A stretch of 64,000 nucleotides of DNA, taken from the NCBI GenBank assembly GCA_918797485.1, contig CAKKNE010000004.1:4340001-4404000 (forward strand), in the 5' to 3' direction. Under the pieces are notes generated by a model. The model was not told the origin of the DNA. It saw nothing but the letters and a program-made list of their open reading frames with translations, and did not search any database. The position numbers were made by a program, and so were the translations under genes. Below are positions 1-64,000 of the stretch, in pieces. The DNA comes from Pelagomonas calceolata (lineage: Eukaryota; Sar; Pelagophyceae; Pelagomonadales; Pelagomonadaceae). Positions within the stretch are counted from its first letter, which is position 1. Every line of letters begins with the position of its first letter.

Positions 1-1860
1 CAGGCGCTCGCGGGGCGGCTGACGAAGCGCATCCGCCGCTGCGCGCACGTGATTGCGGTGCCCTACGCCGCCGTCGTTGTAGACGAGGACGAGCGCGACG
101 ATGGCCGGTCCGTATTTGTGGTGGCGACGCGGCCGGGCGGGCGCGACCCGGCCGTGGACGAGGCCTGGATCCGCGACGTAGCACGAATGGCGGACGCGCC
201 GCCGCCGGACGCGGTGGAGGGCGTCTGCGGCGGCGACGCCTTCGCGAAGCTCTCGTACGGCGACGCGGAGCTTGCGAAGAATGCGGTTTCAAAGCTCGAC
301 GGCCTCGCGCGAGGCGACGTCGTTCTCCAGGTGATGCCGTGGCGCGAGGCCCGGGCCAAGCTCGACGCGCACAAGCGCCTCAAGGACGCACTCGCCGCCG
401 CGAGCCGCGCGGTCTTCAGCGGCGCGGCGTCCGTGCTGCGGCCCGCGTCGCTCGCGCGCGACGTCCGCACGGTCGGCGGCGACTGGCGCGACGACTGGCT
501 GCTCGTCCGCGTCCGCGGTTTTGCGCAGTGCCCTAATCAAATTTCCGCCCATGGGCAGTACGGCTGCGTCGTCGTCGAGAAATGACTCACTGGTTGATTT
601 GGCACAGGCGGCGCGGGCGACACGGGCAAGGGCGGCCCGCCGCGGGGCGGCACGCGGACGGCGCGCCTCTGCCTCGGCGCGGCCGTGGCGGTCTGCCGCG
701 GCGCCGAGGGCGCGGCCTGGCTCGCGACGCGCGGCGCCGATGATACCACCGGGCCGGCCGCGCCGGCGCGCGCGCTCTACCTCGAGGGCTTCGCGCTCTA
801 CCTCGCGAAGAGCGACGCGCGCTGCGCCGACGTTGATGAAAATGCGCCGGCGGAGGCGCGGCGGCGGGCGCGCGCCCTCGTCGTGGCCGCCGCGACGAAC
901 GACGCCGCGCGGGACGCCTGGCGCCGAGTCATTCGCGATATCGATGGCGGCGCCACGCGCAACGCTGACGACGCGGCGTTGCGCGCCGCGGCGGCGCGGG
1001 GCGACGGCGAGGAAGTGGCCGCGCTGCTGGAGGCAGGAAGGGCGCGCGTCGACGCGGCCGACGAGTACGGTCGCACGGCGCTGTTCCTCGCGGCGGCCGC
1101 GGGGCAGCGCGTCGACCGGTTGCTCGCGGCCGGCGCGGACCCCACGCGTCAGGCGCACGGCGGCTGGAAGCCCAGCCACTTCATACCCCGAGAGCCACTT
1201 CCGCTGCTCGGCCCGACGCCGCCCGCGTGGCGGCTGATGATTGCGCGGGACCCGCCGGCGCCGACCGCGACGACGCGACCGCTGCGCGGCCTCGCCCACC
1301 CCGGCGCCGGCAGCGTGATCGTCGACGGCGCAGCGACGGCCGACGAGGTCGCCGCGTTCCTGGAGCTGGCGCGGGGGTTGCCCGTCGCGCCGGCGGAGAA
1401 GGCCGCGTGCGCGGACCGGAGCTATTTTTATGATGCCGACGGCGCGTTCGGGCGGCGCTTTGCGGGCGTCGCCGCGGCGGCGTGGGGCGTTTCCGTCACT
1501 CGTATTAGAGTGAACAAATGTTACCGCGTGCTGACTTATGCGCGGGCGGGCGGGTGTCTTCCCGCGCACGTGGACTTGCACCGCGATTTAGGTGATGGCG
1601 GCCCGCCGACGACGCACACCTTCCTTCTTTACCTCAGCGACGATCCCGAGGGCGGATCAACGTCGCTGCTGAGTGCGCTTCCCGGCGACGACGCGCTCGC
1701 GCTGTCGGGAGGCCTCGTCGACGGCGCGCGGACGACGCTCTACGCGGTGCATCCCAAAGCCGGCCGCTTATTTCTGATGCCGAACGCGTGTCCCCACGAG
1801 GCGGCGGGTGTGGTGCGGGCGCCGAAGGTGTTGATTCGGGGCGAATTGCGGCTTCGCTAG
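1..1860 (+). CDS. Ankyrin-repeat / 2OG-Fe(II) oxygenase-like protein, 5' end missing
   Basis: The reading frame is open from base 1, so the start lies left of the window. Best model: exon 1 to 517, intron 518-607, exon 2 608-1860; both exons share frame and the 90-bp intron removes an in-frame stop at 583. The middle part contains ankyrin-like helices (about 955-1140, with DEYGRTALFLAAAAG). The C-terminal third looks like a prolyl-4-hydroxylase-type jelly roll: HVD iron ligands in PAHVDLHRD, a distal His in NACPHEAAG and a late Arg (LIRGEL) that could bind 2-oxoglutarate. Such enzymes hydroxylate proteins or small molecules using O2, iron and 2-oxoglutarate; the substrate cannot be inferred. 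The N-terminal part is unrecognised. The donor (GTTTTG) is weak, so the exon 1 boundary is approximate. Confidence 0.7.
518..607 (+). other. Intron 1 of the oxygenase gene, possibly introner-derived
   Basis: A 90-bp intron with a weak donor and a GGCACAG acceptor. Its last 25 bases (GACTCACTGGTT..GGCACAG) match the 3' end of the intron at 11214-11326 on the other strand (GACTCACTGGTT..CCGCACAG), suggesting a shared origin. The inverted-repeat core of the introner family is not recognisable here. Confidence 0.45.
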
Positions 1861-1936
1861 TGTTGTACTTTTGTGTACCTTGGTACTTATTTCGTAGGGG
1901 GAAGGAGGGGAGTAGTCGTGGTAGCGTGGCCCAGGC

Positions 1937-2401
1937 TTAGTACGGGCAGGCCGGGTTGGCCAAAGCGCCCTTGAGATCTTCGCCCGAATTGTCGAACTTG
2001 ATATTCCAATCGCCCTTGCCGTTATTGACCCAATTGCACTCGTTGGAGGCGTCGTAGACCCCGTTGCCCGAGAGGTAGAACGGGCCGAGCTCGAGATTGA
2101 ACTTGGGCGCCGGGAGCTGCGACGCGGGCTCATAGGTAAGCGCGCGGAGACCCTGAAACCGCACAATGGTATAAAAGCCAGGCGTCACAAGAAGAAGCTT
2201 ACTTGCCCGACCAGCGCAAAGCGGTCGATTTGACGCGGTCCGATTCCGAAGACGAGTCACCAAAACGGCGGCCTCGTTTCTCGCCCGGCGACGAACACCG
2301 GCGGGCGCCGCGGTGGCGCCGATCGCCTTCCTACGACCGCCCGCGCTACAGCCGGTCGCCGTCGTACGGGCGCCGCCGTCGCTACAGCCGCTCGCCTTCA
2401 T
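1937..2401 (-). CDS. Unidentified small protein, C-terminal part convincing
   Basis: An ATG-started frame of 154 codons on the minus strand. The last ~75 codons have the composition of a real protein (LELGPFYLSGNGVYDASNEC, then GKGDWNIKFDNSGEDLKG, ending NPACPY). The first ~65 codons lie opposite the RS-protein gene and may only be its shadow. A canonical-looking minus-strand intron, GTAAGC at about 2205 to TTTCAG at about 2158, sits just before the convincing part, but no upstream exon with a Met could be joined in phase. No family was recognised. It could be the last exon of a gene whose first exon I cannot place. Confidence 0.35.
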   Translation of the reverse strand: MKASGCSDGGARTTATGCSAGGRRKAIGATAAPAGVRRRARNEAAVLVTRLRNRTASNRPLCAGRASKLLLVTPGFYTIVRFQGLRALTYEPASQLPAPKFNLELGPFYLSGNGVYDASNECNWVNNGKGDWNIKFDNSGEDLKGALANPACPY

Positions 2402-2868
2402 ATGAAAGAAGCTCGTACCGCTGGCCGTCCGAGGATTCTTACGGGGGGCGCAGCGGGTACCGCGGGCGGTCGCCGCCGCCGTATCGCCGCTACTACGCCG
2501 ACGAGCTGAGAAGACAGTTCGAACGGTCGCCGCCGCGGCGCCGCGACGAGCGGCTTTTGTCGCCGCGGCGCGATTGGGAGGACTCGCGGCTTCGCGATGA
2601 CGTCGACGACACGGCGTCGGTGCCCGTGTCGAGCGTGGATAAGACGGAAGACGAAGACGTAGAAGATCTCATGAGATTCTTCCACCGCGAGTCAGAACGA
2701 ACGGCGCGCGCTTGCGGTGATTTGGATGGTGCCAGATTCCATGCCGATTTAGCAGCAGGGATGTCACATCAGGAGGTGCTCGCCCGGGCCCGGGCGCGCG
2801 CTGCCACACGCTCGCAACGGCGCCTTGGCGCTTTCTTTAAATCCAGGCAGGGTAGGCGCGGCGTGTAA
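2166..2868 (+). CDS. Arginine/serine-rich (RS domain) protein
   Basis: Open frame from 2203 to the stop at 2868. Repeated RSPSYxRxRRYSRSPSY blocks (about 2310-2420) form a typical RS domain, followed by an RSPPPYRR stretch, an acidic linker and a basic C-terminal tail. RS domains mark nuclear splicing or mRNA-processing factors; no RRM is visible, so it is an SR-related protein rather than a classical SR factor. The frame has no ATG at its 5' end. One solution is an ATG at 2166 followed at once by a 49-bp intron (GTATAA..ACCAG, 2169-2217) that joins ATG in phase to CGC AAA GCG. The string TATAAAA at 2171 lies within that intron and could instead be a TATA box. The start is therefore uncertain, while the RS body is solid. 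Confidence 0.6.
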
Positions 2869-3113
2869 TTTGTTCGTCTTCCAAACTCGAAGCCTCCAGG
2901 GACCGCGGGCAAAAACTAGATAGGTGCAATTACTCCTCCCCGCCGCGAACGCGGAGGCGCCGTACTAGTACTACGGTGGTTCAGCCTCGCGTTGGCGGCG
3001 TAGACCACGCAGGCTTCGACGCCATCGACGCGGCCCAGAAGCCTGCTTTGCTTGGAGCTAGGCCGCCTAGCCGCGGAGCCGACGCGGGGCCAAATCTATA
3101 GACACCCCAACCC
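2869..3113. other. Convergent intergenic spacer with introner core and 3'-end palindrome
   Basis: This spacer lies between two gene 3' ends. It contains an isolated introner-like core (GACGCCATCGACGCGGCC, 3019-3036) preceded by ACCACGCAG, and then copy 1 of the GCTAGGCCGCCTAGCC palindrome (about 3041-3085). No coding frame is supported. Confidence 0.6.
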
Positions 3114-5054
3114 TTAAAAGTACAACCCCCGCTTCTCCATGCTCTTCCGAAACCTCTTGTCAAATAAAGTAGCGTCGCCCGGGTTGAGCGCCATCACCGT
3201 CGAGACCTGGTCCCTCCCACACACAGCCGCCAAATCCCGCCGCTCCTGCGCCAGCATGAGCGCCTCGGTTTTGGAACGAGGCGCGCACGTCTGAGATCGC
3301 GCGAACGTGTCAAAGGCCGGCGCCGCCCCCGGCGCCTCCTCGCCGGCGCCGACGAACGGGTCCTTGGACGAGGCGACGAAGACGGCGTGCGACTTCCGCT
3401 GTCGCGCTTCCCTTTTACGTAGGATGCCGAGCACGTGCGCGACGGGGCCCGCCGCCTCGCGCCGATGCTTCGTCCTCCGCAGCTTCCGCGCGTTGTTCAC
3501 CTTGTCGTCGAGATGGCAGACCGTCTTCGCCGTCGCGTTGCGCACGCAGTGGTTTAGTATCAATACATTTCTTTCTTGATGGTCCACGATCTCCGCGCGC
3601 GTGGCCCTCCTGACCGTATACGGCGTCGGCGTCCGCTTCGTCGTGCGCGCGATCATCTTGCGCCGCATCTCCTTCCTATAATCAAAATACTCGTCGCAGT
3701 GCCGGTCGCGATGGTGCGACGTCGCCGCCTCGATGTTCGCCACGTTATAGTTGTGCGTCCGGTGCAAGTTGACGATGTGCCGCTTCTCGTTGATGCCCAA
3801 GCTCCGCTGCTCGTGGCGCGTCAGGAGCTCGTCCTCGAGCTCCGCGTCCTGCACGGCCTTGTCGAACATGAGGCGCCCGGGGTTGACTTCCAGCACCTTC
3901 TTCTGGCCGCGCCTGCGTGGTTACGGTGAGTAGATGCCGCGTCGACGGCGTGCTGGCGGCGTAGAAGTCTTCTTGGAGAGTACGTCTCCCGCAGCAGCAC
4001 GCCATCGCCGCGTGGTCGCGACGAAAAAAAAGGACGCAGGAACGGACGGGTCGCCCTCGGCGACGGCCTCGACGTGGCGCCCGCGCAGCCAGTGGTTGCC
4101 GTGGAAGATGCGCCCCGGCGTATGTATGGAGCCCTTCTTCTTCAAATAGGCGTAGCGCGAGCCCGGCCGCGGCGCCGTCGACGGCCGCGCCCTATACGTC
4201 TTGATCAGATCTTCTGATGAGAGTCGACGGTTCGCCTCGTACAACGACCCGAGGTCGTCCTTGCCGACCAGCGTCTCCCAGGACGTGTAGCCTTGTGGGG
4301 GTGTTTCTACCGACGCGGTCCGGGGCCGCGTCAGATTGACTGATGTCCTGGTGGGCTCCTCGCGGCCCGCGACGACCGACTGGAGCGGGTCCTCCGTCGC
4401 TGGCGACTCCAGCTGCAGCTCGGGGACCGGCTTCTTGCGCGTCTTTTTTTTGGCCGGCTCGGTCTGCGTGGCGTCGTCGCGCGACGCCCGCCTCATCTGC
4501 TGGGACTGCTCGCGCAGTTGTCTTTGTTGGATCTGGGACGGCCGCCGGGCAATGGCCTCCTCGCGCAGCTTCTTCTGTTGTATGACTGGTGATGGCGTCG
4601 CCTCCGCCCGCCGCTGTCTTCCTTTCACGTCGCGATCCCTCAAAGGAGACTGCATGCGCTTCATCGTGAAGGCGTCGACTTCTGGAGCGCCGGAACTCGG
4701 ATGAGATAATAATGCGAACTTCTCAGGAGACAGGCACTCGGGCGAGGGCGGGCCTCTTCTGGACGGCGCCGTCGCCGGGCGCCTTTGTCGAGGTGTTTCA
4801 TTGGAACTACGTCGTTGGCTCCGCGTCGGCTTCACCGGCGTCGCTGTGGACAAACGAGCGTCCGCCTTGGACGGCGATAAAGCATCTTGGATCGCCGCGA
4901 TCTGCTCGGCGTTGCCGACCCCAGGCAAAGGCTGGAGCCAGACGTGGTCGGCGCGCAGGCGCGACGCCCCCGTGCTCGTGGAGCGGTGCGAGTCGCCCGA
5001 GGCGCTGCGGGCCGACCGCGTCGAGGCGGCGGACTGGGGGCGCTGGAGAGGCAT
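3114..5054 (-). CDS. Unidentified basic, low-complexity protein (two exons)
   Basis: Two exons: 4048-5054 (ATG at 5052-5054) and 3114-3912, joined across a probable 135-bp introner intron. The N-terminal ~300 residues are disordered and rich in Ser, Arg, Pro and Gln, with short helical pieces such as QQKKLREEAIARR. The middle (SIHTPGRIFHGNHWLRGRH) and the second exon (FDKAVQDAELEDELLTRHEQ, DYRKEMRRKMIARTTKRTP) look folded or coiled. No family was recognised; a cytoskeletal or ciliary protein is possible from composition only. The donor could instead be at 4035. More exons may lie upstream: 5255-5400 on this strand encodes a plausible stretch (YTDARRLTEFDKATAINQML) with no clear start. Confidence 0.6.
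3913..4047 (-). mobile_element. Introner-like element forming an intron
   Basis: On the minus strand the intron contains the arms GCGGCGATGGCGTG and CACGCCGTCGACGCGGC, an inverted repeat around a central loop. ACCACGC occurs just outside each arm, consistent with a target-site duplication. The acceptor is CCACGCAG. Donor candidates are GTCCGT (4047, preferred because GTCCGT recurs as a donor in this window) or GTCCTT (4035); both keep phase. Confidence 0.65.
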
Positions 5055-5562
5055 GCTGTTTCTGCTTGTGGCGACGGCGTGGGCTGTGCGAGGGGCTGCC
5101 CCGCGATTGGGGCGGCGGTCGCGTCCTCCCGGCGTCGCGTCGGTCTTTCGTCAACCCCCACCGATGCTGCGCGGAGATGGCTCTCACGCGCGTTGCAGAG
5201 GCGCTCCTCCAGAGGGCCTCACCCCGTTTCGACTTCGAAGGGGTCTCGGACGTCTCAGAGATGTCTCTGTAGACGTGCCGTGCTTGTTTCATGAGCGTTT
5301 GGCGCGGCGCGGCTCTCGTCGAGCGGCTGGAGCATCTGATTAATAGCGGTAGCCTTGTCAAACTCCGTCAATCTGCGCGCATCCGTGTAATGCTGTTGTT
5401 GGATGGTAGATTGGCAACGTCGCTTTGCGCTGCGAGCGCTGGAACCGTTTAAAACGCCTCGGACTGCGGCAAAAATGGCGCTGCGAACATTCAAACGATT
5501 CGCTAGCGTGAGGACATAATGTATCATTAAAACCGTTATACGCACACAGGTCCAAAAGTACG
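5055..5562. other. Divergent intergenic region, about 500 bp
   Basis: This lies between the minus-strand gene starting at 5054 and the plus-strand gene starting at 5563. A minus-strand open stretch at about 5255-5400 has protein-like composition and might be an upstream exon of the 3.1-5.0 kb gene. The rest shows no feature I can support. Confidence 0.3.
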
Positions 5563-5922
5563 ATGGCGCCGATCAACAGACTCATGATGGCTTTACTGGC
5601 GACCTCGTCAACCGCGCTGCGACCGACGGGGACACGTATGATGAAGGTGACGAAGGGAAGCCGCATGCTCCAGCGCGAGGGCAAGTTCTGGACGCCGTCA
5701 GCACTAGAAGAGGCGTGCAACTTCGGCTGTCCCGCGTGCGGCGGCGACGGGTGCGGCGTGTGCGGCGGAGGCCTCCTCGGCGCGCAGAAGCCCGTGTCGT
5801 CGTTGGAGGTTCCGGTCCACGCCTCGTCCTACTGCGGCTGCGGAGGCCTCGGGTGCGAGATGTGCGGCGGCGGGATGCTCCTCGCGGCGGCGGCGCCGAC
5901 GCGGGCGGCGGTCCACGCGTGA
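5563..5922 (+). CDS. Small CxxC-rich protein, probably organelle-targeted
   Basis: 119 codons from a clear ATG. The N-terminus (MAPINRLMMALLATSSTALR) is hydrophobic and then basic, like a signal or plastid presequence. The mature part has two zinc-ribbon-like clusters, CPACGGDGCGVCGGG and CGCGGLGCEMCGGG, similar to the CxxCxGxG repeats of DnaJ zinc domains and of small thylakoid thiol proteins such as BSD2. There is no J domain. A role in thiol-disulfide chemistry or as an assembly chaperone in the plastid is inference from the cysteine pattern. Confidence 0.65.
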   Translation: MAPINRLMMALLATSSTALRPTGTRMMKVTKGSRMLQREGKFWTPSALEEACNFGCPACGGDGCGVCGGGLLGAQKPVSSLEVPVHASSYCGCGGLGCEMCGGGMLLAAAAPTRAAVHA

Positions 5923-6183
5923 GGTATTGACGACGCGCGCATTCATTATTAACCACGAAGGGTATTATGATAAGAAAGAGAGAGCTCTGTCTCCTCGAAA
6001 AACCCGACCCCCAGGCAGAGCTGCTCGAGTGCAGACTGTGCTGGGCGCGCGTGCACTTATAACTGCGCTTGTCGTCGCATAATCTCTTAAAAGACATCGT
6101 TGTGCTAGCTCGCACCTTTTTTCGGCGCGTCGATTGGCTCCGCAGAGCGCTACCTAAGGAGAGCACTGCCCTACACGCCATCG

Positions 6184-7335
6184 ATGCGGCTCCCGCGGCG
6201 CGCATTGCTGGCAAGCATGGCCTCCACAATGACAACACCCACAAGAGCCCTCGTGGTCGACAGCCACCTCCACGTCTGGAGCAGCACTTCCAAATTTGCG
6301 CCGGGCAAGGAGCCTCCCGCGAATTTGGGAGATTCGGTGGCCTCCGCCGAAGCGTTCGCCGCGGCCTGCAAAGAGTCGGGCGTGGACCGCGCGCTGATCG
6401 TGCAGCCGATCAATTATCTCTTCGACCACACTTACGTCAGTGACGCAGAGTAGAAAATGAACTTGCGGCGATGGCGTCTTCTTGAGACCACGCCGCCTCG
6501 ACGCCATCGACGTGGCCGCGAGAGAGTCTAGGCATCTTTCCACGCAGGTGGCGGGCGTCCTCACGGACAACAAAGACAAATACCGAGGCATGGCCCTCGC
6601 GGACCCCTCACAACCAGCGAAGGCCGCGGCGGAGGCGCTCCGCGCGGCCTGCGCCACGGCACCAAACCTGTGGACGGGCGTGCGCTTCAACCCCTACCTC
6701 TGGCCCGAGTCTGCCAGAGGCGGCGCCTGGCTCGCCGACGACGTGGGCACGAGTCTGGCGGACGTGTGTGCGGAGCTGAAATTACCGATCGGCGTCATGG
6801 CTTTTGGTGGATTTTCACCTCTCGTGCCGTCCATCGAAGCGCTATGTGCGAGAGGCGACGTGGACGTCGTGATCGACCACTGGGGCTTCCCGCGGGCGGA
6901 GCCAGGGGGCGCGCCGTCGTCTGCTCTGAAATTCGACGACGCGGCGTTCGCGGTCCGTGACTCAGCGTGGGAATTGGACTTCAAGTGACGACGCGGCCGC
7001 ATGAGAGTCTACGCGTCTCGCGACGTGTCCGTTTTACACAGGAGCTCTGCGCGCTCGGCCGCAAGCACAAGAACTTGCACCTCAAGCTCTCGGCGCACTT
7101 CCGCGTGTCTTCGCAAGAAGCACCTCATTCCGATCTGCAGCCGCGCTTCGACGCCGCCGTAGACGCGTTCGGCGCGGACCGGCTCATGTGGGGTTCGGAC
7201 TTTCCCTTCGTGCAGCTGAACGGCGGCCAGAAAGCGTCGCTCGAGGCCGTCCGGGGCTTCTCGCGAAATCTACCCAAGGCGGCGCAGGACGCCTTATTGG
7301 GAGGGACGGCGCGGCGGCTCTTCCGGCTGCCCTAA
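6184..7335 (+). CDS. Amidohydrolase (TIM-barrel metal-dependent hydrolase, Amidohydro_2 type)
   Basis: Three exons: 6184-6435, 6548-6952 and 7042-7335, giving about 316 residues. The metal-binding HxH is in VVDSHLHVW near the N-terminus. VDVVIDHWGFP carries the conserved His of strand 5, and LMWGSDFPF the catalytic Asp near the C-terminus. NLHLKLSAHF across the last junction is the usual KLSG-like strand. The family includes 2-pyrone-4,6-dicarboxylate lactonase and decarboxylases of the ACMSD type; the substrate is unknown. Joining AAFA to ELCALGRKHKN restores a normal helix and strand, which fixes intron 2. The first ATG overlaps an introner-like core (CACGCCATCGATGCGG). A second in-frame Met (residue 12) may be the true start. 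A short organelle presequence is possible. Confidence 0.85.
6436..6547 (+). mobile_element. Introner-like element, intron 1 of the amidohydrolase gene
   Basis: A 112-bp phase-0 intron, donor GTCAGT, acceptor CCACGCAG. Inverted arms GCGGCGATGGCGTC and GACGCCATCGACGTGGC enclose a 20-bp loop. Splicing joins ..LFDHTY to VAGVLTDN without loss of frame. Confidence 0.8.
6953..7041 (+). other. Intron 2 of the amidohydrolase gene
   Basis: An 89-bp phase-0 intron. The donor GTCCGT is shared with other introns here; the acceptor is TTACACAG. GTCCGT recurs near the intron's 3' end. The introner inverted repeat is not clear, so this may be a decayed or distinct type. Confidence 0.7.
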
Positions 7336-7340
7336 GTAGC

Positions 7341-7513
7341 TTATTTAATCTTCTTAAAGAGCCGCGGGTTCGTGACCGCGAGGTAGATGAGTATGACGGC
7401 CAACACCACCAGCACGATGACGCAGCAGCAGCAGTACCTTCTCCTCAACTCCGTCTGGTACTTGATCGCGTAGCGGATGTCGGCGTTGCCCGACTCGACG
7501 TACTCGCCCGCGG
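7341..7513 (-). CDS. Syntaxin-like SNARE C-terminal tail (isolated exon)
   Basis: On the minus strand an acceptor-like TTTTAG is followed by a frame reading VRAAGEYVESGNADIRYAIK, then YQTELRRRYCCCC, a hydrophobic membrane helix (VIVLVVLAVILIYLAV) and a short lumenal end with a stop at 7341. This is the layout of a syntaxin: end of the SNARE helix, basic linker, Cys cluster that may be palmitoylated, and tail anchor. The Habc and SNARE core exons expected upstream are not recognisable in the 270 bp before the next gene. It may be a relic, or belong to a gene whose other exons I cannot see. Confidence 0.5.
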
Positions 7514-7595
7514 CCCGGACCTAAAACGCCGCGACGACGCTCTACAGACGCCCCGCCAACGCAAGATGATCGACGGCAAGGGAGGTCTCACACAG

Positions 7596-7774
7596 GCCCA
7601 ATCATCCGGAAGATGTGGCCCGACCCCGTCGAGTCGCTCGAGTTCATGAGGACGGTCAACGGAGAAACCTTCGCGGCGGACGACGAGTCGCCGCTTGTCG
7701 AGGTCGCGCCCGACGACGACGAGGACCTTTCCATCGTGGTGAACGATGTCAGATGCGGCGTCGTGATGGAGTAA
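7596..7774 (+). CDS. Possible short acidic exon or small gene
   Basis: After an acceptor-like CACACAG, the plus strand reads IIRKMWPDPVESLEFMRTVN, then an acidic stretch and DLSIVVNDVRCGVVME before a TAA at 7774. There is an ATG at 7613. The composition looks coding and the minus-strand reading looks like its shadow, but no upstream exon was found and no family is recognised. Confidence 0.3.
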
Positions 7775-7786
7775 GATACAAGGTGC

Positions 7787-9250
7787 TTACACCACCCCCA
7801 TCCCCTCGAGCCAAGCATAAAAGCGCCCCCGCCGCCGGTCCAGCGCCGTCTCGTTCGCCTCCCCTAACCTACGCTGCTCCTCGACGTCCTCCTTGTCCTC
7901 GTCCTTCCGCACCTCGAAGGGACCCCTATAACCTAATTCGTCGTCGGGCACGCCGGGCGTGCACCGCCCATGAATATTCCGATACCCTCTCGACTTGTAG
8001 GAGTTGCGGAAGGGCTGGCCCGGGAAGAAGTCGCGCATGTACCTTCCATACGCCGCGAAGTCCTCGGGCTCGTTCCCGTTCATCCATTCTGAACGACCGC
8101 ATCTCCACAAACTCTTATCGTAGTTGCACGCCTTGAAGAAGTTCTTGCACGCGCTGCGACACAACGGCACGCTCTTCATCTCGTCCGTCCGGTCGTCCCA
8201 GTAGCACCGCGGGAAATTGAGATAACAAAAATAGGCCCGGAAGGCCTTTTGGCACGTGTTCCCGCCGGGGCATTGTATCGAACCCTTCTCCATCGGCTCC
8301 TTGTCCTTGTTCACCTTGTCCGGGTTACTCCTGGACCGCTCGCCGGCCTCGCCCCGACACCGTTCGTCCGTATCCGCTTCGCCGTGACCCTTGGCCACGA
8401 CCAGCGACATGCGCGGCTCGATGGGCCAGCCCCGGCAGCCCGAATTCCGCCCGCCCCGGCCGCACGTCGGGCCCCCGTTCGGGTTGAAGGGGTCCTTGCC
8501 CTCGCACCGGTCCGCGTCGACGCCCTCGCACGAGCCTTCGCCGTATTTATTCACGCACGGCGACAAGTTGTGCTCGCAGGGGTCCGCCGTCTCGTACATC
8601 CTATTGCAGTCCTTGCCGCGCGCCATCCTCTGGCCGCTCATGTCGAACTTGACGTCCGTGCCCTCCCGCACCCGGCAGCGGATCGTCGACTCCTCGTTCA
8701 ACCTGTCATCGATGATGTGGAACGTCGCCCGCCGCACCCAGAAGTCCTTGTTCCGCGTCGTGTGGCCATAAAATCTACCCTCGGGGTGCTCCATGTCCGG
8801 GGGTATTCGGCCCTCATAGGCATAGATGACGTCGTCGCCCACAACCTTTCCCTCAGACTCCGCCGTGATCTCCGGCGCGCCCACGGCCTGCCCGTAAATT
8901 TCGGCCTCGGCCCGCGTCCCTTCGTCGCCCATGAGCCACTCGTACGCCTTATCATTCGGCTGCGACCCGCCGGCCTCGTACTCCATGCGCCGCGTCAATT
9001 TGCCGTCGGGGCTCGTGCGGTTCACGGGCTCCATGGCCGGCACGCAGGCGGGGTACCTGACATACCGCCCGCAGTAGGGCATGTGGTAGAACCGGTACGC
9101 CCGCGTGTCCTCTGTCGTCCAGCCTCTAGCTGGGTCGGCATAGGCCGGGTCCAACTTAAAGTCGCAGACCCCACTGTCCGTGCCGTGGAGGACGCAGGCT
9201 CTGGCGGTTGTTGCGAGGAGCGCGAGGGTGGCCCATGGCGGCGCCGCCAT
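7787..9250 (-). CDS. Secreted Cys-rich protein with frizzled-CRD-like C-terminal region
   Basis: About 487 residues from the ATG at 9248-9250, chosen because it opens a signal peptide (MAAPPWATLALLATTARAC). The body is rich in Cys, Gly and Asp with two NRT/NET-type glycosylation sites. Near the C-terminus, CQKAFRAYFCYLNFPRC and PLCRSACKNFFKAC reproduce the spacing of the frizzled cysteine-rich domain (C..AYFCYLxFPRC..PLCRxxC..F..C). In animals this domain binds lipidated Wnt. In algae CRD-like modules occur in extracellular proteins of unknown role. No transmembrane helix is seen in this frame. A phase-compatible splice (donor GTGTAAGC at the stop) to the syntaxin-like tail at 7341-7513 can be drawn but is unlikely. 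Confidence 0.7.
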   Translation of the reverse strand: MAAPPWATLALLATTARACVLHGTDSGVCDFKLDPAYADPARGWTTEDTRAYRFYHMPYCGRYVRYPACVPAMEPVNRTSPDGKLTRRMEYEAGGSQPNDKAYEWLMGDEGTRAEAEIYGQAVGAPEITAESEGKVVGDDVIYAYEGRIPPDMEHPEGRFYGHTTRNKDFWVRRATFHIIDDRLNEESTIRCRVREGTDVKFDMSGQRMARGKDCNRMYETADPCEHNLSPCVNKYGEGSCEGVDADRCEGKDPFNPNGGPTCGRGGRNSGCRGWPIEPRMSLVVAKGHGEADTDERCRGEAGERSRSNPDKVNKDKEPMEKGSIQCPGGNTCQKAFRAYFCYLNFPRCYWDDRTDEMKSVPLCRSACKNFFKACNYDKSLWRCGRSEWMNGNEPEDFAAYGRYMRDFFPGQPFRNSYKSRGYRNIHGRCTPGVPDDELGYRGPFEVRKDEDKEDVEEQRRLGEANETALDRRRGRFYAWLEGMGVV

Positions 9251-9594
9251 CGGTTCGGGCTGCCCAGCTTTCGCACAAGCACCAGTGGGACGCGAGAGCG
9301 CCGCCTCGTGGCGCAACAAGCACGCAGGCAGCCTCGAGGTCCGCTGAGCTCGAAGAAGACTAGTGTGTCTCACAACCTAGGTGCAGGTCCGCAGAGATAT
9401 CTCCCCCCCAGGGGCTCCGCCCACTAGTCCTAGCACCGTCACGATAGTACTGACGCCTAAGACTCGAAGGCTAAAAAAAATGGGCGGGACGCGAATGCGA
9501 GGTGTCCACCCCGCACGCCATCGGCGCGCTACTTGGCGAACTCGGTTCCTATGTCACTTAGATATATAAACTACGGGGGCGGGCGGGCGTGCGG
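9251..9594. promoter_or_regulatory. Spacer upstream of the CRD gene, several short repeats
   Basis: It holds a degenerate copy of the promoter palindrome (CTAGTGTGTCTCACAACCTAG, about 9359-9379), a CGCCCACTAGTCCTAGCACCG element (about 9418-9456) shared with 31026-31077, and an introner-like core (CACGCCATCGGCGCG, about 9511). No gene is visible. Confidence 0.45.
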
Positions 9595-10911
9595 CTACTT
9601 GTCGAACATCTTGTTGTCGTAGCGCGCCTCGAGCTCGCGGAGCATGGACCGCGCGGCCTCGCGGATGCGCGCCTCGCCGGGCCCGCGCGCCATGAGCTCG
9701 TCGAGCTCGGCGAGGTCCTTGGCCATCTTCTGGCACCGCTCGTCGGCGTCGTCGACGGCGCACTCGTCCTCCAGGGACGACGTAGACGCCTTGCGCTTCT
9801 CGGCCCTTTCTAATTCCTCGACGAGCTCCCAGGCCTGCGCCGAGCCGCTGCCCAAAGCCGCGTCCCGCGCTTCTTCGAGGGACGTGACCTCGGCCTCCAC
9901 AGTAGTCACGTCACTCTGTTCCTGGACCCAGCCCTCGATGAGGACCCGCGCTAAGGACGCGTTCGTCGGGACGTGGAAGCCGCCCGGCGTTTTTGGTGTA
10001 TCATTTTCACCTTGCTCCCGCAAAGCTTTGGCTACGAAGGCGCGATCAAACCAGGCGACGTCCTCGAGCTCGTCGTCGACCGTGATCGCTTCCGTGGACG
10101 CGCGACACGCATAGCCCACCATCAATGAAGAGGGAAACGGCCAGGGCTGCGACGCGACGTGTCTCAGCGTGCTTCGATCAACCTCCACGCCGGACTCCTC
10201 GAGGACCTCTCTGCAAACGCACTCCTCGAGGCTCTCGCCGAACTCGACGAAGCCCGCCAGCGTGCTCCACTTGCCCTCGGGCCAGGCGGCTTTTCTTCCC
10301 AATAGCACCTTGCTATTGTCGGGCGACGCCACTAACACAATAGACGAAGGATCGACTCGAGGTCGGGACTTCGTGTGGCACGCTTCGCATTTTCGCTGCC
10401 TTCCGTGTCTTGCTGATACTGTTTTAGAGCCACACGCCGCGCAGAACATGTGCGACCGGTGCCAGCGGCCTAGGCCCGACGCCGTGACCAGTAACGCGCA
10501 GGCGTCCTCGTAGGGCAGCTGGTCCGCCGGTCGGTTCAACACCGCGGGTTTATCGCCTTTCGGGCTGCGCAACGGCGCGAAGGCCGCTCCCTTCACAATT
10601 GGTGGTTGTTTTTTATGAGAGACGTCGAGCATCCAGTAGCCCTTGCTCTGGAGCGTCCCGAGCCAGGCCACTATTGCATGTTCGTCCACCAGCGGCGCGG
10701 CTTCCTTCTGGTCGAGGAACCGCGCGTCCACCACATCGTTCGTGCTCTCGACGAGGACGTCGCCCTTGTGCACGACGACGTATCGGTGGTTGGCGTCGGG
10801 CAGCGGGGCCGGGGGGTTGGCCGTGCGCTGTAAGCGGCCCTGGGTGTCGAACAAGGGCGCCCTTAATGCAGCTGCTGCAGAGACAGCTGCTGCTACGAGT
10901 GTTACGCGCAT
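9595..10911 (-). CDS. NADH/NAD+ pyrophosphatase-type Nudix hydrolase (NUDT12/NudC family)
   Basis: 438 residues from the ATG at 10909-10911. The N-terminus (MRVTLVAAAVSAAAALRAP) looks like a signal or plastid presequence. A four-Cys zinc ribbon follows (CAACG..CEACH), then the Nudix box GFVEFGESLEECVCREVLEE with metal-binding glutamates, then SQPWPFPSSLMVG, the signature that separates NADH pyrophosphatases from other Nudix enzymes. Members hydrolyse NAD(H) to NMN(H) and AMP and can remove NAD caps from RNA. The C-terminal ~110 residues are an acidic coiled-coil extension not usual for the family. A variant promoter palindrome lies at 11036-11054. Confidence 0.88.
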   Translation of the reverse strand: MRVTLVAAAVSAAAALRAPLFDTQGRLQRTANPPAPLPDANHRYVVVHKGDVLVESTNDVVDARFLDQKEAAPLVDEHAIVAWLGTLQSKGYWMLDVSHKKQPPIVKGAAFAPLRSPKGDKPAVLNRPADQLPYEDACALLVTASGLGRWHRSHMFCAACGSKTVSARHGRQRKCEACHTKSRPRVDPSSIVLVASPDNSKVLLGRKAAWPEGKWSTLAGFVEFGESLEECVCREVLEESGVEVDRSTLRHVASQPWPFPSSLMVGYACRASTEAITVDDELEDVAWFDRAFVAKALREQGENDTPKTPGGFHVPTNASLARVLIEGWVQEQSDVTTVEAEVTSLEEARDAALGSGSAQAWELVEELERAEKRKASTSSLEDECAVDDADERCQKMAKDLAELDELMARGPGEARIREAARSMLRELEARYDNKMFDK

Positions 10912-11035
10912 CCTCGTGCAAAATCGCTTGGCAGGGCAATAGTTGCGGTACTGGTTGGTCTGTAGCAGGCGCGCTGCAATGAATGCTTGCCTACAGCGCG
11001 TGTACGGGCCTCGTAGAAGAAGGCAGCAGGGCTGA

Positions 11036-11054
11036 GCTAGCGGTAAGACACTAG
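11036..11054 (-). promoter_or_regulatory. Palindromic upstream motif A, copy 1
   Basis: GCTAGCGGTAAGACACTAG, the reverse complement of CTAGTGTCTTACCGCTAGC. It lies 125 bp upstream of the Nudix start codon. See the finding on motif A. Confidence 0.6.
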
Positions 11055-11172
11055 AAAGCCGAGCGCTCGTCGCGGTACTACGAGGTACTTGACTCGTGCT
11101 TACTTCAGGCGGACGACTCGTGGTCGCCATCCGTCGCCGTGCGTACGCGTCGTGTGTGCCGCGTTCACGAGT

Positions 11173-11623
11173 TCACGACATGAAGACGTCCTTGAGGATG
11201 CCCGTCACCTCGGCTGTGCGGAGATAAACCAGTGAGTCCCACGCCATCGAGCCGACGCATTCACGGGGCCAACATCGCGTCGATGGCGTGTAGCGCGTTG
11301 CAATTGATTTCTACGCAGCGCGCGACCGTCGTCCTTGTACTTCATCGCTGCGGAGACGCCGTTGTTCTTCACGTCCATGAAGGCCCCTTGGATCTTCTTG
11401 TTCGTCGCCGCGGCCTTGAGCTTGGCCATGAGGTCGCTGTTGCCCGCGGCGCCGGCCTTGTCGGCCTCGGCGTTGATCGCGGCCTGCGTGACAATCGATC
11501 AGCGTCGGGTCTGCTGTCGTCTGTGATTATCGACACGGCCGGCACCTCGGCCTCGGCCGGGTCGTGGGGCGGCGCCTCGCCGCCGCCCATCGCCTCCTTC
11601 GCCGCGCCCATGAGACCTTCCAT
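11173..11623 (-). CDS. Small unidentified protein, three exons
   Basis: Exons 11537-11623, 11327-11483 and 11173-11213 join in phase to about 94 residues: an acidic N-terminus (MEGLMGAAKEAMGGGEAPP), a helical Ala-rich centre (AAINAEADKAGAAGNSDLMA, then KNNGVSAAMKYKDD) and the end AEVTGILKDVFMS. The last two residues of evidence for the model are the clean junction DD|AEVTG and the introner core inside intron 2. No family was recognised; a small soluble helical protein. The donor of intron 1 (53 bp) could alternatively be a few codons upstream. Confidence 0.55.
11214..11326 (-). mobile_element. Introner-like element, intron 2 of the small 11.2-11.6 kb gene
   Basis: A 113-bp phase-1 intron, donor GTCGCG, acceptor CCGCACAG. 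Arms CACGCCATCGACGCG and CGGCTCGATGGCGTG are inverted. The 3' end GGACTCACTGGTTTATCTCC is shared with the intron at 518-607. Confidence 0.75.
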
Positions 11624-11943
11624 CGTTGATGAATTTAGCCTGCGCGGGATGCGCGTTCTGTTCGCGTGCAGCCGCGGCCGACAGTTTCACGCGCGCTGTC
11701 CTCGGTCGCCTCAGTTACTGGCCACTCTCATTGGTTTTGCAAGTTTTTGGCTCACGATCGCGCCACGGTTCGCGTTACGACGCATGCGTCAAAAGTAGGT
11801 TAGTTCGGCCCATTGGCGACAGTCAATTGTGGACGCGGCTTTGTACGCTCGATTTTTGGCCCAGCAAAGGTGAATGGACAGGAACGACGCGCGCGCGGGT
11901 TGCGCAAACGTGCAGACGGTTTCCATAAAACAAGAACTTACTA
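11624..11943. other. Spacer without a recognisable gene
   Basis: About 320 bp between the small gene's start and the 3' end of the next minus-strand gene. I see no motif A, introner core or convincing coding frame. Confidence 0.4.
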
Positions 11944-14859
11944 CTAATCGGGCGCGGAAGAAGACTCCCCTCGGATCGGGATGAGGCGGCCGGCAGCGGC
12001 GGCTTCCGCGAGCCGGACCGCCTGGGCTAAGGAGATTCCGAGCACCATCTTGGCCTCGTCTGCGGATGCGACGGGCGGCGTACCGGGCGCGGCGGCGGCC
12101 GAGACAAGGCGCTCGAGGTGCAATGGAGCCGCGGGTCTCCGTTCACCGTCTGACAATTGGCCACAGTGGCGCTTGAAATTCCTCATGAGTTCGCTACAAT
12201 CGATACCCAATGGCCACCGTGCTTCAGGGCAGAGGGCGCACCTCACATGATTTCCAGAGACCTCGAACTGTCGCCGCTCCGTGCCGTCCGCACACGTATA
12301 GCAGTTCCTGAAGTCGTTACCGCCGTGGCTAAATCGAATCACGCCGTCGATGCGAGCTTGTACGTAGTCCTTCCGCGAGATTGGGCGAGTGCAGCGCGCT
12401 GCCTCCTCGTCCGTGAGCGTCGCTCGCGCGAGCTGAGGGGATCTTATTAGCACTATGGAGCCGCTCGTCGTCGCAACTTCCTTCCAGGACTGCCGGCAAT
12501 CGACAATAACTCCGCGGACCGTAGCATCATCAACAACCTCTACCTGAGCGCCGACGCCAAACTGGCCGGACCGCGTCGCTCCGCCAACCAAAGCAGGCGC
12601 CTCAGCCATCAGCTCCGTTGTTTCGCCCTCGCAACCGTCGCCGTCGGACGCATCACTATCACTACCGCCGTCTTCGTCGCTCATAGTACTCGCCACGACG
12701 CGCTGTCCTTTCTTGCAGTTCGGACACGGCACTCGCACGCCGCGCCGCGTCGCGACGTTGTGCGGCCGCTCAGCGCATTCCCGCGCCCAGCCTTCGATGC
12801 ACTCGCGATGGAACACGTGCGAGCAGACGTCCGAGCCATATACCGCATCGGCTTCGGCCACGACGGAGAAGCAGATCGTGCACGGTTCGTTGGGGTCCCG
12901 CCGGCGGCGCACCGGCGGCGGGTGCGTGCTTCCAGCTTCCAAGAGCTCGGCCCGCTCTCGCAACCGTAGCACACATGCCTGTTTGCCCTTTCCCGAGCCG
13001 CCAAATTTGGGTTTGTCGAGACAATTTCGACATTTTCCACACATGGGTGTTTCGTAGCGGAACGTGAGCCGACCGCTGGTACCCTTCGATTCCCGGTAGT
13101 CCGGCGCCTCGGTGCGCACGGGGCGCGGCGCCAATTCGTTATCGCTGGAGTCTGGATCGCGATAGTCCGGCGCTGTTCCCTCGGTGCGCGCGCGGCGGCG
13201 CGGCGGCGGCGCGGATTCGTCATCGCTAGAGTCCACGCGTGCGCGGCGCCGCGGCGCAGCAGCGACGAGGCCCTTGCGCACCGCCCAGACCCAGAGGTCG
13301 TCCTTGTCGAGGAAGATGCTTTCCCCTATCTTGCCCGCGTCCCGGGAACGTAGTTGAAACACACCAGAAGTGGCCTGGGGCTCGACGATGTCTGGGGCGC
13401 ACCACATCCAGGTACGCGGGTCGCCCGGGGCAATATACCCCGGCTTCGTCAATACCTTCCAGCCCTTCGCCGTGAGCTGCGCCCACAGTCCACCAAAGTC
13501 CTTCTCCGACACGACCTCCGCCGACCCATGGCCGCGCCGCGGCCGCGATGTCCTCTCCGAAGTCTCGGCGCTGGCCGGCGCTGCGCGCTTTCGCGGCGGA
13601 GGCGCGTCATCGGACTCTTCGTCAGCAGCGCCACCAGGATCCGCCACGGGTGCGTCAAGGAACTGCGCGACGGCGTCGCGAGCCCGCAACCTCAAGGTCT
13701 TCTTTTGCTGGTGGCTAGGATTCACCACGCCGCAGAGTTCGTAGAAGCGCGAGTATACCGAGCCTGCCGCGCCGCCTTGTTGTCTGCTCGCCTCGCCCGC
13801 CGCAATCAGGCGCTCGACCCGTAAAAACTCCCTCTCGTGCGGCGCGAGACGGCGTTCCTCAGACTCCTCGCCGTCGGACTCCTCGTCAGCAGCATCCGCC
13901 ACGGGCGCGCCAAGGAAGGGATCAATAATCAGGCGGGTTCGTTCTCGCAACGACTTCTTTTGCTCCTTATCAGGATTCACCGCGCCGCAGAGCTCGTAGA
14001 AATGCCGATATATACCGCCGTCCATCGAACTCTTGTGGCTCGCCTTTCCCGCCAGTCTCAAGCGCTCAACCCGCAAAAACTCTTGCTCGTGTGGCGCGAG
14101 ACCGCGCTCGTCGAGGAGCTCCCACCTCCTCTCCGCGAGGTCCTCGTCCCACAGGGAACCGTCCGTGTATGTGATCTCGTAGAGCCGGCTCCCGTCGAAC
14201 GCGTTGACAGATCCAGAGAACCAGGCTCGATCGTGGGGCCACCAAATGCGGATGCGGGACCCGACTAGCGCGTCGCCGCGCGGCGCACCCGCGGGCCAGA
14301 CGTATTGCTCGTCGTCGCTCTCGTCGGCGTCCGCCGGAGCCGGAGCCGGCGCCGCGACAGAGTCCTCGTCGGCCGGCTCCCCAGCGTCGCTCTCGTCTTC
14401 GTCCGCCGGAGCAGGCGCCGCGACACAATTCTCGTCGGCGTCAGGAGCGGAGCGCTTCGCCGGCGTGACTCGCGAAGACGCAGACAGGAGGTAGCCGTCC
14501 GGCGACCGCCGGAACGCGGCGAGACTCGCGTGGTTCTCGACGATCGTGTCGCGGAGCAAGTCGCTGAAGCCTACCAATGCAGCCAAATCGGCCGCGGACC
14601 AGCTGCACTCGCGCGGCGGTGATAGTCTGGCATCGATCGTCTGCTCGACCTCGAGAACGTCCTCTACGGAATCCAATTCATCGAGTAACGCGCCGTCGAC
14701 GGAGAATGCGCAGGCAGATCCAATGATGCCCTGCCTGCGCGCGCGTGCCAAGACCTCGGTCTGCAACTCGCCGACGGTCGTCTCCGGCGCCGCGGGCACG
14801 AGCAGGACGAGCTCTTGGTCGCCCAGCAGGACGCGGATTCTATATTTTAGCTTCGCCAT
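11944..14859 (-). CDS. Multi-domain chromatin-type protein: Tudor-like, CXXC half-finger, RING, novel Cys/His domain
   Basis: 971 residues, one exon, ATG at 14857-14859. In order: a ubiquitin-like N-terminus (1-50); acidic linkers; a Tudor/Agenet-like barrel (about 195-245, GSRIRIWWPHDRAWFSGSV); two tandem ~85-residue repeats starting LAPHE(Q/R)EFLRVERL with FYELCG(A/V)VNP cores; a LWAQLTAKGWKV domain of the kind common in stramenopile nuclear proteins; a CXXC-type zinc-finger half (CGKCRNCLDKPKFGG); a RING (CTICF..CSHVFHREC..CPNC); and a C-terminal domain (769-918) repeated in the gene at 28-31 kb. The parts suggest a nuclear E3 ligase or chromatin reader that recognises DNA or histones; this is inference. 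The CXXC domain lacks the usual first cysteine half. Confidence 0.75.
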   Translation of the reverse strand: MAKLKYRIRVLLGDQELVLLVPAAPETTVGELQTEVLARARRQGIIGSACAFSVDGALLDELDSVEDVLEVEQTIDARLSPPRECSWSAADLAALVGFSDLLRDTIVENHASLAAFRRSPDGYLLSASSRVTPAKRSAPDADENCVAAPAPADEDESDAGEPADEDSVAAPAPAPADADESDDEQYVWPAGAPRGDALVGSRIRIWWPHDRAWFSGSVNAFDGSRLYEITYTDGSLWDEDLAERRWELLDERGLAPHEQEFLRVERLRLAGKASHKSSMDGGIYRHFYELCGAVNPDKEQKKSLRERTRLIIDPFLGAPVADAADEESDGEESEERRLAPHEREFLRVERLIAAGEASRQQGGAAGSVYSRFYELCGVVNPSHQQKKTLRLRARDAVAQFLDAPVADPGGAADEESDDAPPPRKRAAPASAETSERTSRPRRGHGSAEVVSEKDFGGLWAQLTAKGWKVLTKPGYIAPGDPRTWMWCAPDIVEPQATSGVFQLRSRDAGKIGESIFLDKDDLWVWAVRKGLVAAAPRRRARVDSSDDESAPPPRRRARTEGTAPDYRDPDSSDNELAPRPVRTEAPDYRESKGTSGRLTFRYETPMCGKCRNCLDKPKFGGSGKGKQACVLRLRERAELLEAGSTHPPPVRRRRDPNEPCTICFSVVAEADAVYGSDVCSHVFHRECIEGWARECAERPHNVATRRGVRVPCPNCKKGQRVVASTMSDEDGGSDSDASDGDGCEGETTELMAEAPALVGGATRSGQFGVGAQVEVVDDATVRGVIVDCRQSWKEVATTSGSIVLIRSPQLARATLTDEEAARCTRPISRKDYVQARIDGVIRFSHGGNDFRNCYTCADGTERRQFEVSGNHVRCALCPEARWPLGIDCSELMRNFKRHCGQLSDGERRPAAPLHLERLVSAAAAPGTPPVASADEAKMVLGISLAQAVRLAEAAAAGRLIPIRGESSSAPD
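12106..12555 (-). other. Novel Cys/His domain, copy 1 (coding)
   Basis: Core DDATVRGVI.., DYVQARIDGVIRFSHGG, CADGTERRQF, HVRCALCP, then HCGQ and LHLERL. Shared with two copies at about 28987-30280. It is followed by a second shared unit (MVLGISLAQAVRLA). Confidence 0.7.
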
Positions 14860-15370
14860 GCTGTGTCAACACGTGTCCCGTTTGTCTTCGTCTGTGCGAT
14901 TGCGGCCAGAGGCTGGCCCAGGCTGCCTGGCTGCCGGCTCTGTGCTGTGGGGCTGGTCGTTTGCAGCCCGCGCGGATCAATGGCTGCTGTAGCGCGTAAT
15001 CGTGCGACACCAAGCGTCGGAAAGCTGCCCGAGTGCCGCGTCCGCGCCAAAAAGCACGGAGTGCAGAGGATGGTCTCCAAAGCTAGTAGCCAGTGTCGGG
15101 TTTCCGAATCGCAAGATTCGCAGGAAACCAGGGCTCCTACCGGCTCGCGCACGAATACAAACACACAGGACGCCCTCCGGCCCTCCGGCCCAAACACACA
15201 GGAAGACGACGGGGAGTCGAGCAGACGCGCGCGCCGTAATATTTGCGGGACGGCGCTGCAGCGGCCGGCGGCGAACGCGACGACGGCGTCGCCTTAGAAA
15301 CGTTGCGCGAGCGGTCTTTGCGAAGGGGCAGCCGCTACTCCTTAGGCGCATTCCCTCTGGTCGCGCGACC
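14860..15370. promoter_or_regulatory. Divergent promoter region, about 510 bp
   Basis: This separates the chromatin-type gene (minus) from a Rab (plus). A direct repeat AAACACACAGGA flanks a CCCTCCGGCCCTCCGGCC block (about 15158-15202). No clear TATA box or motif A was seen. Confidence 0.35.
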
Positions 15371-16051
15371 ATGGCGGCGGCGCGGCCTTTTGATTTGCAG
15401 ATCAAGCTGCTGATGATCGGCGACAGCGCCGTCGGCAAGACCTCGCTGCTGCTGCGCTACGCGAACGACACGTTCAGTTCGACGTTCATCACGACGATCG
15501 GCATCGATTTCAAGATCAAGACCGTGGATCTGGACGGGCGGCGGGTGAAGCTGCAGATCTGGGACACGGCGGGCCAGGAGCAGTTCCGGACCATCACGCG
15601 GTCCTATTTTCGGGGCGCGCAGGGCATCGTGCTCGTCTACGACATCACGGACCGGGGGACGTTTAATTCGGTAAGGAGCTGGATGGCGCAGATCGCGGAC
15701 CACGCGGACGCGCAAGTCAATCGGGTGCTCGTGGCGAACAAGAGCGACAACGAGGCCGAGCGGCGCGTCTCGAGCGCGGAGGGCGCCGCGCTCGCGGCCG
15801 AGTACGAGGTCAAGTTCCTGGAGACGTCCGCGGCCGCGTGGGAATTTGTTCGTCGCTCGGGGTCGGCTCGACGGCGTGACTGACGGTGGCCACACAGGTC
15901 CGCGAAGCACGACATCAACGTGTCGGAGACGTTCACGGCTATTGCTCGGGAAGTCGTCGCGAGGATTCCGGCCGAGGGCGCGGCGTCGACGCGAGGCGCG
16001 ACACGGCTCTCGGGGACGAGCGGCAAAAAGAAGTCGTCCTGCTGCGGCTAG
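15371..16051 (+). CDS. Rab-family small GTPase (Rab8/Rab1-like)
   Basis: Two exons, 15371-15825 and 15898-16051, about 202 residues. All G motifs are present: GDSAVGKTS (P-loop), TTIGIDFK (switch I), WDTAGQE (switch II), NKSD and ETSAKH. The C-terminus SSCCG is a geranylgeranylation site. This membrane-bound switch acts in secretory vesicle traffic; [20 protein letters not shown] is closest to Rab8/Rab10/Rab1 proteins. The ATG is chosen because the family N-terminus ([12 protein letters not shown]) follows within eight residues. The frame continues open upstream but without a matching N-terminus. A paralogue lies at 36.7-37.3 kb with its intron elsewhere. Confidence 0.92.
15826..15897 (+). 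mobile_element. Introner-like element with clear target-site duplication in the Rab gene
   Basis: A 72-bp intron. The donor side starts GTCCGCG and exon 2 also starts GTCCGCG immediately after the CACACAG acceptor, a 7-bp duplication. It contains GGCTCGACGGCGTGACTGACGG. The host duplication supplies GT while the element supplies AG. Removing it gives ETSAKH, the conserved Rab G5 motif. Confidence 0.85.
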
Positions 16052-16114
16052 AACTAGCGAGGGGCGGACTCTGCCGCCGCCCGTATATAATTTTCTCGAC
16101 AAAACTTAGTAGTC

Positions 16115-17700
16115 CTAGGTGCCCCGCGCGAAGGGCACGTTGGGGAACGCCGAGTCTTCATCCAACGAAGTCGCGTTCGTCGCCTGGACCCGGGACCGGT
16201 CCAGGACGAGCAGCTGGCGCTGGTCCTTGCCGCCCGACTGCGGCATCAAAGGCGTCACACTTAACCCGCGCTCCACGAGCAGCTGGACGATGTCCTGGTC
16301 GTGCGTCCGCTCCGAGACAAATAGGCACTTGACCAGACCCTTGACCAGCAAATGCTGCAATAAATCCGCGGTCCTGGGCGTCGTGCAGTAGATAAATAAA
16401 TAAGAAATGACCAAGATGTCGATGGGACCCTGGCAGGCTTGCACCACATCTCTAGGTGTTATTTTTGACACGTCAAAGGGTGCGACGAAATGACACCCTA
16501 ACGCTTCGGCGTAGGGCCGCCAGCCCGGCTGCAGGTCTAGCGAGTAGAACGCGAACTCTACACTGTCGTTTTTCGCTCTGCAGAACTCGCGGACCGCGTC
16601 GAGCTCGAACGCGGGGCCGCCGCCCAGCGACGCGCATCTCAACCGAGACGAGGTGCAGAGAAGTTGTTGAACGCCGGCGTCGGCGTCGCAGGCCCGCGCA
16701 CACAGGTTGTACGTCTCCGTGAAGCGCTGCCTGCGTTGCGAGTGCGTCCGGCTAAGCGGCGTTGCCATCGATGCTCTCGCTCCGCTCTACGCCGTCGACG
16801 CGACGACGCTCCCATTTCTAAGTACGTCGCGGCGACGGCGTACGGACAGCGCCCACCTCACGCCATCGAGGCGACGGAAACGGACGCTGTGTAATGCAGT
16901 GATTTCAATTTGAGATACTGCGTCTGCAACCCCACGTGGGCGTACTCGCCGTCGGACCAGGTCACGTTCTTGCCTTCGGCCTCGGAGCCGAACTTGCGTA
17001 AGGACGGCTTCTCGCCGTAGATGCGCCGACCTTCCTCGACAATTGCGGCGGCCTTCGGACCGAGCTTCTTCAGTTCCTCCTCGTTCTTTTTCAGGACCAG
17101 AGCCGTCCTAGCTAGCAAGCCACTCAACAACAGCAGCCCTTTTTCTCCACAAAAGAACTCGTACCGTCGTCGCGCGTCCTGGAAGAAGACTGCGCCACCT
17201 TTATCATCCCTAAACACCATGGCTTCGCTATGGTCGCGCCGCGCCGTCTTCTTGTTCCAGAGCGGCAATTGTGCAGAGAAGGCTTTCCTCGCATTGTCAT
17301 CGACGACGTCAAATGAAGGAAAGGCCCCGAAGCCCACGTCGCTCTCGTCGTCCCGCGGTCTCTTCTGCGAAGCATTCTCGTCGAAGAAGCAGGCGATCTC
17401 CAGGGTCTCGGAAGGCAGGAGCGCGACGACCATACTATCCAACTGTGCTATGGCCGCCTTCTTCCGCCCTCGGAGAAACCCGACAAATTTAGAAACGCCC
17501 TCCTTCGTCTCCTGGAGCGACGCTTTTCGTGCGGCCCAGGCCGGGTGCTTCGGGTCTTGCGTGCCGTCTAGCACGGTCGGCTCGCGCGTGTAGTCCGTAA
17601 AGACTAGGGAAGGTGGTAACGGTGCCGTTTCACATGAGACCGTTCCCACATATTCCGTGCCCTTGTCGTTCCTCACGAAGATCTCCGTGCCCTCGGCCAT
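16115..17700 (-). CDS. Unidentified protein with Rossmann methyltransferase-like C-terminal half
   Basis: Best single-gene model: exon 1 16886-17700 (ATG at 17698-17700), intron 16731-16885, exon 2 16115-16730, about 476 residues. The N-terminal half (MAEGTEIFVRNDKGTEYVG, later LLLLSGLLARTALVLKKNEE) is unrecognised. The C-terminal half has a SAM-binding-like CASLGGGPAFELDAVREF loop, an acidic strand end (FYSLDLQPGW) and IDILVISYLF, as in class I methyltransferases. The join is supported by a GTCCGT donor, introner cores inside the intron, matching phase and the lack of promoter space. The alternative is two genes: 16858-17700, and 16115-16768 starting MATPLSRTHS. Confidence 0.5.
16731..16885 (-). 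mobile_element. Probable introner-like intron with two inverted-repeat cores
   Basis: It contains, on the plus strand, GCCATCGATGC (16768), TACGCCGTCGACGCGACG (16788), GCGGCGACGGCGTACGG (16823) and CACGCCATCGAGGCG (16859): two head-to-head pairs, as if two elements are nested or in tandem. Donor GTCCGT, acceptor AACGCAG. Its status as an intron depends on the single-gene model. Confidence 0.5.
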
Positions 17701-18177
17701 CGTCTCGCTGCTTGGTGCTCTCTGTTGTGTTGTGCGTGGCGGCGTCTGCGACGGCGTCTGCTTGCGCAGCGATGCGTGCGTATTACGGTGTGTCAGCGAT
17801 GATAATTCAGCGTGCACAGAAGTAACCGCACAGCAGCAGGGCCGTGCCGCAGCTGCTTTGCCTCCCAGCATAGCATGCTAGTGCCTCACAGGACGCTAGC
17901 AGCGAGCCCGGCCGGAGGCCTCACCGCAGGTTTCTTGCGCCTTATCATGCATAGCCGGGAAGGATGGAAGGTAAAAAGAGGTGGGCTTTTTTTCCAGCCA
18001 ACTCGATAGGCTGGCGTGTTTTTTGACTGCCGAAACAGACGTCTCTCCGGACTATTTTGCAACACGGTAACTTGTCGCAGCAGCTGCATCGACTGCTTTC
18101 GACGTACCGCAAAACGCTGCTCTCGACGCCGTAGCAGCGCCGCACACAGCATTGCCAACAACAGGGGGGCTACAACA
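17701..18177. promoter_or_regulatory. Divergent promoter region of the 17.7 kb gene and PGR5
   Basis: It carries motif A copy 2 (17876-17901), 176 bp from the minus-strand start and 277 bp from the PGR5 start. No coding frame was recognised. Confidence 0.5.
17876..17901 (+). promoter_or_regulatory. Palindromic upstream motif A, copy 2
   Basis: TGCTAGTGCCTCACAGGACG followed by CTAGCA; the ends TGCTAG/CTAGCA are inverted. Confidence 0.6.
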
Positions 18178-18516
18178 ATGCTCAGGTGGCTCGTCGTCTC
18201 ACTTCTTGCTGGCGCGAGCGCTTTCGCACCGGCGCGGACCGCGCCCTTGCAAGCACAAAGGAGGCAGCGGCCACAGGTCGCCCAGACCATCCGCATGGCC
18301 TCGATGGCCAAGTTCGGCGTCTTCTCGCCGGCGGTCTACGCGGGCCGCATCATCTTGGGAGACAAGCGTCTCGAGAAGGTGAGGGGCCAGGGCATTTCGT
18401 TGCACTCCCAGGCGATCACGGAGTTCTGCGTTTTTGTCGGGGCGACGCCGAAGATGCGCGGCCTGCTCATCAAAAAAGCCAAAACGAACGGCGACACGCT
18501 GGGCTTCTTGGTCTGA
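18178..18516 (+). CDS. PGR5: PGR5, thylakoid cyclic electron flow regulator
   Basis: 112 residues, single exon. The mature part, KRLEKVRGQGISLHSQAITE followed by FCVFVGATPK and a LIKKAKTNGDTLGFL end, is the conserved PGR5 core. PGR5 is needed for ferredoxin-dependent cyclic electron flow around photosystem I and for building the proton gradient that protects PSI. The N-terminus MLRWLVVSLLAGASAFAPAR is a bipartite presequence: a signal peptide ending in ASAFAP, the motif recognised at complex plastids of diatoms and their relatives, then a short transit peptide. Length and start fit the family. The promoter is shared with a minus-strand gene and carries motif A. Confidence 0.93.
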   Translation: MLRWLVVSLLAGASAFAPARTAPLQAQRRQRPQVAQTIRMASMAKFGVFSPAVYAGRIILGDKRLEKVRGQGISLHSQAITEFCVFVGATPKMRGLLIKKAKTNGDTLGFLV

Positions 18517-18601
18517 GAGGCGTTGGCGCGTCTCAGACGCACTTCTGTGTATAAATTTAAATAATTCGGAACTGAGGAGTAGTAGAACAACAGTGATTAC
18601 T

Positions 18602-19666
18602 TCAGGGTAGCCGCGTCAGGACCACGTCCTTCACCACATCCCGCCCGCGGCCCTTGCGGAGCGACCTGATGAGGGCGGTCTGCTTGGACTTGTTGTCGCC
18701 CGTCATCGTGCCTACCCAAACGTCGGCGTTCGCGCAAATCAGCAGATCCACCAAGTACGCCGAGAGAGAATCGGACGGTATCGCGTGCCGCTCCAGATGG
18801 GCGCGGTCGGCCAGGCGGAAGCCCCGCTTCGAGACCTCGTTCAAAGTCGCGGGCGACCGGTCGTCCGTCGCGACGATTACGGACCGGCCCCGCGCGATCA
18901 GTGAGACTCTATCTAAAACAGCCGGCACGGTCAACCCGTACTTCTCCATCGTGTGCTTCTTGTCGCCTCTCCGTAAATGCAAAGCCACGTAGCTGGACCC
19001 AACTAAATCCGCCGCGACGTTCAGAGCGCCCGCTTCATAGATATCGGAGAGCACGACGGACGCCCTTAATAATTTCCAGGCGTCGCCGTCCTTCAACTGG
19101 ACGCCGGGCGTGAAGCCCGCCGAGTAAATACAAAGAGCGCACTCGCGCGGCCACCGAACTTCCCCGTAGTACGCGGCGCAGCGCGGCCGCCTTGTCCGTA
19201 GCACCTTTTCACGGTCGCACCAGGCGTAGTCCCAACCTCTAGCGCACCTTACATGTGGCGGGGGTGTCATCGCGCACGACACGCACTTCGCGCTCCGAGG
19301 CATTTTACGATACACATCATCAAAATGCGCGAATCGTACGGGAGCGTGCGCGAGCGTGGCGCTGATATTTATGTAGGCATCAATTCTTTGGGTTGGCGGC
19401 AGGCGCCGTAACGCCACGTCTCGTCGGTAGTGCGGCCCCGTAAAAAGTAAAGGCATGAGCACGGCGGTCCTTTTTAACCGTCTTGCCAAAGTTAATACAG
19501 ACAGCAAACTGTTGAGCTGCAGCGCGAAGCCCTCCTGCGTCGGGACGGCCCAGACGTACTTTTCTTCTTGACCGGCGGCGCACACGTCTTCATTGGGCTG
19601 CTTGGGGTCCGCGGGCTCCTGCCACTCCGCCTCTCTCTCTGTTCCGTCGGCGTCGAGCCAGCGCAT
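18602..19666 (-). CDS. GDP-fucose protein O-fucosyltransferase-like glycosyltransferase
   Basis: About 354 residues from the first ATG at 19664-19666; the open frame reaches 19696 only through a TTG. SSYVALHLRRGDKKH is the HxRRGD-type donor-binding motif of the O-fucosyltransferase/GT65-GT68-like superfamily. LLICANADVWVGTMTGDNKS near the end is the matching C-terminal loop (S/T-x-SN..). Four Cys in the middle may form disulfides, which suits a Golgi or ER lumen enzyme. No signal anchor is seen at this start, so an upstream exon may be missing. The acceptor substrate is unknown. Confidence 0.68.
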   Translation of the reverse strand: MRWLDADGTEREAEWQEPADPKQPNEDVCAAGQEEKYVWAVPTQEGFALQLNSLLSVLTLARRLKRTAVLMPLLFTGPHYRRDVALRRLPPTQRIDAYINISATLAHAPVRFAHFDDVYRKMPRSAKCVSCAMTPPPHVRCARGWDYAWCDREKVLRTRRPRCAAYYGEVRWPRECALCIYSAGFTPGVQLKDGDAWKLLRASVVLSDIYEAGALNVAADLVGSSYVALHLRRGDKKHTMEKYGLTVPAVLDRVSLIARGRSVIVATDDRSPATLNEVSKRGFRLADRAHLERHAIPSDSLSAYLVDLLICANADVWVGTMTGDNKSKQTALIRSLRKGRGRDVVKDVVLTRLP

Positions 19667-19920
19667 CGCTCGGCGCTGCGGTGCAGTAGGTAGCAAGCGG
19701 TGGTTTGGAACAGGGCAGCGCTTCCCGCACGCCAGTCGCTCGGCGGCGATCGCTTATCGCTCCGTCGGCGGCATCCCCATCATTTGCTGCGCCCAGCGAC
19801 TACGCCGTCGGCGTGCCAGCATTTTGTATTTTGGCAGCAGAGCACACAGCCAGGCAGAGGAGGGCTGCCTCCGCCGTGGACACCTAGCTGCTGCCCCACC
19901 GGCCGCGATCGGATACACGG

Positions 19921-20646
19921 ATGGAACCAATATATACAAAACATGTGACCACGCTGCCCGACCAGGGCGGCGAGGGCACGTCGCGGCTCCTGCGGCACCT
20001 CGACCCGGCGGCGCCCGCGCCCGACGCCCTCGACGCGAGCGAGATCCCGAGCGTGGAGCAGGTGACGGCCTGCCTCGACGACCTGGAAGTGTTGGTTGCG
20101 CGGGAGACGCGGGCGAACCACCGATTGCGAAAGGAGGCGGCGGCGCGCGGCGAACGTATTAGAAGCGGTCTGGCGCGCTTCGGAGAGGACGTTGGCGAGG
20201 AAGTGGCTGCGGCGCGCGTTCCGATCGGCGAGGCATCAAAGGCCTTCGCCGACCACAAACTCGCGGAGGCCGGCGACAATACACTCGCCGGCGAGGATAA
20301 GCTGTTGACCAAAGCCCACCATCGGCTCGAACGACGGCAGTCCCTCCAGACCACCATCGAGGGCATCGTGTCCTGCGCGAAGACCGAGGCGTTGTTACCA
20401 AAAAAGAACGGCAACGGCTGGGCCCTCGCGGTCAAGGACGCCGAGGCCTGGGGCCGCGCGGCGTTGGTGGCGGAGCCCGTGCCCGACGTGGCGGCGATGG
20501 CGCGCGAGAAGCGGAAGGAGCGGCGGCGGAGTAAGGGCGACGCGAAGAGCGACGCGAAACGGGCAGCAGCAATAAAGAAAAAAGATGCCACCAAAAAGCA
20601 CGAGGAGTGGGTCGAATCGAGGCGGGGCCGGTTGGATAAGAAGTAG
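19921..20646 (+). CDS. Unidentified coiled-coil protein
   Basis: 241 residues from ATG at 19921. It is almost wholly helical: DLEVLVARETRANHRLRKEA and later KLLTKAHHRLERRQSLQTTI are heptad-like. The tail is very basic (REKRKERRRSKGDAKSDAKR), possibly a nuclear localisation or RNA-binding segment. No family was recognised. A degenerate introner core (CTACGCCGTCGGCG, 19799) lies upstream. The stop is followed directly by a T-run and the GCTAGGCCGCCTAGCC-type palindrome. Confidence 0.6.
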   Translation: MEPIYTKHVTTLPDQGGEGTSRLLRHLDPAAPAPDALDASEIPSVEQVTACLDDLEVLVARETRANHRLRKEAAARGERIRSGLARFGEDVGEEVAAARVPIGEASKAFADHKLAEAGDNTLAGEDKLLTKAHHRLERRQSLQTTIEGIVSCAKTEALLPKKNGNGWALAVKDAEAWGRAALVAEPVPDVAAMAREKRKERRRSKGDAKSDAKRAAAIKKKDATKKHEEWVESRRGRLDKK

Positions 20647-20906
20647 ATTGTTTTTTTTTTTGCCCTGCTTTGCTTAGAGCTAGGCTACCTAGCCACCAGC
20701 CCTACTACGGCACGGGGGGCGCGTCTCGTCTCGTCTGCAGCGGCGCAGCGCTCCAACTTGCGAGCGTCGCGGCGATGGCGCGCGGGAGGAGACGTATCTC
20801 CCAACAAAGGTCGAGGGATCGTACGCCATCGATGCGAACGAGTGCCCTCACGCGACAAACGTCAGTCACACACTTGTTACCCACGCGCCAGGAAGGGAGA
20901 GACCAC
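20647..20906. other. Convergent spacer with palindrome B and an intergenic introner copy
   Basis: Palindrome B copy 2 (GCTTTGCTTAGAGCTAGGCT.., 20663-20694) follows an 11-T run. Inverted arms GCGGCGATGGCGCG (20770) and GTACGCCATCGATGCG (20820) mark an introner-like element outside any gene. Confidence 0.6.
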
Positions 20907-22238
20907 CTATTTCAACGAGTGGTAGTCGCAGTCGGCCCGCGCGAAGCCGACGCGGCGGCGCTCCGCGTCGAAGAAGCAGTCGTGGTCCTCCATGAAGTTC
21001 GCCCCTAATACGGTACCGGACGCCTCCGTGAGGTACACTCGGGGCACCCACCGCCCGGCCCCGGCCTTCTCCATGTAGGCCTTGCCCTCGACGTCGACCT
21101 TGACGCCGCCCGCGAAGACGTAAGTTATCGTAGGAAACTTCGCGGCCTGGGCCGCCGTATATGCCAGTTTAGAATTGGCGTACTTGGGTGAGGGGCCCAT
21201 GGCCGCGTGCCAGGCCCGCTTGAACTGTTCCGCCGCACGGCGAGGGAGATACGTGTCCGTCGTACCGCTATCGACGATGGTACCTTTGCCCGTGTTCCAC
21301 GTACTTTCAGGAACGCCGATGGACTTCCCATTCAAGAGCACATCTTTCAGCTGCACCGTGAACCAGCCCGAATTCTTCGCGAGAGGTACAAATTGCATCG
21401 GCTCCTTGTGGATGCGCGTGTCGACCCCCCCAAGGGCCATGGTCCCGCCGCCCTGCATGAAGCACATGGCAAACGAGTTGTGGCCTAACTTATTGGCGGA
21501 CCGCATCGTCGGCACGAGCGTCTGGGCGTGCATGGACATGCCCATGATCCCATCAGCCTTCTGGGTCCTGAATAACCCTGTTTCATAGGTCTGGCAGCCG
21601 AAGACGAACGGCGTCGCGATCCACTTCTCTCCCGCTCTAGGCGGGGCCGAGGCGTCGTCGCCGCCCACGTAGTAGTTGTCCTTCATCTGGACGGCTTTCC
21701 AGCTCGAGCCTTCCGTATAACTTTGGGACACTTGGCAGGTTTTGGCCACACATCTCGCTGCCGCGACGCACTTGCTGCAGTCCAATCTAACTAACGTAGA
21801 GGATCTACTTGGTTCGAAGTAGGGGTCCGTGTGCTTGCCGCACGACTTGCAGCCGGCGCACGGGAAGGCCGTATGATGAGAACCGGTGTCTACTATTACA
21901 GAGACACGTTGGGCCGGCGTGCCCACGTAGACATGCGCGTAGTGCGTGCCGATGCCCATGAATAACGGGGTGAGGCCGCCTTGGTGCGCGTCGGGGGCCT
22001 GGAGTCTTCTTCTCCTTATGACTGTCGAAATGTTGCGCTTGTGGAGCCGTGTGGAGGAGTGCGCCTTCGGTAAGGGCGCGTCGAGCTCGGCGCCGCTGAA
22101 GTCGAGGACGGGCCAGCCCAGCGTGCTGTTGTAGTTCTCCGGGATGGGCAGGGCTGGCGGGAGGCTCCGGTCTTCGCGCGTCAGGGGTTCGGCCGTGCCG
22201 GCTAGGAGAGCGACAGCGATGGCGGCGCGGACAGCCAT
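20907..22238 (-). CDS. Pepsin-type aspartic endopeptidase (family A1)
   Basis: 443 residues from ATG at 22236-22238. A signal peptide (MAVRAAIAVALLAGTAEP) and a ~80-residue propeptide-like region with an RRRR site precede the enzyme. The two catalytic Asp motifs are VIVDTGSHHTAF and TIVDSGTTDTYL; a conserved Tyr lies in QSYTEGSSW, and LGANFMEDHDCFFD is the C-terminal strand. The Cys-rich loop after the first Asp (CAGCKSCGKH) resembles plant and algal nepenthesin-like insertions. It probably acts in a vacuole or outside the cell. All catalytic residues are present, so it is probably active. Confidence 0.9.
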   Translation of the reverse strand: MAVRAAIAVALLAGTAEPLTREDRSLPPALPIPENYNSTLGWPVLDFSGAELDAPLPKAHSSTRLHKRNISTVIRRRRLQAPDAHQGGLTPLFMGIGTHYAHVYVGTPAQRVSVIVDTGSHHTAFPCAGCKSCGKHTDPYFEPSRSSTLVRLDCSKCVAAARCVAKTCQVSQSYTEGSSWKAVQMKDNYYVGGDDASAPPRAGEKWIATPFVFGCQTYETGLFRTQKADGIMGMSMHAQTLVPTMRSANKLGHNSFAMCFMQGGGTMALGGVDTRIHKEPMQFVPLAKNSGWFTVQLKDVLLNGKSIGVPESTWNTGKGTIVDSGTTDTYLPRRAAEQFKRAWHAAMGPSPKYANSKLAYTAAQAAKFPTITYVFAGGVKVDVEGKAYMEKAGAGRWVPRVYLTEASGTVLGANFMEDHDCFFDAERRRVGFARADCDYHSLK

Positions 22239-22620
22239 GGTCCCGCGCGCGTTGTGGTCCCGCGTCGACGGCGTTGATGGGCCGGGCAACGAGCTGGGTC
22301 ACCCAAGCGATATTCGGCCGACGCAGTAGAGGGCAAGAGGCCTGGCGCAGTCGCAGCGCGCTGGCTTGCAAGCAATGATAAGAGCCGCGCGCGGCGTATA
22401 GAGCGTGTGGACGCCACCCGATAGACCTAATCACGTCGGCCTCCTCACTTTTTTTTGGCTTGCTAGTGTCCTACTACGCTAGCTGTTTTTTACGTGTGCT
22501 TTGCTAGCTAGGCCGCCTAGCCGCCTGGCCGACGTATCTCTTGGGACTCGAGCTGGCTGCGAGAACGAAATATACTATATAACATAGTTACTACTCCCGG
22601 GCCAACGACCGACCGCCACC
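22239..22620. promoter_or_regulatory. Spacer carrying motif A and palindrome B side by side
   Basis: Motif A copy 3 (22460-22483) lies 222 bp upstream of the pepsin start. Palindrome B copy 3 (22495-22534) lies nearer the PreP stop codon. An introner-like half core CGCGTCGACGGCG is at 22261. Confidence 0.55.
22460..22483 (+). promoter_or_regulatory. Palindromic upstream motif A, copy 3
   Basis: TTGCTAGTGTCCTACTACGC then TAGC. The arm sequence is kept while the centre differs by a few bases from other copies. Confidence 0.55.
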
Positions 22621-25600
22621 CTAGAGCAGCTTCTCCGCCGTCAGCGCCGCGCCGTCCGCGTTCGCCTCGTCGATGCCGCCGGCCGACGCGAAGCAGGCAG
22701 CAGTCGCATCTAAAGCAGCCAACCTATCACCGAACCGCTGGAAATCACTAGGCGACGCATTCAAGACTTGCGACCGCCACTTCTTCCGCTGTTCCAGAGT
22801 CGTGCCTTGTAAATAATGTCTCAAGGACGCCATGCCCTTCTGGTCCGGACCCAAGGGAGAATCTAAATCCCCGATGGCCGCCACGATGGCCTTCGTCAGC
22901 TCCGCGTCGTCGACTTTGAGGTCCTTCAAATACGTCGCAGCGCCATCATACGTATCAAGCGTCTTTTTCAAATTAGGATCTCTGTACGAAGAGAAGACGA
23001 AGGACCCCGAGATCGGGTTCGAGGAGGCCGACGAGCCATACGCGCCGCCCTGCACCCTAACTTGATTCCAGAGGTAGTCGAGCGACAGGAAGCGTCGCAC
23101 CACAGAGTCGGCACCCGACGTCGTCTCACCAGGCTTATATAAAGAGCCGCCCTTGGCCACGTAGTTCACTTGCGTCGGCACGGAGAATGCCTCGTTCGGC
23201 TTTACGGCGACGAGCGAAGATAGCGAGGACCAGTCCGGGACGTCCGAGGATGTTCCTTGACCGAATAACTGGGCGCAGAAGCTTCCGAGCTGTGCAGAGG
23301 CCGCGTCCAGGGCCTTCTTGTCTCCGGTCAAATTGACCACGGTCGCGGACGACGCCCGCTGCAGGATCTTCGAGCGCATGGCCTCTAAACGTGACAGTAG
23401 AGCAGGCCAGTCGTTCTGCGCCGTGTCGAGGAGCTCGAGCACCTTAAAGTAGTGGCTGACACCGCCCGTCGCCTCGTTCACCAATCCCGCGGAGTTCAGG
23501 CCGGCAGAGATCCGTAGGGAAGCGTAGGCCTGGCCCGACGTCCTGAATGCGGACTCATATCTAGCTTTCGACTCCTTGAGCATCTCCACAACCCGAGTTT
23601 GGGAATAGCCGAAGTCTGCGTTTGTAAGAATATCACCCATCAGCGAGAATAAATCCGAGGCGCGTTCATGCGTCGCCTTGCCCCTCAGGATGTATCGGTA
23701 CACGATATCGTCCGGCTGGGCCACGGTGCCGTCCTCCGGCACTCTCAGCGTGCACAACACGCTCCCGCCGACGCCGCCGGTCTTCGCGCCGAGCTGCCTC
23801 TGTAGTTGTGTGGGATCGAGCTTACCCTTAATACCCGTCTCCTGCATCATCCGACCAAATAGCGGTACGAGCGGTAAGTCCTCCGGGTCCAATGCACCTC
23901 TCAAATCCAGCGCAACATCAGCGTAGATGATACCGGCCGTAGGCAATTCTCTGGTGAGTAACACCGTATTGTCATAGCCAGCGACCGTAGACTCGTCGCG
24001 AGGCAAGGTTTGCGGCTCAGACGATAGATCCTTCAATCCTAGGGAAGGGATCGTCGCCAGTGCCTCCGGAGAGTCGGGCGTCGACTGGATCTCCTTGAGG
24101 CGCGCCGCCTTCTTTGCTACGGCGTCGAGCTGGTCCGGAGACATCTCGTCGCGCAGCGCCGCGAGTCGCGACGCCTCCTCCTGCTTCTGCGACTCCTCGA
24201 GGCCCTCGTCGGGCGTCATCTCGATGGTCACGCGGTGCGTGTTGTCCACGAGCAATGTCTTCAGTAAACGCGCGAAGTAGGCGTTCGCATCTACAGACAG
24301 CTCCTTTTTCAAATCAGCAAGAGGCTGCTCGAAGCGCAGCGCGTCCACCGGATCCCTTTCATAAATCCAGTTCCGCATCATGCCGAGCATGAAGGATAGA
24401 CCTTTGGGGAACGAGCCCGTGTTGAACTCCCTCAGACTAAACTCGATCGTGTTGAGCGAGGCCTCCAAGTCGTCGGCCGCGAAGCCCTCGGACGCTAAGG
24501 TCGATAGAGTGTCTACAACTAACGCTTCGACCTTCGGGACGTCGTCCTTGGCCACGCCCTTCAATCCTACGGAATACGTCGGCTGGACCAACTCATCAGA
24601 CAACCCACCACCGACGACGCTCTCACCCAATCCGCTATCAGTTAAGGCCTTCCGTAAGCGACTGGTAGAGGTGCCCAGCAACAAATGGTCCAGGACGGCC
24701 AACCCGAGTTCGTCCTTCGGCGACGGTGGGGTCTCCGTCAGCAGCCAGTTCACGGACACCATGTGCTGGCCGCCCTCCTCGTCGTCACTGGACGACGCGG
24801 GGAAGCCCAATTTCACGTGCTTCGGCTCCTTGATGGTTAGTTTCTGCGTTTTGATCTGCGTGGAAATGTCGCGCTCCGAGAACTCTGATAGGTACTCCTC
24901 CAACAGATCCAAGCGCGCCGCGGGATCGTCGTCCCCGTAAAAATACACGCGAGCGTTCCCGGGGTGGTAGAACTCGCCGTGGAAGTCACGGAATTGATCG
25001 AAACCTAGTTGCGGGATCGCCGCGGGGTCGCCTCCCGAATCCACAGCATAAGCGTTGTCCGGGAACAGGGCCTGCTGCGAGGCCCGAGCCATCAACGAGT
25101 CCGGCGAGCTATAAACTCCTTTCATCTCGTTGTACACGACTCCACTGTATGTTAATTTGTCTCCCTCAAGTTCGTAGTGCCAGCCCTCCTGTTCGAGGAC
25201 CGTCGGGTCTTGCGCCGCTCGAGGGTGGAAGACCGCATCTAAATACACTCTCGCTAAATTCCGGAAGTCCTCCAAGTTCTGGGAAGCGACGGGGTAGCAC
25301 GTCCTATCCGGATACGTAAAGGCGTTTAAGAAGGTCTGCAGACTACCTTTGAGCAGTTCGACGAAGGGTTCTTTGGTGGGGTACTGCCTCGAACCACACA
25401 GCACGGAATGCTCCAAGATATGAGGTAAACCCGTACTGTCGCGGGGCGGCGTGCGAAATGTCACGCCGAAGACCTTGTTGTCGTCGTCGGGCTTGATGAC
25501 GGACAAAACTTGGGCCTTGGACTTCTTGTGCTCGTAGAGGTGGCAGGTCGCGCCGTACTCGTCGAGCGTCTCCGTCTTTAGTAAGGTGAAGGCCTCGTGT

Positions 25601-25890
25601 TGGGGCGCTTCGGTCGATGAAGGCGGTGTGAGCGTCGAGGTCATTTTTTGTGCTTTGAACCCCCATCTAGGGCGTCTCAAAGTGCGCCAGCCTCGTAACG
25701 CTTCTCTCCCAGTAGCTAGGAAGGTGCCACCGAGCAGCGCGACGGGCGCGGCGCGTTTGGTGGTGAGCGCGATGCTCGACATCCTCGACGTCTGGCGGGA
25801 CATGACGGGCCGCGCGCCGGTCACGCGCAAGCCACCTCGTGCTAAGAGGGACATCTTGAGCAGGAAGGCTGACCCTAGGAGCCAGCGCAT
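22621..25890 (-). CDS. PREP: Presequence protease PreP (M16C zinc metalloprotease)
   Basis: 1089 residues, one exon. The inverted zinc motif HILEH (LPHILEHSVLCGSRQYPTKE) and the distal Glu in YNEMKGVYSSPDS identify the active M16 half. The total length and the weakly similar second half match PreP/PITRM1/falcilysin, which forms a clamshell that degrades cleaved targeting peptides inside mitochondria and plastids. The first ~100 residues, basic and Ser/Thr/Ala-rich, are a likely organelle targeting peptide. The gene diverges from APC7 across about 460 bp. Confidence 0.93.
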   Translation of the reverse strand: MRWLLGSAFLLKMSLLARGGLRVTGARPVMSRQTSRMSSIALTTKRAAPVALLGGTFLATGREALRGWRTLRRPRWGFKAQKMTSTLTPPSSTEAPQHEAFTLLKTETLDEYGATCHLYEHKKSKAQVLSVIKPDDDNKVFGVTFRTPPRDSTGLPHILEHSVLCGSRQYPTKEPFVELLKGSLQTFLNAFTYPDRTCYPVASQNLEDFRNLARVYLDAVFHPRAAQDPTVLEQEGWHYELEGDKLTYSGVVYNEMKGVYSSPDSLMARASQQALFPDNAYAVDSGGDPAAIPQLGFDQFRDFHGEFYHPGNARVYFYGDDDPAARLDLLEEYLSEFSERDISTQIKTQKLTIKEPKHVKLGFPASSSDDEEGGQHMVSVNWLLTETPPSPKDELGLAVLDHLLLGTSTSRLRKALTDSGLGESVVGGGLSDELVQPTYSVGLKGVAKDDVPKVEALVVDTLSTLASEGFAADDLEASLNTIEFSLREFNTGSFPKGLSFMLGMMRNWIYERDPVDALRFEQPLADLKKELSVDANAYFARLLKTLLVDNTHRVTIEMTPDEGLEESQKQEEASRLAALRDEMSPDQLDAVAKKAARLKEIQSTPDSPEALATIPSLGLKDLSSEPQTLPRDESTVAGYDNTVLLTRELPTAGIIYADVALDLRGALDPEDLPLVPLFGRMMQETGIKGKLDPTQLQRQLGAKTGGVGGSVLCTLRVPEDGTVAQPDDIVYRYILRGKATHERASDLFSLMGDILTNADFGYSQTRVVEMLKESKARYESAFRTSGQAYASLRISAGLNSAGLVNEATGGVSHYFKVLELLDTAQNDWPALLSRLEAMRSKILQRASSATVVNLTGDKKALDAASAQLGSFCAQLFGQGTSSDVPDWSSLSSLVAVKPNEAFSVPTQVNYVAKGGSLYKPGETTSGADSVVRRFLSLDYLWNQVRVQGGAYGSSASSNPISGSFVFSSYRDPNLKKTLDTYDGAATYLKDLKVDDAELTKAIVAAIGDLDSPLGPDQKGMASLRHYLQGTTLEQRKKWRSQVLNASPSDFQRFGDRLAALDATAACFASAGGIDEANADGAALTAEKLL

Positions 25891-26351
25891 TTGTTCCTTG
25901 CTTTGCTGCTGCGCGACGGCGTTGCCTCGCGCTGCGTGCAGCTCTTGTGAGCTGTTAGAGCTGTCTCTTGAGCAACTCCTGTGCAGGTATAATGCACCAG
26001 CGCGTCGACGAACACGCGGGCAAAACAGAGGCTGTGCCAGCCTGGTAGTTGAGCGGGTCGTCTCCGCGACCGATGGTCGTCGAAGACATTTGTGGAGGCC
26101 TCATTCCACGCGAATCTAAGAGAAATACCGGCTAAACATCTAGCGTCATACAAGCTCTAGCGTTTCAAGCCCGGGCGCAAAAACTAGCAAGACGCCGCCG
26201 CTGCGGGCTCAGCACAGCAGCAGGCTAGCGGAACGTGGTCTCCATTTGTGCTGCGAGCACCGCTTCCAGCGATTTGGCTGCGGTAGCGCATAAATCAGCC
26301 AATAGACACCTGGGCACTACACCGGTTTCGCACCGCCAGCGGCGCGCAGCG
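25891..26351. promoter_or_regulatory. Divergent promoter region of PreP and APC7
   Basis: About 460 bp. A weak motif-A-like pair (AAAACTAGCAAGACG at 26179 and GGCTAGCGG at 26222) is spaced wider than in other copies. Nothing else is recognised. Confidence 0.3.
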
Positions 26352-28028
26352 ATGGCCGAAGCGTCAACGGACGAGCTCCTCGCCGACCTCAAACGCTTAA
26401 TTGACGACGGCCTCTTCGCGTCCGCCGAAATCCTCGGATCGTTGCTGTTAGCCAGGTGCGACACCGAAGCTCACCCCGCGCGCGAACGGGGCGACGCCTT
26501 GAGCCTCTACGCCGACGCCCTGTTCGGCAAGGGCGAGCACAAGCGCGCGAGGTCCTACTACCGGAGAGCTATCGAGCGAAGACGCGGCGCCGGCCCATGG
26601 CAAGGAGACGGGGATGGCGCGAGAGCGAGGGACGAGGCCGAAGCGCGCCTACGACTGAGGGAGGCCGAGTGCGGCGTCGTGCTGGATGAACACGCCGCGG
26701 CGATTGGGTCGATCGAAGCTGTTCCTGTGGAATTGCGACCCGCGAAAGCTAGAGCGTTACTCGGCAAGCTCTACTTACAGTCAGGCCTCAAAAGGAACGC
26801 CATTACGGCCTTCGAGAGCGCCCTCGACAAGGACCCACTATGCCTGGAAGTCGTCGAACCGCTGCAACGCCTCAAGGCCTCGCAGCAGGACTTCGAGGAA
26901 GACGACGCGATGGATTCTACGAACGAAAAGTACCCTTGGTTAACAGCCTTTGCCGAGGCCCACCAAGCCCTGGCCCAGCACGACCCGACGCGCGCCGCGA
27001 ACGCCTGGAGCGACGTTGAACAGAGGGGCGACTTCCACGGGAACTTGTATGGGCTGTGTAGGAGGGCGGTGGCTCGCGCGGAGGCGGGGGATGATGCGGA
27101 AGCTAGGGTGGCGTTTGCGCGAGCTAGAGCTGCCGACCCGTTGAATGTCGATAGCATGGACCACTGCGCTTTGCTACTAAAGAGGCGAAACGCCGAGGAC
27201 GAGCTCACGGCTCTGGCGAGGGATTTAGTCGCGACCGACCGGAAGCGCCCGGAGGCCTGGTTGGCCGTTGCTGCGAAGTTCGACTGCGCCGGCGACCGGG
27301 ACGCTGCTCTCCAGTTCGTGGACAAGGCTATAGCTTTAGATGCGAGGCACGCTCTCGCTTTCAGGTTACGAGGGGAGCTCCTATTAGCGCAAGGCAAGGC
27401 CGAGCACTCGATCGTGGCCTACTTCCAAGCAAATAATGTGGCGAAGGACCTGGCTTCTTATAGAGGACTAGTGCTGGCATACCTGTCGACGCGAAAGTAT
27501 AAGGAGGCCCTTTGCACGGCGAAGGAGGCCGTCGCGACATTACCGAGAAATGCGAAAGCGATAGCGCTGGTCGGTAGAGTGTTGGCTACCTCTCCAGAAG
27601 GTGCGGACAAGGCGCGACGGGCCTTCCAGAAGGCCTTGCAGCTCGACGCGTCTTGCGCTGATGCGGCCCTCGCCTTAGCTGACTTGCATGCCCAACGAGG
27701 GGAGTGCGACGCCGCTGCTGAGTTACTCACGAGGGCCTTGTCGGAGAACGAGCAGGATACGTTGCATAGCAAGTTAGGCGACGTCTACGTCATCGCGGGC
27801 GAGGAGCGCTACCCGGAAGCCCTCGCGAGCTACCACGCCGCCCTCTCCCTGAACCCGGCGTCGGACGCCGCGCTCACGGGACTGGACCGGCTGGAAAAGC
27901 TCATGGCCGGCGTCGACCCGGACCTGAGCGACGAGCACGACTCCTGTGATGATGAGGAAGCACCGGACACGGCCAACTCGGCGCACGACGTCGAGGAGGA
28001 CGCGCTCGAGAGCGCGGCGTACCTCTAG
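26352..28028 (+). CDS. APC7: APC7-like TPR subunit of the anaphase-promoting complex
   Basis: 558 residues, ATG at 26352. It is tandem TPR helices throughout. The stretch VAKDLASYRGLVLAYLSTRK followed by YKEALCTAKEAVATLPRNAK matches the conserved APC7 block (LSSYRGLVEAYLS..K.KEAL..A..A). APC7 is a structural TPR subunit of the APC/C ubiquitin ligase that drives mitotic exit in the nucleus and cytosol. The acidic C-terminus (DPDLSDEHDSCDDEEAPD) is also typical. Only 25 bp separate its stop from the stop of the convergent gene. The related subunits APC3, 6 and 8 are less likely but not excluded. Confidence 0.8.
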   Translation: MAEASTDELLADLKRLIDDGLFASAEILGSLLLARCDTEAHPARERGDALSLYADALFGKGEHKRARSYYRRAIERRRGAGPWQGDGDGARARDEAEARLRLREAECGVVLDEHAAAIGSIEAVPVELRPAKARALLGKLYLQSGLKRNAITAFESALDKDPLCLEVVEPLQRLKASQQDFEEDDAMDSTNEKYPWLTAFAEAHQALAQHDPTRAANAWSDVEQRGDFHGNLYGLCRRAVARAEAGDDAEARVAFARARAADPLNVDSMDHCALLLKRRNAEDELTALARDLVATDRKRPEAWLAVAAKFDCAGDRDAALQFVDKAIALDARHALAFRLRGELLLAQGKAEHSIVAYFQANNVAKDLASYRGLVLAYLSTRKYKEALCTAKEAVATLPRNAKAIALVGRVLATSPEGADKARRAFQKALQLDASCADAALALADLHAQRGECDAAAELLTRALSENEQDTLHSKLGDVYVIAGEERYPEALASYHAALSLNPASDAALTGLDRLEKLMAGVDPDLSDEHDSCDDEEAPDTANSAHDVEEDALESAAYL

Positions 28029-28053
28029 GTTCGTAAACATACAGGTTATTCTT

Positions 28054-30831
28054 CTAGAGTGACGAACACGCGTCCATAAATCGCCGCCGCTCCGGCTCGG
28101 ACCATTGCGATAATTCTAGAGCGTCGTCGAGGTCGTCGATGTCGCAGCATCGAAGGTCCGCGAGCGAGTCGGCCACGTCTCGCAATCGCGCGTGCCGGGC
28201 GACAGGCACGTGTTGCGCCATCCACGCCTCGAATTCTTCCGCGGCGTCGACCCACGCGCCTCGGCGAGTGTCCCAGGTGCGATTCGGAGGGGCGGGGCCG
28301 GGCGGCTCCGGTACATACTGCCCGCCGACGGACTCGACCGAGCACTCCGAGGACGACGACGAGTAGCCGTCGTCACCTGGCGGCGTCGGCGGGTCCGTGC
28401 CGTCCTCCGAGTCCTCCCGCGTCAGGTCGATGCACTGCGGCGCGGCGCGCGGCGCCGGCGGTCGAGGGGGCGGCGGCGCAGCGGCGGTGACCGCCTCACT
28501 ATCGGCGGGAGCACGAGGTGGCGGCGGGAGCGATGGCCGCGGAGACGCCGAGTCGTTCTCAGAGGACTGATCCCACCGCGCCCAGGGCGCTTCTGTCCGC
28601 GGCCTTTTCGCTTCCGGATCCATCGCCTCTTCGCGCTCGCGCCGCACGTCCGCGCCCCCCCACAAGCAAACCGGCGCGCCGATCTCCTCCGCCAACCGCC
28701 TGTTCCGCTCCTTGGCCGTGGCATCATCGACGTCGTCGTCGTCCGTCTTGGTTTCGACGATGGCGTCGGGTGGCCTAGCGCGACCCGAGCGCCTAGCTAC
28801 ACTCCGGGGTACGGGAGGATTCAGGCGGCTCGACCGCTTGCCCGCCGCGCACGACTTGGCGTGCTGCACCGCCGCCGGCGCGTGCTGGAACGTTCGCGGG
28901 CAGCCCGCAGGACACGGGAAGCAGCCCCGTGCGTCGCGCGGGAGGAGCCGGTGCGCCTGGGCACGAGAGACTCCCAGCACAATCCCGGCCGCGGCCGAGG
29001 CGAGGCGCTCGCGGTGCAATCGAGCCGCAGTGATTCTTGAGGTTTGTCCGCAGTGATTCTTGAGGTTTTCCAAAAGCATCAAAATATCGGTCTCCAAAGA
29101 CCATGACCACCCATCAGGGCAGAGGGCGCACCGAACATGAGTCGCAGTCACCACGAACTGGCGCCGCTCCGTGCCGTCCGCACACGTGAAGCGGTTCTTG
29201 AATTCTCGGCCGCCGCGGCTGAAGCGTATTATGCCGTCGATTCGCGCTTGCACGTAGTCCTTCTGCGAGGCCGGGCGGACGCACAGCGCGGCTTCCTCCT
29301 CCGTCAGTGTCGCTTCCGTCAATTGTCGGGGGTTAAGCATCACCACGGCGCCGGTCGTCGTCGTCACTTCCCTCCAGCCCTTAGGACAATCGATAATCAC
29401 TCCGCGCACCGTCGAATCATCGATTTGTGCTACCTGTGCGCCGACGATGCACCAGTCACCAGTTACAGGGTACGGCTTGTTGACGTAGGTCTCGCCGGCG
29501 GCGCGGGCCTTGAGCTTGTCGATAAAGTCCGCCTTGCGGTCCTGCGGGCCGCGGCCCACGCCGCGCCGCGCCATGAGCTTTCTCAGCTGCGTCCCGGTCA
29601 TGGCCTCAAGCGCGGCGTCGGAGGGGAGCCGCTGCGTCGTCCGCATTGCCCTCCAGAATGGAGACTCGACGGCACTCAAAGCTTGAGAGGTATCTCGGAC
29701 GATGAGGCAGCCGGCCGCGGCAGCTGTCGCAAGCTGGCGCGCCTGGGCATGCGAGATGCCCAGCACCGTTCCGGCCTCGTCGGTGGTTGCGACGGGCGGC
29801 GCGGCCGCGGCCGAGGCGAGGCGCTCGCGGTGCAATTGAGCCGAGGGCCTCTGACCTGACGTTTGTCCGCAGTGATTCTTGAGGTTTCCCAAAAGCACCA
29901 AAATATCGGTCTCCAAAGACCATGACCACCCATCAGGGCAGAGGGCGCACCGAACATGAGTCGCCGTCACCACAAACTGCCGCCGCTCCGTGCCGTCCGC
30001 ACACGTGAAGCGGTTCTTGAATTCGCGGCCGCCGTGGCTGAACCGTACCAAGCCGTCGATCCGTGCTTGAACGTAGTCCTTGTGCGAGGCCGGGCGGACG
30101 CATCGCGCGGTCTCCTCGTCCGTCAGCGTCGTTCGCGTCAACTTTGAGGGTCGTATCATCACCACGGAGCCGGTCGTCGTCGCAACTTCCCTCCAGCCCG
30201 TAGTGTAGCCAGTGATGACGCCGCGGACCGTCGCATCGTCGGAATCCTCTACATGTGTTCCGACGACGCACCAGTCGCCGGTCACAGCAGCGGCACGCAG
30301 CGGTGGCGGTGCCGCAGCGACAACGGCGCTCGTGGGCTGCTGGCGCCGCCGTTTCAGCGCGGGGGCGGCCGCCGCCGGGAGACTAACGGCCGCCGCAGGG
30401 GCCCGCCTCCGGACAAGCTTCTCGCCCGACCTGCTCACGGCACGAATCCTATTTTGGTAGTAGCCGTCGGCCCACGCAATCTCGTAGTAGACTTCTAGTT
30501 CGACAACAACTTCAGCGACGACGCCGGGATACCATTTCCCCTCCCACAGCGCCTCGACCTCGGCACCCACTGCGAACTCCGCGACTGGCGGCGGCGCGAC
30601 GCGGACGCGCTTGCGCGTTCGGGGCCCCTCAGGCACAATAATTGTGGCGTCCGGCTGCTGCTCGCGCCGCCGTTTCAGCGCCGCGGCGACCGCCTCCGGG
30701 AGGCTAGCCGGTGCTTCGTTCGTGGGGTTGCCGACGCGGCGGCGCGTGGGGCAGGCGGCTGCTGGGGCGACCGCCTCCTGCTCATCCAAGAGGACGTCGA
30801 GCTGCGCGAGGGCGACCTCGGCCGGGTTCAT
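28054..30831 (-). CDS. Chromatin-type protein with two copies of the novel Cys/His domain
   Basis: About 925 residues from the first ATG (30829-30831); the frame extends 10 codons upstream only via a TTG. In order: a Tudor/Agenet-like domain (about 85-140, VEALWEGKWYPGVVAEV); novel domain copy 1 (nt ~29817-30280); a SAP-like helix pair (GTQLRKLMARRGVGRGPQDR); novel domain copy 2 (nt ~28987-29460); one C2H2-like finger (CPAGCPRTFQHAPAAVQHAK); and a Pro/acidic C-terminus with a helical end. Nuclear, probably DNA- or chromatin-binding (inference). The two domain copies are nearly identical over ~120 bp of DNA, so the duplication is recent or homogenised. Neighbour 31.1-35.0 kb shares the SAP-like, Tudor-like and C2H2-like modules, suggesting origin by local duplication. 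Confidence 0.72.
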   Translation of the reverse strand: MNPAEVALAQLDVLLDEQEAVAPAAACPTRRRVGNPTNEAPASLPEAVAAALKRRREQQPDATIIVPEGPRTRKRVRVAPPPVAEFAVGAEVEALWEGKWYPGVVAEVVVELEVYYEIAWADGYYQNRIRAVSRSGEKLVRRRAPAAAVSLPAAAAPALKRRRQQPTSAVVAAAPPPLRAAAVTGDWCVVGTHVEDSDDATVRGVITGYTTGWREVATTTGSVVMIRPSKLTRTTLTDEETARCVRPASHKDYVQARIDGLVRFSHGGREFKNRFTCADGTERRQFVVTATHVRCALCPDGWSWSLETDILVLLGNLKNHCGQTSGQRPSAQLHRERLASAAAAPPVATTDEAGTVLGISHAQARQLATAAAAGCLIVRDTSQALSAVESPFWRAMRTTQRLPSDAALEAMTGTQLRKLMARRGVGRGPQDRKADFIDKLKARAAGETYVNKPYPVTGDWCIVGAQVAQIDDSTVRGVIIDCPKGWREVTTTTGAVVMLNPRQLTEATLTEEEAALCVRPASQKDYVQARIDGIIRFSRGGREFKNRFTCADGTERRQFVVTATHVRCALCPDGWSWSLETDILMLLENLKNHCGQTSRITAARLHRERLASAAAGIVLGVSRAQAHRLLPRDARGCFPCPAGCPRTFQHAPAAVQHAKSCAAGKRSSRLNPPVPRSVARRSGRARPPDAIVETKTDDDDVDDATAKERNRRLAEEIGAPVCLWGGADVRREREEAMDPEAKRPRTEAPWARWDQSSENDSASPRPSLPPPPRAPADSEAVTAAAPPPPRPPAPRAAPQCIDLTREDSEDGTDPPTPPGDDGYSSSSSECSVESVGGQYVPEPPGPAPPNRTWDTRRGAWVDAAEEFEAWMAQHVPVARHARLRDVADSLADLRCCDIDDLDDALELSQWSEPERRRFMDACSSL
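28987..29460 (-). other. Novel Cys/His domain, copy 3 (coding)
   Basis: DDSTVRGVIIDC, DYVQARIDGIIRFSRGG, CADGTERRQF, HVRCALCP and NHCGQT mark the domain. The 3' part differs from copy 2 because of a 23-bp tandem duplication. Confidence 0.7.
29027..29071. repeat. 23-bp tandem duplication inside coding sequence
   Basis: GCAGTGATTCTTGAGGTTTG plus TCC occurs twice in a row. Because 23 is not a multiple of three, the minus-strand protein reads the copies in different frames: LKNHCGQT then SRITAA. Confidence 0.8.
29817..30280 (-). other. Novel Cys/His domain, copy 2 (coding)
   Basis: DDATVRGVITGY, DYVQARIDGLVRFSHGG, CADGTERRQF, HVRCALCP, NHCGQT and LHRERLA. It is followed by GTVLGISHAQARQLA, which is also shared with the 11.9-14.9 kb gene. 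Confidence 0.7.
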
Positions 30832-30902
30832 GATGGGGGCAGCGTCTCCATCGACGTACAAGCTCGTATCGTTCGGACGTTCCGCAACTCGGATTCACGG
30901 CG

Positions 30903-30930
30903 GCTAGCGCGGTCGGTAAGACACTAGCAA
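30903..30930 (-). promoter_or_regulatory. Palindromic upstream motif A, copy 4
   Basis: GCTAGCGCGGTCGGTAAGAC then ACTAGCAA, reverse orientation, 72 bp upstream of the 30831 start codon. Confidence 0.6.
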
Positions 30931-30948
30931 GCTGGAGGGGTACGGGGA

Positions 30949-31010
30949 ACCCTGCGACGTAACTAGCCTCAGCCTCAGCACCCTGCGACGTAACTAGCCT
31001 CAGCCTCAGC
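30949..31010. repeat. Two perfect 31-bp tandem units
   Basis: Units 30949-30979 and 30980-31010 (ACCCTGCGACGTAACTAGCC..) are identical. They contain TAACTAG and a CAGCCTCAGC doublet. Confidence 0.85.
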
Positions 31011-31121
31011 CACTCGGATGAAAGACGCCCACTAGTCCTCTACACTAGTCCCAGCACCGCAACAGAGATAGCACGGACCGCACAAAGAATTCATATGCTC
31101 ACATTACCACACCCCCAAGAA

Positions 31122-34100
31122 CTACTTCGCCGCCCTAAGAGCCTTCGCCGGCACCCAGTTGTACCCCTCGTCGTCGTCCCACATGACTTCGTACCGGCCC
31201 TTGTCGAAGCGGTGGACCGATGCCGGATAGTAGCGCCCGTTCCACTTGGCCTCGACGCGCACGCCGAGCTCGAACTCCTGCGCAACGAGCGGCTCCGCCT
31301 TGAGCTTCTCCGTGCCCTCCGGCGACCCTCTTATTTTCTTCGCCGGCATCACTTCGTCATCTGAATCGCAGAACTCCGACGACGCCCGACCTCTTTTCTC
31401 CACGACCGATCGAGGAGAAGCTGGCACTCCTCTAACAGAAGCAGCGGTCACGCGATTGAACCGCCCATCTCCAATCCACTCCACTTCATAGGAACCACCA
31501 CCGTCGTAAATAGCATCTATGACCGCGGGATACCACTTCTTGCGCCACCGCACTTCGACTCTAGCGCCAACAGAGAACTCGGCCTCGTCATCGTCAGACG
31601 ACGGAAAGTTCACGGCCTTCTTCCCGTACCTGACTCTCGCCTCGTCATGAGCTCGAGCAGCTTCCTCTTCTTGCTCAAAGGCGCCTAGTTGCTCCTTGGC
31701 CCCTCGATGACAGATACTCGCGTACCACTTGCCGTTGCGCTTGTCGTGCGAGACGCCCGTGAACCGCGACGAGGAGTCATCAGTCTTCGCTCGCTTCACC
31801 TCTCGGTCATCCTCGTCACTACTACGGGGTCTCTTGGCCTCGTAGGCCCGCAGCTTCCTCCTAAAATCCACGGGCGTGTCGTAGGCCCCGCGCCCAATAC
31901 CTCTAGACTGCATGGCGCTGCGCAGCTGCGACGACGACATGGCCGCGAATTGGTCGTCGACGTCGTCGTCGGCCTCTTGTACTTTTTCTGGAGGGGGGGC
32001 CTTGCCGCCCTTGGACAGAGCGCCCTCGAGGTAGTTCACGAGTTGAGCTAGGGATCGAATCCGAGAAGATTCGGGGAAGTTCGCCGGCGTCGACACGCCG
32101 CAGTAGCCCGCGCGCCACGGCGGCGGCGTTCCACTAAAACCGCATCTTGTCAGAGCGGGCCTCAACTCCTCCAGATTCGCGTACCGGTTTCGTTCCCGTT
32201 CACCACGGATCTCCCTCAGTAACGAGCGAGCCGTCGCCGCCCAGTCGTCGTCCGGTATCACAGACGAACCGGAACACGTCTTGCCGTGGGCCGCCGCGGC
32301 CGGAGCATGGTCGAAGGTCCGAGCGCAGCCCGCGGGGCAGGGGAAGCGCTTATTGTCTCCCCTAGAAACAGGTGAGCGTCGCCTGCCATCATCCTCCCCC
32401 GTGCAAGCCTTCCCATGCGCCGCGGCCGCCGGCGCGTGGTCGAAGGCGCGACCGCAACCGGCGGGACACTCAAATCTGGGCCCGAAGTGAGTAGACGACC
32501 GCGGCACGTACTCCGCGCAGTTCTTCGCAGACGTCGGAGACGAGGGCGAGATGGCCATGCGCTCCGCACGACTGGCGGTCTTGGCCGGCGCGGGACCGGG
32601 CTTCCAGCCGATGCCCGTGACCCAGTGCCGCTCTTCCTCCTCCGCTTCGCTGGCTTCATCTTCTACTACTGGATCCATGGTCAGTTGATTATCGTCCTTC
32701 TTGACGCGGAAGGGGATGGAGTCGCCCTGCGTGGAATGGCGTGGCGCGACGTGGCCGCGGGGACTCTCGCGCGACCACGGCGACGCCGTCGACGCGGTCT
32801 CACGAAGACGAAATTTGAAGGTACAAAAGACGCCGGAGCATACGTCGACCTCCACGAAGAACCCGTTCGAGACGTCGTAGCGCAGGTCCTTCTTCTGGCC
32901 ACCTAACCTCAGATATTCCCTAGCTGAGGTCGCGCCCGTACACCGCTCGAATCTCGCTTGCCGCGGCTTCGACGTTCGCTGGATGCGCACGTCTCGCTCC
33001 AGCAGGTCGTCGACGTCCACGAGAGCCGGTCGCACCACGGGCTGCCGCCGCGCCGGCTTCTTCTTCACGACTTTCTGTGAAGGCGCCTCCTTGACCACTC
33101 GACGAGCGGCTTCTTTCCTAGACCAAGTAACGCTATCCCCATCGTCCCACCTTACGGTAACATCATCTCCGTCGATCGCCTCGATGGCACCCCGATACAC
33201 GCCGTAGCCCGGGAAGCGCTTGGCAACAGAAGCCCCGACCTGGACCTTCGACGTATCCAACAGGACGGGCTTGACCACAACCTCTTTAGGTTCTTCCTTC
33301 GGGGGCACGCCATGCTTCCGCAGCTTCCTGACAAAATCGCCTCGCGTATCATAGGACCCGCGCCCGATGCCGTTCTTCCGCATCAAGGCTCGTAGCTGCG
33401 AGTTGCTGAGTTCGGCGTACTCGTCCTTCGGTTGCTGGGACGCGTCGTCTATACTTGATACGAGCCTCTCGACCCAGCGTCTCGTTTCAAAGCCGTCGAG
33501 CCACCGTAAAGTTTCTTCTGACGAAGTTTCTGCAGAAACTTTGTGGGAAGAAGGTAGGATCGTGTCGTCCTTCGCCGCGAGCAAGGCCCGAGCCGCTTGA
33601 GACACGTCGTCGTCCGCGGTTCGTTTCCGGACGTCTCTCGCCAGCACGTCATTGTACGTAGAGTCCTCGTCCCATTTGATCGAGTAGCCGCCCTCGATAC
33701 ACTTGTCAATAACCCCAGGGAACCAGCCCCGGCCAAATCTAGCTTCTACTTTCTCACCAGCTGCGAACTCCTTCACAGAAAGCTGATCTAAGTCCTGCCT
33801 CGCGCGCAGTTGCGCCTTCTTCTCGCGCTCTTCGTCCCTCTTCAACTGGTAGTCGCGGTCCTGCGACTTGAGGCGCATCGCCTCCAAAGTTTCTTCATCA
33901 TCGTCGCTGTCCTCTTCGAACTTTTTGAGGTACTTCTGGGCGTGGCTCCGGACCTGGATCGTCGTGCGCGACTGGACGACGTCGGCGACCTTGGACCACT
34001 TCTTCCCGAACAGCTCCAACCCTCGGAGGAACCGCGCGTGCTCGTCGTCGGTCCAGCGACCCGTGTTCTCGTTCTTCTCTGGTTGTGGCTCCTCATCAGA

Positions 34101-34970
34101 CGCCTTCTCGGGCGTCGGTTCATCTTCCTGCTCCTTCTGCGGCGGCGTCGCGCCCCCACAAAGGAACCGGGACTCAACATCTTCCAGAGACTCCGTGCGC
34201 GCGGGCCTTACTACATCTTCCTCGACGGAAGCGCTCCGCGACGCCCGCTGTCGCATCACGTCCAGCGTCTCGTCATCGTCCGACTCGTCGACTTGTGTCG
34301 CCCACCGGCCTTGGTCGGGGTCCCAGGCCTTGCCTTGGGGCGCGCGGCCGCGGGGCTTGGGGATTTTTGTTGGTTTTGACGAAGCGTCGTCATCGGACGC
34401 GGCCTTCTCGGGCGTCGCGTCGTCGTGCGACGCTTCTTCTTCCGCCGCCTTCTCGGGCGTGGCGTCGTCGGCGTCTTCCGCCACGTCGTCGTCGGACGCG
34501 GCGTCGGCGGCCTCCTTCTCGTCGGCGGCGTCGTCGCCGTCTTCCGCCGCGGCCGGCGCGAGCTCGACGGTAGGCCCGTCCTCATCGGTGGCGGCCTTTT
34601 CGACCATCTTATCATCATCATCAGACGCGGCGGCGACGTCGTCCTGCTCGGGCGTCGCGTCGTCGGCCGGCGCCTCGTCCGCCTTTGTTTCGAGCGCCGG
34701 CAGCTTCGGCGCGCTAATATTTTCCTCGTCCGAGGCGCCGTCCGGCGTCGCACTGCCCTCGGAGCTCCCGGACGTGACCGAGGCGCAGGGCGCGTCCTCC
34801 TTTTCCGGCGGCGCGGGCGTCTTGGGGGCGGTGACCCGAAGGGGCGGCGGCGGCGCGGAAACTATTTGTGTGCCGCCGAAGAGGCCGCCGCTAAACGCCG
34901 GGAGGGGCTTTTCGCAGCCCGTATGGGTGCTTGGAGCCGGTTCTTCCGGCTCCTGGGTGTCCGCGGTCAT
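31122..34970 (-). CDS. Large nuclear protein: SHAQKY-type MYB, AP2/ERF, Tudor-like, SAP-like and C2H2-like modules
   Basis: 1282 codons in one open frame, ATG at 34968-34970. In order: ~300 acidic disordered residues; a MYB/SANT repeat (GRWTDDEHARFLRGLELFGK, ending RSHAQKYLKKF); Tudor-like barrels (EKVEARFGRGWFPGVI and VGASVAKRFPGYGVYRGAIE); a SAP-like motif (NSQLRALMRKNGIGRGSYDT); two C2H2-like fingers (CPAGCGRAFDHAPAAAAHGK); a second SAP-like motif; an AP2 domain (SSRFTGVSHDKRNGKWYASI, ending ARVRYGKKAVNF); and two more Tudor-like barrels at the C-terminus. AP2 and SHAQKY MYB both bind DNA and Tudor-like folds read methylated ligands, so this is probably a transcription or chromatin factor. 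Codons at 32727-32849 probably form an in-frame intron, leaving 1241 residues. Confidence 0.78.
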   Translation of the reverse strand: MTADTQEPEEPAPSTHTGCEKPLPAFSGGLFGGTQIVSAPPPPLRVTAPKTPAPPEKEDAPCASVTSGSSEGSATPDGASDEENISAPKLPALETKADEAPADDATPEQDDVAAASDDDDKMVEKAATDEDGPTVELAPAAAEDGDDAADEKEAADAASDDDVAEDADDATPEKAAEEEASHDDATPEKAASDDDASSKPTKIPKPRGRAPQGKAWDPDQGRWATQVDESDDDETLDVMRQRASRSASVEEDVVRPARTESLEDVESRFLCGGATPPQKEQEDEPTPEKASDEEPQPEKNENTGRWTDDEHARFLRGLELFGKKWSKVADVVQSRTTIQVRSHAQKYLKKFEEDSDDDEETLEAMRLKSQDRDYQLKRDEEREKKAQLRARQDLDQLSVKEFAAGEKVEARFGRGWFPGVIDKCIEGGYSIKWDEDSTYNDVLARDVRKRTADDDVSQAARALLAAKDDTILPSSHKVSAETSSEETLRWLDGFETRRWVERLVSSIDDASQQPKDEYAELSNSQLRALMRKNGIGRGSYDTRGDFVRKLRKHGVPPKEEPKEVVVKPVLLDTSKVQVGASVAKRFPGYGVYRGAIEAIDGDDVTVRWDDGDSVTWSRKEAARRVVKEAPSQKVVKKKPARRQPVVRPALVDVDDLLERDVRIQRTSKPRQARFERCTGATSAREYLRLGGQKKDLRYDVSNGFFVEVDVCSGVFCTFKFRLRETASTASPWSRESPRGHVAPRHSTQGDSIPFRVKKDDNQLTMDPVVEDEASEAEEEERHWVTGIGWKPGPAPAKTASRAERMAISPSSPTSAKNCAEYVPRSSTHFGPRFECPAGCGRAFDHAPAAAAHGKACTGEDDGRRRSPVSRGDNKRFPCPAGCARTFDHAPAAAAHGKTCSGSSVIPDDDWAATARSLLREIRGERERNRYANLEELRPALTRCGFSGTPPPWRAGYCGVSTPANFPESSRIRSLAQLVNYLEGALSKGGKAPPPEKVQEADDDVDDQFAAMSSSQLRSAMQSRGIGRGAYDTPVDFRRKLRAYEAKRPRSSDEDDREVKRAKTDDSSSRFTGVSHDKRNGKWYASICHRGAKEQLGAFEQEEEAARAHDEARVRYGKKAVNFPSSDDDEAEFSVGARVEVRWRKKWYPAVIDAIYDGGGSYEVEWIGDGRFNRVTAASVRGVPASPRSVVEKRGRASSEFCDSDDEVMPAKKIRGSPEGTEKLKAEPLVAQEFELGVRVEAKWNGRYYPASVHRFDKGRYEVMWDDDEGYNWVPAKALRAAK
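32727..32849 (-). mobile_element. Stop-free introner-like intron inside the MYB/AP2 gene
   Basis: A 123-bp (41-codon) segment on the minus strand with donor GTCGAC, acceptor TTCCACGCAG and cores ACCGCGTCGACGGCGTCGC and GCGCCACGCCATTCC. Removing it joins SNGFFVE to GDSIPFRVKK; keeping it leaves the frame open. It is not marked as protein by any conserved motif. Confidence 0.65.
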
Positions 34971-35454
34971 CTTAGCGTCGGTTTGGCGCTAAAGATAGGA
35001 TGCCTCCTGTCGTCGCCGCGCGGCCTCCAGAAGAGCTGGCACGCGCTGGGGCAGTAGTGCACACCAATGCGAAGCCTCTGAGCGCGGTTTTGCGTCCGCT
35101 AAGGTCCTCGCGGATTAGGATAGCGCGGTCCAAAGCCAGTCAGCCAGCAGCCAAACCCGATTTGAGAAATCGATAAAAATAGACGGATCCGCGCACGCTC
35201 GCCACCCGGTACTACTCGTCTATGCGGACCCCCAGACAGCTTTTGAAGACAAATGGCGCTGACCCGTCGAGGACTTGGGGTAGGCAGGGCGAAGCAGCAA
35301 TTGGCCCTCCGTACGCCGCCGCTGAGCACGTATAAATCACTCCGTGCACTCGCGCACTGCCGCATTGCTGCAGCAATTGGTGCAAGCGCGCCATCCGGCA
35401 TCTAGTGAGCCGCACAGCAGCCCTGCAGGCTGCACTCTGCACAGAGCTGCAAAA
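34971..35454. promoter_or_regulatory. Divergent promoter region; TATA and inverted CCAAT for SSF1
   Basis: TATAAAT at 35331 lies 124 bp upstream of the SSF1 ATG, and ATTGG (inverted CCAAT) at about 35300 lies 30 bp further up, a plausible core promoter. No motif A copy was seen. Confidence 0.45.
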
Positions 35455-36624
35455 ATGCCGCGGCGAGGAGGACGCCGAAAAAAGTCGCGGACCCAAGCCC
35501 AGCCCGACCGCCCCGCCGCGCCCACGAAAGACGAGCCGAAGAAGCAGCAGGTCCAGCCGAAGCGCAAGAAGGGCCACGCGCCGCCGCCGCAGGCCGCGGA
35601 CCCGGACGAGAAACGCGTGCCTCGGACCATGATTGTGCGGAGAGGTGCCACGGACAAGCGGGTCCAGGAGCTCGTGCGGGAATTGAGAAGAGTGATGGCG
35701 CCGCACACCGCGGAGCGGTTGAAGGAAAGGCCGGGAAATAGTCTGAAGGACTTTGTCCATGCCGCACAACCGTTGGGAGTGTCTCATTTGTTGGTACTGG
35801 GACAGCAGAAGGACCAGGTCAATCTAAGAGTGGCAAGATTGCCCGGCGGGCCCACTTTATCTTTTAAAATCAGAAGCTTTTCTTTGGTGAGGGAGGTCCG
35901 CGCGCAGCAGAAGCGGCCCTTCGAGAGCATGGCGGCGTATGCGACGGCACCGTTAGTCGTGTTGGACAGCTTTGGCAGCAAGGAGAAGCACGTCGCTCTG
36001 CAGCGCGTCACGTTCGAGGCTCTGTTCGCCCCGATCGACGTGTCGACGGTAAAAGTGGCGGACATGCGCCGGGTTGTGTTATTCCACAGGGACGGCGACG
36101 GCGTGGAAATGCGCCATTATGCGGTCCAAGCTTCCGCTGCAAACGTGTCGAAGCCGGTCAAACGAGTGGTGGAAGTAAAAAACATCCCCGATTTGTCGAA
36201 GCTCAAAGATATATCGGAGTACGTCACGCGCATCGATCCAGGTAGCGACAGCGAGGGCGAGGACGCCGTCGCGCCCATGGCCGGCAAGTTTGGCGGGCGA
36301 GGCAACGTCGCGAAGCGCGAATCCAAAATAAAGCTCGTGGAATTGGGGCCGCGGCTGCGGCTGCGCCTCTACAAGGTCGAGCGCGGCGTGTGTGCGGGCG
36401 ACGTCTTATACCACGCGTTCCGCGAGGACCCCGGCGAGGCTTCCGGGGACGACGACGACGGCGCGAGCGGCGGCGGCGAGAGCGACGCTGGCGGGAGCGA
36501 TGCTGACGAGAGCGACGACGGCGGCGAGGCGTCCGGGGACGACCTCTTCGCCGACGACGACTCGGACGCGCCGCCGCCGAAGAAGCAGCGGCGCAAGGGC
36601 GCGAAGCCCCCGTTCGGGCGGTGA
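35455..36624 (+). CDS. SSF1: SSF1/Peter Pan ribosome biogenesis factor (Brix domain)
   Basis: 389 residues, ATG at 35455. A basic N-terminal tail is followed by the Brix domain: RTMIVRRGATDKRVQELVRE, LRRVMAPHTAERLKER, NSLKDFVHAAQPLGVSHLLV and RVARLPGGPTLSFKIRSFSL are all diagnostic of the SSF1/PPAN subfamily. It acts in the nucleolus with Rrp15/Rrp14 in early 60S assembly, for maturation of 27S pre-rRNA. The C-terminal ~80 residues alternate acidic and Gly/Ser blocks before a basic end, as in the family. The length fits well. Confidence 0.93.
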   Translation: MPRRGGRRKKSRTQAQPDRPAAPTKDEPKKQQVQPKRKKGHAPPPQAADPDEKRVPRTMIVRRGATDKRVQELVRELRRVMAPHTAERLKERPGNSLKDFVHAAQPLGVSHLLVLGQQKDQVNLRVARLPGGPTLSFKIRSFSLVREVRAQQKRPFESMAAYATAPLVVLDSFGSKEKHVALQRVTFEALFAPIDVSTVKVADMRRVVLFHRDGDGVEMRHYAVQASAANVSKPVKRVVEVKNIPDLSKLKDISEYVTRIDPGSDSEGEDAVAPMAGKFGGRGNVAKRESKIKLVELGPRLRLRLYKVERGVCAGDVLYHAFREDPGEASGDDDDGASGGGESDAGGSDADESDDGGEASGDDLFADDDSDAPPPKKQRRKGAKPPFGR

Positions 36625-36676
36625 GCTGAGACGTCGAGACCCCGTTCTAGTAGAGTGTAAGTCTATGTTACCCGTC

Positions 36677-37346
36677 TCAGCAGGAGCAGCTCTTCTTCGA
36701 CGACTTCTTCGAGGAGAGCTGGCGCGACGCCGGCCGCGACGCGCCGCGCGGGATGCGGTCGATGACCTGCTGCGCGATGGCCTGGAAGGCCTCCGTGACG
36801 TTCACGTCGGCCTTGGCCGACGCCTCGATGAAGCGGACGTCGTACTCCGCCGCGAGCGCCTGGCCCTCCTGCGTCGACACCTGGCGCGCGCTCTGGTTGT
36901 CGGACTTGTTCCCGACGAGGACCTTGTTGACCTGCGCGCGGGAGTGTCTCGCGGCGATGGCGTGAAGGGCGACGAGCGGCACCGGCGCGCACCTGCTGGT
37001 CCGCGTGGTCCGTGATCTGCGCCATCCAGCTTCTTACGGAGTTAAACGTCCGCCGGTCCGTGATGTCGTAGACCAACACGATGCCCTGCGCTCCCCGGAA
37101 GTAGGACCGCGTGATCGTGCGGAACTGCTCCTGGCCCGCCGTGTCCCAAATCTGGAGCTTGACCTTCTTGCCTCCTAGGTGCACGGTCTTGATCTTAAAA
37201 TCAATACCGATCGTCGTGATGAACGTCGAACTGAAGGTGTCGTTGGCGTACCTCAACAATAGGCTCGTCTTGCCAACGGCGCTGTCGCCGATCATCAGCA
37301 GCTTGATCTGGAGGTCGTATGGCCGGTTGCCCGAGTCATAGCTCAT
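36677..37346 (-). CDS. Rab-family small GTPase (Rab8/Rab1-like), second paralogue
   Basis: Two exons, 36993-37346 and 36677-36931, 202 residues. G motifs [28 protein letters not shown] and EASAK are intact, with a prenylation end KKSCSC. It is very similar to the Rab at 15.4 kb through the G domain and differs at both ends. It probably acts in exocytic vesicle traffic. Its intron falls between QQ and VNKVLV, about 30 codons earlier than the intron of its paralogue, so the two introns arose separately. Only 52 bp separate its stop from the SSF1 stop. Confidence 0.92.
36932..36992 (-). mobile_element. Introner-like intron of the second Rab gene
   Basis: A 61-bp phase-0 intron, donor GTGCGC, acceptor GCGCGCAG, with the core CACGCCATCGCCGCG. 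Only one arm is obvious, so this is a short or internally deleted copy. Confidence 0.7.
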
Positions 37347-37818
37347 CGCGGCCGGCGCCCGCGCGGCGACTAAAATAGCTCGCCCGTCGCGTGACGCGTG
37401 TTCCTGGCGCCCGTCGCGTGACTATGGTCCGAGTTTCCGACGCGCCGCGGTCGCTGGCGCCGAGCCGAATCGGGCAAAAAATATGAGGCCTGCTCAAGAA
37501 GACTCGGTTACGCGAGCGGCGGGGCGTTTTGCGGCCTAAAGCTTGCCAATGACCGTCAGGGGGTCACGATATGTAGCTACAGCTCGATATTACCCCGGCC
37601 GATAGCACGGGTGCCGAGCCAAAGGCAGCCTCAAAAAAAGGTGTGCCAGCTAGTGTCTTACAGCCGCTAGCGCGGGATTGCTGTCCTGCTGCGCGCGGGG
37701 TTTGTAGGGCACGGCACTACACGCGTCGATGCCAATACGTGCGTAACCGCACGCATCGCAGACCGAGCTGAGCCCCGTCGCGACCGGACGCGGAAAGAAA
37801 AAAACTCACAAAAAGACA
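37347..37818. promoter_or_regulatory. Upstream region of the second Rab gene
   Basis: About 470 bp. A direct repeat CGCCCGTCGCGTGAC (37381-37395, 37408-37422) sits just upstream of the Rab start. Motif A copy 5 is at 37649-37671. A weak introner-like core (ACACGCGTCGATGCC) is near 37719. Confidence 0.5.
37649..37671 (+). promoter_or_regulatory. Palindromic upstream motif A, copy 5
   Basis: GCTAGTGTCTTACAGCCGCT then AGC, 303 bp from the Rab start codon, the most distant copy. Confidence 0.6.
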
Positions 37819-40380
37819 TTACAGCAGCGCCCCCAACCGGTCCCGGAGCGTAGAAAAAGCCTCGTCCGGCGGCGGGAGGTCGGGCAGCGCCGCCTCCACC
37901 GAATCCGCGAGCCACGGCCGGACGCCGGCGACGAAGGTCGATGCATCCGGCGCGAGGATGGCCTCCCAGTCGATTTGGCGTTCCGAAGGGAGTGAAGAGG
38001 GCACTCCGCAGTCAGCCGCCAGCAAGATGCCGAAGAGCACGGCGTAGCCGCAGCAGGCCGAGCCGCGAGACAGGGGCCCGAAGGCGCACCAGTAGTAGAA
38101 CATCATCGCGGCCCGCTCCCTTACTCTATCTTTGTCGTGGACTTCTTCGATTAACTTCTCCCAGTGGTACTGCAGTTCGCGATCATAGAGCTTCCATCGT
38201 TTCGGCGTGCCGGGCGTCCGGATCGAAAAGTCGAAGCCCCCATGTTTCGTAGCTTGCAACGTAATACGTGTACCTCCTAAATCTTCGCCCGTTTTTTCGG
38301 AAGCGCAGGGCGCCGTGCACCAGAAGTCGCGCTTGCCGCATAGCTCGTGGACCTCGGCTAGTGTTATAGCTTCATTGATCCGCTCCACGAAATCATCTTC
38401 GCCAGGAGGCACGTTCCGTCGCAGCGTCTCCTTGACGACCTCCAACGCATCGGGAATGTACTTGGCGTACCGCACGACCTTTAGCTGACCGCTCTGCATC
38501 GGCGTATGCAATCCAAAACCCTCGGCAAAGGCCTTCTCGGGGAGCCCGTCGATCCACCAGACGGCGTCGCCCGGCTCCGCCTCGCGGCGCCACCGCACCA
38601 CAACCTCATAGACTTCGCGCCAGTTCACGGCGTTTCCAGCAAACGCGCGCCGCGCGACGTATGCCGCGTGTAACACCATGAAACCGAACATGCGGTGGTG
38701 CCTTGTATTGGGAAGGAAGCCGGGGCAGTTCTCTAATTGGACGAGGCCCTCGTACGGTGCGGCCGCGTTGACCCACTTCCTGGTCGCGGCCTTGACGTCT
38801 TTCGCGGCCACGGACGGACGGCACTTGCCCTTTCGCGGCGCCGCGGACGCGACGAGCGCGATGGCGTGGCGCTTGCAGTGGCCCTCCTTGAACACGCCGA
38901 GGATGTCCTTCTCCGCGTCGGCCGTCGCATTGTCTAACGCCGCGCCGTAGAAGCGCCCCAGCTGCCGCGCGTACCAGCAGACGTGCCCGGGGTCGCGCGC
39001 CAGCGCCCGCACAAAGTACTCCTCGGCCTTCTCAAACACACCGAGCGCGCTCCAGCAGAGCCCGGCGTAGTACAGGGCTCCCACGGCCGCGTCGGCGTCT
39101 TCCTTCTGTGCAAGCGCCACGCACCTTTTGAAGGATGCCGTCGCCTTCAGGAAATCGCCAGTCCCGTACATGAGCAAACCGAGGGCGTGGTGCCCGCGAC
39201 AGAACGCCGGGTCCGTCGCGATGCATCTCATAAAGGCCCGTTTCGCCGCGTCCGCGTCGCCGCGGTCCCTTGCAGCTTGCCCAAGGTTGAGCCACGTTTC
39301 TCGAGATGTCGCATCTAGCTCGAGGCTCTTCACGAAGGACTCGTGGGCGACGAGCCCGAGCTGCGCCTCGCACAATCCTAACATGTTCCAGGTTCTCGCT
39401 GCTTCTTGCCGAGGCCGCTGCGATCCCTCTTCATCCTTTTCGAGAGCTAGAGCGAAGTCCCGCGCCGCGGTCCTGTAGTCCTGGAGCCGGTGTTGCACGG
39501 CGCCGCGCTGGTGGTAGAGGTCCGCGTCGAACTCACTCGAAGAACTTTTCTCTTCTAGGGTTACGGCCGCGTTCAAGTCTCGCAGCGCGTCGTCTAACCT
39601 CCCGAGGGCCGCCAATGATTGTCCTCTCCGCTTCAAGCAGTCCGTGACGTGCGGTGCTACTTCCACGGCCACGTCAAAGTCCTCGAGCGCCCCTTGTAAG
39701 TCGTCCTGCAGCGCACGCGCCGACCCCCTTCCTAACCGAGCGGCGACGAGCCGCGGGTGCTTCGATAGAAGGTCGTCGAAGGCGGCGATGGCCTGGTCCA
39801 GTCGATTCGTGTTCACCAGTAGATAGCCCGTCGCGATGGCGTCGTCGACATCATCTTGACCGGTACGGTGCTCGACGGCGCCGCGCGCTTGCGCCAGTAC
39901 GTCTTGAGGCACGCCCTTATCAACCCAGCGCTCGGCCTCCTTGCTGGTTTCGCGGACGGGCGCCGCGGCGACGACCATGGCCAGGTCGGCCTGCGGGCTG
40001 CGCGGGCCCCGCGCGACCGACGGCTTCGGTGGCGGCGGTGCATCGTCGGTCAGTAACTGCTCGAGCTCCCGCAACACGACGACGTCGGAGCCGGCCGTCG
40101 CGGCGTCGACGCCGGCCCTCCATGCATTCTGGGCTTTCGCGGGCTTCTTCAGAGCGGCGAGCGCGCGGCCCTTGACGACGTGCGCGCGGAGGTGGTGCGG
40201 CGCGCGCGCGACGGCGCTTTCGGCCTGCTTCAAAGCGCCTCGGTATAGACCGAGTTCCATCTTGCAGGTTGCGGCATTCGTCAGGTGGCTCGCGGCGTCG
40301 TCTGCAGTCTGTGCGAGTTCGCTCCATGCGGCCGCAGCCTCTGCGTACTTGCCTGCCCGGTAGAGCTGGACGGCGTCCAT
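37819..40380 (-). CDS. TTC13-like TPR protein
   Basis: 853 residues, one exon, ATG at 40378-40380. The N-terminal ~480 residues are TPR helices (GRGSARALQDDLQGALEDFD, HHALGLLMYGTGDFLKATAS). The C-terminal ~350 residues form a separate domain with RHHRMFGFMVLHAAYVARRA, NWREVYEVVVRWRREAEPGD and VWWIDGLPEKAF. The same TPR-plus-C-terminal-domain order occurs in the animal TTC13 and plant TTC13-like proteins, whose function is not established. No signal peptide is seen here. The recognition is from memory of the family and should be confirmed by search. Motif A copy 6 lies 83 bp upstream. Confidence 0.65.
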   Translation of the reverse strand: MDAVQLYRAGKYAEAAAAWSELAQTADDAASHLTNAATCKMELGLYRGALKQAESAVARAPHHLRAHVVKGRALAALKKPAKAQNAWRAGVDAATAGSDVVVLRELEQLLTDDAPPPPKPSVARGPRSPQADLAMVVAAAPVRETSKEAERWVDKGVPQDVLAQARGAVEHRTGQDDVDDAIATGYLLVNTNRLDQAIAAFDDLLSKHPRLVAARLGRGSARALQDDLQGALEDFDVAVEVAPHVTDCLKRRGQSLAALGRLDDALRDLNAAVTLEEKSSSSEFDADLYHQRGAVQHRLQDYRTAARDFALALEKDEEGSQRPRQEAARTWNMLGLCEAQLGLVAHESFVKSLELDATSRETWLNLGQAARDRGDADAAKRAFMRCIATDPAFCRGHHALGLLMYGTGDFLKATASFKRCVALAQKEDADAAVGALYYAGLCWSALGVFEKAEEYFVRALARDPGHVCWYARQLGRFYGAALDNATADAEKDILGVFKEGHCKRHAIALVASAAPRKGKCRPSVAAKDVKAATRKWVNAAAPYEGLVQLENCPGFLPNTRHHRMFGFMVLHAAYVARRAFAGNAVNWREVYEVVVRWRREAEPGDAVWWIDGLPEKAFAEGFGLHTPMQSGQLKVVRYAKYIPDALEVVKETLRRNVPPGEDDFVERINEAITLAEVHELCGKRDFWCTAPCASEKTGEDLGGTRITLQATKHGGFDFSIRTPGTPKRWKLYDRELQYHWEKLIEEVHDKDRVRERAAMMFYYWCAFGPLSRGSACCGYAVLFGILLAADCGVPSSLPSERQIDWEAILAPDASTFVAGVRPWLADSVEAALPDLPPPDEAFSTLRDRLGALL

Positions 40381-40462
40381 CGTCGCAACGGGAGCGATGT
40401 TTAATCGATGCGACCGTGCATGCTGCGCATCGATTGGGCAGCCTTTTCGTCGGCAGGCTGCG

Positions 40463-40490
40463 TTGCTAGCGGCCTGTAAGACACTAGCAA
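40463..40490 (-). promoter_or_regulatory. Palindromic upstream motif A, copy 6
   Basis: TTGCTAGCGGCCTGTAAGAC then ACTAGCAA. The 7-bp ends TTGCTAG/CTAGCAA are perfectly inverted. It lies between divergent start codons, 83 bp and 60 bp away. Confidence 0.65.
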
Positions 40491-40549
40491 TGGGTCACAT
40501 CCCCTGCGCTTGAGCGAGGCGTTAACGAGACTGCGCGAGCGGAGGCGGC

Positions 40550-41128
40550 ATGCGCGATACTGCCCCTTTCCAGTACGATTGGACCGAGCGCGTGAGTTTT
40601 GTATTCTACGGATCATTTGAGATGTTCAGGCCTGGGGTCAGTCTCCATACGAGCACCCGTCACCGGCTCACCTTTGATGCTGACGCTTTTGACTCAGTGC
40701 GTATTTACCTCCACGACGCGCGGGGATCATGCCTGTGGTGCCAAGTCAAGGAGCTGATGCTCATACCGAAGACGGTTCGCGAAGTTGAACGATACCTGCT
40801 ACTCTTGGAGACGGGTCGCGGCGTGTTTGTGCCGCGTGAACCCGCAGTGCGTTTCGCGGTAAAAACATTCAAACAAAGTGCCTTGCCGAGAAGCTTGCAC
40901 TTGTATAAGGCGCTGTACCTGCTGACTCGACTCCAGGGTAAGGGCCACCTCGGCAAGGCGATTGTCGCGCACGTGCTCACTATACTCGGAGGCCCGATGG
41001 AACGAACGGACGAATGGGGCCCGGGCACGAAGCGCCGACTCTGCAAGGTAACGATATCCACGTCGCGGTGGGGGGCCAAGTACACGCCGCGCCTAGGTAG
41101 CGTCGAAAACTGGCACGCCACCGACTAA
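40550..41128 (+). CDS. Unidentified 192-residue protein
   Basis: ATG at 40550, stop at 41128. Readable segments include FVFYGSFEMFRPGVSLHTST, FDSVRIYLHDARGSCLWCQV and FVPREPAVRFAVKTFKQSAL. There is no signal peptide, membrane segment or known motif. GC content and codon use look less extreme than in the neighbours. The next gene's stop (minus strand) is 13 bp away. No family recognised. Confidence 0.5.
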   Translation: MRDTAPFQYDWTERVSFVFYGSFEMFRPGVSLHTSTRHRLTFDADAFDSVRIYLHDARGSCLWCQVKELMLIPKTVREVERYLLLLETGRGVFVPREPAVRFAVKTFKQSALPRSLHLYKALYLLTRLQGKGHLGKAIVAHVLTILGGPMERTDEWGPGTKRRLCKVTISTSRWGAKYTPRLGSVENWHATD

Positions 41129-41141
41129 AACATGGATAAAC

Positions 41142-44100
41142 TTAAACAACCTTCCCGAGAAAGTGGTCCTCCCACCGCTTCGCCACGTGCTTCCAGAGGA
41201 ACCGCTCGCGCGCGTAGGCCTTCATGTCGCGCCGATGTCCGTCTAACGCGCCGTCGCGCGCCTTCCGCGCCGCGTCGACGATGGACGACGCGTACGCGTC
41301 GCGCCACGCGTCATCGACCGGGTCCGGCGGCCGCCAGTTCAGCAGCGTGACCGGCACCTGCGTCCCGGCGACTCTGGGAGATGCCGGACCGAGATCATAC
41401 ACGTCCGTGAGCTCGGGCACGACGGACTCCGCATATCGAGACGTGATGGGAATGGCGCCCATGGCCATGGCCTTCATCACGGACACGCAGCCCGTCTCCG
41501 GGTAGGTCGTCGGATACAAATAAAAGCCCGCCGACGCGTAGGCTTGGGCCAGCGTATCGTGGGGTACCATGCCCTCCAGAATCACACCATCCTGCTCCAG
41601 TAATCTCTCAACTTCGTTTCGCCACTCGTCGAACATGGGAACGTGCTGCTTGCCCCACTTGACGACGGCCTTCGAAAAGCCGTAGTAGACTTTTAACACA
41701 GCAGAGGGTATTGCTGCTTTGACGCGAGGCCAGACCAACAGCAAATCGTACAAGCCCCTATTGGGGGCCGAGCCGTACACAAACAAGTCCCATTTGTTCA
41801 TACCATCTCTCAGAAACGTCGGATCGATGCCGTTCGGCGTCTCGTAGGCCTTTGACTGGGCGTGAGAAGGCAGAGAGCGGGTGTGGAACTGCGACAGCGT
41901 GAAGATGCCGCTTAACCCATCACAAAACGTCGGCGTCCAGGAATTATAACCGGGCAGGTCCTGGAGCCACGCGTAGACCTTCACGTTCGAAGTTGGTGAT
42001 ACGACGGCCGTGGAGACGTGGTACCTCCACGCCACGAAGACGTCCGGCGGTTCTTCGTCCTGGTAGGTCGCGTGCCGCAGCCATCTGATACCATAAGAAT
42101 CCAAACCTAGATCGTCATCGGCACACTCGTTGTAGACCTCGACGGAATGACCTAACTTGACGAGCTCCCTCGCTACAAAAACCACAGCCTCCTCGGACCC
42201 ACCCAGACCGTTCGTCGCCAGTGACGAGGGCCCCCAGGCCGGCCACCAGGTCTGGCCGTACTCGTCGCAGAAAATGGCGATAACTAACTTGTTTCGTTGT
42301 CTCGCTGCGATGCGTGCATGGTACGCTTCTGTTCTCGCTCGCAGTTCATTTGCTGCAGTATGCTGTTGCTGCAGCGTGGCATGCCTCAGACGCACGGCGT
42401 GGAACCACTCTTCTAGAGCCTCACTACCTCTCCCTAGATCGTCCAGGGCCGCGCCGACGCCTAACCTTCTGTTGTCATTCTCCGGCTCGAGCGCCGATAA
42501 CGTAAACAACGCGTCGAGCTCAGACCGTTTCTCAACTTTACACGACGCTCGTATGGCCTCCTCCAAATTGCTTCTGATAGCATCGTCCGCAAAGCCGCGG
42601 CCCGCGACGCGATACCCAGTAAGATACGCCGCCGCCGCGTCGTGGGGTCTTTCCAATTGCCTTAAGACGTGCGCGTAGTTGAACCAGAAGTGCGACGTCC
42701 ACGGGGCCTCGCCGCAGGCCTTTCGCAAGTAAGGTACTGCCGCCTCATTATCTCCGTTCAAATGATATGACAACCCGCGGAACGCCAGCGCATTCGGATC
42801 CTGGGGGTAGGCGGCCACGAATCGGTGTGAAGTGCCCTCCCTAATACGTTCGAGGGACGGCCCGGGGTCGCTCTCGTTCTTGTAGTCTATGTTTACAGCA
42901 TAGTCGGCGTCGTCTAGGCATGGCGTCTCTTCATTCCCCCCCAAGGCATGAGCAGCCTGGCGCCGCCAGCAGTCTCGTCGACGATCACTCTGGCGCTTTT
43001 GGCGCGGGTCCGAGACGACGTGGAACCCATAAGCTCCGGCGAGCGTCACTTCGTAAACAGCCTGGAGCGCCCGTTCCACGTTGCTCACGCTATTGCCCGC
43101 GTCGAAGAGCGGCTCCCTCGCAGTCGCTGCGAATGTTACCTCTCTAAGTTTATGACGAGGCACGGTTACAGCAACATCTTCAAAGTCCCTTAACGTATCC
43201 ATCAGCACGTACTTGTCCATACCCAAGGAGCGTACGAGCGACGCCCCGACTCGAGAGGAAAACCGACCCGCCTGATCTTTCAATGAACCGCCCCATCCAC
43301 TAATAGTGAGCAGAGGCACGGCCGCCCACAGCGCGTCGGCCCCCGTCGTGTGCGCCCCGTACAGCAGGTGGTCCAGGAATAGGTCGCACTGCGACGCGAT
43401 CCTCTGGGCGTGCTGCTTCCTCGGTAGTCGCTCGAACCACTTTATTCTGTGAGGATGAATACCCCGCACTTCGGCCTCCTCGGACAGGTGTCGCACGACG
43501 TGCGCGCCGAGCGGGTCCCGCATGCGATACAGAGCTAGCGTGCTTCCTGGTGTTTTTCGTAGGATATTCATCCACAATCCCCAGGAGACCGGTTCATATT
43601 TATCGACCTGGTTGATGTTGCAGTACCTTATATATTTTTGAGGTACTAAATCTTGTTCGAGAATAGCTGGAGATGATGGAGCGTAGTCGTTCGCCTGGTA
43701 GGAGAAAGGGAGATAGATCAGCGGCTCTTCGATACCTTTTGCATGTTCCGGCGGCAGCACGACACGATCTGCCAAGGTGTAGTCCCAGTGCACGCCGCCC
43801 GCGACGCCGGGGTATCCTAAATAGGAGACCATCAAACTTGAACCGGACGGTGCGACACTTTCAGACGCTAACTCAAGTCGAGCGCCCCTCGTGTGCGTCA
43901 TCAGGTCCACGATAACGTCGAGGTCAGCGTGTTGCATCAACGCGTGAGCTTTTGTAGCGTCCACGTCAAACAGCTCGACGAACTCTCCCCTTTTCGCTCG
44001 TGCCCGATTATTCGACGCGTCGTCTTCACCATATGATAAAGCGACGGCTTGGACATAAACGGGATCCGACACGAGTCGCCTCGTGAGGTAGCCCATGGGG

Positions 44101-45212
44101 TGCTCCCTAAAATCAAACGAGAGGTAGCCCACCCTTAATTGAGTTCTCCTTTTGAGTTGTGGTGGCCCGGCCTTGCGTTTACCGAAGCTCTGTAACGTCC
44201 GAGCCGCTGCGACCCTTCGTCCTAGCACCAGATCGACGTACTGTAAGAGCGACGCGTCGTAGGGCATCAACGGTAATTGGACGTCTCGCCGATGGATCGA
44301 CGCGTTCCGAGCCAACCGCTCATCTAGTAAATCGCAGGCCTTCCGCGCGGCGTCCACCAACAACCGTTGCGTGTCCTCGTACATCCACCAGTTGCATAGA
44401 GTACGCCTTGCAATCAACAGATTTGCGAGAGAAGTGAAGTCCTCGGGGAACAGCTCCACGGCCCGCTGAAAGACCTCCTCCGCCATACCGTGGCGGTTCG
44501 CGTCGCGATACGTTTGGCCTAAATTATTCAAGGCGTTCAATCTCACAGATTCGGCTATACTATCGTCATCTACCAAAGTCCACTGGATCTTGGCGGCCTC
44601 ATCACTTGCACCCGCTTCAAAGTACGTGTTCGCGAGGTTGAGTCGCGCGTTGCCATGGGTCGGATCTAGCTCGAGAACGGCCCGATATTGCGCCCTCGCC
44701 TCCGGGATGCGGTTCAAATCTTGTAATAAAGTAGCGAGGTTAAACCTAGCGTCCATGAAGGTCGGGTCCGCTTGAACAGCTTTCTCCAGATGCTCGGCCG
44801 CTTCCGCGAGTCCTTGGAGGTCTTTGCCCGCGCGTCGCTGCAACAGATTACCCAAATTCGACTCGGCCTGGGCCGTGATGCGCGGGAAATCAGCGTACTG
44901 AATAGCTTTTTGATACAAGTCGATGGCATGGCTCAGCTCCATCTTACCGTCTCCACTGAGGTCACCGTAGAAGTTGCCCAGATTAATCAGAGCTTCGGGC
45001 ATCTCCGGGAAGATGGTAAGAGCCTCCTCGAGCATCTGCACGGCCGGCGCCATGTCATTTATGGAAGCGGCGTGGACGGCTCGGTTGTAGAGATCGTAGG
45101 CCGGGAGCTGACGGGCCGTGGCGCCTCTTTCAAATCCTTCTGCTGTTGTTACTATCGAAACAATCTCCTCCTCGGCATGTATGACGCAGAGCAGCGCGAG
45201 GAGGCGCCGCAT
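41142..45212 (-). CDS. Two-glycosyltransferase fusion: TPR-OGT/SPINDLY-type GT41 plus C-terminal GT4-like domain
   Basis: 1356 residues, one exon, ATG at 45210-45212. The N-terminus MRRLLALLCVIHAEEE is a short signal peptide. TPRs follow (about 45-270). A GT41 domain spans about 355-745: VGYLSFDFREHPMGYL, YLGYPGVAGGVHWDY, CNINQVDKYEPVSWGLWMNI and LFLDHLLYGAHTTGADALW, the UDP-sugar binding and catalytic elements of O-GlcNAc transferase and SPINDLY. Then a second TPR block (about 800-900) and a GT-B fold GT4-like domain (about 985-1340: NGLGGSEEAVVFVARELVKL, YPTTYPETGCVSVMKAMAMG). GT41 enzymes modify Ser/Thr of nucleocytoplasmic proteins; a signal peptide would place this one in the secretory lumen. 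The acceptor and sugar are unknown. Confidence 0.85.
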   Translation of the reverse strand: MRRLLALLCVIHAEEEIVSIVTTAEGFERGATARQLPAYDLYNRAVHAASINDMAPAVQMLEEALTIFPEMPEALINLGNFYGDLSGDGKMELSHAIDLYQKAIQYADFPRITAQAESNLGNLLQRRAGKDLQGLAEAAEHLEKAVQADPTFMDARFNLATLLQDLNRIPEARAQYRAVLELDPTHGNARLNLANTYFEAGASDEAAKIQWTLVDDDSIAESVRLNALNNLGQTYRDANRHGMAEEVFQRAVELFPEDFTSLANLLIARRTLCNWWMYEDTQRLLVDAARKACDLLDERLARNASIHRRDVQLPLMPYDASLLQYVDLVLGRRVAAARTLQSFGKRKAGPPQLKRRTQLRVGYLSFDFREHPMGYLTRRLVSDPVYVQAVALSYGEDDASNNRARAKRGEFVELFDVDATKAHALMQHADLDVIVDLMTHTRGARLELASESVAPSGSSLMVSYLGYPGVAGGVHWDYTLADRVVLPPEHAKGIEEPLIYLPFSYQANDYAPSSPAILEQDLVPQKYIRYCNINQVDKYEPVSWGLWMNILRKTPGSTLALYRMRDPLGAHVVRHLSEEAEVRGIHPHRIKWFERLPRKQHAQRIASQCDLFLDHLLYGAHTTGADALWAAVPLLTISGWGGSLKDQAGRFSSRVGASLVRSLGMDKYVLMDTLRDFEDVAVTVPRHKLREVTFAATAREPLFDAGNSVSNVERALQAVYEVTLAGAYGFHVVSDPRQKRQSDRRRDCWRRQAAHALGGNEETPCLDDADYAVNIDYKNESDPGPSLERIREGTSHRFVAAYPQDPNALAFRGLSYHLNGDNEAAVPYLRKACGEAPWTSHFWFNYAHVLRQLERPHDAAAAYLTGYRVAGRGFADDAIRSNLEEAIRASCKVEKRSELDALFTLSALEPENDNRRLGVGAALDDLGRGSEALEEWFHAVRLRHATLQQQHTAANELRARTEAYHARIAARQRNKLVIAIFCDEYGQTWWPAWGPSSLATNGLGGSEEAVVFVARELVKLGHSVEVYNECADDDLGLDSYGIRWLRHATYQDEEPPDVFVAWRYHVSTAVVSPTSNVKVYAWLQDLPGYNSWTPTFCDGLSGIFTLSQFHTRSLPSHAQSKAYETPNGIDPTFLRDGMNKWDLFVYGSAPNRGLYDLLLVWPRVKAAIPSAVLKVYYGFSKAVVKWGKQHVPMFDEWRNEVERLLEQDGVILEGMVPHDTLAQAYASAGFYLYPTTYPETGCVSVMKAMAMGAIPITSRYAESVVPELTDVYDLGPASPRVAGTQVPVTLLNWRPPDPVDDAWRDAYASSIVDAARKARDGALDGHRRDMKAYARERFLWKHVAKRWEDHFLGKVV

Positions 45213-45424
45213 GGCTGCCCGATTGCTAGGCGAGGCTGCCCAAGTGTTGTGTACGCATCGTTTCCGGGGCAGCCATGGCGTCCAGGAGCTGACAGCGACT
45301 GCGGCGCGGCGCCGGCTGCAGCGATGCGACCACTAGCGCGTGGCAAAAGCCCTCGACGCCGGCCGACGCCGCGAGGCACCCGCACGATGCCGACGCTTAC
45401 GCCTAGAGGAATGCCAACTTAGCC

Positions 45425-46165
45425 CTAGAACCCGACGATGTCCTTCGCGTACTCGCCGCCCCGCCGGTACTTCCCGCCACTGAAATCGGGGTCGTTGCCG
45501 TACGCGTCCGAGCCGCGCCAGTTGTCGCCCCGCTCGTCGCCGCGCTCGGCCGACCACTCTCGACGTTTCCGGCGCCACTGGAACTTTTTGAGGGACGATT
45601 TCGAGATGGACTCGGGGCTTCCTTGAGACCTGCCGACGCGCCGCGCCCCAGGACTATCTTTGTTCGACCGCTGCCAGCTCCCGCCGTCATCACTCCAGTA
45701 CTCCGCGTCGTCGTTATTCCCTGAAGCTCTTCTACCAGAGCCCTTCACATGTTTAGTTTTGGTAGGTGTCTCGTAGTGTGGTATTATATCATCCTTCTTC
45801 GGCCGATCATGAGGCCCGGGATACCTCATTTTTAGATCTCCACCGGTACAAGCCCTCGCGTTCCTATATACTTTGCCATCTTCCTGGACCTCCTTCTCTA
45901 TCATCGTTTCCTCCATGGACTTGGGCAGCACGCCCGTGGCCGTCCGCCGCTGCAGTCTTAATTCCTCGAGCGTTTTGGTCGAGGGGTTGTACTGGGGGTT
46001 TTTCATCGTCACTTTTGTTTGACGGGCCTCGTGCGTCTTCGTGTAGCCCAGGGCCCGGAGTTCGTTCTCGATGTGCGCGATCTCCTGGGCTGGTGTCAGG
46101 GTCTTGGCCATCTCGCGCGCGGTATCAAAAGACATGCGCGCGGAGCGGCCGTGGGAGACGTCCAT
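45425..46165 (-). CDS. Unidentified basic, mostly disordered protein
   Basis: 246 residues, ATG at 46163-46165. The N-terminal half is helical (LTPAQEIAHIENELRALGYT) followed by TMKNPQYNPSTKTLEELRLQ and KSMEETMIEKEVQEDGKVYR. The C-terminal half is Gly/Arg/Ser/Asp-rich and likely disordered. No family was recognised; the short repeated motifs resemble those of axonemal or microtubule inner proteins only superficially. Confidence 0.55.
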   Translation of the reverse strand: MDVSHGRSARMSFDTAREMAKTLTPAQEIAHIENELRALGYTKTHEARQTKVTMKNPQYNPSTKTLEELRLQRRTATGVLPKSMEETMIEKEVQEDGKVYRNARACTGGDLKMRYPGPHDRPKKDDIIPHYETPTKTKHVKGSGRRASGNNDDAEYWSDDGGSWQRSNKDSPGARRVGRSQGSPESISKSSLKKFQWRRKRREWSAERGDERGDNWRGSDAYGNDPDFSGGKYRRGGEYAKDIVGF

Positions 46166-46616
46166 GGTCGTGTTGTGGGCGTGGCTGCCCTCTTGCGTTG
46201 TCTGCGCTGCGGTACAGCCCTACAAGCTCGACAAGCTCGTATGCCTTTTGAGAGTGCGCTGCAAATGCCTCGGCAGAGGGGTGGGAGGGGTGCCGCTGAC
46301 CTGTCTCCAGCCGTCCGGCGGGGTGGCAGGGGTGCGCTGAGGCGTCGACTGGTCCTGCGGTCCCCACAAAACCCGTACCCCCTGGAGTCATGCGGCATGT
46401 GCTGCTTGGCTCCACGCGCGCTGCTTAGCCGATATCCGCACGCGTGGCGATCGATCTTCATCTCAGACATTGCGCAGTCCAGCTCTCGTGGCTCGCCGCA
46501 AGCGTTGTAGGCTCCGCAGACTCGGAGAGCCTCATAGCCTCAGAGAGCCTACAGCCCTCCGCCATCCGCTGTCGCATCGCGCAAGCAGCGCGTGAGCAGC
46601 GCGTAAGCAGTGACCG
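46166..46616. promoter_or_regulatory. Divergent spacer, about 450 bp
   Basis: It lies between two unidentified divergent genes. CTCGGAGAGCCTCATAGCCT / CAGAGAGCCTACAGCC forms a short imperfect direct repeat near 46524-46560. No motif A or introner core was found. Confidence 0.3.
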
Positions 46617-47171
46617 ATGGGCAAGAAGTCCAAAAAGCCGAGCAAGCAGGCGCCCAAGCCCAAGGCAGCCGCGGCGGCCGGCCCGACGGCCGTGCCCATA
46701 GAAAGCGCGCAGATCTACAGCGCGCACAAGACCATCGCCGTCTACCAGGGCACGGAAGACGGCGTGGCCACGTTCGGCGTGGCGACGTATTTGCGCTACG
46801 CCAAGGCCGACGCCAGCAAAGCCGAGGAGCCGCGGCACGACCTGTCCCTGCCGCTCGCGGAGGCCGACGCGCACACGGCCCTGCTGAGCGAGAGCGCGGA
46901 GGGGGCCATTTCCTCCGTCGTCGCCTCGCTTACAATAGGCGACCGCGTCGAGCTCGAGTGGCTGCAGATGCGGCTCCCCGGCGCGGCCTTCGACTCGGAA
47001 CCGGTACGAGTCTGCCCGAAGCTCGCGCGTGTCACGGAGGCCGAGGAGAAGGCGCTCATCGAGCAGTGGTGCCAGAAGGTGCCGGCGCCGGGGCTGGTTT
47101 CCGGCGTGCCGCGGCCGGCACCGATCTGCGCACCGTGCAAGCCCGCCAAGCCGCCGCCGGCGCCCCGGTAG
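46617..47171 (+). CDS. Unidentified 184-residue protein with basic N-terminus
   Basis: ATG at 46617. The first 20 residues are Lys/Pro-rich (MGKKSKKPSKQAPKPK). The centre looks like a small beta-rich domain (TIAVYQGTEDGVATFGVATY, LTIGDRVELEWLQMRLPG). The C-terminus is Pro/Cys-rich (APICAPCKPAKPPP). No family recognised. Confidence 0.55.
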   Translation: MGKKSKKPSKQAPKPKAAAAAGPTAVPIESAQIYSAHKTIAVYQGTEDGVATFGVATYLRYAKADASKAEEPRHDLSLPLAEADAHTALLSESAEGAISSVVASLTIGDRVELEWLQMRLPGAAFDSEPVRVCPKLARVTEAEEKALIEQWCQKVPAPGLVSGVPRPAPICAPCKPAKPPPAPR

Positions 47172-47270
47172 GTGCTGCGTAACGCGCCCCTACGTTGTAA
47201 TGTTCGAGTCTATCGTCTCGACGAAGAATACTGCGCACCCGCCCTTACGCGCCTAGACTAAACACGCTCC

Positions 47271-47861
47271 TCAGTGGAAGCCGCCGAGGCCCGGCACGGC
47301 GCCGGGCATGAAGTGGTTGACGAAGAGGCCCGCGAAGCCGATCATCGCGACGCGCGCGTTCTTCAGCTCGCGGAGCTGCATCTTCTCCTGGCCCGCCGCG
47401 TCCGTGGGGTAGAGGCCGAGGGGGTCGAAGAAGGGCTTGGACGGGTCCGTCATCGGGCCCTCGCCCTTGGCCCAGTTGTATTTGTTCGCCTCGATCGCGC
47501 CGCAGAAGACGATGAACTGCGCCCACGCGACCGTCGGCACCTGCATGATGGCGTCGATGGGGTCCGTCGTCGTCACCGGGCCGCCCTTCCAGAGGCCGAA
47601 GACCTGGGGCCAGAGCCACCCCACCCAGCCGAGCATGGCCGCGCGGCCGTTCGCGAGCTCGCAGGCGCGCATCTCGCCGGCGTCGCGCCACTGCGAGAGC
47701 TCGAGCGGGTCCCAGACCTGGTCGCCGCACTCGATCGACGTGCCGATCATGCCGTCGAGCTGCGCGTCGGCCGCCTTCAGCGCCGTCCGCCGCGCGCCCG
47801 GCGCGACGGGCGCGACGAGCGCCGAGGCGCCGACGGCGAGCAGAGCTAATCTGCGCACCAT
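47271..47861 (-). CDS. Light-harvesting chlorophyll a/c-binding protein (FCP/LHC superfamily)
   Basis: 196 residues, ATG at 47859-47861. The presequence (MVRRLALLAVGASALVAPV) is an ASA-type bipartite plastid signal. Helix 1 carries ELANGRAAMLGWVGWLWP and helix 3 ELKNARVAMIGFAGLFV; both hold the ExxNxR chlorophyll-binding motif in which Glu and Arg form the cross-brace and Asn/Glu ligate chlorophyll. The middle helix (VPTVAWAQFIVFCGAIEANK) is shorter. FDPLGLYP before helix 3 is typical of fucoxanthin-chlorophyll proteins. It sits in the thylakoid membrane and feeds light energy to the photosystems. The subfamily (Lhcf, Lhcr or Lhcx) is not resolved. Confidence 0.92.
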   Translation of the reverse strand: MVRRLALLAVGASALVAPVAPGARRTALKAADAQLDGMIGTSIECGDQVWDPLELSQWRDAGEMRACELANGRAAMLGWVGWLWPQVFGLWKGGPVTTTDPIDAIMQVPTVAWAQFIVFCGAIEANKYNWAKGEGPMTDPSKPFFDPLGLYPTDAAGQEKMQLRELKNARVAMIGFAGLFVNHFMPGAVPGLGGFH

Positions 47862-48530
47862 CTTACAACCTGCGCGGGAGGTGCGTTTGCGCGGTGCTAT
47901 TAGCGTCCCGTCTCGTCTCGTAGTCCTCTCGTCGCGAAACAGCCAGCGTGCAGCGCTAGCCGAGAGCAGAGCGCCGCCCGTCCGAGTCGGCAGAGCGCGT
48001 CCGCGCGTGGAGCCGAGCCCACGCGTCGCTGCCTAGCAGCTGGGCTGCTGAGCTCACGTCCACATGGCTCGCTCCAGGCGCGCGCTCGGAGGCCCGCGCG
48101 GCACGGCCGCGCGGCGCTCCGGCCAGCTGCTGCAGACTCTCGCCTTGTGCGGCGCCGGAACGCAATCTCTTCCGTTAGAATTTTGCGTGCGACTGCTGTA
48201 TGGTCAGATGAAGTGCTGGCGAAGGTAGACTTGCACAGGGAGGGACGGTGGACGTCGTACACAGCCCAATTGTAATTGCAAGATCGAGGCCCGGGTTTTT
48301 TTCGTAGGCGCGGACGCGTACAGATTAACCTGTGCAGCCTCTCTGTGCGTCCTAGTTTTGCGGACAAGGGCAAAGAGCCACGGGTGAGGCGCAAAAATTG
48401 AAAATGCGCCGCGCTGTGAGGCTCAGGAGGGACAGCACTCGCAACGCCTCTCCGAACGTGCCCACAAAGTCAAAAACCCGCCCCCCTAGAGGCCATCGCC
48501 GCGCAGGACAAAAAGAACCTAGCACGAAAC
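47862..48530. promoter_or_regulatory. Long spacer upstream of the antenna gene, about 670 bp
   Basis: It contains the antenna-gene promoter and the 3' flank of TrmA. A weak introner-like string GGCCATCGCCGCGCAGG is at about 48491. No TATA box, motif A or coding frame was recognised. Confidence 0.35.
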
Positions 48531-49946
48531 TTAGCTCACGGCGCACCCCGAGTCCCCGCCGCTCGCTGCCTCCTCCACCTTTCCCTTCTTCGCCTGCCCA
48601 CCACCCTTCCCTTTGCCCTTGCGCTTGCCCGCGTAGCGTTTGGATTTTTTCTTCTCCCGCGCGCGCGGCTCCGGCACCGTCGACAGATCGACGCCCGACC
48701 GTTTCTTCAACAAAACACCAGCCTCGCAGTGTCGCGTGTAGGGGAACTGGTCGAAGACCGCCGCATGCGTTATATCATGAGTATGGCTCAACTGCTCGAC
48801 ATCGTCCGCCAAAGTCTCGGGATTACATGACACGTAGACGACCGTGTCGAAACTACGGGCCAACCCAATGGCCGCCGGCTCCAGGCCCGCGCGCGGGGGA
48901 TCGACGAACAGCGTCTCGAGTTTTAATGAAGACAAATCAACCGCAGCTTCCGTGAGGCGCTTGAACGGCCTCGCATCGGGCTGGAGCGCGTCCGCGGTCT
49001 CCTTGGCATTTAACCGCGCGAACTGGACATTTTTTACTTGATTAGCAGTGAGGTTCTCCCTGGCGCACTCCGTGTTCGCCTTGCTCACTTCCGTCGCGAG
49101 GACTTTGCGAAAATTTCTCGACATAGGTATGGTGAAGTTGCCGTTGCCACAATACAACTCGAGGAGGTCGTTCTTGGAGCTTTGCGTGCGCTCGACCTGC
49201 GCGTCGACGGCGTTATGTGGCGATGACGCACGGACGCCGCCTCGCGCCGCCCACGTGACCATTTTTTCACAAACCCTTCCGTTCGGCTGCGAGAACTCGC
49301 CCTCGAGCTGGTACAAGTTCACATCCTTCCCGGCTATACGTAATTTCTCTCGTACCCGAGGCGCGTCGCCGTTCAGCGTAATCCGGAACTTGCTCGACCT
49401 TCCGACCAACACTACTTTCAATTCTTTAGCTAATTTCTCGGCCTTCGTCTTCCAATTCTTATCGTTATCAATGGGTCTGTTGTACACTAGTACCACAACA
49501 GAAGACCCTCGCAGCGTCGTGTGGAACCGCACCTCGTGACATTTATCTCGCAACACGTCATCCCCGCGCAGAGCATCTAACACTAAAGGCATCAGCCGCT
49601 GCGTCTCCGCACAGCCCCTCGGAAAGTCGACGACCCGCAACGGCGTCCGCTTCTCATTATCTCCATCATACATGACATAATGTAATTTCTCGCCCTCGGC
49701 CTCGTGCCAGACCTGAAAGTTGCACCTCAATCGAAACGCCGTCTTCGGCGAGGCGTGGACCTCCCAGGCCGCATCTTTTGCTTGCGGTATCAATGCTTTG
49801 ACGGCGTCGACCTTTTGTTGGAGCTGCGAGTCGTATTCCTCAGTATGGCAGCGCGTCAGTTTTAATGCATTCGCATCAGTCATGGCTTGGCTCTTGATGG
49901 ACGACGGCTGGCTGCTTTTCGAAGGGGTCTTCTTGCGCTTGCCCAT
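48531..49946 (-). CDS. trmA: tRNA (uracil-5-)-methyltransferase, TrmA-like
   Basis: About 471 residues from ATG at 49944-49946 (MGKRKKTPSK). Class I SAM fold: LLELYCGNGNFTIPMSRNFR (motif I), TLFVDPPRAGLEPA, VVYVSCNPETLADDVEQL with the catalytic Cys, and DQFPYTRHCEAGVLLKKR with the general-base Glu. These are the bacterial TrmA signatures; it makes m5U54 (ribothymidine) in the T-loop of tRNA. The length and lack of a TRAM domain fit TrmA rather than RumA. A basic Lys/Arg N-terminus and a Lys/Gly-rich C-terminus are additions. A 39-bp in-frame insert with introner features lies before motif I. Confidence 0.9.
   Translation of the reverse strand: MGKRKKTPSKSSQPSSIKSQAMTDANALKLTRCHTEEYDSQLQQKVDAVKALIPQAKDAAWEVHASPKTAFRLRCNFQVWHEAEGEKLHYVMYDGDNEKRTPLRVVDFPRGCAETQRLMPLVLDALRGDDVLRDKCHEVRFHTTLRGSSVVVLVYNRPIDNDKNWKTKAEKLAKELKVVLVGRSSKFRITLNGDAPRVREKLRIAGKDVNLYQLEGEFSQPNGRVCEKMVTWAARGGVRASSPHNAVDAQVERTQSSKNDLLELYCGNGNFTIPMSRNFRKVLATEVSKANTECARENLTANQVKNVQFARLNAKETADALQPDARPFKRLTEAAVDLSSLKLETLFVDPPRAGLEPAAIGLARSFDTVVYVSCNPETLADDVEQLSHTHDITHAAVFDQFPYTRHCEAGVLLKKRSGVDLSTVPEPRAREKKKSKRYAGKRKGKGKGGGQAKKGKVEEAASGGDSGCAVS
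49197..49235 (-). mobile_element. 39-bp in-frame introner-like remnant in trmA
   Basis: GTCCGTGCGTCATCGCCACA..AACGCCGTCGACGCGCAG on the minus strand: donor GTCCGT, acceptor GCGCAG, introner core inside, 13 codons with no stop. Without it the spacing between the conserved PNGRVCEKMVTWA and LLELYCGNG blocks is closer to that in TrmA. It could be spliced or translated. Confidence 0.5.
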
Positions 49947-50364
49947 CTTTCTTGTGCGTCGCGCTTCTTGCTGCTGTGCTCTGCTGCTCTCTTGCAATTT
50001 GTGGCGTTGTGGCGCAGGCAGCGATTGCAAATTTGATCGCTACGTTGCAGCACTATATCGGTGGCTTCACTGCGCTGACGTTGTGTCCTTGCGTTCTGCG
50101 GTGCTATTGGCCTCGCCGTGCAGTCTAGTCTGCAGCCTTGTGCCGCTCGGCGGGAGCGTTCTTCAGGCGTCTACAACGCGCAAAGAGGCTGCTTTGGAAG
50201 AATCAAGAGGACCGATCGAGATCTGGTGTTTGCTAGTGACTTACAGGCCCGCTAGCTCGGCCAGCATCGAGCTGATCGAGCTTAATCGAGCAGCCGCGTG
50301 GCTGAGCGAACGGGACAGACGCTGACGCCATCGCCGCGACGCCTCGTCGTCGGCCCAGCGAGCA
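49947..50364. promoter_or_regulatory. Divergent promoter region of trmA and the metallophosphoesterase gene
   Basis: It carries motif A copy 7 (50230-50256) and an introner-like core (GACGCCATCGCCGCGACG, 50324) 40 bp before the plus-strand ATG. Confidence 0.5.
50230..50256 (+). promoter_or_regulatory. Palindromic upstream motif A, copy 7
   Basis: TTGCTAGTGACTTACAGGCC then CGCTAGC, 109 bp from the plus-strand start and 284 bp from the trmA start. Confidence 0.6.
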
Positions 50365-51426
50365 ATGCTGCGGTTCGCCCGCACAAGCTTGAGTGCCTGC
50401 CGGAGAGCATGCTCTCCCGGGCGGACGTCAGCTACAGCCGCAGCAATCACACTCACAACTCTGCCGATCATGCCAAGCTTACTGTCACTGCTACCGCAAC
50501 GCCTCGAACGAGCGATCTTGAGCACGATCAAAGCTCACTCGCTGGGGCGAAGAGCCTACAACGCGCTGTGCTGGCATCCGCACAGTTTCGGCCGCCGGCA
50601 AGCTCTCAGGCCGTGGTTGCGATCGCTCGTCACGACGTCGTGCGTGCACGTGGCTGCCGACGGCCGCGCGACGGCGACGCCACGGGACGCGCTGCCGCCG
50701 AGACGTGGCGTGCGCATCGTGGCGATCAGCGACACGCATAACTTGCACGGCGACCTGCGACAAGTGCCGGACGGCGACGTATTAATACACTGCGGCGACG
50801 GCCTGCGCCGCGGCGGCGACGAGGACGCCGTCCGGGCGCTGGGGCGCTGGCTCGCGTCGCAGCCCCACGCCGTCAAGGTCGTGACGGGCGGCAACCACGA
50901 CGCGACGCTGGAACGGCTGTCGCGCGAACGCGTCGCCGAGCTGCTCGGCACTGGTGTGCATTTTGCGGTGAACGAGGGCGTCAAGGTTGAAGGCATACGC
51001 ATCTTCGTGTCGCCCTACTCGAACGCCAACAGCGCGCGGTCGCCAAATAGGGCGTTCCAGGGCGACGACGTGCTCGAGGAACTCCGTGCGACGCTGCCGG
51101 CCTTCGCAAAGGACGGGCTCGACGTCTTCGTGAGCCACGGCCCGCCGGCCGGCATACTGGACAAAGGTGCCGGCTCGGACGCTTTGGCGGAGCTCGTCCG
51201 CGACACAAAACCGCGCTACCACATCTTCGGCCACCAGCACAACTGCTTCGGGACGATCGTAAAGGGGCGCACGTGCTTCGTCAACGCGTCGTCGACCGAC
51301 GGGCTCTTTGCGCTGTGCAAGCCGCCGCTCGTCGTCGACGTCGTCGCGGACGCGGCGGCGATGGCGCCGAGCGAGAGCTTCTTCGACGTCGATTATATGC
51401 GTGGGCGGCTCGCGCTTGTGAGTTAA
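50365..51426 (+). CDS. Calcineurin-like metallophosphoesterase (MPPED-like)
   Basis: 353 residues. Metal-binding motifs are complete: ISDTHN, HCGDGLRRGG, GGNHD, VSHGPP and IFGHQHN. The compact domain with DTHN and HGPPAGILD matches the MPPED/UPF0046 type, which hydrolyses phosphodiesters in vitro. The N-terminal ~110 residues are not part of the fold: a basic Ser/Arg/Ala-rich leader, possibly an organelle presequence if the first ATG is used, or absent if Met36 (MPSLLSLLPQRLE) is the start. An introner core and motif A lie upstream. Confidence 0.85.
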   Translation: MLRFARTSLSACRRACSPGRTSATAAAITLTTLPIMPSLLSLLPQRLERAILSTIKAHSLGRRAYNALCWHPHSFGRRQALRPWLRSLVTTSCVHVAADGRATATPRDALPPRRGVRIVAISDTHNLHGDLRQVPDGDVLIHCGDGLRRGGDEDAVRALGRWLASQPHAVKVVTGGNHDATLERLSRERVAELLGTGVHFAVNEGVKVEGIRIFVSPYSNANSARSPNRAFQGDDVLEELRATLPAFAKDGLDVFVSHGPPAGILDKGAGSDALAELVRDTKPRYHIFGHQHNCFGTIVKGRTCFVNASSTDGLFALCKPPLVVDVVADAAAMAPSESFFDVDYMRGRLALVS

Positions 51427-51511
51427 GTTGTTTTCTTGTTATCTGTAGAGTTGGCCAGCACAAAAGCGGCACAGATGGGGGGGGAAACCAGGCAGCGATG
51501 TTATTGAGGGC

Positions 51512-53284
51512 CTAACTCAATAAGCAGTTTGCTGCTTCGTCGGACTCCTCCGACGCCGCGGCGCCTTCGACGAGGCGCGGCGACGCCGTGTTGGGCGCGG
51601 GCGTCGGCGCGGGCGCGAGCACGCGGCCCGTCGTGAGGCCCGCGCGGACGACGTGGTCGCGGCTCACCAGCTTGGCCATGCCCAGCGAGACGAGCATGAA
51701 CGCCAAGCAGAGGCAGTTGATGGTCCCGAGGATTTCGACGACGTGCCGCGCCCGGCGGCCCCGCACGCACGCGTCGTCCCAGCCCGGCCCGGAGTAGGCG
51801 TACACGCCGCCGACGAGCAGGAAGATGACGGCGTTGGCCACGACGCAGAGGGCACAGATGTTGCACCAGTAGTCGAAGCCGTTCCAGGACCAGTCCGTCT
51901 CGTCGCACCAGCCGACGCAGCGGCGCAGCGCGGCCGTGTAGCCGTGGCGGTGGCCCGTCATGTGGAAGCGGCCGTCGACGCGCCACCGGCCGACGAGCTG
52001 GATGACGATGCCCGGCCAGTTAAGCAAGCCGGTGGTCTTCGCGGCGACGAAGGGCGCGAGCGCGCCAGGCGGGAAGCACCAGCCGAGGCCCCGCTCCAGA
52101 AGCACGTAGTGGCCCGCGAGGTGCCGGTAGCGCGCGGGTCGCGGGAACCACCACGCGAGCCTCGTCACGGGGTCCAGCTCGTTCTGCACGCGCCAGACGC
52201 GGAGGTTCGCAAGCGACGCGCAGTGTCGCGCGAACGCGAGGTCGCCGACGCGCGGGCTCCCGAACGTCGCGTTAGTCACGCGCGCCGCCGGCAGCTCGGC
52301 CGCGAGCGCAGCGGCGACGACGCTCGCGACCGCCGCGCCGAGCGAGTGGCCGATCGCGTAGACGTCCGCCTCGCCGTGCGCCTCGACGAAGTTCCTCGCC
52401 GCCGCGACGATGCGGGCCAGCGCGCCGTCGCGCGTGGCCCTGGCCGCGAAGCCTCGGCCGACGGCGCCGGCGCCCGCCCCGCCGGGCGCCGGCCCGAGCC
52501 GGATTGCCGCGAGGTCGTCCATCGCGTCGACGCCGTCTTTGGTGCCGCGGAAGAACGCGACCAAGGTCCGCGTCTCCCGAGACGCAAAGAGGCCGGCGCG
52601 CGCGCCCTCCAGGTGCAGCAGCAGCTCCGCGTCGGGCCCGAGGAGGCCGCCGAGGAAGCACCTCCGCAGGACGTCGCGGACGGACTCGCCCGTCGGAAGC
52701 ATCAGGACGCGCTCGCCCAGCGACCGGTAGTTCCTTGTTTCTGGCCCGAGCTCGGAGGCGTCTTCCTGGGCCGCCCGACGGCGCAGCGCCGCGACGTCGC
52801 GCCTCCACGAACCAGGGCACTCAGTAGGGCCGTCGAACCAGGGCGCCCAGTAGGGCAGCTCCGCGAACGCGATGGCCTCCACGAGGCGCGCGGGCGTCGG
52901 CGCCTCCGCGCGCCACGCGCGCCGCGCGTCGGAGTCGTCTTCGGGCGCCACGCCGCGCGCCGCGCTCGCGTCCAGCCAGGCGGGGCCGAAGACGTCGACG
53001 AAGACGAGGGCAAACCAGACCGCGACGGCGACGCAGACGAGCGGCACCGCGACCCAGAACGTTTCTATGTCGTACGCGGTCTTGAGCTTGAGCCCAAAGA
53101 GCGCCACGATGGAGACCCACACGAGGCCCAGGAGCGCCGAGGCCGCGATCGTCAGCGTCTCCGTGGCCTGCCGCAGCCTCACGCCCGCTTTATCTTCGGC
53201 TTCGTCGAGCGCCCGCCTGACGCTTTCGACGCGCGACGGCGAGGCGTGCTTGAGCGCGTACTTCTCGTTGCGCGACGCACTCAT
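51512..53284 (-). CDS. Membrane-associated class 3 (Mono/diacylglycerol) lipase
   Basis: 590 residues, ATG at 53282-53284. The centre is an alpha/beta-hydrolase lipase_3 domain: VAFFRGTKD (oxyanion strand), the nucleophile elbow YAIGHSLGAAVAS, NATFGSPRVGD, an Asp in QNELDPVTRL and a His in HLAGHYV. Two hydrophobic helices precede the domain (ALLGLVWVSIVALFGLKL, FWVAVPLVCVAVAVWFALVF) and two follow it (ICALCVVANAVIFLLVGGVY, CLCLAFMLVSLGMAKLV), so the enzyme is held in a membrane. It probably cleaves neutral or polar glycerolipids. A 654-codon antisense frame opposite it is a GC artefact. Confidence 0.87.
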   Translation of the reverse strand: MSASRNEKYALKHASPSRVESVRRALDEAEDKAGVRLRQATETLTIAASALLGLVWVSIVALFGLKLKTAYDIETFWVAVPLVCVAVAVWFALVFVDVFGPAWLDASAARGVAPEDDSDARRAWRAEAPTPARLVEAIAFAELPYWAPWFDGPTECPGSWRRDVAALRRRAAQEDASELGPETRNYRSLGERVLMLPTGESVRDVLRRCFLGGLLGPDAELLLHLEGARAGLFASRETRTLVAFFRGTKDGVDAMDDLAAIRLGPAPGGAGAGAVGRGFAARATRDGALARIVAAARNFVEAHGEADVYAIGHSLGAAVASVVAAALAAELPAARVTNATFGSPRVGDLAFARHCASLANLRVWRVQNELDPVTRLAWWFPRPARYRHLAGHYVLLERGLGWCFPPGALAPFVAAKTTGLLNWPGIVIQLVGRWRVDGRFHMTGHRHGYTAALRRCVGWCDETDWSWNGFDYWCNICALCVVANAVIFLLVGGVYAYSGPGWDDACVRGRRARHVVEILGTINCLCLAFMLVSLGMAKLVSRDHVVRAGLTTGRVLAPAPTPAPNTASPRLVEGAAASEESDEAANCLLS

Positions 53285-53656
53285 CCTCGCGACGTCCTGC
53301 GTTTTGGGCTGCCCTTGGGCCCTTTCGCGGACTTTAAAGTTGGTGCTTTTTGGCCTGCTGTTTTTGAGGGCAGGCCTCGGCGCGTTTGCGCGCTGTTGAG
53401 ATGCGATGCCTCGCTGAGCGCGCGTGCGGTATGTGCGGTGGCTTGTTGCAACACACTAGATTTTGCTGGGCAGGGGCCCAGGATACCAGGAAGGCTGCCC
53501 TTTTGCCTGCTCTGGAGCAATTTGCGCGCTGCCACTCAGCCAAATCGAAGAAATCCTCGCGCGCGCACGCTGCGCGGCGGTAGCGCCACCGCTCGACCCG
53601 CGACTGGCATCATCTAGAGGCGTCGGCGCGACCGCTGCCCGACGGCGCGCGGAGCC
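53285..53656. other. Divergent spacer, about 370 bp
   Basis: It lies between the lipase gene and the multi-pass membrane protein gene. No motif A, introner core or TATA box was recognised. Confidence 0.35.
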
Positions 53657-54792
53657 ATGGGCCACGGCGTCGACTCGGAGCCGTCGGGATGGGTGACGGA
53701 CTACGCGCTCATGGCGTCCCTGTTTGTGTTCGCCGCGAGCCTGCGAAAGCGCGGCGCCGCGCCGTGGGCGGTCCGGACGCAGGCCTTCATGGCATGCGGC
53801 TACTTGTTCGGAGCCCTCGGGCACCACGCCTTTCCGTCCTCGCGGCGGCGCCGAAAACATCCCGTCTCCGCGGGAGACCTCCAACACGCAGGTACCGCGC
53901 CTCCACGGACCTCTGCGGCCTGCGCTCTTTCTACGCGGTCTGGCTGCTGGCCTACGCGTCGCAGTGCGCGTCGTGCGTGTCCTGGTGCCTGTGGTGCGAC
54001 ACCGAGCTCGCGTGGCACTCGACGCGCGTGCCCATGCTGGTCTGCTGCGGCCTCACGACGCTCGTCAGCCTCGTGATCGCCGGCGGCTGCGTCGCCTGCG
54101 CGCTGGCCGTCGCGGCGCCCGGGAGCGCGTCCTGCGACGGGAGCGGACCGCCTGCGTGCGACACGCTCGTCATGCACGCGGAAGGCCTCTTCTATTTGTG
54201 CTGGGGCTGGGCCTGGGCCATCGTCGCGACGCGGGTATATCTCCTGCTCCGCGACCGCCAGCGCGACTCCCCGAGGAGCGACGCGGCCGTCGTGCACTTC
54301 TTTTTCTTCGACCTCAATGTGCGCCGCGCGACGCGCTTCCGACTCCTGCACGTCGCCAACGTCCTCGCGCCCGCCGCGCTTTGCACGTACGGGCCGTTCC
54401 TCATCATCTACGTCTTCGTGTATTCGACGTCCCGCGGCCTGGACACGACGGAGGTCTACAGCCGGAACCGCGTCGGCCTCATCTACCACTGCGGCGTGCT
54501 CTCGTGCCACACGCTGACCTACTACCTGGCGCTGAACGTGCCCTCCCAACAGTCCTACGCCGCGGCCCGCGCGGGCGCGATGGGCCAGGGCGAAATAGCC
54601 CCCTATCCCGCACCCTATAAAACCATCACGCGCCACTTTCATCACCCTTCAACACGCGCGATAAAACAGTTAAACCAAAAGCCCGCCGCGTGGTGCGCTG
54701 GCAATGTACCGTGGAGTTGGCCAGCACTATCAATCGACGCGCCTCGTCGCGCGGCGTTCGTTTTCATTTTTTTGCGCGCGCCCGGCGGATAG
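53657..54792 (+). CDS. Unidentified multi-pass membrane protein (two exons)
   Basis: Exons 53657-53835 and 53892-54792, joined in phase 2 to about 359 residues. About seven hydrophobic helices alternate with short loops: YALMASLFVFAAS, FMACGYLFGALG, FYAVWLLAYASQ, TTLVSLVIAGGCVACALA, FYLCWGWAWAIVATRVYLLL, LCTYGPFLIIYVFVY and GVLSCHTLTYYLAL. Several Trp and Cys lie near loops. No family recognised; the helix count would allow a seven-helix receptor or transporter-like fold but no motif supports that. The last ~60 residues (after NVPSQQSY) are unlike the rest and may not be translated. The downstream TATAAAA at 54610 is inside this tail. Confidence 0.6.
53836..53891 (+). other. Intron of the multi-pass membrane protein gene
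   Basis: 56 bp, donor GTCCTC, acceptor AACACGCAG, followed by GTACCGC. The GT..CG strings at both ends could be a degenerate target duplication. The introner core itself is absent. A donor at GTTCGG about 33 bp upstream also keeps phase. Confidence 0.55.
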
Positions 54793-55070
54793 AGGTACCC
54801 CAGAGCTCTCTGAACGGCAATGCGCGAGTGATCCGCGTCCTGCGGACTTTTTCTCGACCCCCAGGCACCTCTGACAAAGAGGCATACAAAGAGCAGGCCC
54901 CTAAATAGGAGCGACGCCGCTTCGCCCCGTACGGTCGCCCCAGCGTGCTTGAATTTGCCCTAAGGCAACATCAAAGCGCTGGCCACGTTCCTGGGCCGAT
55001 CCGCGACGGCGCCGGAGAGAGCGCGAAGTAGCCAGCTGATTGCTTTTTGTAGCTTCCCGCCGCGACGCCG

Positions 55071-56483
55071 ATGCAGACGCCCCAGGAACCTGCGACGGCG
55101 ACAGCGCCAGTGCTCCCGGCCCCGCTCGCAGCGCAGCCGGCCTCAGTGACTCCGTATGCGGCCGCCGCGGCCGCCGCGTCTCGTTCGACGCCACCCGCGG
55201 CACTGGACACGGCATACACTGAGGCGCCGGCGCCGCAGAGCCGCGCGGCGCCCGCCGACGAGGAGGCCGCGGCGCCGATCAGCACATCGGCGACGCAGCA
55301 ATCGTCACTGCCGGTCGCGTGGCAGCAGGCGGGCTTGACCGAGCGACCGCGCGACCCGCCCGCGCCTGCGCCGGCCGTGACGCCGCCGACCACGGACCAA
55401 GCGCCGATGAGCCCGCACCCCGCCGAGCAGCCGCCGAGCAGCGCTTTGCCGGAACAAAAAAAGCGCCCCGCGTCCGAGTTGCGCGACCCGTCCCTCGAGG
55501 GGCTGCTCGAGGCGCACGCCTGCCCGGCGAAGCGCCACGACTCGAAGAAGACGAACTTATGTGCTCAGCTTGGCATCGAGGCCTCGCAGCAAAGCTTAGG
55601 TAGAGTCGGAGGCAAACTCGCGGGCCATATCGGCGAGAACAGGTACGTTGCTGGCTTGGCCGAAGACGGACGGAGCAAGTGCCAGTCTATTTTGTGTCGA
55701 GCGTATTTAGCGCCAGGAGAACCGCGCATCGGCAAGCGGGCGCCTTCCGTGAGGCACGGCCACTCGCGCAAGACGAAGTGGTACCACATCGAGTGCATCT
55801 TCGCCTCGTTCAGACGCACCTGCAAGAAATCAAAGACCATCACGTCCGTCGCGGACCTCGAAGGCTTCGAGAGCTTATTGCCGAGTGACCAGCAGAAGGT
55901 GCGGGATTTAATTGTGCAACATAATGAAGAGAGAGGCCAGAGGACGCCCGCGGCGCGGCGAGCCGAAAAAAAGACGCGGCCTCCCAAAAAAGTGGGCCGG
56001 GCCGCGACGAAAAAGTCGCTCGACGAACCTAAACTATTGCCGCCGCCGCGGCGTTCTGGGCGGACGGCGCCCCGAAGTTATGACGACAAGGCCTGGGAGG
56101 AGCGGTCGCCCTCGCCGCCCGAGGAAGGTGCTTCCCTCTTACTAGGATTGTGCGCGTCGCCGGCGGAGTCGGACTCGGACTCGGAGTGCTCGGTGTCGCG
56201 CGCGGAGGCGTCCGTGGCCGACGCCGTGGCGTCGCTCGCGGCGGCGCGCGCGCCGCAGCCGGCCCTGAAGCTACCGCCCGCGACGCTCGCCGCCGCGGGA
56301 AGAGCCGCGGCCGACGCCGCCGAGGCGGCTATTCTATCAGCCTTCGCGGGCGCGGATCCCGCCCGGGCCGCGCGGGCCGGCGCGGCGGCCTTCGAGCAGG
56401 CCTTCTCCGCGATCGCGGCGCGCGGCGACCTGTTGTTCGAGCCTGTCTCCGGTGGCTCGTCGGTCGCCGACAGCTCGTCTTGA
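55071..56483 (+). CDS. PARP-type zinc-finger protein without a catalytic domain
   Basis: 470 residues, ATG at 55071. The first ~150 residues are Ala/Pro-rich and disordered. From about 200 a zf-PARP domain is visible: CQSILCRAYLAPGEPRIGKR, WYHIECIFASFRRTCKKSKT and SVADLEGFESLLPSDQQKVR, giving a C-x4-C..H-x2-C zinc site and the usual DLEGF helix end. Such fingers bind nicked or broken DNA (PARP1, DNA ligase III). No BRCT, WGR or PARP catalytic domain follows, only basic (KKTRPPKKVGRAATKK) and acidic/Ala-rich segments. A nuclear DNA-nick sensor is inferred. Confidence 0.75.
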   Translation: MQTPQEPATATAPVLPAPLAAQPASVTPYAAAAAAASRSTPPAALDTAYTEAPAPQSRAAPADEEAAAPISTSATQQSSLPVAWQQAGLTERPRDPPAPAPAVTPPTTDQAPMSPHPAEQPPSSALPEQKKRPASELRDPSLEGLLEAHACPAKRHDSKKTNLCAQLGIEASQQSLGRVGGKLAGHIGENRYVAGLAEDGRSKCQSILCRAYLAPGEPRIGKRAPSVRHGHSRKTKWYHIECIFASFRRTCKKSKTITSVADLEGFESLLPSDQQKVRDLIVQHNEERGQRTPAARRAEKKTRPPKKVGRAATKKSLDEPKLLPPPRRSGRTAPRSYDDKAWEERSPSPPEEGASLLLGLCASPAESDSDSECSVSRAEASVADAVASLAAARAPQPALKLPPATLAAAGRAAADAAEAAILSAFAGADPARAARAGAAAFEQAFSAIAARGDLLFEPVSGGSSVADSSS

Positions 56484-56838
56484 CTACCCTGTGTGTCTTT
56501 AATATAACGTGCTTTCTTAATACCCTGCGGCGATGGCGTGTCCCGGCGTTACGGAGCTAGGACTAGTGGGCACCGCGCGTCGTCGATCACCCGCCGCGCT
56601 CCCACCGAGTCCCGCACGCAATCGCCCTGGCTTGTGCGACAGCTTCGGAGCAGTCCCAGGGAGGCCTGGATCAAAACTGCTAGTGTCTTACAGGACGCTA
56701 GCAATTAGGCGCGGCTCGCGCACAATATCGCTCTCGACGACGCGCGACGCACTGCAACGGTACTTGAGAGACTCGTCCAGATACGCCATCGACGCGGCGC
56801 GCACGTAGTTGCATCGCTGCGCCTCAGCATCGCTCAGC
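56484..56838. promoter_or_regulatory. Upstream region of the TAP42 gene
   Basis: About 355 bp with inverted introner-like cores GCGGCGATGGCGTG (56529) and TACGCCATCGACGCGGCGC (56782), and motif A copy 8 between them. Confidence 0.5.
56678..56704 (+). promoter_or_regulatory. Palindromic upstream motif A, copy 8
   Basis: TGCTAGTGTCTTACAGGACG then CTAGCAA, close to the consensus, 135 bp upstream of the TAP42 start codon. Confidence 0.65.
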
Positions 56839-57912
56839 ATGGCCGCCCTAGCAGCAGCAGCACCAAAGCCCATCAAAGCCCTCTTCGCCGAGGCCGAGGC
56901 GCTCCTGCGCAAACTGGAGGACGGCGGCGACGCCGACGACGCGTCAACGTGTGTGAGTCTGTTGGATGACGCATGGGCCGCGGCGGCGGCGCTCGACCTC
57001 TTCCCCGCGGGGTGTACTGGAGACGACGTCGCGACCGCGGATTTGCGGTACGCGCTCATCCCGGACCTGCGCGCGCGCGCGCGGTCGCGCGTCCGATGCA
57101 CGGACGGGCCCGCCGGGCGCCTGGCGCTCGTGGAGCGCTGCCGGAAGGACCGGGCGCGCTTCCTGGAGCTCGCGGCGGCGTTGGATCCCGAGGTCGCGGA
57201 ACGTGACGACGACGACACGGACGACGGCGCGGCGCGTGCCCCGTCGGCGCTGGACGTGCGCCGGAAAGCCATCGAACGCCACGAGGCCAAGAAACGCTGT
57301 GCAGAGGCGCTCGCAGAAGCGCAGAGAGCGTTAAAGGACGCGCAGACGCCCGAGGAGCGCGACGAACTGGAGAGGGATGTTATTATAGCGGAGCTACGAA
57401 GTCATGCCGCGACCTGCGAAGAGGCCATTACTAGTGATGATCGCGAGCTCGACATGCTCAGAAGGATGGCGTCGAACGCGCCGCCGCAGCGCGTGCGGCC
57501 GCCGCAGAACGCGGATGCGGCCTGGTTGCTGGGCGCGCGGCCCGGCGGCCAGAACGGCGGGCTGAGGGTGCTGCGCATGGACCGCGACGACGCGGGTACC
57601 GTGCGCGCGCGGCGCGAGACGGTCCGCTCGGGCGTCTTCCGGCCGTCGCATCGCTTACCGACGATGACCATCGAGGAGTTCGCGGATTTGGAGATCGCCG
57701 ACGCGCAAGAGAGGAGTGAACGGGAGAAGGCGGCGGCGGCGCATAAACCGACGATAGAAGAAGATATGAGGAGGCGCGACCAGCTCGAGGAGGAGTCCGA
57801 CGAGGAGGACACGGAGCGCTACGACCACGCGCGCGCGCGGAGCGAGGCCTGGGCGAACTGGCTCGAGGAGCACCCGCGCGGCGCCGGGAACAAGGGGGGG
57901 AGCCAGCTCTAG
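56839..57912 (+). CDS. TAP42: TAP42/alpha4 (IGBP1-like) PP2A regulatory protein
   Basis: 357 residues from the first ATG at 56839; an upstream TTG extends the frame without support. It is all-helical and TPR-like (KPIKALFAEAEALLRKLEDG, KDRARFLELAAALDPEVAER), as in TAP42. The C-terminal signatures PTMTIEEFADLEIADAQERS and the tail DHARARSEAWANWLEE then HPRGAGNKGG match the family's conserved end (R..xxDWxDxxPrGxGN). TAP42/alpha4 binds and stabilises free PP2A-type catalytic subunits downstream of TOR. The acidic segment EEESDEEDTERYD precedes the tail as expected. Confidence 0.87.
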   Translation: MAALAAAAPKPIKALFAEAEALLRKLEDGGDADDASTCVSLLDDAWAAAAALDLFPAGCTGDDVATADLRYALIPDLRARARSRVRCTDGPAGRLALVERCRKDRARFLELAAALDPEVAERDDDDTDDGAARAPSALDVRRKAIERHEAKKRCAEALAEAQRALKDAQTPEERDELERDVIIAELRSHAATCEEAITSDDRELDMLRRMASNAPPQRVRPPQNADAAWLLGARPGGQNGGLRVLRMDRDDAGTVRARRETVRSGVFRPSHRLPTMTIEEFADLEIADAQERSEREKAAAAHKPTIEEDMRRRDQLEEESDEEDTERYDHARARSEAWANWLEEHPRGAGNKGGSQL

Positions 57913-58221
57913 CTCTCTCTCTAAGGTTGTTGTTGTTTGCCAGGCTTGTTTTTTTGAGATGCTGCAGCAGAAGGGTCTGACCTCAGAGGACAAGTCGCAT
58001 TTTTCAGCCCTAGTAACTCTACTCACGCTAGCAAGAAGCCAAGGCGCCTCGTCCGCGGCGCGAGGGTGCTTAGAGGCCAGAATCGTTCAGGCGCGCTGCA
58101 GAGGTGTCCCATAGATCGATTCTAAAACAGCCAGCAGCGCGAGCTCGGGCCACCGCGCACCGCACACCAGGCTCTCCAAAGGGTCAGCTGCCTCGAACCG
58201 AATCAGCCTGTAGCAGCGTCG
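57913..58221. other. Spacer between TAP42 and the RPA70N-BTB fusion gene
   Basis: About 310 bp; CT- and TTG-rich start, then a GC-rich imperfect inverted repeat near 58050-58080. ACGCTAGCAAG at 58027 resembles one arm of motif A without its partner. Confidence 0.3.
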
Positions 58222-60432
58222 ATGGCGTCCCTCACGCCCGGCGCGGTCGATTATATCGTCAACGAGAAGATGACGGTCGCCGGCGGCCACCGGCCCGTGC
58301 TCCAGGTCGTCAAGTTCGGCATGATCACGAATGCCCAAGGCCTCACACGCGAGAAGCTGTGGCTCAGCGACGGGGACCGCTGGGTCCTGGCGATGGCGGT
58401 GCCGCAAGAGGGCCGCGTCCTCACGCCCGGCTGCTTCGTCCGCCTGATTAAGTACGAAGGCGAGGAGCCGATTCACGCGACGGACATGGAGATCGTCAGC
58501 CCGGCGCAGCCGCGCGTCGGGACGCCGACTCAGTACCGTAACGGCGCGGCGCTGCCGGCCGACGCCGTCCAGCCGGCGCCATCGCCGCCGCCGCCGCCCA
58601 CCGTCGAAGAGGTCGAGGCGACCTTCGCGACGGCGACGCTGTCCGCGGCGACGCCGACGATCCAACTGAACGTGGGCGGCACGATTTTCGAGACGACGGA
58701 GTCGACGCTCGCGCGCCACCCGGCGACCTTCTTCGGCGCGCTCGCGCGGAACCGCGGCGCCGCGACGCGCCTCTTCGTCGACCGCGATCCGACGCATTTT
58801 AGACATGTACTCAACTACCTGCGAAGTGGCGTCGTCACGGCGCCGGCGGACGACGACGCCAAGGCGGAGCTTCTGCTCGAGCTCGAGTTCTACGCGCTGC
58901 ACGACTTCGCCCGAGGGCTGTGCGGGCCCGTGCTCGATTTGACGAAGCACCTCGACGCGGCCGGCGTGCTGGCGGACCGGGCCGACGAGGCCCGCCTGCG
59001 CGACGTCTTCGCGTCGGGCGACGCCGGGGCGATCGGGCGGCTCGACCGGTACGAGGGCCTCGTGGACTTCTACAGTACGTACCCCGGGGGCGTCGCGTTC
59101 GCCGCGCCGCCGGCCGTCGACGCCGGCAGCACGCTGCTTTACGACGCGTTGGAGCCCAAGCCGCCGCTCGGCCGCGAGGGCTCACCGGCGACGTGTCAGT
59201 ATATTGATCAATTCAAGGAGAACTTCGACGCCTTGTACCCGCAAGTGCTGACTCGACTGAGCAAGGTCATGAAGAGCGGCCAAGTCTTCATCGCCGGCGG
59301 GTCGGTTCTGCTGGGGCTGACCGCGCTAGATCCAGCGGTCGCCCGGCTCAGCAACATGCCGCTACGGACGCGGCACACGGCGTTCTGGAAGGCAAGCTCT
59401 AAGCAAGTGGGTGACGTGGACGTCTTCGTGTGCGCCAGTAGTCCTGAGGAATGCTCGATACTGGCCGAGCGAATCTGGAACGCGCTTGCCGTCGACGGCG
59501 AGTTCTGGAAATGCGAACGCAACCGCGGCGTGATCAATATGACGAAGCATCGGACCCATTACTGCTATGGGGATGCAGAGCTCGTCGTCCAGGTCGTGCT
59601 GCGGCAGTACGCGTCGCTGACGGAGGTGCTGACGTGCTTTGACGTCGATTGCTGCTGCGTCGGTCTCTCCTTGAAACGTGACTGGCGCGACGTGAAGAAC
59701 TGGCGCGTGTGGGCTTTGCCGCGAGCCGTGCGCGCGCTGCAGTCCGGGAGAAATGTAGTTAACGCGATTCACGCGTGGCCGCGGAGTCCGGCCTATGAGA
59801 TGCGCTTGACCAAGTATGCCTGCCGCGGCTTCGCCGTGCTCTGCCCCGGCCTCGACCCGGCGAGCGTCGACGAATCCAGGATCCGCGCCACACCCTTCGA
59901 CGCGCTGTCCGGCATCGCGCGGCTCCTGCGCGTCGCGAACTTGGTTGAGCTCGCGCAGCCCACGACCTTCGAAGCCGCCAAGAAGCTCATGATCCAACGC
60001 TTCGGGATGAGCGTGACGTTTGCGCTGAGCGGGATTTACGATGTTCCAGTGCACCTTCTCCCCGGGGAGGAATTGGCCGGCGCGACCGTTCCTTCGGGCA
60101 ATGAATTCTCGGAGGTTGCGTCAGCGCTGCACCCCGATTCCACCGCGGAACAGGTCGCCGCGTTGCGTCGCCGGTACCCGCGCGACACGGCTTGGAGGGT
60201 GCTGACCCCCGCTGAGAATTTCCAAGGGGGAGATCGACAGTACGGGCGGCTGATCGAGGCTGACACCGAGTCGCGCGCCGCGGCGTGGCGGGGCATCGTC
60301 GACGCCGGCCACGACCACCTCGACTTGCCGCGGCGCATCGCGTGGGACGACAGCCGCAACCAGAGGGAGTACCTCAACGTCCGCGACGCCGACCACGACG
60401 CGATCTACTACGCTCATGCGTACAAGGTGTGA
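58222..60432 (+). CDS. RPA70N - KCTD-type BTB - nucleotidyltransferase-like fusion
   Basis: 736 residues, ATG at 58222. Residues 3-90 look like the N-terminal OB-fold of RPA70: SLTPGAVDYIV, HRPVLQVVKFGMI and EKLWLSDGDRWVLAMA, a protein-protein interaction module. Residues ~148-235 are a T1/BTB domain of the KCTD type: IQLNVGGTIFETTESTLARH and FVDRDPTHFRHVLNYLRSG, which forms oligomers or recruits Cullin 3. Residues ~355-560 contain QVFIAGGSVLLGLTAL, DVDVFVCASSPEECSILAER and VLTCFDVDCCCVGLSLKRDW, a GGS plus DxD pattern that suggests a nucleotidyltransferase fold. The C-terminal 170 residues are unrecognised. The start codon sits inside an introner-like core (GCGTCGATGGCGTCC). The third assignment is the least secure. 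Confidence 0.72.
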   Translation: MASLTPGAVDYIVNEKMTVAGGHRPVLQVVKFGMITNAQGLTREKLWLSDGDRWVLAMAVPQEGRVLTPGCFVRLIKYEGEEPIHATDMEIVSPAQPRVGTPTQYRNGAALPADAVQPAPSPPPPPTVEEVEATFATATLSAATPTIQLNVGGTIFETTESTLARHPATFFGALARNRGAATRLFVDRDPTHFRHVLNYLRSGVVTAPADDDAKAELLLELEFYALHDFARGLCGPVLDLTKHLDAAGVLADRADEARLRDVFASGDAGAIGRLDRYEGLVDFYSTYPGGVAFAAPPAVDAGSTLLYDALEPKPPLGREGSPATCQYIDQFKENFDALYPQVLTRLSKVMKSGQVFIAGGSVLLGLTALDPAVARLSNMPLRTRHTAFWKASSKQVGDVDVFVCASSPEECSILAERIWNALAVDGEFWKCERNRGVINMTKHRTHYCYGDAELVVQVVLRQYASLTEVLTCFDVDCCCVGLSLKRDWRDVKNWRVWALPRAVRALQSGRNVVNAIHAWPRSPAYEMRLTKYACRGFAVLCPGLDPASVDESRIRATPFDALSGIARLLRVANLVELAQPTTFEAAKKLMIQRFGMSVTFALSGIYDVPVHLLPGEELAGATVPSGNEFSEVASALHPDSTAEQVAALRRRYPRDTAWRVLTPAENFQGGDRQYGRLIEADTESRAAAWRGIVDAGHDHLDLPRRIAWDDSRNQREYLNVRDADHDAIYYAHAYKV

Positions 60433-60484
60433 CACATGTGCTGTCGTTACGAAGAGTAAGAACTACAAAGATACGCCAAGAGAC

Positions 60485-61126
60485 CTAGAAGATGTCCACG
60501 ACCCGCCCCGCGTCCGCCTGAATCACGTCCGATTTTGACGGAGACTTGACCTCCGTGCGCCTACAAGGCGCGCCATTCTCAAAGTAGTCATCAAAAACCA
60601 CGAAGTTGTTCGGCTGCTCGTTGTAGTCTTGTAAACCATAATGTTTGCGCAGGAAGGGCAGCATCTTGGGCGACGGGCGGTCGTACGCGAGCGACCTCGC
60701 TTCCCTCCCTTCGGCCGCGAGCATCGCGTCGAATAAGGTAAAGCCATGGCCGGACCGCTGCGCCCGGTCACTCACATAAAAATCCAGCACACACAGCGGG
60801 TCTAGTTGTTTTGTGCCCCCCCCGCGGTGCCAGTAGTACAAATGCTTCCGGCCCACGGTCAGCAACCCAAGCACTTTTGATCGTTCCCTTAGAACGTAAC
60901 ACCTTCTTTGCTCTCCGAGGCTCCGTTCTTGCCTGAGGATCTTTACGCTCGTCAGGGGGCCCTTGAGATTTTGCGCGTCGCCGCTCTCCGCACCCAACGT
61001 GTCTAGGATTTGACTGAACGCCTGGAACGCTTCGAAATTGTCGTAGCCGAGCTCGGCGAGTGCTTCGCCCGTCCAACTGTGGACGCCTTGTTTAATATAC
61101 GGTTCGAGGACCTGGGGTAGCTCCAT
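60485..61126 (-). CDS. ATAT1: Alpha-tubulin N-acetyltransferase (MEC-17/ATAT1)
   Basis: 213 residues, ATG at 61124-61126. Diagnostic blocks: VLGLLTVGRKHLYYWHRGG, PLCVLDFYVSDRAQRSGHGF with the acetyl-CoA loop QRSGHG, SLAYDRPSPKMLPFLRKHYG and QPNNFVVFDDYF. These belong to the ATAT1 family, which acetylates Lys40 of alpha-tubulin inside microtubules. The family is found in organisms that build cilia or flagella, so a flagellate stage, or at least retained axonemal genes, is suggested. The C-terminus is short, as in protist members. Confidence 0.92.
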   Translation of the reverse strand: MELPQVLEPYIKQGVHSWTGEALAELGYDNFEAFQAFSQILDTLGAESGDAQNLKGPLTSVKILRQERSLGEQRRCYVLRERSKVLGLLTVGRKHLYYWHRGGGTKQLDPLCVLDFYVSDRAQRSGHGFTLFDAMLAAEGREARSLAYDRPSPKMLPFLRKHYGLQDYNEQPNNFVVFDDYFENGAPCRRTEVKSPSKSDVIQADAGRVVDIF

Positions 61127-61575
61127 TTCGTAGGCGTTGTGAATTGTGACGCGCGTCTCCGGCGTCCGGGGCTGCCCCGCGTACGAATTGTGCGCGAATT
61201 ATGCGCTCTGAGCTTCGGACGGAGCTGCTTCTTAGGTGACAGGCTGCCCACAGCGCGCCCGCAAAACGACTTTTAGCTAGCGGCTGTAAGGCACTAGCAA
61301 GCAGTCAATAATCAGCTTTTTGCAGCCCGCTCGCCTATAGATCACTAGCGAACAGCTCTGATAGGCTCCACACATCTCTTGACACGTTACGCGTCGAGCC
61401 CGTAGCTCCGAGACGCGCCGCTGCCCTAGCCAGCTGACAGGCCAGCCAGCCCCTCGCATCGCCGCGCCCGGCGCACGCGCCACCGCACGGACGCACTCAC
61501 CAGCGCCGCGACAAGACGCCGGCCAGCGCGCCGACGCAGCGCGCAACTGCCTAACCCGCGAGAGCACAAGCCACG
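61127..61575. promoter_or_regulatory. Divergent promoter region of ATAT1 and SF3A2
   Basis: Motif A copy 9 (61276-61300) and a decayed copy (61327-61353, CGCTCGCCTATAGATCACTA then GCG) lie about 50 bp apart. Confidence 0.55.
61276..61300 (-). promoter_or_regulatory. Palindromic upstream motif A, copy 9
   Basis: GCTAGCGGCTGTAAGGCACT then AGCAA, 150 bp upstream of ATAT1 and 276 bp upstream of SF3A2. Confidence 0.6.
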
Positions 61576-62298
61576 ATGTTCGACCAAGATCGCGTCAATA
61601 GTAAGCATGGCGGCGGCGGCTTGCAGTCTTCCGAGCAGGCGAACTTGGATAGACGAGAGAGATTGAGGAAATTAGCGCTAGAAACGGTGGATTTGAATAA
61701 AGACCCGTACTTTATGAAGAACCACCTCGGGAGTTACGAATGTAAATTGTGCTTGACCTTGCACAACACGGAGGGGAATTACTTGGCGCATACGCAAGGG
61801 AAACGCCACCAGCAAAACTTGGCGAGAAGAGCATTTAAAGACGCGCGCGACGCGCCTATCTTACCAACCCCGGCCAAGTACGTTGAGAAGAGACACGCCA
61901 TCAAGATCGGGCGGCCGGGCTACAAGGTCACGAAGTCGCGGGATGCGTCGAGTGGCCAGCGCGCGTTGCTCTTTGAGGTCGACTATCCGGAAGCGGATGC
62001 GACGGTGCAGCCGCGCCACCGCTTCATGTCCGCGTACGAGCAGCGCGTCGAGCCGCCGGACAAGAACTACCAGTATCTACTCTTCGCCTGCGAGCCGTAT
62101 GAAACGATCGGTTTTAAAGTGCCAAATGACGCCGTCGACAAGGGCGAGGACCGCTTCTTCACGAACTGGGACGTGGTGGGGAAGAAGTTTACGCTGTCCT
62201 TGCAGTTCGCCGACGAGGATTTGCGGAAGACTACGCCGGCGCCTGGTTCGGGGGGCGGGAAGCACCGCGCGGACCTGCGCTACGACATGAAGTACTAA
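61576..62298 (+). CDS. SF3A2: Splicing factor 3a subunit 2 (SF3a66/Prp11)
   Basis: 240 residues. A matrin-type C2H2 finger (YECKLCLTLHNTEGNYLAHT then QGKRH) follows DLNKDPYFMKNHLGSYECKL. The beta-rich C-terminal part (HRFMSAYEQRVEPPDKNYQY, LLFACEPYETIGFKVPN, RFFTNWDVVGKKFTLSLQF) is strictly characteristic of SF3A2. It is part of the U2 snRNP SF3a complex and helps recognise the branch site. The Pro-rich tail of animal SF3A2 is missing; the protein ends soon after the SF3A core, as in other protists. Confidence 0.95.
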   Translation: MFDQDRVNSKHGGGGLQSSEQANLDRRERLRKLALETVDLNKDPYFMKNHLGSYECKLCLTLHNTEGNYLAHTQGKRHQQNLARRAFKDARDAPILPTPAKYVEKRHAIKIGRPGYKVTKSRDASSGQRALLFEVDYPEADATVQPRHRFMSAYEQRVEPPDKNYQYLLFACEPYETIGFKVPNDAVDKGEDRFFTNWDVVGKKFTLSLQFADEDLRKTTPAPGSGGGKHRADLRYDMKY

Positions 62299-62766
62299 GA
62301 ATCGTAGGTTATTCTTCGCGTCGACGGCGTGGCGATCGGGGGTTCGCGCACGCGGCCAGGCTCCTTGCGCCGGCTCCAGAGTCATTGCTTGGTTCGCGGT
62401 GCTGACGACGCGCCGCCACGGCGGCCCGGCCGATGCCGAGGTCCCCGTCGGCGGGAAGGTTCTTTGCGAGTACACCATACCCACCGGTACGCCGTCGCCG
62501 CGACCCGCAAGCTCACGGCCTCACGGCCTGCCGCCATTTCCCCCTCAACGGATAAGGGCAGCGCCGAGAGCGGCGCCCTCGCAAATACGAAGCAGCGCTG
62601 TGGCCAGGGCGCCGGGGCAGCAAGAGGCAAACCTCCACGACTCTCCGGAGACGCCAGGACGCGCCCGGCGCACGAAGAAGCTGCCAGGAGCCGCGCTAGG
62701 CAGGCGGCCACTACCAAAGGCAGCGGTGCCGCAGCGGTGCCGGCGAGGCTGCCCCGCGCACACAAG
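62299..62766. other. Spacer with an introner-like half element
   Basis: About 470 bp. CGCGTCGACGGCGTGGCGATC at 62320 is an introner arm without an evident partner. Part of this stretch may be the 5' end of the following EF-hand gene, whose frame stays open upstream of its first obvious ATG for some distance. Confidence 0.4.
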
Positions 62767-64000
62767 ATGGACGACGAGCTCCCCCCCCTCGCCCGCGACA
62801 GCGCATCACCGCCGCGGCGCCTCATGCACGCGCCCGATTTGGGACCGGCCCCCAGCGTCCCAGACGTCGACGCGAACATCGGCCGAAAGGATTTGAGGTA
62901 CGACGCCCTCGTCGAGGCCGTCCGGCGCCAGAACTGGGCCTGCGCGAAGCGCAAGAAGCGCAAAGCTTTACCGGTCAAGCGGAGCACGGAGGACGTCGAG
63001 AGCCAGTCGACGGCCTTTTCTACCAGTACTGGTATACAGATAGCCCAGATAAAGAAGTGCTGCGAGTTCATTGACCAGACCTTTGGCGACGGCGACGGCG
63101 AGATCTCCTTGCCGGAGCTCGAGGCGGCTTTTCGACGAATGAGGAGGGAACGGGCGGCGGTTCGGCTGCGGGAGCGCGGCAGAGCTCTCGGCCGACGCCT
63201 AGCTGTTTTGTTAAGAAGAAGGGGCCACGACTGCGTGTCCTTCGTGAAGTGCGTCGATGCTGGTTCGAAGGATGGGAAACTCACACCGGTCGAGTTGGAA
63301 AGAGGTATCAAGAAGTACGTCGACGAGGACAAGCAGATGGTCTCGTCGGGCGCGCTCGGTGCGGCTGGAAGTGCGGATCTTGGGTTGGACTCGACGTCGC
63401 GCGCGGTCATCGCCCAACACAGAAGGGAGATGCGCGACCGTATCAAAGATGACGCCGCCGCGTTGATAGCTTTAGAACAGTCCGCTGTTCTAGATGACTC
63501 CTTCGGCGTGTCCGACGCCACGACGCAAAACCTCAAAGGGAAAATAACGTTCTCGGGCCAGGACATCACCGACTTGATTCGCTTCTTAGACCCGAACGCC
63601 GACGGCGACGTCTCCGCGACGGAACTCCAAGCAGGCTTGGACCTGGCCAAAGCGCCGCCCCCGCAACAGAGTTTTTGTGACGACTCCTTCGTCCTGATGA
63701 ACAAGTTCGAAGCGTCGATGAAGAAAAAAGCACAAACTGTGGTTAGATTGTTCCACGAGATCGACGCCGACCGCAGCGGCAAGCTCGATATTAGGGAGCT
63801 CGGGGTGGCCTTAGATGCGCTCGCGGGGCCTTCTGCCCGAGAGCGGGCGCTGAAAAAGCTCGCTGAAAAGCGGGAGCGCCAGGAGCGCGAGCGCCAGCGG
63901 AAGGAGGAAGCCGATCGACTTGCGAGAGAAGCGCGGAAGGCCAAGGCCGAGGCCGCCGGCGCGCCTCGAGTGTTGGGTCGCATCGACGCGATTCTCAAAC
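62767..64000 (+). CDS. EF-hand protein with coiled-coil C-terminus, 3' end beyond the window
   Basis: The frame is open from ATG 62767 (MDDELPPLARDSASPPRR) to the last base with no stop, at least 411 residues. Four EF-hand-like loops are readable: DQTFGDGDGEISLPELE, DAGSKDGKLTPVELE, DPNADGDVSATELQ and DADRSGKLDIREL. The first, third and fourth keep most calcium ligands; the second is weaker. Basic stretches (CAKRKKRKALPVKR) separate them and an Arg/Glu coiled coil (LAEKRERQERERQRKEEADR) follows the last. It is a calcium sensor of unknown target, possibly cytoskeletal. The 538-codon antisense frame opposite it is an artefact of GC-rich codons. Confidence 0.8.
   Translation, partial: MDDELPPLARDSASPPRRLMHAPDLGPAPSVPDVDANIGRKDLRYDALVEAVRRQNWACAKRKKRKALPVKRSTEDVESQSTAFSTSTGIQIAQIKKCCEFIDQTFGDGDGEISLPELEAAFRRMRRERAAVRLRERGRALGRRLAVLLRRRGHDCVSFVKCVDAGSKDGKLTPVELERGIKKYVDEDKQMVSSGALGAAGSADLGLDSTSRAVIAQHRREMRDRIKDDAAALIALEQSAVLDDSFGVSDATTQNLKGKITFSGQDITDLIRFLDPNADGDVSATELQAGLDLAKAPPPQQSFCDDSFVLMNKFEASMKKKAQTVVRLFHEIDADRSGKLDIRELGVALDALAGPSARERALKKLAEKRERQERERQRKEEADRLAREARKAKAEAAGAPRVLGRIDAILK

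Follow-up and report, generated by a model that had tools for sequence, protein, structure and literature searches.

A repeated two-part module with a predicted zinc-binding core in proteins of Pelagomonas calceolata, and its possible role at chromatin

In BED and C2H2 zinc fingers the metal ligands follow the order C-x2-C ... H ... H, with the first histidine at an L-x2-H that ends a helix; the spacing that defines the BED type is C-x2-C ... H-x3-5-[H/C]. The module described here shares this ligand order but differs in its modelled core, where the second histidine sits in a helix of its own and the CxxC is preceded by one more helix and a sheet, and in having no match in Pfam. Two CpG readers, CXXC and MBD, also belong in this comparison as partner domains (in the P0001 and L021 proteins, respectively) that are distinct from the module itself. 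A full CXXC finger comprises both zinc clusters, with eight cysteines. Domains restricted to one lineage are not rare, and to our knowledge chromatin control in pelagophytes has been little studied.

The published Pelagomonas calceolata assembly consists of six nuclear contigs totalling 32.4 Mb together with a plastid and a mitochondrial contig, at 63.6% G+C, and the terms 'zinc finger' and 'methylation' are absent from the main text of that article (PMC9481584). Among the papers within reach of our literature search, a scope with most subscription journals outside it, none had a title or opening abstract lines describing the module.

We propose that the module, in which a KOW/Tudor-like SH3 barrel would be followed by a core holding one zinc ion via CxxC-x(18-35)-H-x(5-15)-H, serves as the docking part of nuclear proteins. 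What the core would contact on chromatin is most likely the surface of a protein, such as a histone or a chromatin factor, and not DNA through plain charge, and docking would thereby bring proteins with bromodomain, HMG, MBD, half-CXXC, Myb, Tudor or RING domains to chromatin. As a whole, this reading of a chromatin-docking module made up of zinc core and barrel has, in our estimate, a probability of about 0.55.

Copies of the module in the window and in the genome

Three copies, all on the minus strand, were confirmed in the window (the whole stretch of 64,000 nucleotides that was analysed), where they are split over two open frames, P0001 and P0002.

14865..11944, minus strand: open frame P0001, 973 aa, first Met at 14859; in order, half-CXXC finger, RING and one module copy (copy 1, aa ~769-923) near the end
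12964..13047, minus strand: half CXXC finger in P0001, CGKCRNCLDKPKFGGSGKGKQAC; PF02008, E 2.3e-7, 31.2 bits, profile positions 18-46 of 48
12712..12882, minus strand: RING finger in P0001; PF17123 at 27.4 bits (cut-off 27), PF13639 at 26.7 (cut-off 27.3)
12409..12561, minus strand: KOW/Tudor-like barrel part of copy 1, assigned by alignment to the modelled copy 2
12097..12408, minus strand: putative zinc core of copy 1; CxxC at aa 876/879, H900, H916
12022..12045, minus strand: VLGIS unit 3' of copy 1
30894..28054, minus strand: open frame P0002, 946 aa, first Met at 30831; two module copies (copy 2, aa ~207-361; copy 3, aa ~480-633)
30454..30573, minus strand: Tudor-like stretch in P0002; PF18359, E 0.0017, 18.6 bits, under the cut-off of 31
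30121..30276, minus strand: KOW/Tudor-like barrel part of copy 2; AF2 strands, Foldseek and VIA rows to Spt5 KOW
29812..30120, minus strand: putative zinc core of copy 2; proposed ligands C114, C117, H139 and H153 of the model, which are P0002 aa 316, 319, 341 and 355
29743..29766, minus strand: VLGIS unit 3' of copy 2; predicted helix, model residues 180-191, behind a low-confidence linker
29302..29457, minus strand: KOW/Tudor-like barrel part of copy 3
28996..29301, minus strand: putative zinc core of copy 3; ~180 bp of DNA nearly identical to copy 2 (gene conversion, see below)
28957..28980, minus strand: VLGVS unit 3' of copy 3, partial

The copies lie where the original prediction had placed them (12106-12555, 29817-30280 and 28987-29460), and the shared stretches that it listed, namely DDATVRGVI (DDATVRGVI or DDSTVRGVI here), CADGTERRQF, HVRCALCP, HCGQ and LH.ERL, were located as described. 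It had seen a VLGIS unit behind two copies only, whereas a VLGIS or VLGVS unit follows all three, in shortened form after the third, and its count of three copies in two proteins falls well short of the genome total of 18 copies in 13 open frames. The 2-kb blocks of the window range from 58 to 72% G+C.

At the protein level the three window copies are 75, 61 and 60% identical in pairs (over 179-199 codons), and a genome search with copy 2 finds the remaining two copies, at E 5.3e-85 and 2.4e-71, which excludes chance likeness. Compared as DNA in overlapping 60-base windows, copies 2 and 3 are 95-98% identical in five windows of the core against 65-85% in the nine others, and stretches of 66 and 44 bases are shared without a mismatch; this patchiness, together with the unbroken stretches, indicates gene conversion between them. 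A 971-aa protein in the mmetsp source (P0006), marked complete and differing from P0001 at 1 of 971 positions when counted from the first Met, shows that P0001 is transcribed, and the coding part of P0001 appears to be without introns.

Searching the genome (32,445,274 bases in 8 contigs) with copy 2 identified 15 places, 14 of them at E <=7.6e-16 and one at 1e-10. Further copies were found with divergent queries and then with a profile, built from 27 copies, that was run on the retrieved frames; two weaker places, C1:5389698 (L019, no profile match) and C6:216165, were left out of the count. Four copies are found in L021, two each in P0002 and L020, and one in P0001 and in each of L016, L017, L018, L022, L023, L024, L025, L026 and L027. 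In L017 the barrel is encoded in one frame and the core in another that overlaps it, pointing to an intron, and in L018 the profile match comes in two pieces with an insertion between them.

Protein database searches, which depend on shared 5-residue words, returned at least 73 rows (11, 59 and 3), all with the module by profile and together carrying 79 domains; two of these rows come from the window itself, P0003 being its P0002 and P0006 the transcript form of P0001. The best match of each of the 79 domains to a frame of this genome, the one eukaryote genome searched, is 49.7-100% identical over the aligned part only, in some cases a short stretch (44 residues in P0075). Two copies in P0005 are 56 and 50% identical to their best genome frame, suggesting that the rows are not all from a single species or genotype. 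In one genome copy (L015/L027) and in its metagenome relatives the barrel is missing and the core stands alone, which marks the core as a separate unit.

In 10 chosen paralogous pairs, of 91 possible, dN/dS is 0.29-0.55: the paralogues are under purifying selection, though not a tight one. A tree of 29 chosen rows sets L016, P0074 and L017 apart from the rest as a supported group (98/97) with long branches.

Conserved residues and predicted fold

Ninety-four instances were aligned, many of them close relatives and not independent, and numbered after the model of copy 2. Six places are essentially fixed among instances with a residue there: D78 (90/90), N92 (91/91), C114 (87/87), C117 (86/86), H139 (80/80) and H153 (77/78), so that an invariant Asp and Asn accompany a CxxC-H-H set. 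This set is present in all 18 genome copies with the spacing given above, which bears out the original prediction of a zinc-type site. The complete set is found in 76 of the 94 instances; among the other 18, 17 are gapped at a ligand place and one has Ala. Over the complete instances the C-to-H gap is 9-35 and the H-to-H gap 5-18. Zinc is very probably bound by the module core.

The original prediction had taken the whole of C..H..CxxC..HC as invariant and of the C2HC/BED kind, and here it needs correction. Its first Cys, C63, is kept in 64/77 instances and the Cys of HCGQ, C140, in 70/81, being S, L or T otherwise. As judged from the ligands, then, the site type is C2H2 and not C2HC. Nor is the BED spacing found in 74 of the 76 complete instances, where the second His lies 8-18 residues from the first; the other two have H-x5-H, which would agree with the BED definition.

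AF2 prediction for the whole module (copy 2), called for when the module was first noticed, gave a confident two-part model (pLDDT 89.0, pTM 0.75), and the core modelled alone scored pLDDT 83.8 and pTM 0.74. The first ~55 of the ~155 residues are predicted to form an SH3-like barrel (strands E12-15, E22-29, E32-37, E42-45 and E50-52) for which Foldseek and VIA return rows to Spt5 KOW and also a resemblance to the Tudor domains of PHF1, PHF19 and SETDB1, in line with the small beta barrel expected in front of the zinc site; no profile of the KOW/Tudor families in Pfam matches it. Among known systems the nearest to the barrel are the KOW domains of Spt5/NusG and SH3 barrels of the Tudor type. 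The remaining ~105 residues form an alpha/beta core in the model. Here the CxxC comes after an additional helix and a sheet of several strands, the first His belongs to the L-x2-H with which a helix closes, and the second His sits in a separate, second helix. Neither Foldseek (best E 0.86) nor VIA listed a PDB fold match for the isolated core, a result short of proof that the fold is new. As it is small, predicted to fold alone and without a PDB match, the core makes a good target for structure determination.

For the whole module, four of the top five Foldseek rows from BFVD are predicted SprT-like structures of giant viruses at E 1.1e-3 to 2.4e-3, none at E 0.001, with rmsd 8.9-13.3 A over 120-121 columns, 6-15% identity and TM 0.21-0.24. 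This likeness between models is a weak lead.

Profile searches place the module in no known family, with nothing over the curated cut-offs of Pfam, NCBIfam or PHROGs, in agreement with the failure to recognise a named domain at the outset; the sensitive profile search that the original prediction had set as its own refuting test thus leaves it standing. The near misses were rejected: DUF7066 reaches E 1.4e-4 in L021 but over 18 residues and at 22.2 bits against 27 (best 0.083 in 3 of 25 members), zf-LSD1 E 0.0010 over 9-12 residues around the CxxC at 19.4 bits against 20.2, NPCBM_assoc E 0.0028 in 1 of 25 members only, and PHROGs at best E 0.026 within the module. The BED profile of Pfam, in searches whose HMMER filters drop weak matches, gave nothing at E 10 for one copy and was absent from the 18 families that 25 members returned at E 5. 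A PDB sequence search with the module found no match either, the best row being the zinc part of ribosomal eS27 at E 0.18. In viral and prokaryotic contigs, scans with one peptide pattern each (29, 203 and 128 stretches matching the pattern) yielded no relatives, which is weak evidence of absence. What is familiar here is the ligand type, one C2H2 zinc, and the barrel, which is common; what appears to be new is the module itself, with no family over a curated cut-off and no PDB fold match listed for its core.

Domains found beside the module

The family frames carry a varied set of partners. Over the Pfam cut-offs are a bromodomain in L016 (2.8e-15), an HMG box in the upstream frame of L017 (3.6e-9), an MBD in L021 (1.9e-5, 80 aa ahead of a module copy), CXXC and RING_11 in P0001, Myb, SGF29-Tudor and Tudor_3 in L024, UBA in L025, RING_2 in L027, and Myb and C2H2 in L026 (scanned over 2331 of 2795 aa). 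P0005, from the database searches, has a RING over cut-off as well, and relatives also carry UBA. Under the cut-offs are PHD in L016 and L027, RING in L026, AP2 and Tudor types in L021, Tudor_2 in L027 and Tudor_5 in P0002. The Pfam scans of L018, L022 and L023 gave no partner domain that counts. RRM, FHA, CSD and WD40 in L020 were excluded, as that 2032-aa frame may join genes; the MBD in L021 and the Myb in L026 are counted under the same doubt. The L016 arrangement recurs in P0073 and P0074, both with a bromodomain (90% over the query region), and in a more distant relative, P0075, PHD and bromodomain are both over cut-off beside the module tail (75% over 44 residues).

The chromatin company first suggested by the window is thus extended by bromodomain, HMG, MBD and Myb from other family frames. 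As for the partners named at that stage (Tudor-like, CXXC, RING and SAP-like), the RING finger stands, with PF17123 over its cut-off, and the Tudor-like stretch of P0002 stays below its own, at 18.6 against 31 bits. The CXXC is present as the second half of the profile only, short of the full pair of zinc clusters; near full-length matches (such as 4-48) occur elsewhere in the genome. The SAP-like segment reaches E 0.23 only and lies in a neighbouring frame.

Across the genome there are 8 CXXC, 7 MBD, 31 bromodomain and 28 HMG matches over cut-off (74 in all), and 118 for Myb. Against a background of 16,667 genes, one or more of the first four families occurs in 4 of the 13 family frames versus 0.06 expected (P 2.5e-7; 1.5e-4 if long genes are allowed for fivefold), and with Myb added in 6 of 13 (P 3.5e-9; fivefold 4.3e-5). 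Without the very long L020, L021 and L026 the figures are 3 of 10 (P 9.9e-6; fivefold 0.0012) and, with Myb, 4 of 10 (3.4e-6; 0.0017); leaving out L017 as well gives 2 of 9 (P 6.9e-4; fivefold 0.016). These P values are a guide only, because the families were chosen after the partners had been seen and the genome counts may be incomplete. A nuclear or chromatin role is, we judge, likely.

What the module may bind

The barrel and core together carry a median net charge of +1 with a pI of 7.9 (25 sequences), which argues against a plain basic DNA clamp and lowers the standing of that idea. In the barrel, no alignment column reaches 60% aromatic residues in the same number of rows, so that a methyl-lysine cage is not evident. 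With the near-zero charge and the lack of a conserved aromatic barrel column, the strict conservation within the core favours docking via the core, to a chromatin protein or to a face of the nucleosome. Whether the ligand would be protein rather than DNA is, on our estimate, evenly balanced.

The main rival is that the module is a sequence-specific DNA-binding domain, with a helix of the C2H2 core entering the major groove as in BED and C2H2 fingers and the barrel steadying it. A hairpin bearing CxxC and, after it, a helix that ends in L-x2-H make up the C2H2/BED pattern, the two instances with H-x5-H stand at the upper end of the BED spacing, R22, R76, R103, R113 and Q104 are conserved, and the partners Myb, HMG, MBD and CXXC (over cut-off) and AP2 (under) all bind DNA. 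Set against this are the low net charge, the distant second His in its own helix in the modelled copy and, as weak evidence, the failure of the core to return any PDB zinc finger. We regard this alternative as possible but doubtful.

Descent from the DNA-binding end of a transposase, with spread by duplication alongside mobile elements, would account for the BED-like ligand order, the many dispersed copies, their fast divergence and the gene conversion between tandem copies. It is improbable given the purifying selection on the paralogues, the lack of relatives in viral and prokaryotic contigs (one pattern per scan) and the absence of any transposase family at E 0.05 in the genome frames scanned with Pfam (for L026, over the part given above). 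Equally hard to favour is a barrel that reads methylated lysine or arginine with the core as support: its resemblance to Tudor domains as well as KOW is as expected, but the invariant residues are in the core, one subfamily lacks the barrel, and the aromatic column is missing. A part in ubiquitin signalling, nuclear or elsewhere, such as substrate recognition in RING proteins, would fit the RING and UBA partners but is unlikely, as 9 of the 13 family frames have neither domain in Pfam scans and the bromodomain, HMG, MBD and Myb partners would be left unexplained.

For chromatin docking through the core, a bolder version can be put forward very tentatively: that the core is a new zinc-held fold from the pelagophyte lineage, recruited many times beside CpG, histone and DNA readers as a chromatin-recognition module peculiar to that lineage, possibly reading a mark or nucleosome feature that known domains do not. 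The link to MBD, CXXC and bromodomain proteins offers a way into pelagophyte chromatin control. C5-cytosine methylase matches over cut-off are found at three places in the genome, which fits with CpG readers being in use.

Exchange between module copies

The 946-aa protein P0002 carries two tandem copies of the module, with cores as follows.

28996-29301, minus strand: core of copy 3
29812-30120, minus strand: core of copy 2

The copies show gene conversion: some 180 bp of core are 95-98% identical between the two in a windowed DNA comparison, as against 65-85% in the remaining windows. In another multi-copy frame, L021, two of the four copies group in the tree with that of the open frame L024.

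L021:943-8622 (G000:C3): open frame of 2560 aa; MBD match and four module copies

Conserved residues and structural relatives

Two residues outside the proposed zinc ligands are invariant in the alignment (model numbering): D78 (Asp; 90/90 instances) and N92 (Asn; 91/91). When the whole-module model was compared with a viral structure library, giant-virus SprT-like proteins made up four of the top five rows (E 1.1e-3 to 2.4e-3), which could hint that the zinc part is common to the module and these proteins.

Neighbouring and flanking sequence

31122-34988, minus strand: 1288-aa frame adjoining P0002; Myb, Agenet/Tudor and sub-threshold AP2 (Pfam)
12964-13047, minus strand: half CXXC finger in P0001; Pfam match to second half only

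The adjoining frame has a Myb match (E 5.4e-13), Agenet/Tudor stretches and an AP2 match that is below threshold, and was not among the matches when the genome was searched for the module. Inspection by eye finds a short CPAGC-xTF-xHAPAA unit, which looks like another finger, in both this frame and P0002.

In P0001, which has one module copy, the CXXC match retains the KFGG stretch and leaves the first Cys cluster unmatched; a Pfam profile search found CXXC matches near full length at other loci in the same genome. The N-terminal part of P0001 (14626-14859, minus strand; MAKLKYRIRVLLGDQELVLLVPAAPETTVGELQ...), over which a Pfam scan of the protein gave no match, is ubiquitin-like in appearance by eye.
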